DNA of 64,000 nucleotides from Ulota crispa. Taxonomy: Eukaryota; Streptophyta; Bryopsida; Orthotrichales; Orthotrichaceae. The DNA lies in the NCBI GenBank assembly GCA_963920765.1, contig OY987250.1, forward strand, positions 15,802,409-15,866,408, given 5' to 3'. Shown here piece by piece: positions 1 through 64,000 of the stretch (positions are counted from its first letter, which is position 1; every line of letters begins with the position of its first letter). Below the pieces are notes generated by a model. It made no database searches, was not told where the DNA came from, and saw only the letters and a program-made list of their open reading frames with translations. Both the position numbers and the translations under genes were made by a program.

Positions 1-171
1 GAGTAATTTGAGAACTTTCCCAACATGCTCTTTGTAATTTCACATGCAACAATAAACAAAAAACATCTAAGGACTTTCTCAACATTGAAAGTACACAATA
101 CATTTTACTAAAACTTGACCAAGACATTTTTATAAACACCCAGACACCCTACTTGTATAAAGCTACAATAG

Positions 172-410
172 TTAACCCATAAAGGACCATAGGGCATAGT
201 ATATACGTTGCCGTATAATTAGCATTTGTTACCAAAAAGAATTTTTATTTTGGGATCTCTAGTTAGCTCACTAGAATGGCTTTGATCTATTCTCCAACTT
301 CTTTGTTGATATCTGTTGTAGTAAAGGTGTGGATCTAGTCCAAATTCAAAAAAAAAAAACATTTTGTATTCTACTGGTCACACTGACATGCCATGTCCTT
401 TAAGGGTTAG
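172..410. mobile_element. TTAA-flanked MITE, about 236-bp class
   Basis: The left end is TTAACCCATAAAGGACCAT (from 172) and the right end is ATGTCCTTTAAGGGTTAG (to 410). The inverted ends pair over about 18 bp. The right flank reads TTAG instead of TTAA, consistent with one mutation. No coding capacity. Confidence 0.7.
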
Positions 411-463
411 CATAAAAAAAATTTATACAAAAAAAAAAAACACAAGAGATTGATTTGTAATAA

Positions 464-640
464 GGGAAAATTTCATGAATACCCTTGAAGTTTGCAATAT
501 TTGCATAGCCTTGCTTTTTTAGAAATTGTACAAATACCTTTGGATTGTAATTTTTAGACATTTATTTTGTTGTGCATGCCACTTCCCTTCTTCCTTTGTG
601 CATATGTTGTTTCTTCATTGTTTCATTACATTCCCTTCTT
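464..640. repeat. Half copy of the GGGAAAATTTCATG fold-back family
   Basis: It begins GGGAAAATTTCATGAATACC and includes the family's inner text (TTTGTTGTGCATGCCACTTCC) as found in full copies such as 23184-23494. The second, inverted arm is missing, so this is a truncated or rearranged copy. Confidence 0.6.
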
Positions 641-1861
641 CAACATTGGTCTCACCTATTGAACTCTAGTTGAATTATAATGAGGCTATTGTTGGAGTAA
701 TAAGAGCAGTGGAATTCCTTCGAAGGTAGTGCCAACTCTACAGAATTCATGATGACACAAGCAAGCAACCTGGAATCTTCCTGGACCTAAACAACCTCAT
801 ATTCAGTTAAATGGGAGATTGGGCACCTCCCAAAATAACTAAAGGAGACGTAAAACTTTTCGATTTCAGGTTAGTTTTGAAAAGTTTTATTGCAATTTAA
901 ATTGAGCCAACCTAAATTACAATAAAACCTTCTAATTTTAGGTAAAATATGAAAGATTTTATGTCAATTCAACTCAAATCAAGTTGAATTAACATAAAAC
1001 CTTTCATTGACTTTCCTTTACATTACCTCTCATTTCCATGAAAAACTCCTATTTTGACTCAATACTTTATTTAACAAAAAATTGCAGCATTCCACCTAAG
1101 AATTTGCACCCGCTACTTTGCATCATACTCCCAAATGTCCTCCAGACCGCCAAAACCCAAAACATCTCCTAATCGATCTTGAACAAAGCTGAGAGTGGTA
1201 CAGCACACATCCGCACGACACTCTCAAAATCAATGTTCAAGAAGAAGCACGGCCCACTACCTCTTGCCAAACAAACGTGGACCACAACAGACAAAAAGAA
1301 ACGTCTCCCGCCTAGTTCTCTCTGTCCTAGAGGCTTACGAATTCTTTGCTTGGGGTATCTGGTGGTCAGAAACTTGTACTTTATGGTCTTGATTTTTAGA
1401 TAAACTATTTCTGCAAGCTGGAGTTATATGATAATATGGCACTCCAGTTTAACCAGCTGGTTGGAATTTTTGAAGTGAAATGAGTTTACCGAGTAGAAAA
1501 TCATTTTAGAAGTTGTACAATATACTTCCGCTATATCAACATGTTGTATTAGGGCCAGTTTCCATGGGGATTGGAACTAGAGGGGACCTCTAGGCTGACC
1601 CAGGCAAAACAAAGAAAAAATCTCAAAAAGTTCAAAGTGCAGAGAGTTTGGAAAGTAACCTCCAATTTTGGGTTTAGGCCTTCCAATTGTGTAGTTTGAC
1701 TTTTATAGAATTAGAGACTAGATATCCAGGCCTAGACCCCTCCAGCCCCCCATGGAAACTAGCTCTTATTTATCAACAGTTGAGAAAAGATCTAGCAACG
1801 TAAAGGATTTGTACCACTCTAACATATTATAATAGTGCATGGTTAGCGTCAACCTTGGTAA
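641..1861. other. No gene seen; AT-rich spacer
   Basis: Only short open stretches occur (for example 1179-1403) with no family resemblance, no codon bias and no splice-consistent extension. Nothing supportable is present. Confidence 0.6.
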
Positions 1862-2027
1862 GAGCAACATTTGGATAAATTCATAGCCCCAAACTCCATA
1901 TTCAATCAATATGGAGTTGTCATTTATATATGGAGTGTGTATGGACTTTGTATTGGTCCAATACACTCCATTTATAATTGGCGACTCCATATTGATCAAA
2001 TATGGGGTTCCCACTCCCGTTTTGCTC
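1862..2027. mobile_element. Small Tourist-like MITE with TAA duplication
   Basis: TAA (1859-1861) precedes GAGCAACA and TAA (2028-2030) follows TTTTGCTC, giving a 166-bp element with short inverted ends and a 3-bp TAA duplication. The interior is rich in self-complementary ATATGGAG/CTCCATAT text. The 3-bp TAA site suggests PIF/Harbinger ancestry. Confidence 0.5.
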
Positions 2028-2819
2028 TAAAGCATGTATTATGAGCTTACTCAAGTCGCTCATGCCAACTTGTCAAAGCTCACGGACACGTCAACATCCG
2101 AGCTGCTCTTGCCACCTAGCAAGAATGGCGGACACATTAGCAAGCCCATACCCGTTTCTACTCCAGGTGACCAAAACCACCATAGAAATACCAAACCGTA
2201 TCCTAGCCCGGTATAAACCCCTCTTGTATTGTTCACAGATTTTGCCTAACTTCCGAAATCATCTCAAAATGTTGAGGATGATGTTGATATAATGTCCACA
2301 ATCTCCCGATTGAAATTGCGGACCACAACCACTTTGAATACGGCAAAAACTCTCAGTATTGGCCACAGAGGGCTCTGCATTCCTTTAAGGGTTAATACAC
2401 ACTCAGTACTAGTAAGATGATGCTTGAACCACTGTTTAATTTTTGTTTTTGTTTGGGACTCAGGGTAGAGCAACTTGCACCCCATAAGCTTAATGCAAGC
2501 ATGTAAGGAAAATTTAACTTAAATTAGAACAAATGAATGTTTAACAAAAGTTCATCCAAAATTTTAACTAATAGAAACCAATTTCATCCAAAATATGGTG
2601 AACTAGGATTCCGCTCAAGTAAGGATGTGGCGATTTCATCCAGTTTTTTGTTGAAATTTCTTAGTGTAGTGGTAGCCATCTCAATTTCTAGGTAAGATTT
2701 TGGTGAAATTTTGCCAAGAAATTAAACGCTGGCTTGAATAATGTATGATATGTATGTTCACATTAACTTAATAAGTTTTGGCCATATATAGCATCGAGAT
2801 TATGTATGTAGGTATGCAT

Positions 2820-2937
2820 TAGGGTTTCTTCTATTGGCGACCATTTGCTCATTTGGCAGCATTTCACAGGTTTATAATTGGAGGGATGGTCACCGATTGC
2901 ACCAAATGAGCAAATGGTCGCTAGTAGAAGAAACGTT
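2820..2937. mobile_element. 118-bp fold-back MITE with 9-bp target duplication (Mutator-like)
   Basis: The exact 9-mer GGTATGCAT flanks both sides (2811-2819 and 2938-2946). The arms pair as GTTTCTTCTA...GCGACCATTTGCTCATTTGG with its reverse complement at 2909-2935, so most of the element folds into one hairpin. A 9-bp duplication is typical of Mutator-like elements. Confidence 0.72.
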
Positions 2938-3784
2938 GGTATGCATGCCACTATAAGCTGTCATTGGAAAGGAAGGTCACGATAAACCAAGCTTTTTGAA
3001 AAGGAGAATTATTATTAATTGAGGCAACAAAATTGTCGACTACTACTTATAGAACCCTTGTGTGATTCAATTTGTTCCTCCTTTTTATTCATCCTAACCC
3101 TAACCAAAATACGGATTGATTCACACTCATTTAGGCTAAGGCTACACAAAGTTACCAAGCAAGGGGCGGTTAAATGTCCATAGCAAGGTTTTTTTTTTTG
3201 GCAATTAAGGCCCAATGTTTTGATGCTAGAGGGCACGCATGCCAAAACAACTTGTTTGGAACAAATAAAGTAGTACATTGTATATTTGGAAAATTGGGGG
3301 ACAACCACTTTGCTCAAGATTCCATGCCATTGCTTTACTAAAAGTAACATCTCCACCCTTCAAGAGCAAGAACTTAGAGCATTGTTCGAGAAATAGTTGA
3401 GTTTGACATGTTGATTTCCTTCAATTCTTGTATTGAACCGGGTTTATCAAGGAATTATTTTGGTTATCTTCTCTATTTCATACTATGAATTTTAAAAAAA
3501 TCAAAATCCAAGCGTGCTTCACATTGTCAACATTGGCACATGCCACAAACAACTTGTTCTATGACATAAAATAATATTGATGATTATCTCTTCCTCTCTA
3601 GAGCCTTTACCAAGATATTTTTGTACTTTCTAAAACATCAATAGTACTCATCAACATGTCCCGAGCTACTAGGGTATATATCAAAATTCCCTTATTAAAT
3701 ATAAGTATACAACATAACCAAGTGCAACTTATCTTGTGATTTAAGTTGGTTCAATCCTTCCAAGAGCTTTAAGGAGACTATGTA

Positions 3785-4075
3785 CACTAAATAGTGCATT
3801 TAGATAGCCCCACACTAATCCTTAACATTTGACATGATATAAATACTTATTAATACTACAATAACTTTCATTTATAACTATTACAATAAACAATTTTTAA
3901 CAAAAATAAGGGCTTGGTAAAAACAATTTTGCAAAGAAACAAGTTAGCAACATCCAAGCTGTAAACCATGTGAAACCCTAATATTTTGAGAGTTGCATAC
4001 ACCTCCAAGAGATCAAGCAAATGAAGTAATGAATTATGCGATAACTTTCCAAGATAAGGCAACCTAATAAATTAA
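3785..4075. mobile_element. TA-flanked CACTAAATAGTGCATT family member, right end degraded
   Basis: The left end is TA/CACTAAATAGTGCATTTAG, and the body matches other copies at 24034, 30648, 42593 and 50075 (GTAAACCATGTGAAA, ACCTCCAAG, AACTTTCCAAG). The right end stops at AAGGCAACCTAATAAAT without the terminal TTTAGTGTA. The TA flanks suggest mariner-like ancestry. Confidence 0.55.
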
Positions 4076-5399
4076 AACTTTTTTTTTGGACTCCCCGCAG
4101 TCTTGCAAGTAGGTCACGGATATGCCCATCCATGATTGCAATTGGTATGATTGGACTTGGGAGCTTCAAAAGGTTGATCAGATGATGGAATAGTATGATT
4201 AGGCTTTTTATTCAAGTTTGAGCTCTTTTCTTTGGATTGTGTTGCACTTACTCCCATTGAATTATCAGGATAGCAAACCAAGCCAGCTTCCTGGTGGTTA
4301 GATACTTCTTCTTGCATAAATGGATTTGTACTTAGACAAAAAAATAAAACATAAAAATTGTAGGGTCAAGCGTTGGTCCTGCACAATATTTTTAAAGGCT
4401 TGTCCTATAATGCACTAACTAATTATGGTCAATTGCCAATTTGATTTTAAAATCTCACACTTACAACTGTTGTGTAATGTGCATGACCACCCAAATGCCA
4501 TATTTAAGCACTTATGAACTATTCAAAATCCACAAAAACATTTCAAAAATGGCTTTTATTTGAAATATATCTAAAGATATTTATGAAGATTTGTTTTTAT
4601 CAAATTAAAAAAAAAACACAAGGTGATGTAAGTAAAACTTAGGGATATTTTAAGATGTTCAAGAACATAAGTAGTACATAAATACATGAATAGTCCATAA
4701 GCGGTTAGGTATGTCATCCAAGCTTTCCTTCTAACCAATGTTTCAACCAAATCATTGTATTTGTTGATGCTTGTGGCTTACCTAATTGTAAAAAAGGAGT
4801 TGAGTTTCATATAAAGGAGTAAAGAACTATGAAGGCTAAAGGACTATGAAGGCTACAGCCTACAGGGGGGATGAGATTGAAAGTAAGAAAAAAATTGTCA
4901 CCCTAAGTCTTGACATTTTATTCCATACGACACATGCTCCTCAAATTCAACACCAAAAATTGTTGGCAAAACAAAAAACTTAGAGAAGTGTAGCATTCAT
5001 CCACATGTTTAGAATTAAGGTAATTTTATATTGAAAATCAAAGTTTTCAAAAATTGGAGCTATTTCACTACTGTATAATTTATTTTTAGCAAATATGGCT
5101 TCAAAAAAAAACCACGAAAACTTGTTAAAAAAAGAGTAAAATGTGGACCACTAAAGAGCTTGACACACCCCAACATGTCACATTGTACGACGTATTCATC
5201 AGTGGGAGCATAATTATGCAACAAGCAAACCATGCACACACTTAGAACTGAGCACATGTCTCAACTCTCAAGTAGTTCTTTGTGATCCAACTCAAAAAAA
5301 TAATATTATCTCGCTTTGATAAATTTGCAAATCATTGTCCAACTTGATATTTCAAAGCACTAAAAAAAAATATTGAGAAAATATAGTTGAAAAAGTTAC
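4076..5399. other. No gene seen; AT-rich spacer
   Basis: There are no open frames with family features, no inverted ends that I could pair and no RNA gene. The short frames at 4114-4317 and 5060-5257 lack any support. Confidence 0.55.
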
Positions 5400-6110
5400 T
5401 TCTTCACTTGCAGTATAGAAAGTGGTGTCTATAAAATAAAACCTAAGACATAAAGGTCTGAAACTGTAAATGTAGGTTTCACTACATCCCTTCAAAGTTA
5501 TAGACGTTCAGTAGTTTTTTGGTTTTTTTAAAATTTTACTATTTTAAATAACCCCTAAATAGGTGTCTACCTTGTTCATTTTGGGGGTTCTTAGTACAAT
5601 TTTGGGTCCTAAAAAGTAAATCTTGTGCCACAAATTAAGGAAGTTGTTTATTGTAAAGCATTACATGGATGCATAGAAGATTTTCACAAAATTCTAAGTT
5701 TCATGCCATGCACATGGTCTCAAAGTGGGCATCCATACTCCATGCATTGGTGAAATAAAACAAAATTCCTCCAAAGACAACTTGCATCAAGTGAAGCTAC
5801 TCAAAGAGATAAAAAATGACCATTTTTTGTTTTATTTTTTTGAATTTTTTTACTATTTTCTAAAAAGCAAAAAGGAAATTGTCTTTTTGTTGGAAATTTC
5901 TATCCCTCTATTATTGTGCATAACTTTTAGAATAAATATTTTCTAAGTCTAATTTCATGAGTATGCTATTTTAAGTGCTTTACAAATTTTCCATATTTTT
6001 TTTATATTTTTTTTTATAAAAATTATTTCAAAAGCTCATAGTACTATGTAATACTACTAGTTTTAAGGGTATTTGAGACAAAATCGTGAAGTGTTTCTTG
6101 CAACTACCCA
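5400..6110 (-). repeat. Diverged inverted copy of the 9081-9914 element
   Basis: Read on the reverse strand, this shares ordered blocks with 9060-9850: TTGCAAGAAACAC end, GTAATACTA, GATGCCCACTTTGAGA, CACAAATT, and the run around AGTAAAATTTTAAAAAA. It is an old copy of the same element in the opposite orientation; one end (about 6090-6110) is still recognisable. Confidence 0.5.
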
Positions 6111-6161
6111 TCAAGCATAGCTTAGTATTGTTGAGATGAAGATGTTGTAAATGCCAATTTA

Positions 6162-6632
6162 TCCTTAATTCTGCCCTATCTTGTCAGTATCTCACTGCTA
6201 CTCGTCAGGTGAGTTTTGACTCAACGTTGTTACATCACCAACTAGTCATTTTGCACACATTCTCACCGTCTAGTACTAGTGAATCTCGTTACGTTGCAGT
6301 CTTATTCATCGCGTTGTAGAGCACCACGCAAGCTCAAAGAAGCTCAAAAAAATCAAAGTTTATAGAGAAGCTCAGAGAAATTGAAGTTTATGAGAAACAC
6401 AGAGATATCAAAGTTTACAGCACAAGTGCACCAATATACACATGCAACAATATACGCAAGCAAAGGCAAGTTGTTGCAACACGACGAATCATGTTGCAAA
6501 GCGACGAGTTCCATTAACACTACACGACAAGGATGTATGTAACATGATGAGGCAGCAGTGTCACAAGCGATGAGAAAAAATTAACTTGACAAATAGCAAT
6601 GAGATACTGACAAGATAGGATGGAATTAAGGA
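6162..6632. mobile_element. 471-bp TA-flanked fold-back MITE
   Basis: TA (6160-6161) precedes TCCTTAATTCTGCCCTATC, and its near-complement GATAGGATGGAATTAAGGA ends before TA (6633-6634). The arms pair for about 40 bp (CTTGTCAGTATCTCACTGCT against its complement). TA target sites indicate Tc1/mariner-type ancestry. The interior is a mix of CGACGAG/TTGCAAC-rich sequence. Confidence 0.68.
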
Positions 6633-7466
6633 TAGTTGCATGCAACAAACTTGTTTGTTGAAAATCCATGATTTGAAGCAATTTATACTAACCATTGTTT
6701 TGTATACACATAAGTGAGCTAATTATGAAAGTGTTGGATTTGATATTTTGGTTGTGAAATTTGTCAATTGTAATTGTGATTTTGTGCCATTGAATATCTA
6801 GAATAGCAGCCATTGTTTGAACATTTCATAATAGGTAGCATTGTTTTTATTTGAGATGTTGAGGCTATGTATCATGTATGTGCATGGTCTTAGGTGGTGA
6901 AAGATTACAAGTCTTCTCGTTAAATTGCCTTTATTGTGTATGCTTTCATTTGACACTTTTCAACCTCTCTTGTTGTACCATTTACATCTTCTATGTACTT
7001 GAATGCAAATGGGAAGGTTACAAAGATGCAACCGCTGAAACATGAAGAGATCAACCAAGCATATCCTACATAGCATTTTGAGGATTCAATAGCTACGTAG
7101 CACAATACAAGCATTGTTGATTTTGAAAACTCAATGAAATTTCCAACTTCTAGTAGTCAAGTAGGTGTTTATCATATAGCATCTTTTTAGGAAAAAAGTA
7201 TCACTTGATGTTGAATTTTGCTAGGTTATTGCAAAATAATCAAGTATAAGCTTGTAAAGTAAAATATTATGGTGAATTGAATGCTCAAAGAATAAAATAC
7301 AAATTCATCAAAACAAATTCATATAATGTATGTTAGAAACTTAGAATGCAGAAATAATTTGGCTTGGCACTTATTGGAGAGAAGAAATAAAGATTGTTTG
7401 TACTTGTGAGATCACTTTATTATTGCTTTGCGTACATAAAATTTCTGAATTGCCTTAAACGCGTTA

Positions 7467-7750
7467 TTTGTTAATTTGGGAAAAAGCATACAAAGTGGGA
7501 CTTTTGGCTTTTTTTTCCAAAGAATGTCATACTCATTGAATTGGGAATTTGTTGGTTATTTTCCAATGAAATGAGATACACATCTTCCAAAAACACGCTC
7601 TTTTTGGATAAAAAGTTCGTTAACTTTTGAGATTTTGGACAAAAGTTCATTAACTAGGTTTCATGTGACCTCTTGAATTTAAATTAAGGTGGCTATTTTG
7701 GATTAATGTGAGGTACAAAATGGTACCCATCATTTTCCCAAATTAATGAA
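7467..7750. mobile_element. TA-flanked TTCGTTAATTTGGGAAAA family MITE
   Basis: TA/TTTGTTAATTTGGGAAAA at the left pairs with TTTTCCCAAATTAATGAA/TA at the right. Related copies are at 9999, 16031, 17979, 44062 and 54478. Confidence 0.65.
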
Positions 7751-8076
7751 TAACACGTTCTTATCTATTGTATGTGTTTGTGAAAGTTGAAGAAATTGTA
7801 TGGCTTCTGGAAAAAACTCCATGTGTGATTGGAATAAGAGAGTTGAGAAAACATTAAAGGTGTTAGTGAACCATGTGAGGAAGTGTTACAAAGTAACAAG
7901 ATTGATAATTAGAAATGATATTCCATTAGTTTTCTAGTAAGAAGCACATGAATTTTGGAGAAACAAGTTTTTCAATCTTAAAAATCATGGCACACCATGG
8001 CCAATTTGGTCAAGCATGGAAGTTCAGTTCATCCTTAGTTGGAATTAACATAAAATGAATGAATAACTTGTCAAAT

Positions 8077-8566
8077 CCAACGCTCATCCATCCAAATTAT
8101 CCAACGCTCATCCATCCAAATTATCCAGCGCTCATGCATTCAAATCCAACGCTTAGCCATCCAAATCCAACGCTCATCCATTCAAATCCAATGCTCATCC
8201 ATTCAAATCCAATGCTCATCCATTCAAATCCAATGCTCATCCATTCAAATCCAATGCTCATCCATTCAAATCCAATGCTCATCCATTCAAATCCAATGCT
8301 CATCCATTCAAATCCAATGCTCATCCATTCAAATCCAATGCTCATCCATTCAAATCCAATGCTCATCCATTCAAATCCAATGCTCATCCATTCAAATCCA
8401 ATGCTCATCCATTCAAATCCAATGCTCATCCATTCAAATCCAATGCTCATCCATTCAAATCCAATGCTCATCCATTCAAATCCAATGCTCATCCATTCAA
8501 ATCCAATGCTCATCCATTCAAATCCAATGCTCATCCATTCAAATCCAATGCTCATCCATCCAAATC
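8077..8566. repeat. 21-bp tandem repeat (minisatellite), about 23 units
   Basis: Eighteen near-identical 21-bp units follow five diverged ones, of which the first two are 24 bp. Because 21 is a multiple of three and the unit lacks stops, it stays open on both strands, reading NPMLIHS on plus and MSIGFEW on minus. There is no start context, splice signal or flanking domain, so I call it satellite, not protein. Homogeneity is highest at the right side (8186-8560), which suggests recent expansion. Confidence 0.9.
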
Positions 8567-8808
8567 AATATGGCAGGTTGCACTTTGCCAGTTGTGTACG
8601 TTGGACTTAATGCAACATAGTGAGCAGTGACATCGATTTACACAAGCTTGAGAACACGGACAAGTATTCACGACACCTTCAGACAAAGCAAGGTACACAT
8701 ATACTAAGCTCAAATATATGTGTCACACATTCTCAGCACTATGCATGTGCACAAAGAGTATGCTATCTTGCTTTTCAGCTCTACATACTTGAACTAACTA
8801 ACTCAAAC

Positions 8809-9044
8809 TTAACCCCTAAGCGCCCAGAGTTATTTTAGGATTTAGGAGAAAATGGGGGTTTAATGGCCACCACAACTTGGAAAATTACATTCAGAAAAGT
8901 GACCGTAGGATGTGAAAGAAGACTATTTTCTCTGTTGATGGGGACCAGCCATGACGGTTTTCACCATACAAATTAAGAGAAAAAGTGAGATAAAGTTGTG
9001 GGCTCCAACGACAAGATCTTGTCGCTGGGGCGCTTAAGGGTTAA
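8809..9044. mobile_element. TTAA-flanked MITE, 236 bp
   Basis: TTAA (8809-8812) then CCCCTAAGCGCCCAG; the right end reads CTGGGGCGCTTAAGGG then TTAA (9041-9044). The imperfect inverted ends are about 17 bp. Interior non-coding. Confidence 0.75.
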
Positions 9045-9080
9045 TAAGCAAAAGGACACATACTGTGCTAGTCTTGGTGG

Positions 9081-9914
9081 GTAGTTGCAAGAAACACCTC
9101 ACGGTTTTGTCTCAAAAGGCCTCTTTTTGGGTGTAATACTAGCAGTGCTACCAGTACTATAAGTACTATAGAGCATCCTCACACTGAAAATCTGAATTGT
9201 CTCTTCCATCCCAAATCTATTGGGAATGAGGCACGTGGCATGTCATTTAGGAAGGCCAACTATCAATAATGGCAATTCAATGAATGGATGTAAAAAAAAT
9301 CAAATCCTCAAAAGATGTCAGTGGTCAGTGGTACTACGTAGTGCCAGTAAATGGAGGGGAGTACTACATAGGCATGTGGAGCAAAAATTACCAAAATTTC
9401 TAGGTTGCCATGTTTTAATTCTTAGTAATTACAAAAAAACAAAAAAAAAAAGCAAAAATTGGCCATTTGTGGCCTCCTTGATTGGCTTGAAATGATGAAA
9501 GTACTTTTTCTAGGAAGATTTTTGTCTATCACCTAGGCAGGGAGATAGGATGCCCACTTTGAGAGAATGAGCAAGGCATAGAATTTTGAGATTTACAAAA
9601 CCGGTGTACAAATTTGTGTAATGATGCCTCCTAAATCACTACCCTAATTTGTGGCCAAAAATTCTTATTTTTTGACCCAATGCAATATTGAAAACCCCCA
9701 AAACCATTTAGGTAGACATGCAATTGATATTCAATTATAAATAGTAAAATAAATTCTAAAAATATTAAAAAATTACTAAACGTCAGTAACTTTGATGTTT
9801 TCCTTACTTTGAAATTTCAGGTCAAAAGGACTTGTTAAGCAAAAGATACGATCCTAATACCACTTGCCTAAGGGGAAGGGGACACAATGTAGTATTAGTG
9901 TTTCTTGCAATCAC
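9081..9914. mobile_element. Non-autonomous element, about 834 bp, possible hAT type
   Basis: The left end GTAGTTGCAAGAAACACC pairs with the right end AGTGTTTCTTGCAATCAC. The flanks CTTGGTGG and CTTGGTAC match at 6 of 8 positions, which may be a decayed 8-bp duplication. A second, inverted, older copy lies at 5400-6110. No transposase frame is present. Confidence 0.5.
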
Positions 9915-9998
9915 CTTGGTACAGTACCCTAGTATGTACTCTAGCTCTTGAGCCTTAAGGAGTAGCCATCTCAAATTCATTTTCATTTAAATGCCATA

Positions 9999-10251
9999 TT
10001 CGTTAAATTGGGAAAACGTGATTCCCAAATTGTACTTCACCTTAAATCCAAAAAGTTACCTTGAACTGTTTGAACGCCAGATTCGAAGGTATCAGATTCA
10101 ATCTAAGCCACTAAGATTTTGTCCCTTGCAAGTTCCTACTCTCAAGTGAAGGCACGTGTACCAAAAAAAAATGCTGAGCTTGGTTTAAGGTCAGTGATCA
10201 CCTTAAACCTTCAGAAGTCCCAAAATGTACTCTTTTTCCCGATTTACCTTA
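9999..10251. mobile_element. TTCGTTAATTTGGGAAAA family MITE
   Basis: It starts TA/TTCGTTAAATTGGGAAAA and carries the family core (GGTTTAAGG, GTGATCACCTTAAACC, GGCACGTGTACC). The body is the reverse complement of the copy at 16031-16268. The right end is degraded. Confidence 0.6.
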
Positions 10252-10480
10252 TAATTTTTGTTAAAAAATATCACATTAGTACATATTACATGTCTATAAT
10301 TTGGTTTTCATCCACAATTTGGCGATTTCATCAAGATTTATTAAAAAATTTGAAGCCTTTTTGGCAATTTCATCCAAGTTTTTTGGCGTTTTTTTGACAT
10401 GCTTTAATTACCAGACTATTTTTTGTGTGGTGAAATTTGGCCCTAGAAAGCCAAAAAAATAGAAGCCTTGCTTAGCACTG
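10252..10480. repeat. Dispersed repeat, also at 12340-12560
   Basis: Both copies contain ATTACATGTCTATAATTTGG, TTTTCATCCACAATTTGGC and repeated TTTCATCCAA motifs in the same order and orientation. The repeat type is not identified. Confidence 0.55.
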
Positions 10481-10539
10481 AGTGTGTATTAGCCTATTAT
10501 ATAAGGGTAGTAGTGCAGTACTCATAGGTAAGCTTAATC

Positions 10540-10760
10540 ATGGTGGGTTCGTTTTATGCGCTGGCATGGCTGGGGTGCAAGGGTAACTTATTCATTAAAA
10601 TTATCTCAATGCTCAAGCGGGGGCTCAAGCAAGGGCTCAAGGTGGGAACTTTGGAAGAGTATAAATGTGGCCCCTAGCCATGAGCTTAGTACAATGCTTT
10701 GCACACCCAAGTGATGATTAGGAAAGACCAACATTCTAACCCATCCTCCAAGGTGGTATG
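10540..10760. repeat. Dispersed repeat, also at 16305-16490
   Basis: The two share CTTAATCATGGT, GCGCTGGC, TTCATTAAAATTA, GAACTTTGGAAG, ATAAATGTGGCC and TAGCCATGAGCTTAGT in order. GAGTATAAATGTGGCC could be a TATA box of a retroelement LTR, but I cannot find paired LTRs, a primer-binding site or a polyprotein. Confidence 0.45.
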
Positions 10761-10795
10761 AAGACGATGCTTACCAGCCTGATGGGTGCAACATT

Positions 10796-10890
10796 TCCTT
10801 TCTATGTTGCTGTTGCTGTTTCCTTTCTATGTTGTTGATTCCTTTCTATGTTGCTGATTCCTTTCTATGTTGCTATTTCCTTTCTATGTG
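10796..10890. repeat. Short minisatellite, unit about 20 bp
   Basis: TTCCTTTCTATGTTGCTG recurs about five times with small length changes. Low-complexity expansion; no coding frame. Confidence 0.7.
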
Positions 10891-11231
10891 TTTCAGCTTT
10901 GCGCACATTATTTGCAAGTGGCGGGTCCGGTCTTGGATTTGAGCTGAGTCATCCAATCTAATCAGTTATTTGTCAGTTGTCCTAATGTTGGGCGTTGATA
11001 TTGCAGTTAAGCGAGGGAAGTGGCAGAGAGGAACAAGCAGTTGTTCAAGTTTGCATGTACGCCCCAATTGGGAAATTAGATATGGGAGGATTCATCATTG
11101 AAGCAACAAAATGGTGCTTGACGCAATATAATTATTGTCAGCATTTTTTTATATTGCATTTTGTTTCATGTTTGAATAAGATTTTTAATTTGATATTCAA
11201 TATGTTTGTTGAATCATTATTTTTTTATTGA

Positions 11232-12339
11232 GTATGTTTATTATTTTTTTGGTAATAAATGTTTAGATATAGCCTTAAATCTTTATTGACATAATTGAAA
11301 TCATTTTGAGGCTTTTGATATTTTCTTCACGGGCTTTTGTTTTACCATATGAGTTTGTTCTTCTCAATCTAAATGTGTTTTTTGTATTATGTGTGATGAT
11401 TCTTTGTATTTTTCATAAGATTTTTTTATTTGTTTTACTTATGATTTCCTTGAAGTTATTTTCTGAGATGAAAAAATGATTAATGTATTTTTTCAAAATA
11501 TCAAATCACAATAAAATACAAGGAATTGAAATCTTACTTGGTAACACTCATGTCTAATCTCCAATTTGACACTTGAACTTCAAGATCATTGTGCAATTCA
11601 AAAAATATAGAATTCCAGAAATTTTATCATAATTCTTATGACTCTTTTAGAAAAAGGAATGACCGTTGTTATTGTAGCCATGAAGATTTTTTTATTTGTA
11701 TAGAATCATCAAGTTTTTACATTTAAAATCTAGTTTTTCAATTTAAGTTTTTGCATTGTTGTATTACTCAAAACTAAAAACAAACCTTCTAAACACATTG
11801 CATTTTAGAATTCTCCATGCTATATCAAACATATAGAAGGCATGCCAATAATTGTGCACCATCATGTTATTGTGAAGCTATGATATTTGGGTCTCATGAT
11901 ATTTCTGTGCCACTATACATATTGGGACTTAGGCCTAAAGGCCAATTCTTATAGCTTGTTTAGACTTGGTCTTATGAATGTATAAACAACTTGATTGTTT
12001 AAATAAAAAAATAAATGGAAAAAAATGTCTATATTTATTGGGAAATGAGACATTGTTGTTTGGATCATCGGCCTAAGTTAAGTGCGGCGGGGTTTCTGTT
12101 CATGTGTTTTCAAATGTGGCTTGCAAAGCTTGGGATAGGAAGCCTCCATTATGCCAAAGTGTGGGACAATTAGGGTTTGCTAACATGTTATTTTTTGATG
12201 TAGTATGGCAACAACCAATTCACATTCTCTTCTTTGGGGAGGTGAAACGCACGGTTTTTTTTTTCATTTTTTAAGAAGTGCCAAAGTGGCGATTTAAAAT
12301 GTTATAGTGGAGCTCCATATTTCAACATTCATCCACATA
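11232..12339. other. No gene seen; T-rich spacer
   Basis: The stretch is strongly AT-rich with many in-frame stops. I see no paired inverted ends, RNA gene or domain-bearing frame. Confidence 0.55.
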
Positions 12340-12560
12340 TTGGATAGAAAATATCACATTAGCACATATTACATGTCTATAATTTGGTTTTCATCCACAA
12401 TTTGGCAATTTCATCCAATTTTTTTAAAGTTTGAATCTTTTTTGGCAATTCCATCCAAGTAATTGTGTTTTTTTTTTCTATAGGCTTGGTGCCAGTCAAA
12501 AAGATTTGGTGCAATTTTGCCCCAAATCGCCAAAAAATGAAACCCTTGTAAAACATTGAC
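12340..12560. repeat. Second copy of the 10252-10480 dispersed repeat
   Basis: Shares CACATTA-CACATATTACATG, GTCTATAATTTGG and tandem TTTCATCCAA motifs with the first copy. A minus-strand frame through it (12377-12697) has no family features and is an artefact of repeat composition. Confidence 0.55.
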
Positions 12561-12660
12561 GTTTTTGTTTGAGTCAGGTGAGATATTGTTGTTTGTGTCA
12601 TAGTTAGCCATTGTTGGTCTTTTTGGGCGCTAATATATGTTTGTGCTATTTTTGATGTAG

Positions 12661-13376
12661 GTATGGCAATGGGGGGGATCCGGTTTTCCTTCACCAAAAC
12701 AAAACCTCTATGATGCCCTGAAGACTGTTTTAGAGGGTCTTAACAATTTTGTATCTGTCGGCAATGCTCTTCTAGAAATTTTCAATAGTTCTCTAGTTGT
12801 CGAGCATGATCTTGTTACAATCTTGAACATATTTGCTAGTGTTGAAAGCAAGTTGTCAATTATCAAAAACGACTTGGCAATACAAAAAAACGAGTTATCA
12901 ACACAGAAGTCCATCTTGTTTAAATCTTCTGTGCGGTCAATGGTAGTTGTTGCAATGAGAGTATTGAAGTGGTCAGTCAAATGAAGGGCTTGAACAAAAA
13001 AGCGTCTAGTCAGTTTGATTTTGCCAAATATAACCATGTTTTGGTATCTCTTTTTTTTGTTAATTTTTATTTTGTTTGCTTTAACAAACCAGTTTTTATA
13101 TTGATAAATTTTTTTGTTTTGTTCTTGCAGCAAGGGGCTGTTGCTTATGAGCAATACGGGTTAAACCCAAGTACAAAACAAGTAAACAAGTTCAAGAAAG
13201 GGCTAAGAAATCGTAGTGTTCATTTTGACACCATTTAGGCTTTGGATAATGAGGTGGCCAGATGCCAAGACATAAATACAAAATGGCCCAAGATGCATGG
13301 ACTTTGTCCTCGGCAGTGCAAAGTCATAGAAAACTATGAAAAGTTCAAGCAATTTCTTGCAAATTGTTTTCAGTGA
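12661..13376 (+). pseudogene. Decayed gene fragment of unknown family, at least two exons
   Basis: A reading frame opens after an acceptor-like AG at 12660 and stays open for about 300 nt. It encodes a Leu/Lys/Glu-rich, helix-prone segment (LKTVLEGLNNF, ESKLSIIKNDLAIQ). Around 12930-12950 coding character shifts by two bases into a frame reading SIEVVSQMKGLNKKASSQF and ending at a donor-like GT at 13044. After an 87-nt intron with a T-rich acceptor (AG at 13130), it resumes as QGAVAYEQYGLNPSTK. An in-frame TAG stands at 13236-13238, beyond which similar composition runs on to a TGA at 13374-13376. The frameshift plus internal stop suggest a dead copy of a host or transposon gene. I do not recognise the family. 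Confidence 0.45.
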
Positions 13377-14537
13377 GGGATTTTCTCATTTTCAGTTGGA
13401 TTTTCTAGTTTTGTGGCCAGCATAGAATTTTGTTCTTAGACTTGGACACTTTGTTAGGATGGAGAGAAAAAATAATGAGAACAAACTAAGTTTTTTTTTT
13501 TTTTTTTTTTTTTTCTTTCTTGTGTTTTTGGCTTTCAATGAGTATTCATGACGGTGCTAGAGCCACCAAGCGCAGGACAAATAACCGAAGCCCATAAACC
13601 GATGGGAAGGAGAGGAAAATGTAGGAAAAAGAAGGGCTCATAAAAACTCTCATTAAAAATTCACACGCAACTAAGCGTGTACATTATAGTTGTGTGACAT
13701 AAATTTGGATATAGGTATGTTGTTACGTTTACAATCTCATTTTTGCATTGTGAATAATTGTCAATCGCATGCAGATGATACACAAGTAATATTTGTTTGT
13801 TGTTTCATTGCCATATTTAACCACGTCTTATGGACTATTTAAAGTCTTTAAATAATTATTTTGATTTTTGTTTGCAAAATCTTGATAGGATTGTTCAAAT
13901 CAAAAGACACATGTAACATTGAGAAATATTTGCATTGTACGAGAAAATCCTTTGATATTGGAGAACATAGAAAGTCTATAAACACTTAAATAGTCCATAA
14001 GCAATTAAATGGAGCATTTATTCAATTGTCTTATGAAGAAATCACTACAATGAAAAAATTAGCAAACTAGCATAAAAATTTCAAAATATCTTAAAAAAGA
14101 AATTGCTAACTTCATAATACAACATCAATTTCACAACTTAGACAATCACTTTATACATGACTAGGAATTATTGAAGATTGCACTTCTTTTTATGTTAAGT
14201 TTTAGGACTTCAAATTGCTATTGCATAGAAAACAATGACCAGCACAATTGGTAACAATTGCCATAACAAGGGTCTAAAACATGCTTGAACTCTTACCAAC
14301 AAATATCCCGCTACCACAAAGCACACACAAGGAAGCTTGCAAGGGATATTGACCAATTGCAGCGTGGAAAATGCTGCTTGCCACCACACCCTGTATGGTG
14401 CTTCACCCAATCAAATCTCTTGCAGCATTTGTATAACATTTGGCTTTCCTTGCCATTATTCCATTGGCATGGACAAATTGAATGCTTTTGTAAGACAATG
14501 TAGTTTACAGCAAGATCAAAAAGTTAGATCCAGTCCC
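13377..14537. other. No gene seen; includes a poly-T run
   Basis: A T run spans about 13491-13514. The rest is AT-rich spacer. Open frames around 14210-14500 overlap on both strands and show no recognisable protein. Confidence 0.5.
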
Positions 14538-15454
14538 TTAACCCCTAAAGGACCATTGTCCCTACGAGGGACAAATGGGATTTTGGGCAGGTACCTACGA
14601 CCTCAATTTTTGTCCAAATTTTTTGAAACTTTTTTTGAAGATAGAAAAACACATTGGCTTTTGGGAATTTAATTTTTATTCCAGTTGATGCTAGAATGCA
14701 AAAGTTATGCCCAAATAAGCACAAATTTGGGGACTAGGGGTAGCAAAAAAAATCCTTATAAAAACTTGAATTTTTTTTTCTTATAGATTATATATTTTTG
14801 TACATTTGAAGCTATGATTCATTCCATTTAGACTAGTAATGAGAAATTATGGACAATCTTGTTTTTTGGGCAACTCAAGCATCTTCTTGAAAAAATAACT
14901 TATAAACTTCATTTTTGAATGTAGGTTTAACATTTTTTCAAAAAAAATTGTTGGAGAGGGTGAAGTTTGCTTTCTAAAGAAATCTCAACATTGGGATAAT
15001 TGCGTTTCAATTCCATTGCAGGGTTATTAGCAATTTAAAATTTTGTTCAATCTCATACCTTCTTCTACCTAATATTTTTTTAAAGAATGAAAATTAAGTA
15101 TTCTTTTTTCAATTTTTTTCCCAAGATTCCCAACTCAACTCCCCACCATGCAAAAATAGAATTCCAAAATTTGTGGTGCAAAAAATTTAAGTTAGAAATG
15201 TTCAAAGTTACAAAATCTAGTCAAGCAAGGTGCAAAAAAAGTTGTTTATAATACTTTAAAATGCATATATCTTCCAATCTGTGCAATCAAAGTTCTTGAG
15301 TTTTGAATGGCACATTCTTCTAGTAGTCTAGCACAAGATCCTATGATTAGATATGCAAAATGCCTGAATTTCAAACTTTTTTACTCTTTGCCATAGAGGT
15401 GGCAATTTTGAGTGTCTTTTGACAAAATAAAGGCCATGGTCCTTTAGGGGTTAA
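14538..15454. mobile_element. TTAA-flanked element, 917 bp
   Basis: TTAA (14538-14541) then CCCCTAAAGGACCATTGTC; the right end reads GCCATGGTCCTTTAGGGG then TTAA (15451-15454). The interior shares CACAAGATCCTATGATT-like text with the copies at 19857 and 35916. No frame of transposase length. Confidence 0.82.
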
Positions 15455-16030
15455 AACAAGGCTTTGAAATCCTAGGAGGCAATATGTGAGGCACTAGGTT
15501 GCTCAAGGATAAAGTTAAAAATCCCCAAAATTAATTTGAATTGTTGTAGATATAATTCTAGCTGTAAAGGCAATGGCAATTGCTTATTAAAGCACAGCAG
15601 TAATTAGGAAAGGACCAGTTGCCGCCCATGCACCCATTGCAAAGCCATAGTTTTCTTTTGAGCCGCAGCACTTTTTGCAAAGGAAATGACACTTCAAAAG
15701 AAACAAAGAGTTGGCGCGTAGCATGAGTTTGCTTTGGCTTTGAAGGAGAGAAGCGCATGCAATAGGATCGGGTTTCAAAGTTGCTATGTAGTCATTGTGA
15801 TTGTAAGTTTTGTGAGCATGTACTGGGGGCAGACTTCAATTGCTAATGGAGGCGCGGAATTTGTGACCACAACGTGCAACACCATCCTCACATATCTGGA
15901 GCAGGTTGCAGGTTGCAGGTGCCTGCTTCTGCAAGCGTGCAGCAGGGGCATCCGTGGAGCACCATTGTTGCAGAATTGCAAGGTTGGAGATCAAGAGCGT
16001 GATCAAGAGCGGCGCTGCCATAATATGATA

Positions 16031-16268
16031 TTCATTAGATTGGGAAAAAAGGTAGATTTTGGGACTTCTAAAGGTTTAAGGTGATCACCTTAAACCAAGC
16101 TTTGGCAATTTTTTTGGTACACGTGCCCTCACCAGAGAGGAGGAATTTGCAAAGGAAAAAATCTTAATGGCTCAAACTGAATCTAATACATTTGAATCTA
16201 GTTTAAAGTGACTTTTTTGGTTTCAGGTGAAGTACAACTTGGAAATCACGTTTTCCCAATCTAATGAA
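16031..16268. mobile_element. TTCGTTAATTTGGGAAAA family MITE
   Basis: TA/TTCATTAGATTGGGAAAA pairs with TTTTCCCAATCTAATGAA/TA. The ends are almost perfectly inverted over 18 bp. Confidence 0.72.
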
Positions 16269-16657
16269 TATTCTGTTCTATTAGGTAAGGTTAGTACTTG
16301 TATGTAAGCTTAATCATGGTTAGTCACTCAGTTAGTGAGACGTTCATATCCACTCAATGGGTTTGTCTTTTGCGCTGGCTGGAGCACCGAGGTATTCATT
16401 AAAATTACCTCAAGGCTCAAGGCTAGAACTTTGGAAGTGCATAAATGTGGCCTAGCCATGAGCTTAGTGCCAATGCTTATACATCCAACTCATGTTATCC
16501 GCATGGTGAAGGCAACAACGTTTAAGATGCCGGCAGCAACAAGGAAGGCCGAGAAAGTTGGTAGGAGGGTTGGAAAGCTCCAACGTTTTTTAGTTAGCTA
16601 CAATCAAGCAAGGTGGAATAAGCTTATTGTGGATCAGGACATCAAGCTAATTAGGTG

Positions 16658-16808
16658 CACTACAAAGGAAACTGTCAAAAATGTCAAAAATATGTCCAAA
16701 TCAACATGGCTGAATGTACACTAATTGTTCAATGTGACAGTATTTTTGTCATTTTGGACACATTTAGTCAATTCAAACTTGTCAATTAGTACACAATTTC
16801 TTGTAGTG
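16658..16808. mobile_element. CACTA-type MITE, GTG duplication
   Basis: It begins CACTACAAAGGAAA and ends TTTCTTGTAGTG, with GTG on both sides (16655-16657 and 16809-16811). The interior consists of GTCAAAATGTCC-like repeats shared with the copy at 42407. Confidence 0.78.
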
Positions 16809-17978
16809 GTGTCTGCTTTCCGACTTCTTTGGCAATTGGAACTGGAGATTGCAGCATTTGCTGAGGGCGAGTGTGCAGCCACAGTAGTGTGAATGAGGGG
16901 ATAGCATTGACTTTGATGTTGGAGAAGGAGCTGAGAGTGTGTATTACACTTCTAGCGTGGAGAGCATGCGCCACCAGCTGGAGACTTGCTGTTGAAGGTG
17001 TGGCAATTTAAAGTAAAAGACTTGCTTTGTGCATTTGAGCTTTTGGCACAAGGCATTCAAAAGGTGGCCGTCTATGTAGCTCCAGGGGCGTGGAAGAAGG
17101 GCAAATGTGGAGCTCTCAACTTTTATCTGTTACAACGTCTGCAACATCAATTCTAGCAAGTTGTAGTAAGTGGTGCTTTCTACTTGATCTTTCCATATTC
17201 CTATGGTTCTTTACAACTTTCAATAAATTAGGAATAGTTGATTATTAGGAGTTACTATTTGTAAATGTTACAAAGATTGATTATACATATCTAAAGGTTT
17301 CAAAGTCCTTGCTTTTGCTAAACCATGGTTTACAATTGTGGACATGGTATGTTCATGAGTGGTAGCAAACAAGGGACATCAATTATGTTGATAATATTTG
17401 GTAAGACATGTGCTGATTACAATCTTTCATTACTTTCAAGAAGCATAGCTTTGTGCATTACACACGATGCAAGAACTTAGCAAATATAATGAAGACACAT
17501 GCGGCGGTGTGATCATAGCCTTATAAGGAGGATTGGTCTTATTGGAGTGTTCAATTTTTTTTGCCAATAGCACTCATTGATAGGCAAAGGCCTTTTAGCA
17601 CAAAAAGTGCCTGCCCGTCTGTGCAATGACTGTATATCGTGCAAATGTAGAAAGATTCCTATAATACATGGTGTTAGTATACAAGTACAATATACTAATA
17701 TGTTGAATTTTGGTTATCTTAAATACATTGTTATTGCAAATATAAAATTTATTTAAAATGAATATTGCGTTCACCAGGTGGACATTGTCATGTATCTAGC
17801 GTCAAGGTTGTTAATAGAATTGGGAAGGTTGAGTTAGCAAACCCAACATAGTGTGGGAACAAAGATGCGGTTACTATTTAAAAACAGGACTTCTTCAACT
17901 TCTAGTTGTAGGAAGGAATTGGTAGGGGCCAAACAGTAAGATTTGACGTAGTCGTAGATTGCAACATTAAACACCATA

Positions 17979-18217
17979 TCAAGTGAAGTGGGAAAAAAGG
18001 TATAATTTGGGACTTTCAGATTTGTCTCAAAAGTTTAAGGTGATCATCTCAAGTCGAGCTCAAAGTTTTTTTTTGCATACATGTCCTCACCCGAGAGGAG
18101 GGATTTGCGAGGGAACAAAACTTAGTGGCTTAGACTGAATCTAATACCTTCAAATCTAACATTTTGGGTTTGGGAGGGGAAATGAAGTGGGACACTTTTT
18201 TTTCCCACTTTACCTAA
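17979..18217. mobile_element. TTCGTTAATTTGGGAAAA family MITE, diverged
   Basis: Ends are TA/TCAAGTGAAGTGGGAAAA and TTTCCCACTTTACCTAA/TA, and the core matches the 16031 copy (GGTTTAAGGTGATCA-like and CACCCGAGAGGAGG). Confidence 0.6.
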
Positions 18218-18974
18218 TATGGTGTTATTATGCAAACTACTTCCACGCAATAAACATAGCAAGGGGAAATGAACCCATATAACCATACATGAGCTTTTGA
18301 ATAGACAAATGATTTTGTAATTCTATTTTGAATTGAGTACAAAAGGGTGGGGAGGGACACAAAAAGACAATTCAAGTGACCCCTTTTAATATTTTTTAAA
18401 TTTAATTTTGAAATTTGAAATTGTGAGCTCCATTGGATAATCCTTAATTTGAATTTGAAATTCAAATTCAAACAATAAGGAGGTAAATGAGAGGGCATGT
18501 TTGTATTTGTTTAAACTTTAAGGTGCCTCATTGGATATTTTCTAATTTGATTACAAAAAAACTTGGATATCTTTGTACTCTTTTTATGAATGACATATAC
18601 TTTTTGTTACTAAATTAAATTCAAATATCATCATAATTTGCTAAAATAATTAGAAAAATCAAATTAGAATTATCCAATTTAGTTCATTTAAATTCAACAA
18701 TTTGAATGTAATTTAATACCAATTTTTTTTGAAAAATTTAAAGCTTTACTAAAAAATTCAAGTTGATTGTCTACAAAAAAAAATGCTAAATGGGGGTGCC
18801 AACTCATCTACCTATGCTAAGTGGAAAACACCACGTTTATCTTGAATCCCACACCACCAAGATAGATGAGTCTAGAGACCATTTCGCGGTAGCAAAATGG
18901 AATGAGGACTAGTTCCAACATGTCTGTTCAGTCATTATTCACCGGTGTTACCAGTAGTAAGAATGAACTTTTTT

Positions 18975-19390
18975 AATTTGTGATTGGCTAGGGGCCAAGG
19001 AGCAAAGTGAAAAGGCTATGACATAGAGGCACTACAAGAAAAAGGGCTCTTTTTGACTAAGGATTTTGACTACCAAAACGGTACAATGACTCAGACAATT
19101 TGACTAGTTTGGTATGAGTCAAGTAATTAGTTTATAACTACATGTAGTCATAAATTAAATTATTTATGACTACATTCATGACTAATTACATTATTTATGA
19201 CTACATGTGGTCATCTGACTAGTCATTTACTCTAAGTTGTGTTAGTCTTTTTTGTAATCAAAATCCTTAATAAAAAATGGCCCTTTTTCTTGTAGTGAGG
19301 TTGGGTGTAAAAGGACATCCTTGGATGGAACTCATTGATTTATTTTTAAACTTGGATATGAAATTCACACACAAAGGGGAGATGATGTAG
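18975..19390 (-). repeat. Copy of an unclassified ~300-bp repeat, split by a CACTA MITE
   Basis: TTTGTGATTGGCTAGGGGCC and later GAACTCATTGATTTATTTTT, ACACAAAGGGGAGATGA match the copies at 19558-19856 and 63476-63745 in order. The CACTA element 19030-19297 interrupts it, which dates the CACTA insertion after this repeat. Confidence 0.6.
19030..19297. mobile_element. CACTA-type MITE, AGG duplication
   Basis: It begins CACTACAAGAAAAAGGG and ends CCCTTTTTCTTGTAGTG, the classic plant CACTA terminus. AGG flanks both sides (19027-19029, 19298-19300). The interior repeats TTTATGACTACAT. Confidence 0.88.
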
Positions 19391-19455
19391 ATTGGATGGG
19401 ACATAAGATATGTTTAGGCCTTCATTTACCTTGGTAAATGGGTTTACAAGACTCA

Positions 19456-19460
<5 letters not shown>

Positions 19461-19519
<59 letters not shown>
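19461..19519. repeat. TA dinucleotide microsatellite
   Basis: A (GT)n start leads into an uninterrupted TA run of about 28 units, then ACACACATACATATATAT. Confidence 0.95.
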
Positions 19520-19528
<9 letters not shown>

Positions 19529-19557
19529 ATATATATCTTACGCGCCTGTTGTACAAA

Positions 19558-19856
19558 CAAAATCATGCCCTCCATGGCCCCATGCCATTCTCTCATGCCA
19601 CCCCTTGTTCACAAAAAATATTCCCTAGGTATAAACTCAAATAAATTTAATTTTAGATTCAAATCAATTTGCCTCTTCATCTCCCTTCCCACCCCTATGC
19701 ATGTGAATTTCAAATTCAAGTTGGAAAAAGATTCAATGGGTTCAACCAAAGATGTCCTTTCACATGCAACACTCATGTTCATTGCTTTGCCCCTTGGCCC
19801 GCGGCCAATCACAAATTTTTCACTTTGCCCCTTAGCCCTTGGCCAATCACAAATTT
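19558..19856 (+). repeat. Copy of an unclassified ~300-bp repeat
   Basis: The reverse complement of this stretch matches 63476-63745 in order (CATGCCCTCC, CATGCCATTCTCTCATG, AATATTCC, CTCTTCATCTCCCTT, CCCCTTGGCC). Two nearby copies therefore lie in opposite orientation 44 kb apart. Confidence 0.7.
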
Positions 19857-20794
19857 TTAACCCCTAAAAGCCCAAGCCCTTTTTTCTGTGAAAGTTACTC
19901 AAAACTGCCACTTTTGAGGGAATGAGTAGAAAGGTAGGAAAAAATGTTTTTTTTGGAAATCCAATTATAGGATCTTGCCTTGGACTATGGAAGGTACATG
20001 TGTGAAAAAAATCAGCTCATTCTAGATGTAGAAGAGTGAGCTAATGAAATTTGAAGTAAAAAAAAAAGAATTTTTTTCCCTGCTACCCAAAAAATTCAGA
20101 AGGCTTTGACAGCTCTTATATAAAAAAAAACTGCTCTATGCAATGTTGAGGTTTTTCTTTTTCCCATGTAGAATACTAAGTTAGGTAAGTGCAGGAAAAT
20201 TTTCAAATGAATTAGACATGTAAATCATACTTTGTAAAATCTTGCAATGCTGTAAGGACATGAAATTTGCATATACACTAGGCAAAATTGGAGGATTTAT
20301 TTAAAATTCAAAAATCTGAATTACTTTGATCCAAATGGTGAAAACCAAGGAATCTTAGTCTACTACAACTTGGAAAAAAAAAGTAAAAAAAAAGAACACA
20401 AAGGGCTCAAAAAAGTAAAGCACCAAATTCTAGAAGGGGCAAAAGGAATGGAGGGTTGGGTGTTTCATACCTACCTGCATACTAAAACTTCTCACTCATC
20501 AATCAAAATTGAATGATTCAAAGCTTCCCACATACACATATGTCTAAAGAACCAATTTTAGATTTTTAATTTTAAAAATTGCGATTTTTTAAAAAGTTTT
20601 TGAGCTGCCCACTCTCCCCTATTTTTCAAAAATTCATGCATAACTTCTTCAATAAATGTGGGAATGAAGAAAAAATTAGATGCCCAAGCAAATCTTTGAA
20701 TTCCCCATCTTCCATAAAAATTTCAGAAAACCACATAGGCACATGCCCAAAATCACATTTGTCCTCCAAAAGACAATGGTCCTTTAGGGGTTAA
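19857..20794. mobile_element. TTAA-flanked element, 938 bp
   Basis: TTAA (19857-19860) then CCCCTAAAAGCCCAAGCCC; right end CAATGGTCCTTTAGGGG then TTAA (20791-20794). It is closely related to the copy at 35916-36870 in the opposite orientation (shared AATGAGCTGA, GGCAAGATCCTAT, GTTTTCACCATTTGGATC in complement). Confidence 0.85.
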
Positions 20795-20878
20795 TAACAA
20801 TTGAATGGATACAAATACCAAATGTATTTACACATGAGACTAGGCCCTTCAAATGCCCTCTTAATGTGCAAACTAATA

Positions 20879-21455
20879 CTCCCTTTGTTTTTGAAAGAAA
20901 CCCGTATTTGAGAATTTGTGAGGAATTAAGGAATATTAACAACAAATTGTAATTGGAAGTTATTGAATATTAGGCTTAAACCATTCCAAACCTAATTTTA
21001 ATTTTTTCTAGAATTAAAGTTTTTTGAAAAGGAGAGAAAATTAGTACCAAAGTTTTAAAATTTCAAATGTTTTGTTATTGTCATAAATGGTTAGAAAAAT
21101 GATTGATATGACATATGTCAATGCAATTGTAAGTAAAAAACAAGTTAGCGTAGTTGTCCAAGTAGTCCCATCTATAAAAAAAAACCAAATCTTTTTGTTG
21201 ATATTATTGATGATTCTAGCTTAATGATAGGCAAAATTTGCAAACAAAAATCACTAAATCAAGTCTAAATAATGCTACAATCAATGAGCATAAAAAGCCC
21301 AAAAAATATCACGTAACATGCTAAGTAGATAATTCATTTTAGAGATAAGCGTAGGATTTAAATTTAAAAAAAATCAACTCAAAAGACAAACAAGGGTTTT
21401 TTTCTGAAACACAAAAAAAAGCATGAATCCGGGTTTCTTTCAGAAACAGAGGGAA
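20879..21455. mobile_element. Stowaway-like element, 577 bp
   Basis: TA/CTCCCTTTGTTTTTGAAAG at left and CTTTCAGAAACAGAGGGAA/TA at right. The inner ends also pair (AAACCCGTAT with ATCCGGGTTT). CTCCCTCTGT is the classic Stowaway terminus with TA duplication. Confidence 0.82.
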
Positions 21456-21468
21456 TACCATATTGCAC

Positions 21469-21552
21469 CAATTCAAGATATTCTAGCAATAAATGAGCCA
21501 AAATTAAGAACAATTCAAGATATTCTAGCAATAAATGAGCCAAAATTAAGAA
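21469..21552. repeat. Exact 42-bp tandem duplication
   Basis: 21469-21510 and 21511-21552 are identical, each starting CAATTCAAGATATTCTAGC, just outside the Stowaway element's right end. Confidence 0.9.
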
Positions 21553-22018
21553 CTGCATCACCAACTGACCTCCCATCTTTGAGGATAACTGATAAAATTG
21601 CCAAATTTAAACAAGAATAGTAAAACACATTGATTTCTACCCAATATACACCTGAAGGTACAACTATGAGGCTTTATTCTAACATTTATTTTTGCCATTC
21701 CAGCACTCTCTCAAAACATGAAAAAATTAGAAAAGAGCTGCGTGGGACACATTTGAAGTCATTGATTATCCAGAATTTTGCAAACTCTGTCTGGAAAGGG
21801 GTGAAGTAGTCCACTTTAGTTGTTATTACCTCAAACTGTAACTTGCATTGTAGCATTAATATGTGCATGTGCACTTGAAGGCGGAAATTCTTGAACATTT
21901 TCATGAGGAAATCAGCAGAATTTTTACACACGGCCTTCAAATCTACTTATATGACAATTGCAATTTCTTCTAAAATGAGGAGTTATAATTTCACAAAGGA
22001 GGAGGGCTATAAACAAAA

Positions 22019-25000
22019 TCATGATTCTCTCACCACATCCTCTACTTCAGCGTGTTCTTCCATCTTCTCCCACAGCTTCTCATCCAGGGACTGCCGCACT
22101 GTCTTGCGTGACTCGCGTCGGTGTCGTTTTGGCTGAAGCCTTGGCTCAGCTTGCTTTACACCTGATGCACGTATCTTGTACCTACGCAACAAAAAAATCT
22201 ATAGTTAGAGATGATGATTATGACAACCCGACATGCTTCTTTTCAATGCTAATAGTAGGAGGCACTTTAAATTGCACAGGGCAAAGCAACAACCTTGTGA
22301 TAAGAAGAAATCTTACTCTTTCTTTAATTGGTGCAACTTTAAAAAAAAGGGAAAATTTCATGGATACCCCTGAAGTTTGCCATATTTTCATAGATACCCC
22401 TGCTTTTTCAGAAATTCCACAAATACCCAAGGACCAAAATATTCAGGTGTTTGTTTTGTTGTGCATGCCACTTCCCATTCTTCCTTTGTGCGCACGCATA
22501 ACAAGAAAGAAGTACTGTGCACACAAAGGGAGAAGGAAGAGACATGCACAACAAAACAAACGCCTGACAATTTTGGTCCAAGGGTACTTGTGAAATTTCT
22601 GAAAAAGCAGGGGTATCTATGAAAATATGGCAAACTTCAGGGGTATACATGAAATTTTCCCAAAATAAGAAGGTTCGTTTGTTTCACGTCCCTCAACAAC
22701 AACATAAATAACATGAAGAAGCGGCACTTATTTGACTCTTGAGTAGCACAATACAAATATTTGAGATGGCAAGGTTTCAAGCTACCTCTTTAACCCTTTA
22801 ACGTTCATACTCTCGGATACAATACAAATGGCAACGTTTTTAGCTTTTCTAGGTGGACAACTTCAAGGTAATGCCAAACAAATTCTAGAGCAATGCCTAC
22901 AATTCCAACCATACCTATGGATGCATTGGATTGGCTGTTTTTGGGTTTCAGGCATCAACTTTTGAGACTGATCTACCGTCTACCCCAAGAGCACTTCCTG
23001 TTAAGCTGTGTATAGATGTACAGTACAGTGACCCAAGTGCGGCGTATGAACTGTTAAAAGGGTTAAGTTAAGGAGTGTTGGTATCACAAATGTGAATAAT
23101 TTATTATGAAGATGTTATCTGATTCCGACTTGCACATAATGTTGCTCAGATTTTAAGCTTGTTGCCCTGACCTTTATAATCTAGGGAAAATTTCATGGAT
23201 ACCCCTGAAGTTTGCAATAATTTCATAGATGCCCCTGCTTTTTCAGAAATTTCACGAATACCCTTGGACCAAAATTTACAAGCATTTGTTTTGTTGAGCA
23301 TGCCACTGCCCTTCTTCCTTTGTGCACAAACATAACAAAAAAGAAGTAGTGTGTGCACAAAGAGAGAAGGAAGTGACATGCACAACAAAACAAACGCCTG
23401 ACAATTTTGGTCCAAGGGTGTTTGTGAAATTTCTGAAAAAGCAGGGGTATCTATGAAAATATTGCAAACTTCAGGGATATCCATGAATTTTCCCTATAAT
23501 CTAAAGTGGCTCTAAATGGGATCAATGCCTGATAATTAAACACAGGTTAATCCTTTTATGTCGCAATAATTGAAGCATTTCTTTCACAACTCTCGTTTGC
23601 AAAACGAACATCTTACAGGTTTCGGTAACGACAGAAAGTAATGGAATCAGTTTAGGGTTTATGAACAAAGGAATATCCGCTTGTGGAAGATGGGAAGAAC
23701 AGAATTTACCTGACATCGCTTTCTCTCTTGGTTCCAAGGACTCGCTTTTCAACTTCTTCCCTTTTTCTGACCTCGTCCAGCAATCCTAAGTAGTGGGAGT
23801 ACCGGTCCCATTCGCCACCCACAGCACAAGAGGGTTCCCCTACATGTAAGCAGTTTGCAAACAGACAACCCCCTTCAGAGCTCGCAGCAATCCGCTCCCT
23901 CACCTGCACAACCCACTCTGCACTAAGTCCCACAGAAAGCATGACAATTTAACTACTTTGAATCATTGAACAAGAACCTCGAAATTGATATTAAAAATGA
24001 TAGTATCCACAGGATTGGCACGTGTATCTTCTACACCAAATAGTGCATTTCATTGCCCCACACTCATTTTCTGACATTTTAAATTCAATAAATACTGACT
24101 GGTACTAAAATCATTTTCACCAATAATTACTGCAATACACAAATTTTGACAACAATAAGGATTTGCAAAAAAACAAACTATAGTGCGAGACACCATAAAT
24201 CAACAAACATTTGGCCACAAAATGCCAAATCGTGGGCAACTTTGGGTGCTATCAACATATTTTTGACAAAAGATAATTCAGATCCATTTTCAAAGCTCTT
24301 TTCCTAAGATCTCCGTGTTTATAGTGACAAAGAGTTTCAACTTATTAAGGGGTGTTATGAATAGCTCATATGGTTGTTAGGTCTTTGTTGTTTTATGCTG
24401 TAATATCTTTCAATAAGTTGAAATTGCTTGTAATTATAAGCCCCTCAATAAGTTGAAACTATTCATAACTATAAGTAAGGAAATCTTAGGAAAAAAGCTA
24501 CAAAAACAGATTTCAATTATCATTTGCCAAGAATACGTTGATAGCACCCAAAGTCGACCACTATTTGGCATGTTATGGCCAAATGTTTGTTGGTTTATGG
24601 TGTCTTGCACCGTAGCACCGTAAACCATGTGAAATCTTAGTATCTAGAGAACTGCATGGGCCTTCAAGTAGCCAAGCACTGAGTCATGAGGTAACTTTCC
24701 AAGGTAAGGCAACCTATTAAGGCAACCTAAATGCACTATTTAGTGTAGCTTAATTGCATTGCAAACCGTACCTCAGGAAAGAGTTCTCCCAGCTCTCCAC
24801 TAGTCACGAGGTTCAGGCTAGGTTGGCTGAAGCCTGGAGTGTCAGCAAGTAGCCCTCCGTCTCCAGGAAGCCGCAGAAGGGATACGTGACGTGTGGTATG
24901 CCTTCCTTTACCGGACCTTGACGACACTTCACTAACCTGAACTGCCTCAAACTCTTCATGTTCGTCAAGGATCTGGCTCAATATCAGAATGAAAAGGTCA

Positions 25001-27368
25001 TTAGCACCATCAAAATTTCACCAAAGTAACTCAACAAGATGCCGAGATCGTCAACAAGTTTAATCCTTCAACGGTTCATACGTCACATTTGGATCGATAT
25101 ACATTTATACACAGCTTAACAACAAACTACAGAAAGTATGCTTGGAATATAAACTAAAATCTCCAAAAGTAGACAACGATAGATCAATCTCAAAATTTGA
25201 TGCCCAAATATAGCCGATCCATACGGTTAGAATTGTAAACACTGTTCTAGAACTGGAACTGTAAACGCTACTCTAGAATTTGCTTGGCAATGCTTTAAAG
25301 TTATCCACTGAACAAAGCTGCCAACTGTACAGGACATCCAAGAGGATGAACGTGAAAGGGTTAAGGGAGTGCATTTATGTACATTCGATCAATAGACTCC
25401 CGAGCAATTTTGCATTAAAAGGTGACAAGGAGTTCTCGATTCATTACGTATTTTGACAAATTTTCACATACAAGAGCTTCAGAGGACAAAAACCTGAGGG
25501 ATGATAACAGCATCATCGTCTTCTGCAAGAGCCATAGTTTCGAGTCTTTGCATTGCTTCCTTTTCTCGCCACATTTCAATTCCAGACACATCACGCAATG
25601 CATTGATCAAACTTGACTTCCCAACTCCACTTGGTCCAACTACCACTGCAGTTTTCTCTCTCAGCAGCTCCATCACTGGCGCAACTCCAGACCGAGAACG
25701 AACACTGCATATAACAGGATTGTAGCCCCAGCCTGCAATCTTCTCTTTCCATTCTCGAAGTTCCTGCACATGGAAAACCCTAAAAGTTACTCCCTCTGTC
25801 CCTCTAAAAAAGCTCCAAATCAGACACATTTCTTGTACCACTAAAAAAAAAGCTCCCTTTTGCTAATTTCAAACACTAAGAAAGCGTTTGCCATATTCAA
25901 TGATCTCATGGGGGGGGGGCAAGTTAAGCAATTAGAGAGCACTCCTCTCCTAGCAAGCTTGGACTTGCCAATGTGAGGTACCATTATTGCTACTAGTCTT
26001 AAAATCATCAATAAATAATCAATAAATAACGAGGAGCTGGCAGCATGCACAAATATGGTACTTTTTGCTGCATGGAATTTGAGCACCCAAATGGCAACGT
26101 CAAACACCAAAGCTCAAAATTTTGCATACATTTGGTGTATGGTACATTGATTCTATAATGCATGTGTCATTAGCACAAAGTCTACAAAACACAGATAATC
26201 CTTTGCAATGAAGCTTTTAGGACGTTGATAGAGGGACAGAGGGAGTATTTTTCTAGTCTTATCATGGTTTGTTATCCCGGTCGCGAAGTGCCAGAGCCAG
26301 AAGGTCGACATTTAGGGAAAATTTCATGGATACCCTAAAGTTTGCAATAATATTACAAGAAAGAAGTAATATGCGCACAAAGGGAGAAGGAAGTGACATG
26401 CATAACAAAACAAAAGCCTCAAATTTTTGGTCCAAGGGTATTTGTGATATTCCTGAAAAAGCATGGGTATCCATGAAATTACTGCGAACTTCAGAGGTAT
26501 CCGTGAAATTTTCCCTTTCTTTAAATCTGAGGCTTTGGAGAGAGGGAGCTAAGTTAAGCATCTGCTTTGAGATATTAGGATTTGGAGAGATTTTGACCTA
26601 AACTGAACAAAATGGCGTTACCTGGTGAGACACCAAGTCCGCCTTGTTAAGAATCAACGTGAACGGGATCCCGGTGGACTCGGCTTCGACGAGGAACCGA
26701 CTAAGCGCAGTAGGCTCGAGTTTCGGCCGATCAAACGAGAACAAGACAAGCAAATGCTCAACATTCGCAACGGGAGGCTCTGCGATTTCACTCCGCCGGT
26801 CCAACACATCCTCCACCATGCCCCGACGATCCGTCCAGTCGATGCCCGACATCAAAACCCTATCTCCTACCAGCACACGTCGCTTGATCTTCTTCAACAC
26901 CGCTCGAACAACACACAGAAGCTCCGTCCCCGCTTTCGCTCCACAATTCACTTCCCACGCATTCACAGCACTACTACTACTCGTCGACGGCGCATCCTCG
27001 GCCGCTTGATTGTCGCTGCCCGTGCGCTCAATAAAAACGCGCATGAAATTGGCCTGCGCCGCGATCACCTGCCCCACGGCCTGATCCTCCCGCAGCACCA
27101 ATCCGTCCCCGGAACTGGTCTCTTTGTCCTCGAATGTGCTCCGGAACTTCTCGATTCCCGCGTGCCCGATCTTCTTCACGGACTCGTCCACTTTCCAGCG
27201 CTTCGTCTGCTGGTACCGTGAGCCGGATTGGTTCTTCCGTGCTGCGTAAATTTCGAGAGAAGCAGTGAGGCGGATTGAAATTGGAGGTTTCCAGGGTATG
27301 AAAAGGTCGGCGAGTTGGCGAGATACGTTGAGTAGAGTTGTGGTGGCATGGCGATCGAGCATCGCCAT
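22019..27368 (-). CDS. RSGA: Organellar small ribosomal subunit biogenesis GTPase RsgA (YjeQ family), 5 exons
   Basis: Exons (minus strand): 27368-26622, 25763-25494, 24972-24772, 23903-23710, 22181-22019. All introns are GT-AG and phases agree, giving 1575 nt and 524 aa. The family is a circularly permuted GTPase that helps late 30S subunit maturation. Motifs appear in the permuted order: G4 NKAD (241-244), G5-like CSVRSRSG (268-275), P-loop GPSGVGKSS (292-300), G2 threonines (365-366), G3 DTPG (383-386). A zinc knuckle C-x4-C-x-H-x5-C follows (Cys419, Cys424, His426, Cys432), then a basic tail. An OB-fold-like region precedes G4. The first ~50 residues are rich in Ala, Thr, Ser and Arg, and I infer a chloroplast or mitochondrial transit peptide. 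The start is the first ATG that keeps this leader; the downstream Met370 (second codon pair, MAM) is not distinguishable. The gene is head-to-head with MVD. Introns 1, 3 and 4 are mostly transposon sequence. The family call is secure; the organelle is not. Confidence 0.93.
22349..22661. mobile_element. Near-palindromic Mutator-like MITE in RSGA intron 4
   Basis: GGGAAAATTTCATGGATACC at left and its complement at right pair over arms of roughly 150 bp each, leaving a very short loop. As a result both strands encode almost the same peptide (MPYFHRYPCFFRN), which is a mirror artefact. Flanking duplication is unclear because of poly-A. Confidence 0.78.
22790..23066. mobile_element. TTAA-flanked MITE, 277 bp, in RSGA intron 4
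   Basis: TTAA (22790-22793) then CCCTTTAACGTTCATAC; right end GTATGAACTGTTAAAAGGG then TTAA (23063-23066). It is a relative, in opposite orientation, of 25060-25364 (shared GATCAATCTCAAAA, GCATCAACTTTTGA in complement). Confidence 0.78.
23184..23494. mobile_element. Near-palindromic Mutator-like MITE with exact 9-bp duplication
   Basis: TATAATCTA flanks both sides (23175-23183 and 23495-23503). Arms begin GGGAAAATTTCATGGATACC. This copy defines the family's 9-bp target duplication, hence the Mutator-like assignment. It sits in RSGA intron 4. Confidence 0.85.
24034..24745. mobile_element. TA-flanked CACTAAATAGTGCATT element filling RSGA intron 3, with a nested fold-back
   Basis: Left TA/CACCAAATAGTGCATTTC and right ATGCACTATTTAGTG/TA. 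The element is split by a second fold-back at about 24182-24615, whose arms read GACACCATAAATCAACAAAC and the complement GTTTGTTGGTTTATGGTGTC. A partial copy of that inner element lies at 34640-34815 in MVD intron 7. Confidence 0.68.
25060..25364. mobile_element. TTAA-flanked MITE, 305 bp, in RSGA intron 2
   Basis: TTAA (25060-25063) then TCCTTCAACGGTTCATACG; right end GATGAACGTGAAAGGG then TTAA (25361-25364). Related to 22790-23066. Confidence 0.72.
25790..26245. mobile_element. Stowaway-like MITE in RSGA intron 1, beside the 3' splice site
   Basis: TA/CTCCCTCTGTCCCTCTA and TAGAGGGACAGAGGGAG/TA are near-perfect inverted ends. On the minus strand its end lies about 24 nt before the acceptor AG (25765-25764) of exon 2, so the branch point probably lies inside the element. 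Confidence 0.88.
26315..26515. mobile_element. Internally deleted GGGAAAATTTCATG fold-back in RSGA intron 1
   Basis: The right arm is complete but most of the left arm after TTTGCAATA is missing. No clear target duplication. Confidence 0.65.
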
Positions 27369-27529
27369 CGTGAATTGCAGAGTGGAGGTCGCTGGTGTTG
27401 GTCTTGGAGGTGCGAGAAGGAAGGGTGGACACTATCCTGACGACGACGACGACAGGGGTTGGAACTCGTGTCCCGTGAAGGGCCGTTCGCCTTCACCGGA
27501 ACTGCACCTCGACCTCTTTAATATCACAC

Positions 27530-28640
27530 CTACCTAATATCACACTCATATCATATCCCCTAATATCACACTCATATCATATCCCCTAACAGCACACTCC
27601 TGATGTCACAACCCTGAATGTCACACTCCTCATGTTACATCCCTAACATCACACTCTCGATGTCACATCCTCTGATAATGTCACATCTCCTTATTATCAC
27701 ATCCCCTAATGTCAAACCTTCTTAATACCACATCCCCTCATATCATATCCTCTAATACCACATCCCCTAATATCACATCCTTGATGTCACACTCTTGATG
27801 TCACATCCCCTAATATCACATCACCTAATATTACATCCCTTAATGTCACATCTCCTTATCATCACATTCCCTCATGCCACATCCTCTAACATCACACCTC
27901 CTTAATATCACATGCCTAATGCCATACCCCCTAATGTCACACCCTCTAATCCACATTCCCTACTAACTCATCCCCTAATGCCACATTTCCTACTAACTCA
28001 TCCCCTAATGTCATACCTCCTAATGTCACATCCCCTACTGTCACATCATCTGATGCCACACTTCCTTAATATCATACCCCCTAATATCACATCCTCTACA
28101 GTCACATCCTCTAATGTCACACCTCTTTAATATTACACTCCCTAATAGCACATCCCCTAATGTCGCACCCACCTTAATGTCCCACACTCCCACCCTCCTT
28201 CATGTCACACCTTCTTTCATGTCACACCCTCCTTAACCATTAAGCGTTAGATGGGTGGCTGTGCCTGCCCTCTATAGTGGTTTCTACATTGGTGTGGCAG
28301 GTGCTCACCCATTAAAATTTTATTTTACAAAATTGCAAAAGTCAACAATGCATGGTGCCCTCATGAAAATTGCAAGAAGGGCAGCTTGGGACCTAACACC
28401 TTGTTTTTGAATCTTATCACAATTTGGGTTACAAAAAAATATAAATGCATCTCATGAGGGAATTTTTTGCCTTCCATAATGAACCATCTGTTTATGGTCT
28501 CTTCTGAAAAAAATTAGATGAAAAACAACTTTTTTTTGAATCACAAAATCTTTTTTTGAAACTGGAGGACATTTTTTGTCCTTCTCAATGTTTAGGGGTT
28601 AGGGTCACACCCTCCTTAATATCACATATCACATCATACA
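27530..28640. repeat. Degenerate satellite of CACATCCCCTAAT-type units between RSGA and MVD
   Basis: Dozens of imperfect 13-18-bp units (TCACATCCCCTAATA, TCACACCTCCTTAATA) run from about 27530 to 28232, then resume at 28603-28640 after a TTAA element. The array occupies the head-to-head spacer and is C-rich, A-rich and G-poor on the plus strand. No frame in it is credible. Whether it affects either promoter is unknown. Confidence 0.85.
28233..28602. mobile_element. TTAA-flanked MITE, 370 bp, inserted in the satellite
   Basis: Left TTAACCATTAAGCGTTAG; right CAATGTTTAGGGG then TTAG. The interior is the reverse complement of the 371-bp copy at 49637-50007 (GGAGGACA, GCACCATGCATTGTT in complement). 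It sits inside a CTCCTTAATATCAC-type satellite unit, so the insertion target was TTAA. Confidence 0.78.
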
Positions 28641-29099
28641 ATGCAAACCAGTGAGGGGTTATTTTTTGGTTTTCTCACCAATGCTTAAGTGGCATTTTGA
28701 AAATGGTTTGTAGCTTGCTGGCTCCGTCCCTATTTTGATTGGAGTTGAAAGTCGCCCCAACTCATGGATTTTTGGAGCATCACGGGATTTTTTTTGGAGG
28801 TAAAAAATATTCATTAGTCATTTTTTGAAAACATCCTTATAACCATTGCCATTACTTAAGTATTGTATTGAATTGGATTGTACAACACCTCAAAAAAATT
28901 AAAATGCTAGAATAATTTTAAAATGATGACATCAATTTTGAGATTGATAAGGATTTTATGAAAGCCTAGGGTGCAACGTAATTTTCATTATTGCAATCTG
29001 GCATTTTTTTGAAGAAAACTCACCCTTTCTTTTTTCCGATAGGCTTGAAGCTAGCCTTTTTTTTTGAGGCAATTGGGAATTGCCCAACAAAAAAACACG

Positions 29100-29376
29100 G
29101 AAACCAGCTATGTGTGCAATTAGAGAGGGCTCCCTTCTGCCTCTGTGCAAGCCCAGGCTCCAGCAACGCTGTACTCGAAGCGCACGAGACTCTGTCACAG
29201 CTCAGTCGACGCCGGCGGATCCCGAGGGGGCCAACCCCAACCCCGCTTGCGCATTTCCGGAGACCGATCACATTGCCAGTCTCTCATTCCATTTCCACTT
29301 CTCTCTTGCTTCCCCCTCGGCCGGTCTTCTCCCCTTTCGGATCATCAGCGATCATCAGCAGATCGATTGGTAGGCG
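29100..29376 (+). promoter_or_regulatory. Probable MVD promoter and 5' leader
   Basis: GC content rises sharply here compared with both flanks and leads to the MVD start codon at 29377. No clear TATA box is seen. The position is inferred from composition and proximity only. Confidence 0.35.
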
Positions 29377-32300
29377 ATGGGGAAAGACGGGGAGGAGGCA
29401 GCGTGGGTGGTGACGAAGACAGCGCGGGCGCCCAGCAACATCGCGGTGATCAAGTACTGGGGCAAGCGCCACGAGAAGCTCATCCTGCCCATCAATTCCA
29501 GCATCAGCGTCACTCTGGACCCCGACCACCTCTCCGCCATCACCACCGTCGCCGCCAGCCCTGCCTTCCGCTCCGATCGCCTCTGGCTCAACGGCAAGGT
29601 AAGCTTATCTATCGTTGCGACATTGCCCCCCCCCCCCCCCCCCCCCGGAATAGCGATTAGGCCATCGAGCAGTATACGAATACTCTGTTTTCTGAAATGC
29701 TCTGTTTTCTGAGAAGTTTGCTGTGTGTTTAAATGCTCTGTTTTCTGAGAGCTTCGCTGTTTGTATAAATACTCTGTTCTTGAGAACTTTGCTGTGTACA
29801 TAAATACTCTGTTTTCGTGAGAACTTTGCTGTGTGTATAAGTACTCTGTTTTCTGAGAACTTTGCTGTGTGTAGAAATACTCTGTTTTCTGAGAGCTTTG
29901 CTATGTATAGAAATGCGCTGTTTCCTGAGAACTTTGGTGTGTGTATACATTGCCCCCTTTGAAAGCGATTAGGTCATTGAGCAGTTCGAATATTCTGTTT
30001 CCTGAAATTTGCTGTGTATGAATACTCTGTTTTGTTTTCTGCAAACTTTGCGTGCAGGAAGTGTCAGTGCACGGCGAGAGGTACAAGAATTGTTTGCGGG
30101 AGATGCGAGCACGAGCTACTGACGTGGTGATCGAATCAAGCGGGGAGGTGATTAGCAAAGAGGACTGGAACCATGTGCACATTCATATCGCCTCCGAAAA
30201 CAACTTCCCTACTGCTGCTGGCCTGGCCTCCTCTGCTGCTGGCTTCGCTTGTTTAGGTCAAAAACACAATCCATGTCTCCTTTCGCTTTTGTGTTCAAAC
30301 CAAGTGGAATTGTTGATATCATTCTTCTGTGAATACCAGGATCTGACCTAAAATGGAACTTAATTCGGGAATGGAGAATTGTTTGATTGTTGTCAAAGAG
30401 CAAATGCAACGCCGAGCAAGTTGTCTCGTAACTTTTGGAGCTGTATTGAGTTTGTTATGAAATCGCTGAAGTTACTATGGCGTCTTTCCCATTCCATGGA
30501 TTAGATTGTGCTTACTTGGACTTTCTTAGCTTGAAACAGCCTCCTTTCATGAGTAGATCAAAACCTAAATCACTTTCCATTCATGGAGTCCATGAATATA
30601 TGGAATGTGTTACGCAATGGGTTTTCTAGAACCGGTTATTGCTTTTACCAAATATTGCATTTAGGTTATCCTATACTAATTTCTTGACATTATATAGATA
30701 TTTACAAACCAATGGAGTCCAGGTTGTAAAACATGTGAAATCCTAGTCTCTTGAGAGTTGAATGCGCCTCCAAGTGGCCAAGCCATGAGTCATGAGGTAA
30801 CTTTCCGGGGTAAGGCAACCTAAATGTAATATATTCAGTGTAGTGAATAAGCATGCAAGATCACGCAGATATTTAGTAAGCTGAGCAAGGTTGAGCTCAA
30901 TGGATCACGTGGTGACCGGCGCTAAGCAAAGCATTACCTTACACAACAGGTTACTTGCCGTCCAAATCTTAGTTTGTGCCGATATCTAGCAAGCTAAATA
31001 AGGTCAAGCACAATGGATCATGTGGTGACTGGCACCACGAGACGCATTACCTCTTATAACCGGTTTCTTCCAGTCCAAATCCTAGTTTGTGACTAGTTGT
31101 GTCGGTGGTGTTTATTGCCATGTTGTGCCATCTCCATCTTTCAACACCTTGTTCATATTTTTTTCTCCTCGGCTTAATTACCAGTTTTAAACCATTCTCC
31201 TGAGATTCAGTTCAATGAGGGTGAGCCACGTTGGCAGACTTTAGGCAAGAACCATTTATGTGGCAATTTTCAATGGCTTTGGCAACTCTGATTTCCATCT
31301 TTGATTGTTACAGTGTATGCTCTCTCCCAACTTATGGGAGTTAAGGAGCAATACGAAGGGGAACTCTCGGCAATAGCGCGGTACATTGCGTTCCCATGGC
31401 TTTCAATGGCCGCTTTCTCGTATTAGAATGGAATTCTACTTAATTATGTTCGTATCACCAGTTTTGAAAGGATTCTTATACACTGATAAATATATAATTT
31501 GAATACCGTACGAACAAGTTATCAGTTTTCAATGGTAGGGGAGAATAACTATGCATAGGATTTTAGTTTTTAGGAAAATTTCATGGATACCCCTGAAGTT
31601 TGTCATATTTACATAGATACCCCTGGTTTTTCAGAAATTACATGAATACCCTTGGTCCATAATTTTCAGGCGTTTGTTTTGTTTGTTTTGTTATGCACGC
31701 TACTTCTTTCATGACCAATGTTAAAACAAGGAGTGCAACAGAACATAAAAGAAGCAGCGTGCACACAAGAGAGAAAGAAGTGGCATGCACAATATAACAA
31801 ACGCCTGAAAATTATGGACCGGAGGTATTTGTGTAATTTCTGAAAAACCAAGGGTATCTATGTAAATATGGCAAACTTCGGGGAATTCATGAAATTTTCT
31901 CTAGTTTGTAGCTTCTTCTTTTTTAATGTGGTTTTTAAATATGTATTTGTCGGTAACATTTATCCCACTTTATGTATTACAGGGTTTAGTATTTCATACC
32001 TGGTTTGGGGTTCTGGGGTAACAAGTGTGTATTTGTGGATGCAGGCTTGGCTCTGGTAGTGCTTGTCGCAGCCTCTATGGTGGTTTTGTAAAGTGGAATA
32101 TGGGTCAGGTAGTTGGCAAGCTCTATCCATATTTCTTCTTCTTATTTTAATACACTTTTTTTTTCATATATATTTGTTTGGTATGTATGTTTTACGTTTT
32201 CTTTTAGTTTTTGATTTTCCTTTGCTACCAATGGGAAGGTATGAGCAATGATGGGTGATGCCCTGTTGCTGCTGCAAGGGTAGGAGGCAGATGGGAAGGA

Positions 32301-35300
32301 TAGCATTGCAGTGCAGCTCGCAGAAGCCTCACATTGGGACGACCTTGTGATCATCATCGCTGTGGTAAAGCTCTCTCAGCAACTGCTATTTTTAACAATT
32401 TTGCAATGGAAAACTTCGGAATGGTGGATGTTGTCATTCATGCACTATGCTTATGTACCCTCAATTAGGCTAAAGATTTGACATTGGGTTTGATTTTGGG
32501 TTTCAACATAAAGCTTTTGCATCCAATGGATGGACGACGCTATTTTGTGAGTATAAATTAGTGAGCCAAAGATTCTATAATTGGGAACCGATTTCTGAGC
32601 TCAAAACCAATGAAGAAACTAAAATAAAGGCAAATTTTTCAAGAGACGGAAATTTAAAATACACAATTATAGGGTCCTATGTACACAATTTTAAATGAAA
32701 TTTAGTATTTCGACAAAAATTCTAAGCTCACGGCTCACAACTCCTATCTCACAATATAGCATTCACCTCCAATGGATAACCCAATTTCAAATCAGCAAAT
32801 TGTGCTTTAGTTTTCAAATTGAACCCTCAATTGTGACGACTCGGTTTTTTCTTGATTTAGGCAATATTTTTGGTGCCAAAAAATAACCATATAAACGACC
32901 TTGTCGTGAACAAAACAAATTGGACCGGCCTTCAACATAAAACCTTGCAACTTAGTTCATGGCCTATGGTTTATTTTGGTGCTTTTTAAAATAAGGCCAA
33001 CGATTAGGCTTTATTGTAAAGTGGTCGTAAGACTTGTGCTTTGTTTCTTTTTGCTGAAATGTGTGATACGGTAATGCAGGTGAGCTCTCGTCAAAAGGAG
33101 ACCAGTAGCACCGCAGGAATGCAGGAAAGCGTTCGGACCAGTCCTCTTCTCAAGTTCCGAGCTCAGGTATGAACACTTTTTTTTAACACCTGAAGAATCT
33201 CGAAGTCTAAAATGGGCCGCATGTTGTGGCTGTTGGTTTTGAGCAGGTCCTATGGGGACTTTCTTCTGTCCAAATTTATTTGTTTTTTCCCTGTACATGC
33301 AATGTTCTCCACTGATTCTAGTGATATAAAATTTGGCCTCCCTCAATGTTATCCCTTTTGTGTAGTTACAGACACTCATGTCTATAAAATATAATCTAGG
33401 ACACTTCAATCTAAATTTTGGACTTTACTAGTACCCCTTTAGCTATTGGAGAATTCATTTGTAATCTTTAGTACAATTCCTCTCAGATCCAAGTGCTTAA
33501 TAATTCCTAAAGGAATATGACATTGGTGTCACTAATCAATTACAAATGAAGGGGATGTTTTAACACGACAATTCATCAAACTGGTTGTCCTCAAACTAGG
33601 GTTGTCATTTAAGTTAGCTCTTTCTCAACTTGACATGTCAAGTGTTGTATTAGATATAGGGTGTCAAGTTTTTGAGTTTAAGCCCTAAATTTGTACTCGT
33701 CTTCATGCAATCCTATTTCCTTTAAAAAAAAAACGCACATGCGTTGAGAAATGCCATGTAATTGTCTAGTTGCATCAAGTTCTTGAAAGTTCTTAATGTA
33801 GGGTAGCCTTTGTGGAGGTCAAAGGTGTTGCTGACATTCTATTTAGACAGAACATTTTTGATGTCATGTTTGACGTCTTGCTGCATTTGTCACGGTAGGC
33901 AAAAAATTGTTTTTTGTTGAATCAAAGCTTCTTGTTGTTGTTGTTGGAGTGAGAAATCTTGGTAAGACGGAACCAAAACATGTGTGACTTGAAACAGTTG
34001 GTCTACACGAATATTTCTCATTATGAAAGTCCCTTGAAAAGTTTTATTTGCACAAATATTTTTCATTATGAAAGTCCTTTGAAAAGTCTTACTTAAGTTA
34101 CAGGTAAGGATATCCTCGTTGCAGCTTCTAACTTTCTTTTGTGATGGGGCTATTTAGGAGGTGGTGCCAAAACGCATAGAGCAGATGGAGAAAGCCATCA
34201 AGTCCATGGACTTTGCCGAGTTTGCAAACCTCACCTGTGCAGACAGCAATCAGTTCCATGCAACCTGCCTTGACACTTCCCCTCCGATTTTCTATCTGAA
34301 CGACACTTCTCGCAGGCAAACCTTCAAAACAACCAAAAAGTTTCCTTCTTCCTTTCAATTGTTGGGGTTAGGGTAGTGAAAGTGTTTGTCTTTCACATGT
34401 TATTTTCATGAAATTTTAGGATACAATTTTTAAAGTGGTTGAAGGCAGGATTCTTTTTTCACTAGGGTAATGTTTCGCCAGAATCTTACCTCGTCTTGAC
34501 ACTGGCTACCTTAACATTAAAAAAAGAATTGGGTGAAAAACTAGATGAAATTGCCAATTCCCTCTCAAAGATGTGTGTCCAAATTGGGATGAAACTTACT
34601 GACATGCTGCAAGACAGCATAAAGAAACAAAGACTAACAACCATATGATCCCTCAATAAGTTGAAACTCGTTGTAACTATTCGTAAAAAGGTCTTAGAAT
34701 AAAAGTTACAAAAACAGTTTGGTGTTATTGTTTGCCAAAAAAAACGTTCTTGGCGTTCAAACTTGGCAACTAATTGATATTCTTGGCCAGAAATTTGTTG
34801 GTTTATGGTGTCTTGCAGTATATTAATTTATGGATGAACATGCACACATAAATGATTCTATCCTTTTCTTGCATTCTAGGGTGTGTGTCACTTGACTATT
34901 AAAAAAAAAAAAACTCTTGGGTGAAGGGTTAAGGAAGGTTATTCTTGCTGGATGCAGGCTGATTGGTTTGGTGGAGCGATGGAATCGCCATGCTGGAGAA
35001 CCTCAGGTATCGCTTGTTAAATTCTCTGTTTTGTGGTGTTTACCTTAGAATCAAACAAGTTCTAGAGCTGTTGTTGTCCCTCTCAATTAGAAAACCCTAC
35101 TTTTGAGTTTGGCAAGCATGGATTAATCATTTAATTATTCTTCGAAACAATAAACATTATCTTATTATTGGGTATCACAAATATGAAGGTTAGATTGTAA
35201 CTTATTGGAGCGGTAGGTACGCAAACGACTTAACCATCCAAGGTTTTAGTGAAACACTAGTTCATGGCTGTCCAATTTCTTTTTTGTCTACCCCCTAAAA

Positions 35301-38300
35301 GAGAGACTAGGCAATTCTTCAAACATGTTGTAGACTAGAGATGTGTTAAAAACTATAACAGCTTGTTGGGGGCTCATCGTTCCAAATAATGAGTTTCTTA
35401 TATGTAATAGAATTATGCCATATCTTCACCTGACATCTTTTGATTGGCAAATCAAGTTTTTAAATGGTTGGATCAGTAAGTGTTATGTCAAGGATTAGAT
35501 TTGGGGGCGTTTCATAATATGTCCCAACTTTGCAAAGTTCCACCTGAATGGAAGATCCCAACATTATTTGAGATACCAACAAGGTTGGGTTGTAAATGGC
35601 AAAAAGAAACACTAAAGGGAGCCTCCAAAAGTTCCAAAAAGTGCTGCCATATAAGCAATTTTAAGTGAACTAAGAATTGGCACTTGGTGTGAATTGGAAG
35701 GTCCCAATTTTCAGCTCTTTTGAGACGTCAGTTGGACTTGGGACGTAGTGTGAATTGTTCCTAAGGATTGTGCTAAGGATTATATCAAAAAGACTAAATG
35801 AAACGTACACAATGTGTAATTGGGTTTGGAAACACTTGCAGTTTGCCACTACACTAAAAATGATATTTAGTGTTATGGTATTTATAGTGTTATTTATCCT
35901 ATCATTTGGCTCACTTTAACCCCTGAAGGCCCAAGGCCCAAGTGTCCCCTTGGGGGACAAATGGACCTCGGGCATGTACCTGTGACTAAACTAGTTTTTA
36001 TAAATTTTTTGAAACTTTTGAGGATGGTGGAGAATTCAAAGATGTACGCGCACATCTAATTTTTTCTTCATTTCAACATTTATTGAAGAAGTTATGCATG
36101 AATTTTTGAACAACAAGGCAGTGTAGGCAGTTTGGGCAGCCCAAAAAACCTTTTTAAAAATTTCATTTTTCAAAATTAAAAATCTGAAATTGATTCTTTA
36201 GATTTTTACAAATGTGGGAAGCTTTGAATCATTCAATTCTAATTTATGAGTGAGAAGTTTTGGTTTGCGGGTAGGTATGGGATTCCCAAACCTCCATTCC
36301 TTTTGCCCCTTGTAAAATTTGGTCCTTTACTTCTTTTTTTTTTTAGCTTTTTTTTTTCCAAGTTGTAGTAGACTAAGATTCCTTGGTTTTCACCATTTGG
36401 ATCAAATTTTTTCAGATTTCTCAATTTTACATAAATCCTCCAATTTTGCCTAGTGTATATGCAAATTTCATGGCCTTCCAACATTGCAAGATTTTATAAA
36501 GTATGTATCACACCTCCAATTCATTTGAAAATTCTCCCACACTTACCGAACTTGGTCTTCTATATGGGAAAAATAAATTTCAACTTTGCGTAAAGCAAAT
36601 TTTTTGATATAGAAGAGATCAAAGGCTTCTGAATTTTTTGGGCAGCAGGGAAAAAAACTTTTTTTCTAACTTCAGATGTGAATATCTCACTCATTTACAT
36701 TTAGAATGAGCTGATTTTTTTTTCCACAAGTACTTGCCATAGTCTAGGGCAAGATCCTATGGTTGGATTTTCCAAAAAAACATGTTTTCTTAACTTTCTA
36801 CTCATTCCCCCAAAAGTGATAGTTTTGAGTGAGTTTCACAGAAAAAAGGGCTTGGGCCTTTAGGGGTTAACTCGCATTCAATTGACACTTAATGTTTTTG
36901 TTGATAATTAGTGTTAATGTTGAATATTGTTTTAATGTATGCTAAACTATAGTGGTACTAATTTAGAATTTTTGGTGAAGATTTAGTTGACATGTGTTTG
37001 TGTTGACATTTAGTGTTACATTTTGGAATTTACTTTGTCAACACTTAAGTCATTATTAGTGTAGTTTGAAAATAGTATGTATTTTTACTGCTTTTTTTTC
37101 CATTTTTTCTGATTGCATCTTTTGTTTTTTTCAGGTTGCCTATACATTTGATGCCGGTCCAAATGCAGTCATGTTTGCTCGTAACAAAGAAATTGGAGCA
37201 CAGCTGCTCCAACGCCTTCTTTATCAGTTTCCTCCGGCCTCCGACGCTGATTTCTCCAGGTCAGATTCTGGGGTATTTTATTATTACTATTTTTGGTTTT
37301 TCCATTGGTTGAGCTACATACACCCTAGACTGTAGTGCCCTCCAACAAGTTCTTGAGTTTCTGAAACTCAAATAGACAGCAATCACTGTTGAATAATAGC
37401 AATTGAACATTTCAGAATCAACAAAATCCCATGAGGCCGTATGCTAGCAATCTCAAGCCACATATCTACAAATTTTATTAATGGAAAAAGTACTAGTGAG
37501 GCTATGGGTTTTTTTTTTTTATTGTTTTGACAAACTTGAAGCAGTGGTCACGTGAGTTTCAAAGGACTTGTTGGAGAGCATTGTACAAAGACAAGGAAAA
37601 AATAGATGTTAATATTAGCTCATTATTTGAATGATGACTCAACTCTTTTTTTCCCAAATTTTGGCAAAACTTGATGTTTCCTTGAGAGAAATCTAGCATT
37701 TTCATCCATTTTTCCGCCCAATTTGTTTTGGTGTTGAGGTAGCCAGTATGCCAAGTTTAACTAATTCTAAACTAAGGAGGCAACTTGGAAAAATTACAAT
37801 GATGCTTGATAAGGTCAACCTTTGTAAAAGAAATGTTTAGATATTGTCAAGGTCCCCACTTTTTTGTGTGTGTTTTGGACCCAATTAAATGGAGTGTTTG
37901 TTTATGATTAATGCTTGGATATAGTCAATGTTTTTTTCTCACTCAAGGCATTAACCTTGTCCAAGCATCACTGCATAAGGCTTGTGATGGTTAAGAAGTA
38001 TTCTAAAGTTGTGCACATCATCTTGAATTGAAAACTCTCCAACCTTGGACTCATCCCCCTTGAAATCAAAACATCTTCCCATGCAATTTATTGGGTATAT
38101 AAAAGGATAAGAAACTTCCATTCTCTCTTTGCTTGATGGCATGGTTTTTATTTCTGGACTTAAGTATTGCATTAGTGTCAAAACAACGTAAGATTTTGCC
38201 AAAAACTTGCCCAAAACATGTTTCCTTGAGTATCAATATCCATCTAGGTAAGCCTTGCTTTTTTATAAGCAACTTGTTTAATAAGTCCAACCAAGTGTAT

Positions 38301-38938
38301 AGAAAAGTTTGATTTGCTATTAATTACAAGAATTAGCATACGATCAAGTCCAAGGATTTTCTTCTTTCATTTAATTTTGGCAGTGCAGAAAGCGATCCTT
38401 GCTACAGTAACGAACTATTTACATCCATGATAATGCACGCCACATGCAAAACATGGATGAAAACTTGTCCCCTTATCAAAGATAGTGCGCATTCAACCAC
38501 AAGAGCAATATTATCTCAAGATTGCGGAATAATTTAACAAATTCATCCACCGATAAAGGCAGAATATATTTGTATACATTCTGGTATTGCTTTTCTAAGC
38601 AATTAATTGCTCAAAAAAGAAACTTTGATCAAGTTTTTAAACTTTGTTTTCAAAAGTGTATTCTAGTTTTATGGTTTTTTTATGAGTGGTATTTTGGAAA
38701 TTGCAGGTATATTATTGGAGATCAAAGTATACTTGAGTCTACTAAATTGACTTCCTTGAAAGACATTGACTCCCTTGCTGCCCCACCTGAATTAATTGGA
38801 GTTGTTAATATTCCTAGGGTACATGGCGAGATAGACTATCTTATATGCACTTCTGCAGGGAAGGGTGCTCATGTACTGAAAGGGCAGAGTAGCAGCCTCC
38901 TAGACCCTATCTCTGGCCTTCTCTTGAAAAAACAGTAG
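29377..38938 (+). CDS. MVD: Diphosphomevalonate decarboxylase (mevalonate 5-diphosphate decarboxylase), 10 exons
   Basis: Exons: 29377-29598, 30058-30256, 31314-31380, 32045-32108, 32284-32364, 33080-33166, 34158-34315, 34958-35006, 37135-37259, 38707-38938. They join in phase to 1284 nt, 427 aa; plant homologues are slightly over 400 aa. The enzyme performs the ATP-dependent decarboxylation of mevalonate diphosphate to isopentenyl diphosphate, the last step of the cytosolic/peroxisomal mevalonate pathway. Signatures: [11 protein letters not shown] (21-31), GHMP ATP-binding loop [12 protein letters not shown] (125-136), GSGSACRS (165-172) with the presumed active-site Arg171, [18 protein letters not shown] in exon 7, and DAGPNA with the presumed catalytic Asp315. 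Residue 164, just before GSGSACRS, is Leu; this position is variable in the family. Intron 7 has a GC donor (AG/GCAAAC). There is no transit peptide. Introns 1, 2, 3 and 8 contain minisatellite or transposon sequence, and a fold-back repeat starts about 15 nt after the stop, so it probably lies in the 3' UTR. Confidence 0.95.
29626..29646 (+). repeat. 21-nt C homopolymer in MVD intron 1
   Basis: An unbroken run of C lies 27 nt after the exon 1 donor. Its length is prone to assembly or read error. Confidence 0.9.
29680..30040 (+). repeat. Minisatellite in MVD intron 1, unit about 36 bp
   Basis: Units of the form CTCTGTTTTCTGAGAACTTT plus GCTGTGTGTATAAATA recur about eight times with substitutions, filling most of intron 1 up to the exon 2 acceptor at 30057. 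Confidence 0.82.
30648..30841. mobile_element. Short CACTAAATAGTGCATT family member in MVD intron 2
   Basis: TA/CCAAATATTGCATTTAGG at left and AATATATTCAGTG/TA at right, with the family body (AAACATGTGAAATCCTAG, CTCCAAGTGGCCAAG, GTAAGGCAACC). Confidence 0.62.
30862..31090. repeat. Diverged tandem duplication of about 113 bp in MVD intron 2
   Basis: The two halves share, in order, GATAT-TTAG-AAGCT, CAATGGATCA, GTGGTGAC, GCATTACCT and GTCCAAATC-TAGTTTGTG, with about one difference in six bases. Confidence 0.75.
31573..31901. mobile_element. GGGAAAATTTCATG fold-back MITE in MVD intron 3
   Basis: Flanks TAGTTTTTA (31564-31572) and TAGTTTGTA (31902-31910) match at 8 of 9 positions, which supports a 9-bp duplication. 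The arms pair around a short loop. Confidence 0.78.
35852..37061. mobile_element. TA-flanked element in MVD intron 8, split by a nested TTAA element
   Basis: TA/CACTAAAAATGATATTTAG pairs with ACTTAAGTCATTATTAGTG/TA. Removing the nested 955-bp element leaves roughly 255 bp. The TA flanks suggest mariner-like ancestry. Confidence 0.65.
35916..36870. mobile_element. TTAA-flanked element, 955 bp, nested in MVD intron 8
   Basis: TTAA (35916-35919) then CCCCTGAAGGCCCAAGGCCC; right end GGGCTTGGGCCTTTAGGGG then TTAA (36867-36870). It is a close relative of 19857-20794 in the opposite orientation. Confidence 0.86.
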
Positions 38939-38949
38939 TAGTTATAATT

Positions 38950-39450
38950 ATAGAAAATTTGATAAAGACCCTTGCATTTTGCAATATTTTGATGGATACC
39001 TCTTGATTCTTTGGAAATTGCATTTGCAATATTTTGATGGATACCTCTTTGATTTTTTGGAAAAATTGCAAGAATGCCCTTGAGAAAGTTGTTGGGGTTG
39101 CAAAGAGCTCAAGGAATGACTAGGTTGTCACATGTTTGACCATAGTGTTGTCAAGTTCTTTTTGTTTGTCATTTGACAGTGTAAGCATGTGCTCATTATG
39201 TTGTCAAAGTTGCATTCCATGCGCATGTAGGCATTAAGCTTTGCTTGTTATGTGAAAAGTATTGAAGCTTGGGTAGCTATTGCAATTGCACCACATTGCG
39301 ACACGTGCATGCTAGCAACTTGTTTTGTAACGAATGAAAGCATATTATTAACAATTATCCTCTTTCTGGGATTCTTTCAGGGGTATTCCTACAATTTCCC
39401 AAAAATCAGGGGTATCCATCAAAATATTGCAACATACAAGTTCATTCTTC
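38950..39450. mobile_element. Fold-back element immediately 3' of MVD
   Basis: TTTGCAATATTTTGATGGATACC (left, spelled in part) pairs with GGTATCCATCAAAATATTGC at right. The left boundary lies about 15 nt past the MVD stop. It resembles the GGGAAAATTTCATG family in layout but not in detail. Confidence 0.5.
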
Positions 39451-42406
39451 AAAATATCCTTGATAATAATCAATGTCCCAATAAGTTATTACTTTAGTTT
39501 ATCTGTGGTGGTTTATCTTATTTTTAGTGATCTATCTTTATTTGTTCATATAGTGATTGAAGTTTCAAGCTAGAGGTCAAAGTAGATTTGGTAGAGTGAT
39601 GACAGATTTTAATGCTGGAACTAGCCATAGTGATTAGCGTTTTCTAACTTTGGAAAATTCAAATCTCCCATATTTTCATGCTTTCTTGCAAGAAAGTTAT
39701 TGGAATATTATTTTCAATTTTCAATTTTTTAATTTTTTGGCACAATTCCATACTTGGTTCCATAATTCTTTGATTTTCAATTTATGTTGTTTTCTAGCAA
39801 ACTTCTACATTAGAAAAATAAAAAATTGCCAATAATTGTGGCCAGTTCGGGACCATTGTAGAGGTTGGCCCTTAGAGCATCATCAACCCAAAGATAAGGT
39901 TTTAGATCAAGAATTGGCTGCTTTTGTACTGCTTTTGGTTCATAAAATTTGCAATCCCGTTCACAAGCCAAATCTTCTCACTCTTGTTGCCAAATATAGG
40001 CATTGAGGAAAGTTAGTTGCCAACTCTTTCAAGATGTCATGGAGAAGTTGCAAGCTATTGCAAGCAACTTTGCGTTCAAGCATGTGTTATAAAGGAAGAC
40101 CAAGGGCATTTGAAAATGAACAAATTTACATTGGAAGGACATTGTTTTGACGGGACTTGTCCTAATTATGTATTGCCGTGATTGTGTTGAAGCCCTAGAA
40201 GTACCTCATTTTCCCATACAACTAGCCTCCAACAACATAAATAAAGTAATAGTTCCATCCACCATCCATTGATTGATTGTGCTCTTTAGTTGCACTATGT
40301 AAAAGAAAGATATAATGGACCAACTCAAAATATAAACTTACTTTTTACTTTTACAAATCTACTTTTACTTTTGAAGACCTAATTTTACTTTCGGAAACCT
40401 ATTTTTACTTTTTAAATGCTGTTTTTAGAACTTGTTTCGCCCCAATCCTATAAAAGAGATGAAGGCTCGCCCGGCTCATAATAAAACGTGATATGACTAG
40501 GGAAACATTTGTACAATCAAAACCCTAACCCCGTAAGTTATATAGATCTTAGCCCGATCAGCTCTTCCAACATTCCATCAACACTAGATTTCTCACTTGT
40601 TGTCGAAAGAGAAGAAAAGTAAGTTAAAGAGAAAAAGAAGAGAAAAGTAAAGAAAATATTTTAAAGTATTGACAACAATGACATGCATTGTTTTTGAAAG
40701 GATGACTAACTTATACAATTGATCTGTCACTACAAACTACTAACTTACTCCTTGTCTTGCTTAGTTGTAGTAGCAGAGGAGGATACTGGATTGCTTTGAA
40801 ATAGCACACCACTTAACTTAAGCGTGATTGAAGCACACGGAATCAGTTTCAAACAACTTTGTCCAAAAATTAAAAGCATTTGCCTACGTGTTAGTGGTGT
40901 TTCTTGAAGCTGCTAAGGTTGCTGCTAGGTATTAAGGTAGTGACATCCCTCTCCATGAATGTCCCCATCAGTGTTACCTGATTAACAAATTCAAAAAAAT
41001 TAATTATGGGTGACAAAATGATGCTTTTGAGTGTCCTATCTCAATAATTAAGAACTCCTCAAGTTAATATTATAATCCTATGAGCACACTAAAGTCTTCA
41101 CTAAGTGTCTTTTTTAGCATCTCCTACACACAACAACTACATATTTTTAGTGACTTTGGACTTTGAAAAATCTTTTTTGAAGATGCTTGCAATTGAAACT
41201 TTGACATTATTGCCAATATTTTTTTATTTCTACTTCTTTACTTAACAATATTTTTTTCAAAATTCATCAATTGATTTTTCCTACTCCAAAAGCTTTAGTT
41301 TCATGCTTGTGGGTGTTGCTTGCTACCTTAATAGGCTTACTTTTCTCTCTTTCTGGACGTTTTGAAGGCTAGAACTTTAAATTGCTTCACAATTTAAGTC
41401 TGCGGTTTTCTCTGTGGAGATTTTTCATCATGAAGCGGTGGTGGATTCGACCTCGGCCCTTGGATATCTACAAGAAGCTGCCACTTGTCACGCATTGGCA
41501 AGATCTTGATAATGGAGATGAATTTTTTCTCAACAAGGACCTTTGTGTGCAGGTTAAATTTTTTAGTGCAATGTTTTGTTTTGCTTTTAGGGTTGAATTT
41601 TGCAAAAATATCAAAAATGCTCCCTAGTTCTTTCAAAATATCAAATATACCTCTATATTATCAAGAAACACCCTTGCTTTTGTGTAAGAATATCACTTGT
41701 ACCCCTAGTTATCTTAATCAAAACATCTAATACCCTTAGTTTTCTTGTGCCTCTTCACGAAAAAATTTGTTAGTTATATTTGCACCAAAGACAATAGTAA
41801 AGAAAAACATGTTGTTTAGTCAATGCAATTGGCTTTGGTCACAATATACTTAACTGCTAAAAACCCTATATAAAGTTTGGAAACTTGCTTCCAAGATTTG
41901 ACTTACATTAAACTTGCATCTAGTTTTTGTAATTTCCATTTGTCATCTATTTGCAAAAACTTGCACTAAAGAGGTACAAGAAAACTAAGGGTTTTAGATG
42001 TTTTCAAAGGTATCTAAACGTATAACCAATATTAATTGATACTTCCTACACAAAACCAGAAGTATTTTTGATATTTTGTAAGAACTGAGGAGTATTTTGA
42101 TATTTTCCCTTAGCTCTTTTGGAATTCTTTGAAATTGTTTGAGGATGTATGATGTTTGTATGTGCTTGTGTTTTGGTTAATTTTGTGGGGGCAAGGATGA
42201 GCATTGCTACGTTTGTGCCTTGTATGATTTCTAAGTAGTGGATGTGTTTTGTGAGATAAGGTGTTAGATACTCTTGTGAAGAAAGTTGTAGCACCTTCGG
42301 ATATTCCTACTCCGGGGTTTGTGTTAGTAGACACTTATGAAAAGAACTACATTTGCACGTTTGTGCAGCCGGAGTCTTACATTCGAGCGCGACCAAGTAA
42401 GTACAT
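39451..42406. other. No gene seen
   Basis: AT-rich spacer. The pair of overlapping frames at 41382-41636 on both strands has slightly higher GC but no recognisable protein. No paired inverted ends were found. Confidence 0.45.
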
Positions 42407-42556
42407 CACTACAAGGGAACACTATCAATTTAGTCATTTTTTGGTCAATTAGGTCATGTCAATGAGGACATTTTTGTCAGTTAGGACATTTGTATGTCAA
42501 TTTGGACACATTTAGTCAATTAGGACGTGTCAAAGTGGACAATGTTCCTTGTAATA
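42407..42556. mobile_element. CACTA-type MITE, right end degraded
   Basis: It begins CACTACAAGGGAACA and ends with GTTCCTTGTAATA. The interior AATTAGGACATGTCAA-like repeats match the 16658-16808 copy. Confidence 0.65.
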
Positions 42557-42592
42557 TGGGTTACCTAATCTTTGGTGGAAGCTTGATGGATA

Positions 42593-43344
42593 CCAAATAG
42601 TGCATTTAGGTTGCCCCCATACTAATTTCTTGACATTCTATAATATTAAAAATATTTACTACAATTGCAATAACTTTCATCCATAAGCACTCCAAGAATT
42701 TTTTTATAAAGAGTCTAGTAAAAACAACAAAGTTGTGGAAAAATAAGGGGAAATTACAAATAGGGGCATGAAAAAGGAATTTTTTTACAGATAGGGGCAC
42801 ATTGTCAAAATAATTACAAATACAAGGCACAGTTTGAAAATAATTTGTAAATTTTTGTAAATTTTTTGGTTTGTAAATTAGTTGATATAGGTACATCACA
42901 TCAAATGCTAGTTAACATTCAAAAAAATTAAAGGCTTTTCCAAATCAACTCTAAATATATAAAAAATTAGTAAAGTGGATGGCAACTTTTAGAGAGACTT
43001 CTATAATTTTTTGGAAGTTAGCTACCATTTAATGTGATGTATCTTAATCAACCAATGTCCAAGTCAAAAAAAATCACAAAAATTTAGAAATTATTTTGAA
43101 ATTGTGCCCCTATTTGTAATTATTTTGAAACTATGTCCCTATTTGTAATATATTTTAAATTTTCATGCCCATATTTGCAATTTCCCCAAAAAACAAAGTA
43201 ACAACTTCCAAGTTGTAAAATATATGAAATTCAAGGTATTTAAAGACTTGCATGCACCTCCAAGTGGTTAAGTATGAGTCATGAGATGACTTTCTAGGGT
43301 AAGGCAACCTAATTTTCAAAACAACATAAATGCACTATTTAGTG
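42593..43344. mobile_element. TA-flanked CACTAAATAGTGCATT element containing a nested fold-back
   Basis: TA/CCAAATAGTGCATTTAGG at left, ATGCACTATTTAGTG/TA at right. The 42747-43187 element interrupts it between AAAATAA and AAAAAACAA. Confidence 0.7.
42747..43187. mobile_element. Fold-back MITE (GGGGAAATTACAAATA ends), 441 bp
   Basis: GGGGAAATTACAAATAGGGG at left pairs with CCCATATTTGCAATTTCCCC at right. The flanks GAAAAATAA and AAAAAACAA are a possible weak 9-bp duplication. It is nested in the 42593-43344 element. Confidence 0.7.
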
Positions 43345-43437
43345 TAGGGTTTCTACTTACATTTTTAATAACATTGATATTCATTTTTGAGTAGGTTTCT
43401 TTATATAAAAAGACACATGGACTTTAAAACACAAAGT

Positions 43438-43600
43438 TCTAACCCCTAAAAGTCCATTATCCCTATGGAAGGCAAAATGGATTTTAAATAGGCTTGTTCT
43501 AGTGTCTTTTTTTTTTATCATTTTTTAAACTTTTTTCTTCCAAAGTAGAGCTGTTAGGGATGCATGTGGGTATAATTTTTTATTGAAATCAAACTTATAG
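43438..43600. repeat. Solo end of a TTAA-type element
   Basis: TAACCCCTAAAAGTCCATTA and following ATCCCTATGGAAGG resemble the left end at 14538. No partner right end was found, so it is truncated. Confidence 0.5.
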
Positions 43601-44061
43601 TTCAACAAGTTATTGATGTTTTATGGGTTTTTTTTTGTTCAAGGGGCAAATCAAGCATGGATATTCCATTTCCCATGGGTTTCTCCCATAGGCAACCAAA
43701 GTGGGTGTTTTGCCATGAGAAACAGCAATTGATACCTTGGACTTCTTCCATTCGGAAGGTGTTGGCGTGAGTGGGTAGATGGCAAGCTTGCTAGGAGTCC
43801 ACTTGTTCCTCTCAACCTAGTTGAGGTTGAAACCATCTTTCTTGTTCACAAACTAATTAATAGATTCTAGAAAACTAGAGAGTGCAAGAATTGCAATACC
43901 ATTTTGTATTACTAGTAGGATGAGTTGTGGAGGCCCCCCTGTGTTTGACCCATGAAACCCATTTGAAGAACTTACAAGTACCCTCACTTGACTTCCAATT
44001 AATCTATAACTTTAATAGTCAAATTTCAATCCACATAGTCCTCAAGCCCCATAATGTCATA

Positions 44062-44300
44062 TTAGGTAAATTGGGAAAAAAAGAACATTCTAGGACTTTC
44101 ATGATTTCTGTTATTATATAAAATTTAGCATATTACAAAAAAAATACATGCAATTTCTTCTACAATATTGAAATCTTTGTGATTGCCTACAAGAATTTCA
44201 AATAACTTTAAACTTTGAGCTATAGCTAAGCCTACATTTATTACATGTAAGATTAAGATGGAGTACAAAATGGTACGTCTGTTTTTCCCAATTTACCCAA
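44062..44300. mobile_element. TTCGTTAATTTGGGAAAA family MITE, diverged
   Basis: TA/TTAGGTAAATTGGGAAAA pairs with TTTTCCCAATTTACCCAA/TA. Confidence 0.68.
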
Positions 44301-44899
44301 TATAGTGTTCCATGTACCATGTAGTACTCTTTAATAACAGAGTTTCTTTTGTTATGATTTATGGACTATAAATTTAAAAAACTTGAATTCAATCTCATCT
44401 TGCTAAATTGTTTTTTTTTTTTGATGTACGTCAAGGTCATGGCATGGAATGTACCACATACCGGCCACCTTACTCAGTGTTGTTGCAAATATTAATATAT
44501 TGGGCGTAGATGCGATGCAACCCTACATCTTGAACTTGGCAAGAGATGGAAAGTAATCAATCTTCTGTGTTTTGCACAAATTCATATAGATTTTTGGTAA
44601 TCACATATTGAAATTGTGTAATGTCCACTTGTATTAACTGTTAGAACCATGTGACAATCTTGCCTTGGGAAAGCAAAAAAAATCTTTGACATATTATGTA
44701 TGGTGTGACATCTTCTGTAGATATGATCATTTTATTAGTTCATTACATGTTTAATGCTTTAATAGCATTAACTCTTTTATTGATGCAATTTGTATGTGAA
44801 AAAGAAAAAGAAAAAACACAAATCTTTCAATGTACCCTACCAAGTTCATTTTCTCAAATTTTAGGTGAGTATCCATTCATGCATAAGTCCTTGGGCTCA

Positions 44900-45036
44900 C
44901 ACTAGAAGAAATCTTGTCCTAAATGATTGGTCCAAGATAACTGCAAATGTCCTAAACAACTGTAATTGAGTCATTGTCGTTTAGGACATTTGAGTTGTCG
45001 TGAACCAGTCGTTTAGGACAATTTTTTCTTCTAGTG
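44900..45036. mobile_element. CACTA-type fold-back MITE, TCA duplication
   Basis: It begins CACTAGAAGAAA and ends TTTCTTCTAGTG, with TCA on both sides (44897-44899, 45037-45039). The interior pairs as TGTCCTAAA against TTTAGGACA. Confidence 0.82.
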
Positions 45037-45039
45037 TCA

Positions 45040-48000
45040 TGGCTATGCACTTTCTTCTTGATTTTTGTTGGTCTTATGTAGAAAGTTTGAGTAATGGAGT
45101 TTAGTATTGAAATAATATTGAATCAACAAATTTGAATCCAATCAAAGTTTAGGTTTGAACTCCATCACAAATTAGTGAAGAACCAAGATATTTTAAACAT
45201 CACTTTATGCAATATTAAATTTCTTTTGAAATAATTCAAATTTTCAGCTACTATTGAATAGTGTTTTTTAATATAATTTAAAATGTTAATTCCCATGTAG
45301 TCTAATTTCAATATTAACCTATAATGTTATACACAAATGCTAGTATGTACTTTTCCCAAGAATCTTGTAACAACTTCTTAGGCCTTCCACCAACTCTAGT
45401 TGTGAGCTCTAACTACTATCAAATCAAATAAATACTCCATAGTTATTTGTATCTTAGAAAGGAAACAATGAGAAATTCTATCATTTCTCAAAATCAACAA
45501 TCAAAACACTCTTTGGACTATTATAAATCATAATGTCTTCATCATTCAAATTGGTATGCATACAAAAAAATTGGTAGTAGCTACATTAGATGCAAACATA
45601 AGCCTCATATCAAATTCCAAAGGCAATAAAAAATAAACTAACTTCTCAAAGCATGAGTATAAAAGAAGTTGGGTGCATGCACTACATGCTACAAACCATA
45701 CAAAACTAATAGTACTAGATGCCTTTACTAAGTACTTGATACAACCAAAGTAAGTACATGTGATAAGTGTTTTTGATGCTTTGATTTCTTCTTCTACTTT
45801 ATAAATGAATGGATGTTCTTCAAGGCTAGCTTTCTTGTAACTTTTAGTACTCGATATCTTGAAATTTGATAATTGTTTTGTCAGGTTCTATATTAGAGAA
45901 TTATCTATTAGCTGAAGAAATGTCTAAAATTGCAATTAAGAGGTATATGGTGTTTTGAAATGTGTACTTATATATGCTCAATTTTAAACCCATAATGAAA
46001 CGTTTTATATGCAAAAATTAATATTATATAACTCTTCATTGTCTACCTTATTTGAATCTAGAAAAAAAATTAGATACTTTGATGGTTTAACATAGTTTGG
46101 AGAGAGTCAAGAAAACATTGTATGGAAAGTATTTATCTTTTGTACATGTTATTACATATTTTTCAAATCTAGTATTTTATGAACTTTTCCATTTGTATAA
46201 ATTTTGATAATGATTTGTTTCAAAAACACAAAGTCTCTTCTATGTCAGTAAGGGCCATAAGACAAAATGTAACTTATGATGTGTTTAATTAATTATGGTT
46301 TATCCAAAATTTCAAAATTTTAATTTAGAAATAGATTTGACTATGTTGGTTTGCAAAACATTGCAAAACACATACAAGAAAATAAGAGATATATGCTAAA
46401 CATGAACATAAATAGTCCATTAAAAGACCAAAATTGCATGAATAGTTCATAATTAATTAAAGATGTTGTACTTAAAACTACCCCAAACAAAACTCAAACC
46501 AAAATGCATTCAACAACCAATTTCCTTGGAGCGCCTTCCTAATGAAAAAGACTCCAATCTCATCCATTGATATAATGTCAAAATCTGAAATTTACCCAAA
46601 CACCATTGGTTAAGCAAATTACCATTCATGGACAATTATAAAAGCACCTCAATTGTCTCTCATTTCAGACTACTTGCCTAACCTTTTTACCTTTCATTCT
46701 TGTGTTTGATGATATTAAATGTAACTTCCATAAAAAATATGTGCTCTAAAAAAAAGTGGTTTCCAAAGTGTAACAACCAACAACCTTAGTTTTAGTCCAC
46801 CAGCACAAATGCAAAATGCACTTCACTAGCTTTTGTATAAGAGTTTAACAAACAATATCTCAGTACAATGAGTTTACATTATTTTAAAATCCATGTGTTT
46901 GTCATTCGCATAGTGCTATTTTATTATTTTATTTTAGTGATAATACAAATTGTAAAGTTCTAGATGGTAGCACAAGCCACAAAATTAAAATATGAAAGTT
47001 ATTGGAGCTTCTCTAATTACATCTCACAATTTGACTTTGCAAGTCCTCACTCATTGCCATTTTTCCAAAAATATGGGTTGTAAAGAACAAAAAAAGACAA
47101 AAGAAAACAATAAGATGGAATATTTCAAGCATACAAATTGTTGGAATTTTACTCCTAAGTTTAGCCTTCATTTTTGGAGCACACAACTCTTAAGCAGAGT
47201 CCCACTTTGTTGGCACCAAACCTTCCAAATAGTATAGCCTAGTAGGCAATTTTGAGTGAATAAAGACTTGCAATATATTGTGTACTTGTAAGAACATGCT
47301 ACGCAATCTTTTCCCAATGGTCGTCTGAAAGTTAAAATCTAAGGCCTCAAAAATAGAGTTGATTGATAGGACCAAGGGACTTTCAATAGTATCTTGCCTT
47401 TCTAGTGATAGCTCAACCTTGGTCAAATGTTGTAGATGAAGATGTTGTCTTTTGATTAAAATAAGGTGATAAAATTGAGCTTGAGCTATGTTTGTAAGCT
47501 TGTGACTACTTGTGGCAATATGCACAAGCATATGGAGCACAAGACAAAAAAAAAAAAGCTTGGTCAACAATTGAAATCCAAATCTTGCTAAAAAAATCTA
47601 GAATATATTTGAAACAACGTGAGTTTGTAGGAATTGCAAATCTAGCTTTCATAGTGGCCAAAGGACCCTCTCAAATTAGGCCCCTAGACAATACCATTTG
47701 TTTTGAGGAATACAAGGAATTGGTTTATTTGTGCAAAAGAGGCTAGATTACTAAATTGGCAACTCCAATGACAATACAAAAGAAAATACATCATGTTCTA
47801 AGTCCCAATTTTCAATTAATTTTCCACCAATCAAATTCCAAGATTTCAAAGTGAAGTGGACTGATGTAGGCATTATTTTTTTGAGAGACAAATTCTAGTT
47901 AAATAGCCCTTCAAAAAGGGATTTTCAAAAAAGGGAAGATTTCAAAGAGAATTGGGATGTGGACACTTTTTTTTTTATAAGCAAGTTGTAGCTAAATAGC

Positions 48001-48884
48001 TTTTAGAAAAGGAATCACCACAAAAAGGGAAAACAAAAAATAAATGAAGAAAGTAGTTGCCTATTCAACAATTGTGAATTACATGCAATAGCCAAAGAAT
48101 GACCAATGAATGCTGCAGTGTAAGCTATGTAGCCAAAACCTACCACTCTTGTGACACCTCCTTACAATGCACAAATCAAGCCTTGCAATTACCACACCTC
48201 TTGAAGAATTTGGGCTAAAAGCCACTACCGTTTGTCGTCAACTTCAAAATTGGACACTTCTTCACAATTAGACAATTCATGCTTTAGTGTGACTTATTTT
48301 ATGTGAGAATGTAAACTAAACCTTCATTGTGGTATAAAGTAACTTGCAAACATTTACTAGCATTTGTCCTTCAAATTTTTCTTACAATTCATCTAATAAA
48401 TATTATTTCTCTTGTCATTTGGAAAAACCTATATCATACATGCCCTTGCATTGGTTAATTATGTATTACCAAATAATCCAAAAAAAATTGTCTTTGAAGC
48501 TTGGAGCACTTATTCCATAAAAATTTTGATGTTGTTTTTGTCATGACTACTCTAACCCTATGTAACTTCAAACAGCTATAAGAAAAAAGAATTATATTGA
48601 CACTAAAACAATTCAAGGGTGCCACCTATTCCCCTTATCAACAAATATTGGATGTGTAAGAGCATAGTCAATGCAGAAGGAATGATAAACACAACCTGTA
48701 CTTTAGCAAGAGGGCTTGGAGTTCAAGCCTCCACTACTTTGCTACAACTAATTCTTGATAATGCACAAAGATTGTACAATTGCAAGCCTCTGTTCATGCC
48801 ATTGTGGAGGTCTTTTCAGGTTATGCTAGAACTTACAAAAGGAGAAAGAGAAGTTAAAAAGTGCTAAAAAAAAGTTGAAAGGTA
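45040..48884. other. No gene seen; AT-rich spacer
   Basis: I find no paired transposon ends or credible genes. Opposed open frames at 47190-47570 (minus) and 47510-47746 (plus) and one at 48619-48867 are unrecognised and lack codon bias or splice context. Confidence 0.4.
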
Positions 48885-49099
48885 CACTAGAAGAAAAACA
48901 AGAATAAACGACTGCCACAAATCACAACAACTAGGTCACCAAAACTGCCTTGCAACTACACAAACAACTGCACAACAACTACATGACTAGATTGTAGTTG
49001 TGCAAATGTTGTGCAATTGTTTGTGCAGTTGCAAGGCAGTTTTGGTGACCTAGTCGTTGTGATTTGTGGCAATCGTTTATCCTTGTTTTTCTTCTAGTG
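48885..49099. mobile_element. CACTA-type fold-back MITE, GTA duplication, nearly perfect hairpin
   Basis: It begins CACTAGAAGAAAAACAAG and ends CTTGTTTTTCTTCTAGTG, with GTA on both sides (48882-48884, 49100-49102). Arms of about 95-100 bp pair almost without mismatch (GGTCACCAAAACTGCCTTGC with its complement), so a transcript would form a long hairpin. Confidence 0.9.
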
Positions 49100-49636
49100 G
49101 TACTAGCAACAATGCAAAGAGCGGCAAATTAGCATGAATGCCATGGGTTAGTGTGAGTGCGTCATAAGAATGTTTCTATAGGAAAAAAACTGCTATAAAA
49201 TTTGACATGATCCATGGCCTTGCAAATCACTTTTCATGTTATCTATTTAGGAAAAGCGATGGAGCTGCTCTAATATAGTGTGAACCGCCCCTAACAATGA
49301 TGTACCTTCATAAGGGAATGACTAGGGAGACACCCCTAGTTGCTACATGGACATCCCCTATAGCCTAACCTATTAAAATTGAGATTATTTTTACGTTGAA
49401 ATATGAAATAAAATCAAGAATTATTTTAGAGCACATCTACGTCTACAAGTGTTGCAAACATATAACATAAAATGTCTCATTTGTGATATGGTCAAGAGTT
49501 AAACGAATAGATCATTTCATTTATAAGTTTAACTCTTGACCATGTCACAAATGAGACATATTTGTTGTATGTTTGTAGTGCTTGTAAACGCAAATGGGCG
49601 CTAAAATATTGTTTTGATTTTATTTCATATTTCAAC

Positions 49637-50007
49637 TTAACCCTTAAACGTTGAGGAGGGAGTTTTTTGTCCTCCAGCTTTGAAAAAAGATTCCGTACTA
49701 CAAGAAAAAGTTGTTTTTCATTTGTTATTTTTTCAAAAGTGATCATAAACATATGATCCATCAAGGAATGCAACAAATTATCTCATTAGATGTACTCATA
49801 TTTTTAGGTAACCCAAATTATGAGAAGATTCAAAAACACGGTGTTAGGTCCCAAGCTACCCTTCTCATAATTTTCATGAAGGCACCATGCATTGTTAACT
49901 TCTGCAGCATCAAGAAATAATATTATAATTGCTAGGCAATTACTACTCTTGTAGAGAGAACAATAGTCGGGTTGGTCACCTTGACTAGCCTGGCGTTTAA
50001 GGGTTAA
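49637..50007. mobile_element. TTAA-flanked MITE, 371 bp
   Basis: TTAA (49637-49640) then CCCTTAAACGTTGAGG; right end CCTGGCGTTTAAGGG then TTAA (50004-50007). Same subfamily as 28233-28602. Confidence 0.82.
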
Positions 50008-50074
50008 TAACAATCTCAAATTTAATAGGTTGGACTATAGGGGATATCCACATACCAAGTACGGTGTCTCCCTA

Positions 50075-50394
50075 CACTGAATATTGCATTTAGGTTGCCT
50101 TGACAATTAGGTTGCCTTACCCTGGAAAATTACATAATGGCTCAACATTTGGCCACTTGGAGGTGCATGTAACTCTCTAAAAACTTGCATTTCACATGAT
50201 CTACTACTTGGAAGCCATTAGTTTGTTGTTCCGGAGCTTAGTTGTTTTTGCTAGACCTTTTAAGATTTGTTTATTACAGTAATATCATTTATTGCAATAA
50301 TTATCAATGAAGATTATTGAAGCACCAATAAATATTTGAATAGTGCAAGATGTCAAGAAATTAGTATGAGACAACCTAAACGCAATATTTAGTG
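50075..50394. mobile_element. CACTAAATAGTGCATT family member, reverse orientation
   Basis: TA/CACTGAATATTGCATTTAGG pairs with CCTAAACGCAATATTTAGTG. The right dinucleotide is CA instead of TA. Confidence 0.66.
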
Positions 50395-50645
50395 CAAGGA
50401 TCGGGGAGAAATTTCAGCTTCACCGGGTAAAATCCGGCATTCCCAATTTCAACCGGATTTTCACTAACATAGATCGATTATTTCCTATAACTCTTCTAAT
50501 CATATACTATAATATTCTATAATTAGATTCTTAGAAAAAGATGGGCGGCTTTTTATCCAATAGTTTCAATTTCAACCGATTTTTTTGCAATTTCAATTGG
50601 CTAACAATACACTAACCACCAATTCTCCCCAATCATTAGGGGTAG

Positions 50646-51186
50646 TCACGGCACTTTCTCTCCTAGACGTGGAGAATGAGAATGCTATCATGTCCTTTTG
50701 GTGTTGGCTGCAAGAGCTTGAGGTTTTGTTCACATGCAAAACTTCTCGCAGCTCCATTCTTCTCCTCTAGAGGTGAAGAATGGGCTTTTCGCAAAAGAAG
50801 TTTCCCCTTCCGCAACCCAAGGTTCACCTTCCACAATCGGAGTTTCACCGTGCTTGTTTTTGTTTTTATCGTCGATTTGTGACCGTAGAGAGCACAGTTG
50901 CTGTCTCCCTCCAAAAGTTGGCGGCTGTGCATGTATCTTTGGGTGAAGGCCCACCAGCAAGCCCACTAACCTAGAGCAACGAACCTTGCACCCTAGTGAC
51001 CCCACATCAAAATTATTGCATCTTCTCTGTAAATCTATGTTTACCATTCCCCATTCTCATTCTCCAAAACACAAAAATGGAATGTCACACCATCTTCAAC
51101 AAGAACCAGTTCCTATTGGCTCCCCTTTTCTCTCCACAACTTCTCAATCTCCATTCTCATTCCATTCTTGAAAGTGCCGTGACTTT
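50646..51186. mobile_element. Inverted-repeat element of unknown type, 541 bp
   Basis: GTCACGGCACTTTC at 50646 pairs with GAAAGTGCCGTGAC ending at 51186, and inside these GAGAATGAGAATG pairs with CATTCTCATTC. No target duplication is clear. Several short frames inside are open in both directions and are not credible genes. Confidence 0.55.
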
Positions 51187-51224
51187 GATTCAGTGTAGTC
51201 ATTCTCCTTTTCAAATGTTTTTCG

Positions 51225-52628
51225 ATGGAGACACGTCTGACGTGGCACATAAAATAGCAAAACACCTGTCCACTTCACGACTTCGCATGCCGCCACTTCT
51301 GCCCCTGCAAATCGAGCGGCAGTCGACACCGGGAGCTCCCGCAGAGCAAGCCATGGTGGCGGTACCCTTTTCCATCGCTCTGCCATAGCCGCTGTGGCCA
51401 TCGAGCATCGCTTTTCGCATGGCCAGCACGTGTGCCGCACAGCCTCGTCCACACTTTTAATCCCGCCACAGTTTGCATGCACTCCAGATCAGATATTCCA
51501 TACAATCCACTCTCTTTATTTATTAGCTCAAGTGCCTTGTAACATCAGTAAATGTGCTTAAAAGTCGAATTCAACTCTCGCATTTTCACTCTCTCAAACT
51601 GGCATTTCTTTTTGTATGTTTTTAACAAATTGCGGTAGACGTTTTGCTAAATTTAGCGACATCTGTGACCATTTCTGCAGATGCAGCCGATAAGGAACTC
51701 GACGTAAGTGCTCGTGACGCTCGTAATCGCCATTGTTACCGTTGTGGATAAGTCTGATTACTGGTAAGGACATGTCTTCAGTAACTAGTGCAATGCCAAA
51801 TAAATTTCATCTACCGCAAAAGTAGAGATACATAATTTTATTTGTTGGATCCAGAAGCTGGATCACTATTGTGCCGCGATTCGATATTTAACTTTAAACC
51901 GAGTATGCACAGTAGAAAGTGCAAAAGTAGATAAGCGAGGTACTGTTTGTTAAGTCTTCTTGCTAATTGCAAAAGAAAGAAAGTAGTATATTTGGTGTTG
52001 AGTTCTCTTTTTGCTTGGAGGAGCAACGAGATGGATCAGCTGTACATTGTTGGATCTCAAATTTGAGATGCCGGAGTTTTTCTTGCACTGATGCAGATAA
52101 GCTTAGCTTGCTTCTTTTGACGGAAGGAACATACCGAATTAGGACATGTACAGCTGCTGAACATCTGAACAAGAGGCGCTTTCGAGTTCTCAGGCAATCT
52201 AAACTTTGGCCGACATCTAAAGTCGAGTCGGCTTGAAGTGGAAGTGAACCGTCAAACTTCCTCGTGGCACGGTTTGATTGCTACGAAATTTATATAGCTT
52301 TTGCATGAATGCCTGCATGTTTTACTGGCTTGTGCCTTCCACATGCATATAGGTTGCAAAGTGTTTAGGCTTGAGAAACAGTTTGGAGTAGCGCCTATGT
52401 GTGGAAATTTTCTGCTGAACTTGTTAGTATCTTGCAACCGCCTTATCTTTCGAGCAGTTTGTGTGTGTGCGACTCATTTTGATTGATTTCCCATTCTCTG
52501 TCGTTGATGCATGTGAGTTCTTGTGGCTGAATTGGCTGAAATCGATTGTCTTTCATTCTCTCTCTCCCTCTTTCTCAAGTTGTTGCTCTCTTCTTTTCTT
52601 CAGGTTATTTTAGAGTATGCTAAGTAGG
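51225..52628 (+). promoter_or_regulatory. Probable promoter and 5' leader region of the FAD/Rieske gene
   Basis: GC rises from about 51220. CACGTCTGACGTGGCAC (51234-51250) holds two ACGT cores of the kind bound by plant bZIP factors, followed by CATAAAATAG. A T/C-rich tract (52545-52605) precedes the start codon at 52629. Transcription start not determinable. Confidence 0.35.
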
Positions 52629-55600
52629 ATGGTAGCTTCTCCGGTGCTATCGTTGTGCGTACAGCTTCACGCGCAGAACCTGCTTGCTCCAGTTAGCAGG
52701 AGCGCGGTCTCCCTGGTACGTTAGCACTCGAGCAATGGCCACATCTGGAGGTCTTACTAGATTTCCGTTGCCTTTGGTATAGATTTCAGATCTATTTAGA
52801 TTCATATCCGTGTTGCATAAAAATTAGTGAGGCCATTGATTTCTTACAAGATGTTTGATTGCCCCAAATTTGTTACTTTGGAAGTGAGATTCTTCGAAAA
52901 GTTTTACAAGTTTCAAATGTTATTACATGCATTCTACTCGTGCTCACTCTAGACTGATTGAATCGTGTGTATGCCATTGGTGGCTTTGTAGGAGTTTTCC
53001 AAGTGTGGATTACTGGGGACGAGTATTTCGACTAATCTAGCTATCTCTTCGTATCGTCAGGCAACACCTTTGAAGTGCGCAGTAAGTCACGATTTGTAAT
53101 GTTATCAAGCGTACGTCCTGCTTTCTTAACAAAAAATAGGAAAAACTTCATGGATACCCCTGAAGTTTGCAATATTTTCATAAATACCCCTGCTTTTTCA
53201 GAAATATCACATATACCTTGGACCAAAATTTACAAGCATTTTTTTTGTTGAGCATGCCACTGCCCTTCTTCCTTTGTGCACACACATAACAAAAAAGAAG
53301 TAACGTGTGCACAAAGGGTGAAGGGAAGTGGCATCCACAACAAAAAAAAATGCTTGAAATTTTTGGGTCCAAGGGTATCTGTGAAATTTCTGAAAAAGCA
53401 GGGGTATCTATGAAATCATTGCAAACTTCAGGGGTATCTATGAAATTTTCCCTAAAAAGATTTGAAACGACCTACATCTGATTTAGTAACCGTGGTACTT
53501 TCTTTGCAAAATTTATGAGGATAGATTTCATTAACATTTAAGTATGTACACCCATAAGCACCACTGTCCCCATAACCGTCACCTCTAAAATCTTGAAAAA
53601 TCTGTGGGAGGGAATAGATGTAATTACAAGGATGTACAACTTATGAACAAGAAACCTTGGTGTTGGTTATGGGTGCAATGGCAGTTTGCACTTTAAAAAT
53701 TCATAATTATTCTCACAGTATCCAAATAATACATTCGAAAGTGCAAACTCATTATTATTTTTGTTCTAATAGGATCCTATAATTTGCTAGATGTTTATTG
53801 ATACTCATCATGTTCAAAACCCTTAGTTTGACGCTTATGGGTGTACATACCTTAAGGGGTTACTGTGGAGTGCAGGCAACTATGGCTAGCAGTGCGCGTT
53901 CAGTCGTTGAGGCTGCAGATAACGCAGTGGTTCCGGGATTGCGGCCGACTATATGGCATCAGCAGGATCAAAAAGTGACATATCCGAAGCTAGAGACAGA
54001 AGCGAGTGCTGATGTGATTGTTGTTGGAGGAGGCATCTCAGGGCTGAGCATTGCTTATAATTTACTCAAGGCAGGAAAGAGCGTCATAGTGATCGAGTCT
54101 CGAGTGATTGGCGCGGGCCAGACCGGTAGGTCGACGGCTCACATCATGCCATGGTTTGATGACTACTACCACTTGGTTGAGAAGTTGCATGGTTTTGACA
54201 AAGCTAAACAGGTGGTCGCTAGTTACCTCACGGCCATTGACTGGATTGAGCAGACCGTGAACGCCGAAAACATCGATTGCGCTTTTTCTCGAGTTGATGG
54301 ATATCTTTATCCACACGACGATTCCCGTGGCGCTCTCAGCCGATTACAGAAGGTTGGCTTTTTCCTTTAATATCTCTAATTAGGACAGATTTTGAGATTA
54401 ACACTGATGAGCTCAGGAAATAAACAGAAAAGTCCACTAGTTAATTACAGAAAATTTCAAGGCTGACATACTTGATATTCGTTAATTTGGGAAAGAACCG
54501 TGATTTTGGGACTTCTGAATTTTTCATTTTAAAGAGTTTTTAGGTGATGTAAGGTAAGAGGCTCATAAACCGACCATGTAGGGGCTGAAACTGAATTTTG
54601 GGGAGGTGAAACTTCTTGAAATATTTTTCAGTAAACTTTCCTTGAAAGACAAGAGAAATTGGCATCTAACTCAAGTTATTTTGTATTTTTTAGAGCAATG
54701 TGGAATTAGTTATGTAATTTTGAAGTGGAAAGGTCATAGGGCTCTAAAACTGCCCACCTCCTCAAATGTACATCCACTGTACATTTCTGAAAGGCTATGA
54801 ATAAGGTCATGTATCGCGGAGTTCATTTGGGGAGGTGAGCGGGTTTAGTGCCCTAACAGAGTTCAAGCCTCCTACCTTAAGGTGAATTTTATGATGATTT
54901 TTTCAAGACCTTACATCAATGATGAAACTCCTTGAAGGAATTATCAAAAAACTCACTTTAAATCACCAAAGCATTATCACAGATGCAAGATTCAGTATCC
55001 CCAAAATCTGTTTTGGGAAAGTGTTTTTCCCAAATTAACGAATAGCGTGTAGTGTTTTGTATTTGTGTTTCTGAGAATGTTGGAGTTATGATGCACAGGA
55101 GTTCGAGGTGTGCAAGAGCCTTGGTCTCAATGTTGAGATGACAGATTTGGGAAAGGACCCTTCTAGTGGAAGCGTTGGCACGGCTTTGAAATTTCCAAAT
55201 GCTGGACAACTGGATCCTATTAAGTGAGTCAACCTCTCACTATTTGTAGATCCAGCCTAGTCTCATTTCTTTTCTTTGATTTCTTAAGGCGACCACGTGT
55301 TTTAAAGTTCTTTTTAAAGGTGATTTTTTTTACTGAATTGGCATTTTTTAGCTTTATTGGCACGGTTTAGTACGAATGTCTTTGATGGAAGATCTGTATT
55401 TGTTTGTGATAAGAGAGAGAACTGCTTCTGCATCTCATTTTCGGCGATTGGAGACTTGCCGATGTAATGGAAATTGTGTGATGTTAGTTATGAGCAATTC
55501 AATGCTTGCTGATGACTTGTATTGAAAGCAACTAATATTTGGAAAGGACCGAGCATGCAGATACGTGAATGGGCTAGCGAAAGCCGTTGTTTCCAAAGGA

Positions 55601-58419
55601 GGGAAAGTGTATGAAAACACGAAGGTACGCAAGTTTGATAACAATGACGTGACAACAGCAGATGGCATTAAAGTGAAAGGAGGAGCTGTGATTATGGCCA
55701 CAAACACCCCGCTTCATAGAGACCAGCTCATTCATACTTTTCAGCAACCGGAATACTTTTACGCCATCGGTCTCAAACTTCCGAAAGGATCTGTGAAGTA
55801 AGCAAAACGAAATTCTTAATTAAGTAATGCATTTAATTTCAATACTGAAGAAACTTGGTTTCAGAGTTGCTAACATGAGAAGCTCTCTTGAACAGGAAAT
55901 CGCTATGGTGGGATACTGCTACACCGTATCACAATGTTCGTATTGAAGAGAGAGAAGACCATGATATTTTAATTGTAGGTGGCGAGGATCACAACGCGGG
56001 CATGAAATTTGAAGAATATCACGACGCCTACAGCACTCTTGAGAAATGGGCTAAACAGCGATGGACATCGGCTGGCGAGATTCTGTACAAATGGACTGGC
56101 CAGGCAAGCATGTCTTGCACAGCTAATGAACGTCAGATTTCGCATTATTTTTTTTACTCAGGAAATGTTTCTATATGCACTATTCTCATCAAAATACAAG
56201 ATAACAGAAACCATCCTGTTGTCGAACGTGATTCCTGAAATATTGCCTCACATTCTCATTTCCATTTATGAGCACCCTACACTATTTTGAAGCGTTCCCA
56301 AACTATGCTTTACCCTGAATATTTGCACGTTTTATTAAAATTTTGGAAGTAGATTCCCCAAGTTCTAACATTTGATGTCCAGTATGAATGAACACTTTTT
56401 GGAAGTTTAAATTAAGGTTAGTCTTTGAGCTCACAATATTAGAAATGAGCCATACGTCTGCTTACACAATTTCGACCTAATTAGAGCTGGGTGCCGACTT
56501 TGCAGGTTTTCAAGCCTGTAGGATACGTGCCGTTGATCGGACTTGACCCCTTGGCTGGCACGACTGGAGGCCTACTTGCTTACGACCAATATGTTGTGAC
56601 AGGTTTCTTACAAACTTCTTTGATTTTGTTCAATGAATCGCTTTGGTTTGTTCATGGCTTGTGTGCTTCACCAAATTTTCGGCAATATGGTAATAAAACT
56701 TGACGATTCGTGTCAAATCGTGTCTTCTTCGGTGCAGGTGATAGTGGACAAGGGATGACGTCTGGAACTGTGGCTGGAATCCTAATCTCAGACTTGGTAA
56801 CCGGAAAGAACAACCCGTGGGTTGAGACCTATAGTCCCAAGAGGGGCGCGCCAGTTTCTTCAGAAACCGTTGCTGGGACAGGAGTGCGACTTTGGAACAC
56901 TGTCGAGGTTTTCACTTTTCTCCTTTCCTTCAAACGAATTTGCTTTTAAATGTTTAAATCCAAATAATAGATTCCTTAATTAAAGCAATGCAAAATCTGT
57001 TTTGAGTACTATCCGTTTCTTGGCGGTTTTTTTTGTTAGAATTTTACCTCATTTTGACGCTGGTTACCTTAATTCTAAAAAACATCAGGTGAAGAAATAG
57101 ACAAATTTGATAAATTCCTCTCAAAGAAACAGTAAGTTCGCGAGTATTTGGATGAAGACTACCAATAATATCCCATTTGGTGGGTGAATGTGCACAGGTG
57201 GATAATCTTATCTATTTTTCTGCATGCATTATGGGGTGCTTTTATTTTACCAATGAAAATCTAAAACCGAACAAAAAAACCAAAAAAGCTTTCCGGGTGT
57301 TAAGGTGGTTATAATCATTCTCCGAACGTAATTCTATCACCATATATGATTTCTTCTTTTCGGGGATTTGTTACCTTCATTGAAGATTCTTAATTGCTTT
57401 AATTTGACTCTTGTCAACGTAGATATCGAAGCTGCCACTTTTGGCATTTGGACACCTTAAGAGGTGGTATTTCCTTGCGAAGTTTGTTCATAATTTTAAA
57501 CATAGTAGAAAGAAAACTTATCTTTTCAGCTACTCGCCTTAAATTATGTAAGGGTATGTTCACAATTGGTGTTAAGAGTAGTAGTAGCAAAGGAAAACTA
57601 GATGCATTTGAACACACCTTTAGATTGCATTTATATTGCCAACACCCCTCCTAACACCAAGTGTGAACATACCTTAACACATTTAAACATCTATATGGTT
57701 TTTTTAAAATAACTATAAGAGGTTTGCCCATATTTGGTGGCCTGCGAGGTGTTCTTAAGTTCTGTTGTAAATTTCAATAGGGAACGTGTGCTCCATAAAT
57801 AACTACCTCTGAAAAAACTTGTACGCTTCAGTGAGTTGCGCCCTCCTTTTCCCTTTCCAATGCGGTCGATCTTTTCTCCTTCTCTCCTTATAATCTTCAA
57901 ATCATGCCAAAATAAAACGAAGTTGCATAAATTTATTTTGTGATTTCGCATTATGGTTTAGATTTGAAATGTTTTGGTTTATGATTTAGTATTCACGGTT
58001 GAGGGTTTCTATATAAGTTACATTTGTTTGCTTAGAGGGCAAGTACCGGGGGCAAGTATCCTTGGAATTGTATGCCCTAGCCCGGTCACGAGCTTAATGA
58101 TGCTTCACCTTGTGCTGTGCAGGGCATCAAGGACTTGCTTCCATTTACAGGAGCTGACGGAATCGACATTGAAGACCTGGCACCATGCGGAGGATGCGTG
58201 GTACAATCGGGAGTGAGCAAGGTTGCTGTGTACAAAGACGAGAAAGGCGGGGTGCACAAATTCTCGGCTGTGTGTCCTCACTTGGGGTGCGTTGTCAAGT
58301 GGAACCCTATTGATGGTGTTTTCAACTGCCCTTGTCACGGTTCCATCTTCGATCACCATGGAACGGTCATCAACGGCCCAGCAAATGTCGATCTCTCCCC
58401 AATTGATAACATGAACTGA
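52629..58419 (+). CDS. FAD-dependent oxidoreductase (DAO fold) with C-terminal Rieske [2Fe-2S] domain, predicted plastid, 9 exons
   Basis: Exons: 52629-52715, 52992-53081, 53876-54352, 55099-55223, 55561-55797, 55896-56103, 56506-56602, 56738-56907, 58123-58419. They join in phase to 1788 nt, 595 aa. Residues 1-62 (exons 1-2 and the start of exon 3) are Ser/Ala/Leu-rich, nearly free of acidic residues and end in PLKCAATM, which looks like a chloroplast transit peptide. A Rossmann motif GGGISG (110-115) with Glu133 at the end of strand 2 starts the FAD-binding DAO-type domain. A second FAD-domain segment, GDSGQGMTSG, lies at 441-450. The C-terminal Rieske domain has CPHLGC (548-553) and CPCH (566-569): ligands Cys548, His550, Cys566 and His569, plus the disulfide pair Cys553/Cys568 seen in respiratory and photosynthetic Rieske proteins. 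The domain order matches bacterial YhfW-like proteins. Substrate unknown. Intron 6 has a GC donor (CAG/GCAAGC). Exons 1 and 2 are the less certain part; the alternative start is Met62 at 53882. Confidence 0.88.
53139..53452. mobile_element. GGGAAAATTTCATG fold-back MITE in FAD/Rieske intron 2
   Basis: Left GGAAAAACTTCATGGATACC pairs with GGTATCTATGAAATTTTCCC. The flanking duplication is obscured by A-runs. Confidence 0.78.
53541..53851. mobile_element. Tourist-like MITE in FAD/Rieske intron 2, next to the 3' splice site
   Basis: TTA/AGTATGTACACCCATAAGC pairs with GCTTATGGGTGTACATACC/TTA. Its end lies about 24 nt before the exon 3 acceptor (53874-53875). The 3-bp TTA duplication indicates PIF/Harbinger ancestry. 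Confidence 0.78.
54478..55042. mobile_element. TTCGTTAATTTGGGAAAA family element in FAD/Rieske intron 3
   Basis: TA/TTCGTTAATTTGGGAAA pairs with TTTCCCAAATTAACGAA/TA. At 565 bp it is about twice the size of its relatives and makes up roughly three-quarters of the intron. Confidence 0.78.
57552..57673. mobile_element. Small Tourist-like MITE in FAD/Rieske intron 8
   Basis: TAA/GGGTATGTTCACAATTGG pairs with CCAAGTGTGAACATACCT/TAA; inner GTGTTA also pairs with TAACAC. Length 122 bp, TAA duplication. Confidence 0.75.
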
Positions 58420-59748
58420 CACCGCTGCACACCAGGTTCCGAAGATTACAACCTGGGCTTTTATTTGGTTTTTGGATTAGTTTCCTTTGTGACCCAGGCT
58501 TTGGAATTGGAGTAGCATTAGAGTTTCATCTATACAAGCCAGAAACAAGAGTGACACCCAGGGTTTTTTTTAAGGTTTTGGACCGGCAGTTTCTTAGGCC
58601 ATATGGTAATTTTTAATGGTGCAGATATGGCTATAGAAGATTTTGTTTAAGTGCAAAATTAGGCTGCAGGTATTTACACTTTGAGCTTGTTGGTTGTGTT
58701 TTCCTAAAATTAAAAACTGCTATTGTAAGAATGAAACATGGGTTACATAGTCCAAAAATTTATATCATAAAGATGCATTATCTCAAAGAAACTCAAGGGG
58801 GGCTTGATTTTCATATAATAAGGCTCCACATGATGCAAAGTAAGATCACGTTGTTTTCGTCTAAGATCCTAGCCTAGATAGTTGACTGGCTACAAATAAC
58901 AACATATTCTTCTTTGTAATGTATGGTAGGCATCTAGATTTGGAATGTTGAGCAACATCTTGCTCCATGACGCTATTTTTTCTTCATTTTTTGTATAGGC
59001 CTGACACTTGAGGTTTTTTTTTTTAGCTATCTGTCTTTTTTAAGCCTAAAATAAAACCTTGGTGACACCCTCTTCATTCAGGCTACAATAGGATCATCGA
59101 TGTACAGCTTCTTGTTTGGTGATTCATTACAGTTGTTTCAAACTAGTGTCTGAGCTTTGGGAAGTGAAGAACTTTCCCGTTTAACAGTTTCGTTAATTTC
59201 TAAAGAGTGCCAAGGTACTGTTGAAATGGGACTTCTACAACAAAATGGAAGGTAAATGTGCAACAATATCTAAACTCTAAAACTTATTATTAAATCATCA
59301 TATTAAGGACTTTTCTTTTTAAGGTAATAATAAGTAAATAAAGATATATATATTTACTAATATACACAATACAAATTAGTAACAACAATGCAAAAGTAAA
59401 AGGAACGTCCGATAATTCATTCTGAAAATTAATAGGTACGTACTCTATTGTGTGGTTTTTTAGAATGAATTGTTAATTCCTTGTGAAAGTTTTTATTTCA
59501 TTTAATTTGAACAGTTCAGAAAGCGATATTTGGGACAGTGCTAAAGCTGTTTACATGATTAGATATGGATAGCATATGCAAAACACTAATGAAAATTTGT
59601 TGTTTCAAAAACAAGCATTTCACATGCATCCAAAAAGAGCAATATTTTCCTGAGAATGAGGAGCAATTCAACAACTTCATGCGCTCAACCACTTTTGTGT
59701 AAATTAGGTTACCGATATTCACCTAATACAACAAATACATTGTTTTAT
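58420..59748. other. 3' flank of the FAD/Rieske gene; no further gene seen
   Basis: The first few hundred bases probably include the 3' UTR. The rest is AT-rich with no paired ends or credible frames. Confidence 0.45.
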
Positions 59749-60069
59749 GGGAAAATTTCATGAATATCCTTGAAGTTTGTAGTCTTTGTAGATACCTCTT
59801 GTTTTTCAGAAATTGCACAAACACCCTTGACCATAATTTTTAGGCATTTTTTCTATTATGCATGCCACTTTCTTCTCCCTTTGTGCACATGTTGCTTCTT
59901 TCTTGTTATATTGCATTTCTTGCTTCTACATTGGTCACAAAGGAAGTAGCCAGCACAACAAAACAAACATCCAAAAATCATGATCCAAGGGTATTTGTGC
60001 AATTTCTTAAAAACTAGGGGTATCTATACAAACATGGCAAACTCCAAGGGTATTAATAACAAAAATCCC
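59749..60069. mobile_element. GGGAAAATTTCATG fold-back MITE, diverged
   Basis: Left GGGAAAATTTCATGAATATCC; the right arm is recognisable (AGGGGTATCTATACAAACATGG) but the terminus is eroded to AAAAATCCC. Confidence 0.65.
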
Positions 60070-60169
60070 TTATGTAACCATTAAATGCCAATGCAGACAT
60101 TCTTAGTTTGATGGGTGGTAAAAATACAATTAATTGGATGTAGTAGGAAAGCTAATTTTAATATTTTTT

Positions 60170-60300
60170 CTATAAAGTGATCATGTAAAAATAATCTCAC
60201 TAAATGAGCTCATCTTCTTAGGTATCCCAATTTGTGAGAAGATTCACAAAATATTGTTAGGTTTTATGTTGCCCTTCTTACAATTTCCACTTCTTTTTCT
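60170..60300. repeat. Fragment of the 370-bp TTAA MITE subfamily
   Basis: GGTATCCCAATTTGTGAGAAG, GATTCA-AAA, TGTTAGGTT and GCCCTTCTTACAATTT match the middle of 49637-50007. Neither terminus is present. Confidence 0.55.
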
Positions 60301-61138
60301 AAGGTGTAGATTTTTTGCTACAATGGTGGAAGTACGAAATGGGCTACAAAAGTAACCTATCTTATTTGGTTTTAAAATTAATCAAAGTATAATCTTTGTT
60401 CTACTACAAAGGCAATGAAACGTGTGTCCTATAACAAAGTGGATAAGACATATAGACTTCTTTTGTGTACAATATTTCAAGGATAAGTAGGTGACATTAT
60501 AATCCTCTCTTTTTATGGAAATTGTGGAATGTTTACTCATTTCTAAGAGTTTTAAATGTGCTTTAATCATCACACTTGAAATAAAACACAAGGAGGACTA
60601 GTTATAGAGAGTCTCAAATTTTTTATGGTTGATAATGAAAAAATATTGACAATATTGCCATCATCATCTATAACAATTTGGACATCAGTAATGATATCAT
60701 CTGAAGGCTCTTGCACGTTCTTTAAATCTCCTACCTCAACAATTTGATACACATATTCCACAATGTGAAATGCAAAGCTTGTAATTACATTTTTAATTTT
60801 TTTTTGTTGCATGAAGGGAAAGATTAGACCAACTAGTCTAAAAAATGTCACTGTGGCCCAAGATTAAACTTTTGAAGGATTACATGGAATAGAAAGGATT
60901 GTTAGCATTTATAAAAGGATGCTTCAAAAGTGGCCTCAAATGTTTGTATGGAGCATCGTTGATAATAAATTGATAATCATTATCTTGGATGATAGTTGTT
61001 GACGGTTTCTTCTTAAACTTGTCTTTTTAGTCGTATCATTAAAAGCATTGTTAAGGTCCTAGAAGCAAAAAGGATTTCAAGACGCAAAAATATGAAGATG
61101 ATGGTGATGCTAAAAATAACCAATGAATAACCTATCAA

Positions 61139-62027
61139 TTAACCCCTAAAAGATCAAGCTTATTTTTTCTCAAAAAGACTCAAAACTGTCATTACTTATG
61201 ATTTGATCCCAAAAACAATCTTTTTCAAAAAAGATCAAATCTAACCTTAGGATCTTGTAGTAGACTCATTCAAGAACATACCATGAAAATTTTGTGAAGT
61301 TTGATCATGTGGATTGAGAGATATGATCATCTGAAGGTAGTACATAAAGTTTTTTTACCCTTGCCCAAAATTTTCAGGTGCCTTTGACCACGTGTGGTGA
61401 ATAGTTTTTGCACTATAGGTGCTAAGGAGATTAGCCTAACATGCTCTAAACCATGTTAGGCATGTCTCTCCAAGTATTTGTGATCAACTAAGACATGGAA
61501 CACATCCTCCACGGCCCAGCATTGCAAACATGTGCTTGAAATTCACACTACATTGAGGTTTTTTGCCAACCAAGTTTTCTAAAGATATATCAAAGAAAAT
61601 AAAAATCCAAGTGGTGGATTGGAAGAGTTTAGCTTCATTGACAATCTCAAGAAAGAGAATTGGAAAAAGAACCAAATCTCTAGTAGCTATTGCAATTCAA
61701 ATGTTAATGTATTTATCATAAACAATAATGTATTTATTTAGTACGCTATTGCTTTGGATAGATTCTAATGAAGGGTCATCCCTTCATTGGTTCCCCTTGG
61801 GAGAAGTTAACAAAAAATGGCATGCCCATGCTCCCCCTCAAATTAAAAATCACATGTTTACCCTTATAAACTTTGAACCAAAAATTGAAACTCAGTAAAA
61901 ATTATTCTCCCACGTAACTCTACTTTTGGAGAAAAAATTATAGAATTTGGTCATAAATTGTAGTAACATGACCCTGCCCAAAATCCTATTTGTCCCCCAT
62001 AGGGATAAGTGGACCTTTAGGGGTTAA
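61139..62027. mobile_element. TTAA-flanked element, 889 bp
   Basis: TTAA (61139-61142) then CCCCTAAAAGATCAAGCTT; right end AGTGGACCTTTAGGGG then TTAA (62024-62027). Interior distantly related to the other ~900-bp copies (AACCTTAGGATCTTG). Confidence 0.8.
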
Positions 62028-62397
62028 AATGGTAATACTCAAAATATATTATAGATAAAAGTAGCACAATATCTAAAAGACTATATTGATAGATATAAGG
62101 TAGAATAATTGAATGATGAAGAATGATGGTTAAGAGATATGTATGCCATATGAAAATTAGTTATTTGATTCCTTGTCCTCGATGTTGGTTGTTAGGAAAG
62201 TATTTCAAATTGATGAATAAGACACAATTTCATATCTCCTAAGTCCTAAATAGTGCATTGCATTGTGAATATGTTGTTTTGTGCATTCCAATCAAGTACT
62301 TAACTCATAATTCCTAAAGTCACGAACATCGTTTTCTACCAACATAGTGATTTTGGGAAGCTCACTACAATTCTACAAATGAGTTTTGTTATCATTA

Positions 62398-62733
62398 GGA
62401 AAAATATGGGGCCCCAATAAGGCCTTGAGTTTGGGGGGGTTCCTAGACATGGGAACCTAGTTCCCAAGAAAATCATGCACAAGCTGACGTGGCACTATTG
62501 GTGCCATGTTAGCTTTTTCAAATTTTTTTATTTTTTTAGTATTCAAAAACCAAAAATCAAAAATAAAAATAAAAATCTTATTTTTTTCTAAGATTCTTTT
62601 GTTTTGGATTTTTTGGATTTTTTAAATTAATTTTTTATGGCCATTAGCAAGGGTTGGTTCCCCACATTGGGAACAAAAAATATGGAGGGCTGGAATTGTT
62701 TATAAAGGCCTTATTGAGGCCCCATATTTTTCC
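62398..62733. mobile_element. Fold-back MITE with GGAAAAATATGGGGCC ends, 336 bp
   Basis: GGAAAAATATGGGGCCCCAA pairs with TTGAGGCCCCATATTTTTCC, with TA on both outer sides. Arms about 33 bp. The interior is rich in AAAAATAAAAAT. Confidence 0.78.
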
Positions 62734-63475
62734 TAATGGTTTGTTTTGAAATTTTCACTCATGATGTGAGTAGCTTTAAGGCCCAACAATTTTTTTGGCT
62801 TTTGAATGTATGGTTCAAAAGTTATTGCATGATATGTAGCTTTCTTTGCTTGTTTGGTAAGATAATTTTTTTATTGAACTACATTTTATACTTCTTCTTT
62901 TTTGAAATTGATTTTTTAATTTATATACACATGGGAAGCTTTGAATCATTGAATTTTGATCAATAAGATGAAAGTTACAGCTATCTTTTCTACGCATTCC
63001 TATTTATCACGTATCCACACTTCTTTGTTGGTATATTCTTTGAGTTCTTTTTTTCATTGTCAAACTCATCTAGCAAGGATGCTATAATAATTTAGTGTCC
63101 TCTATTTTATCTATATCCTCATTTTGAGTAGAAGCTTTGAACACTCCTCCCGCTCTAATCCACACTCATACTGTTTGGCATGCATGGTATAAGTGGGCTA
63201 TGTATGTTCTCCCCTTGGCTCTATCTATTGTTCCAATTTTTCTTTGTGCTATCATGTCTATACTAGTGGGTTTCCAACATGCAATCCCCTTGGTTTATGT
63301 CTATAGGTCTTGTCTTGTCTCTTGTGTTCATATACTTTTAGTGCCAATCTAGAATAAACCATGATGTGAGGCTTGGGTAGTATTCCCGCCGCTGTTCACA
63401 CTTCCTCTATCATATCTTATTTCTATAATAGAATACAATCTCTATTAGTTGGGTAGTTGGGCAAGCAAAGTATGA

Positions 63476-63745
63476 TTTAAAATTTTGTGATTGGCCAAGG
63501 GCCAAGGGGCAAAGTGATGAACATGGGCGTTGTGTGTGAAAGGACAATTTTGGTGGAACACATTGAGTCTTTTTTGAACTTGAATTTGAAATTAACATAT
63601 AAAGGGGTAGAAAGGGAGATGAAGAGGCAAATTGATGTGAATCTAAAATTGAATTTGTTTGAGTTTATAATATTCCATGGAATATTTTTTGTGAATAAGA
63701 GGTGACATGAGATGATGGCATGGGGATAGGAGGGCATGACCCCGT
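63476..63745 (-). repeat. Copy of the unclassified ~300-bp repeat
   Basis: Inverted relative to 19558-19856, sharing TTGTGATTGGCCAAGGGCC, GGCAAAGTGATGAACATG and GGGAGATGAAGAGGCAAATT. Confidence 0.7.
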
Positions 63746-63803
63746 TGGCAACGGGTGCATAGGGTGTACTATCTTTATTTCTATAATAGGCTTGGTTCTA
63801 TTA

Positions 63804-63834
63804 GTTGGATAGTTGGGTAGTTGGGTAGTTGGGT
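63804..63834 (+). repeat. GGTAGTTG short tandem repeat
   Basis: About four units of GGTAGTTG/GGATAGTTG in a row. Confidence 0.7.
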
Positions 63835-64000
63835 GTCAAAATAATAGAATGTAAGGCGGTTGAGAAACTAATTAATAACCAAATTTTTTGTAAGCAAATT
63901 TTTTGTAATTGAATTTTCTACCTTACTAGCCAGCATTGGATGGGGAGCCATGTGTATGGGATCATGGGATGGGATAACAACTGAGAATGCAAATCAAATT

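Follow-up and report, generated by a model that had tools for sequence, protein, structure and literature searches.

TTAA-flanked MITEs with piggyBac-like ends in a moss genome

Ten elements in the window

The window, a stretch of 64 kb, contains ten elements with opposed ends (Table 1). Inspection of its letters located all ten of the elements with inverted CCC-type ends beside TTAA that an earlier note on this DNA had described, at the same coordinates. TTAA was present on both flanks of eight elements; the elements at 172-410 and 28233-28602 had TTAA on the left and TTAG on the right and are the two copies for which TTAG on one side had been reported. The 4-mers at the two ends of these copies are unequal, and a later mutation is assumed. 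The left ends of two elements were imperfect, beginning with TTAATCC at 25060 and with TTAACCA at 28233. The short, inverted ends had the form TTAA-CCC[C/T]TAAA[G/C]G-(C/A)CCAAG.

Table 1. Elements and empty relatives in the window
Feature	Position	Strand	Flanks, ends and relatives
MITE, 239 bp	172..410	.	TTAA left, TTAG right; ends CCCATAAAGGACCA / CCCTTAAAGGACA; groups with two L032 elements
MITE, 236 bp	8809..9044	.	TTAA on both flanks; ends CCCCTAAGCGCCC / CCCTTAAGCGCCC
MITE, 917 bp	14538..15454	.	TTAA on both flanks; ends CCCCTAAAGGACCAT; subfamily A
MITE, 938 bp	19857..20794	.	TTAA on both flanks; ends CCCCTAAAAGCCCAAG / CCCCTAAAGGACCAT; subfamily B
MITE, 277 bp	22790..23066	.	TTAA on both flanks; ends CCCTTTAACGTTCATA / CCCTTTTAACAGTTCATA; groups with 25060-25364
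MITE, 305 bp	25060..25364	.	TTAA on both flanks; left end TCCTTCAACG imperfect, right end CCCTTTCACG
MITE, 370 bp	28233..28602	.	TTAA left, TTAG right; adjoins local tandem array at ~27520-28137
MITE, 955 bp	35916..36870	.	TTAA on both flanks; subfamily B, 90% identity to L026:8869
MITE, 371 bp	49637..50007	.	TTAA on both flanks; ends CCCTTAAACG; within abundant inverted repeat
MITE, 889 bp	61139..62027	.	TTAA on both flanks; ends CCCCTAAAAG / CCCCTAAAGG
Empty relative of L030:616-2437	31596..31844	-	CTCCTTGTT-TTAA-CATTGGTC, single TTAA
Empty neighbouring inverted copy of the 49637-50007 host repeat	49323..49512	-	GTAA

The elements were short (236-955 bp) and non-coding, with inverted ends and a high copy number (15,411 exact ends), as is characteristic of MITEs. 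The frame scan covered the long copies: in ten MITEs of 889-955 bp the longest stop-to-stop frames had 56-94 codons. The four size classes proposed earlier were about right (236-305, 370-371 and 889-955 bp), but size did not correspond to family. The ten copies of 889-955 bp formed at least two subfamilies, with 81-90% identity inside a subfamily and about 54% between them, and the element at 14538-15454 showed 82-89% identity to the subfamily A copies L025:1895, L026:5545 and L030:5031. Instead of the one family originally claimed, several related families are present.

The description as a plant family was right, and the host more precisely looks like a moss. A Pfam VQ match at 8059-8610 falls in a tandem repeat and was for this reason dropped as evidence for a land plant. 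Exact patterns for the rbcL start and for mature miR167 had no match, and the lack of miR167 was taken as a weak indication that the host is not a seed plant.

Abundance, empty sites and length of the duplication

Across the 275 Mb of the genome there were 15,411 occurrences (7,719 + 7,692) of the exact 14-mer end TTAACCCCTAAAGG, compared with a single one of the reversed control. The MITEs filled about a twelfth (~8%) of a 200-kb sample. Single ends with up to three mismatches, taken alone, were weak evidence, numbering 34 in the window and 19-25 in three shuffles. Converging end pairs were found 35 times in 264 kb as against 1-3 times in five shuffled versions, and 27 of the 35 had TTAA on both flanks. 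These automatic pairs take in nine of the ten window elements (25060-25364 was missed by the pairing rule); one further pair in the window, at 60074, is spurious, and some of the other pairs are nested or doubtful. An end matrix was built from 62 ends, i.e., from the 35 pairs minus five dubious, nested or duplicate ones (L018:4297, window:60074, L018:5587, L030:616 and L030:5024) plus one. C occupied positions 1 to 3 in 61, 62 and 59 of these ends, C or T the fourth position in 60 and T the fifth in 59; the ends carry the CC[C/T]T terminal motif of piggyBac (PMC2872659).

Insertion of the element at 49637-50007 into an abundant inverted repeat provided the clearest evidence from empty sites. 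Fourteen empty relatives, a non-random draw from 82 matches chosen mainly for a near-gapless alignment at the junction, each had a single 4-mer and no residue of TTAACCCC. Empty relatives of the element at 35916-36870 in L025 had CTAA and ATAA. The search for empty sites proposed earlier was thus successful for 49637-50007, with its 14 relatives, and for L030:616-2437, with one, although all of these sites are paralogous and not orthologous. The other elements gave looser empty-site matches or none. For the MITE at 28233-28602, units of the tandem array at ~27520-28137 led to gapped alignments.

The earlier note had derived a TTAA duplication from the symmetry of the two ends. A 4-bp TTAA is right, as the variant duplications described below indicate, but symmetry alone cannot distinguish TTAA from TA inside TTAA. 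MITEs of the Tc1/mariner or Stowaway type, duplicating the 2 bp TA in a preferred TTAA and having ends of the type ACCCC, would fit the empty sites equally well, since T-TA-A spells an identical string, and both window copies with TTAG resemble the result of an independent outer base. However, the inner and outer bases varied about equally: among variant 4-mers beside ends, counted genome-wide for the outermost and innermost of the four bases, the outer base was altered in 654 and the inner base in 595. On contig C1, 13 converging pairs were found among 92 + 84 variant ends, with 0.27 expected by chance. Nine of the 13 were perfect 4-bp direct duplications, their two ends sharing one non-TTAA 4-mer. 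The remaining four had no 4-bp duplication, and two of these were mirror-like and are unexplained. Variation of both outer bases, as predicted for a TA duplication, was seen in just one of the 13 pairs, which spanned 1,512 bp. A TA duplication is therefore considered extremely unlikely.

Tourist-like MITEs of the PIF/Harbinger type are an established plant class with TAA or TTA duplications (according to part of PMC10004981), and both trinucleotides are contained in the flank. With a 3-bp duplication one base of the 4-mer should be independent, yet outer changes were copied to both ends in the nine C1 pairs; in addition, matching ends are borne by elements with a PF13843 transposase (see below). 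Hardly any weight can be given to this explanation. With 4-bp duplications in nine of the 13 variant pairs, the elements conform neither to the 3-bp TWA duplication of PIF/Harbinger and Tourist elements nor to the 2-bp TA duplication of Tc1/mariner and Stowaway elements. The duplication comprises four bases, most often TTAA; the paired non-canonical duplications contradict the 2-bp and 3-bp lengths and thus speak against TA, TAA or TTA.

piggyBac transposases in the genome

PF13843, the piggyBac transposase family, had 120 matches in the moss genome and none in 14 control genomes. Two of the loci (L037+L009 and L038+L014) lie inside elements that have TTAA-CCC ends and measure 5,027 and 5,102 bp, so that the transposase sought in the earlier note is present and is flanked by ends of this type. 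The ends of the two elements are TTAACCCCTCATCG/TTAACCCTTCATTG and TTAACCCTTGACCG/TTAACCCTTCACCG, respectively, and in both the distance from the left end to the start of the matched domain is 2,525 bp. Of the five loci fetched with several kilobases of both flanks, these two had complete ends; L039 and L055 did not, and L040 had the right end only. Six loci carrying just 1.5 kb per side showed no complete ends. When the MITE end matrix was applied to 3,308 other TTAA sites, 4 to 34 of them equalled or exceeded the four transposase-element ends. Among 44 sites starting with TTAACCC the separation was poorer, with 10, 25, 4 and 17 scoring as high as the four ends.

An open frame of 389 amino acids at L039 matched PF13843 (4.1e-67), piggyBat 9c0f (2.6e-24) and 6x67 (7.6e-20); the last is listed as 'Transposase', and we take it to be T. 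ni piggyBac. Ten sampled transposase domains had 32-71% mutual identity. The first and the third D were each present in nine of the ten and the second, judged by eye, in seven; the motif around the third D has the form GVDxxDQ. A Cys-rich stretch C-terminal of the domain was recognized by eye in both complete elements; it follows a stop in one of them and lies in a different frame in the second. Stops occurred in all but ten of the PF13843 matches listed and sampled MITE copies of one subfamily differ by 10-19%, and most of the copying was therefore probably not very recent.

The sampled MITEs and the two transposase elements had at most about 20-26 terminal bp in common; no sampled MITE matched either element beyond this, and no direct parent was found. 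Kolobok is another superfamily that targets TTAA. As a TTAA duplication alone does not fix the superfamily, and as MITEs and piggyBac elements share just ~20 bp, the MITEs might be moved by Kolobok or a further TTAA-targeting superfamily, with piggyBac elements as bystanders whose ends are convergent. Against this, the common end motif extends beyond TTAA, piggyBac genes are numerous in the genome, and a CC[C/T]T terminus with TTAA is the published description of piggyBac (in part of PMC2872659). Mobilization by such a superfamily is regarded as very unlikely.

Interpretation and comparison with known systems

The ten elements are very probably non-autonomous piggyBac-type DNA transposons (MITEs). 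The piggyBac reading of the earlier note gains support from the 4-bp duplications, the empty sites and the PF13843 elements with like ends. Excision of piggyBac proceeds through a hairpin route. The transposases of the PF13843 set would bind the common end motif in trans and cut at TTAA; the MITEs would then be excised by the hairpin route and reinserted at a new TTAA, which would thereby be duplicated. The known mechanism of piggyBac is unchanged by the moss finding.

piggyBac is best known from animals and serves as a gene-transfer tool. The MITEs represent a known kind of element at high abundance in a host from which there are few records of it. Among the titles and abstract openings searched, none dealt with piggyBac elements of a moss genome, and in PMC10619864 the matching word was 'piggybacking'. 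A MITE survey of 207 plant genomes used the classes CACTA, hAT, Mutator, Harbinger, Mariner and Micron, and piggyBac is not named in its main text. The chances are about even that the moss genome was colonized by a long-lived piggyBac community of many lineages, the MITEs of which make up ~8% of the 200-kb sample and belong to a class unnamed in the main text of that survey. With thousands of MITE ends and more than 100 transposase matches, piggyBac can form a large part of the DNA-transposon load of a plant. If this were general in mosses, piggyBac would be a major bryophyte superfamily that has been overlooked or misfiled; MITE classifiers without a TTAA/piggyBac class are expected to misfile such elements. 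The moss transposases make a family from a plant available for comparison.

The Tourist- and Stowaway-like MITEs of plants are similarly short, with inverted ends and very high copy numbers, but have 3-bp and 2-bp duplications, respectively, instead of the 4-bp TTAA. The coral CMITEs, whose partners are the AmiPB elements (PMC2872659), likewise have TTAA duplications and CC[C/T]T ends; they fall into several families, share their genome with piggyBac transposons and include elements that abut each other. The moss host, the ~930-bp class and the lack of a MITE family tied to one transposon distinguish the present elements from the CMITEs. At about 5 kb, the complete moss transposase elements are longer than T. 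ni piggyBac, which has 2,472 bp (PMC10140906); they resemble the piggyBac family (PF13843; 9c0f piggyBat, 6x67) in the catalytic domain, the GVDxxDQ motif, a Cys-rich C-terminus (by eye) and the TTAA-CCC ends.

Target sites of the MITEs

On re-reading, all ten MITEs described in the earlier note were confirmed in the window at the same positions. The left border was TTAA in 10/10, and the right side read back as a similar end in inverted orientation; eight elements had TTAA at both borders, while 172-410 and 28233-28602 had TTAA and TTAG. Taken singly, and allowing three mismatches at most, ends were only mildly enriched (34 versus 19-25 in shuffled sequence); converging end pairs were strongly enriched, with 35 in 264 kb as compared with 1-3 in each of five shuffled versions. 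In the 274.8-Mb genome the exact 14-mer TTAACCCCTAAAGG of the MITE terminus had 7,719 forward and 7,692 reverse occurrences, and the control, the same pattern read backwards, matched once.

The joined flanks of element 49637-50007 gave at least 82 matches in an abundant repeat, all spanning the junction, with 40 of 2,821 first-look candidates scored; seven other element junctions gave no match in the same search. The earlier note had looked to empty sites for a single copy of the target, and 14 of the 82 relatives, chosen mainly for near-gapless alignment, were fetched. All 14 carried a single junction 4-mer (ATAA in six, GTAA in five, TTAA, TCAA and GTGA in one each) and no element residue. 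A pair of adjoining elements at L030:616-2437, in another fetched stretch, had an empty relative at window 31844-31596 reading CTCCTTGTT-TTAA-CATTGGTC. Other empty-site matches were looser, and in several the junction fell on alignment gaps or on unrelated 4-mers. The repeat hosting the 49637 insertion was abundant and foldback-like (window 49323-49512 and ~49557-50087); of its matches, at least 82 in all, many formed inverted pairs with a spacing of about 80 bp.

TTAA is palindromic, so a TTAA duplication and a duplication of the TA inside it look the same at an empty site; copies at non-TTAA 4-mers can tell them apart. The outer base of the 4-mer was changed at 654 exact ends genome-wide and the inner base at 595, counts confined to the outermost and innermost positions of the 4-mer. 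Variant ends were paired on contig C1, which was fully covered (92 outer-variant and 84 inner-variant ends). Thirteen left ends met a converging right end within about 1.5 kb, against 0.27 pairs by chance (one of these left ends met two partners, making 14 rows). Nine of the 13 pairs had the identical 4-mer at both borders (TTAG 4, CTAA 3, GTAA 1, TTAT 1). These nine are predicted if the duplication is 4 bp long and strongly prefers TTAA; a TA or 3-bp duplication, which was rejected, does not predict them. The other four comprised one 1,512-bp span, one TTAT/TTAG pair and two mirror-like pairs (Table). In both mirror-like elements the innermost bases depart from TTAA alike, which a plain 4-bp duplication does not explain.

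Transposase genes and their ends

The piggyBac transposase domain PF13843 matched this genome at least 120 times, whereas 14 control genomes gave no match. All listed matches were above the cut-off, with 116 of 527 candidates scored and a few genes counted as two pieces; all but ten of those listed contained stops. Transposase genes flanked by the MITE-type ends, which the earlier note had proposed seeking, were present: among five loci with several kb of both flanks, two lay inside complete TTAA-bordered elements (Table), L040 had a right end alone, and L039 and L055 had no recognisable ends. At six loci for which the flanks reached 1.5 kb either way, no ends were found.

In both complete elements 2,525 bp separated the left end from the start of the matched domain, and a cysteine-rich stretch, as judged by eye, came after the domain; the two domains were only 54% identical. 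The first and third catalytic D residues were each kept in nine of ten aligned domains, and the second, by eye, in seven. A 389-aa open frame at L039 matched PF13843 (4.1e-67), piggyBat 9c0f (2.6e-24) and 6x67 (7.6e-20), the last listed as 'Transposase' and presumably T. ni piggyBac. Two-piece matches without stops (Table) are possibly intron-bearing or domesticated piggyBac genes. Equal or near-equal matches in opposite orientation, spaced ~15-110 kb apart, suggest inverted duplications.

A position matrix of 62 MITE ends gave TTAA-CCC[C/T]TAAA[G/C]G-(C/A)CCAAG. Scored beyond the TTAA, the four transposase-element ends were matched or beaten by 12, 34, 4 and 22 of 3,308 other TTAA sites, some high-scoring ones resembling unpaired element ends. 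Against 44 other TTAACCC sites, 10, 25, 4 and 17 scored as high, so that CCC itself is part of the matrix signal. Beyond the ends, none of the sampled MITEs had a stretch longer than ~26 bp in common with the two transposase elements. The placement of the MITEs in the piggyBac superfamily is thus well supported, but these comparisons do not assign a parent to each MITE family. One of the two transposase elements ends in TTAACCCTTCACCG, a sequence with 29 exact occurrences genome-wide.

Positions of transposase loci and atypical elements (C, contig; L, other fetched stretch, with position within it)
Feature	Position	Length	Ends or borders
Transposase element	C3:13130262-13135288	5,027 bp	expected ends, TTAA both borders
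Transposase element	C2:15046195-15051296	5,102 bp	expected ends, TTAA both borders
Two-piece PF13843 match	C1:1180709-1181995		
Two-piece PF13843 match	C8:19570986-19572215		
Opposite-orientation pair	C7:18203169/18223004		
Opposite-orientation pair	C2:36765124/36779670		
Opposite-orientation pair	C10:676128/785346		
Mirror-like element	C1:16651906-16652837		TTAG..CTAA
Mirror-like element	C1:36270978-36271901		TTAT..ATAA
Foldback element	L018:5904-6627		TTAA-CCC type
Foldback element	L025:4147-4455		TTAA-CCC type, one border TTGA
Adjoining elements	L030:1502		single common TTAA
Adjoining elements	L030:5957		single common TTAA
Adjoining elements	L032:1802		single common TTAA

Abundance, age and other features of the genome

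In 20 spaced 10-kb stretches (14 on C1, six on C2), paired ends enclosed 17,607 of 200,000 bases, including a doubtful pair (L018:4297-5101, 805 bp, borders TTTA/TAAA) without which the share was ~8.4%. CCC[C/T]T stood on at least one side of 71 of 1,684 TTAA sites in the 200-kb sample and the window, which scales by hand to ~70,000 such sites genome-wide; share and estimate are both rough, the sample being ~0.1% of the genome. Adjoining elements with a single common TTAA were seen three times in 264 kb. The exact abutting junction AGGGGTTAACCCCTAAAGG occurred 208 and 213 times genome-wide (the full palindrome being counted twice), and by a rough hand estimate abutting is about as frequent as expected from random TTAA targeting.

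Copies within the two best-sampled subfamilies (n=4 and n=3) were 81-90% identical, and this small sample held no near-identical pair; we infer that most copying was not very recent. Two foldback elements were long inverted repeats over their full length, with self-inverse identities of 83% (L018) and 89% (L025).

A chalcone synthase frame in stretch L024 scored 697 bits each to PDB 6dx7, 9jl6 and 9kah, the next entries reaching 551 and 526 bits and 6DXB 483 bits; PMC8580882 gives 6DX7 as the Physcomitrella patens enzyme and 6DXB as that of Arabidopsis. A VQ-motif match at window 8059-8610 was rejected as false, a short tandem repeat (CCAATGCTCATCCATTCAAAT units) yielding the open frame. Exact miR167 had no match in the genome. 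The plant snoRNA families snoR30 and snoZ103 were present. The host is in all likelihood a moss.

Relation to known piggyBac MITEs

MITEs of the piggyBac type that end in CC[C/T]T and are flanked by TTAA are a described class (PMC2872659), and a 2023 review counts piggyBac among angiosperm MITE superfamilies (PMC10004981). A survey from 2025, which took in 207 plant genomes including four bryophytes, uses five superfamilies and Micron, and the words 'piggyBac' and 'TTAA' are both absent from its main text (PMC12550479). For a fern genome, 1,230 piggyBac copies (0.00%) are given (PMC6890710). Among the titles and abstract openings listed from open-licence papers, none was on piggyBac in a moss genome. 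The elements are of a known class; their host and scale are notable.
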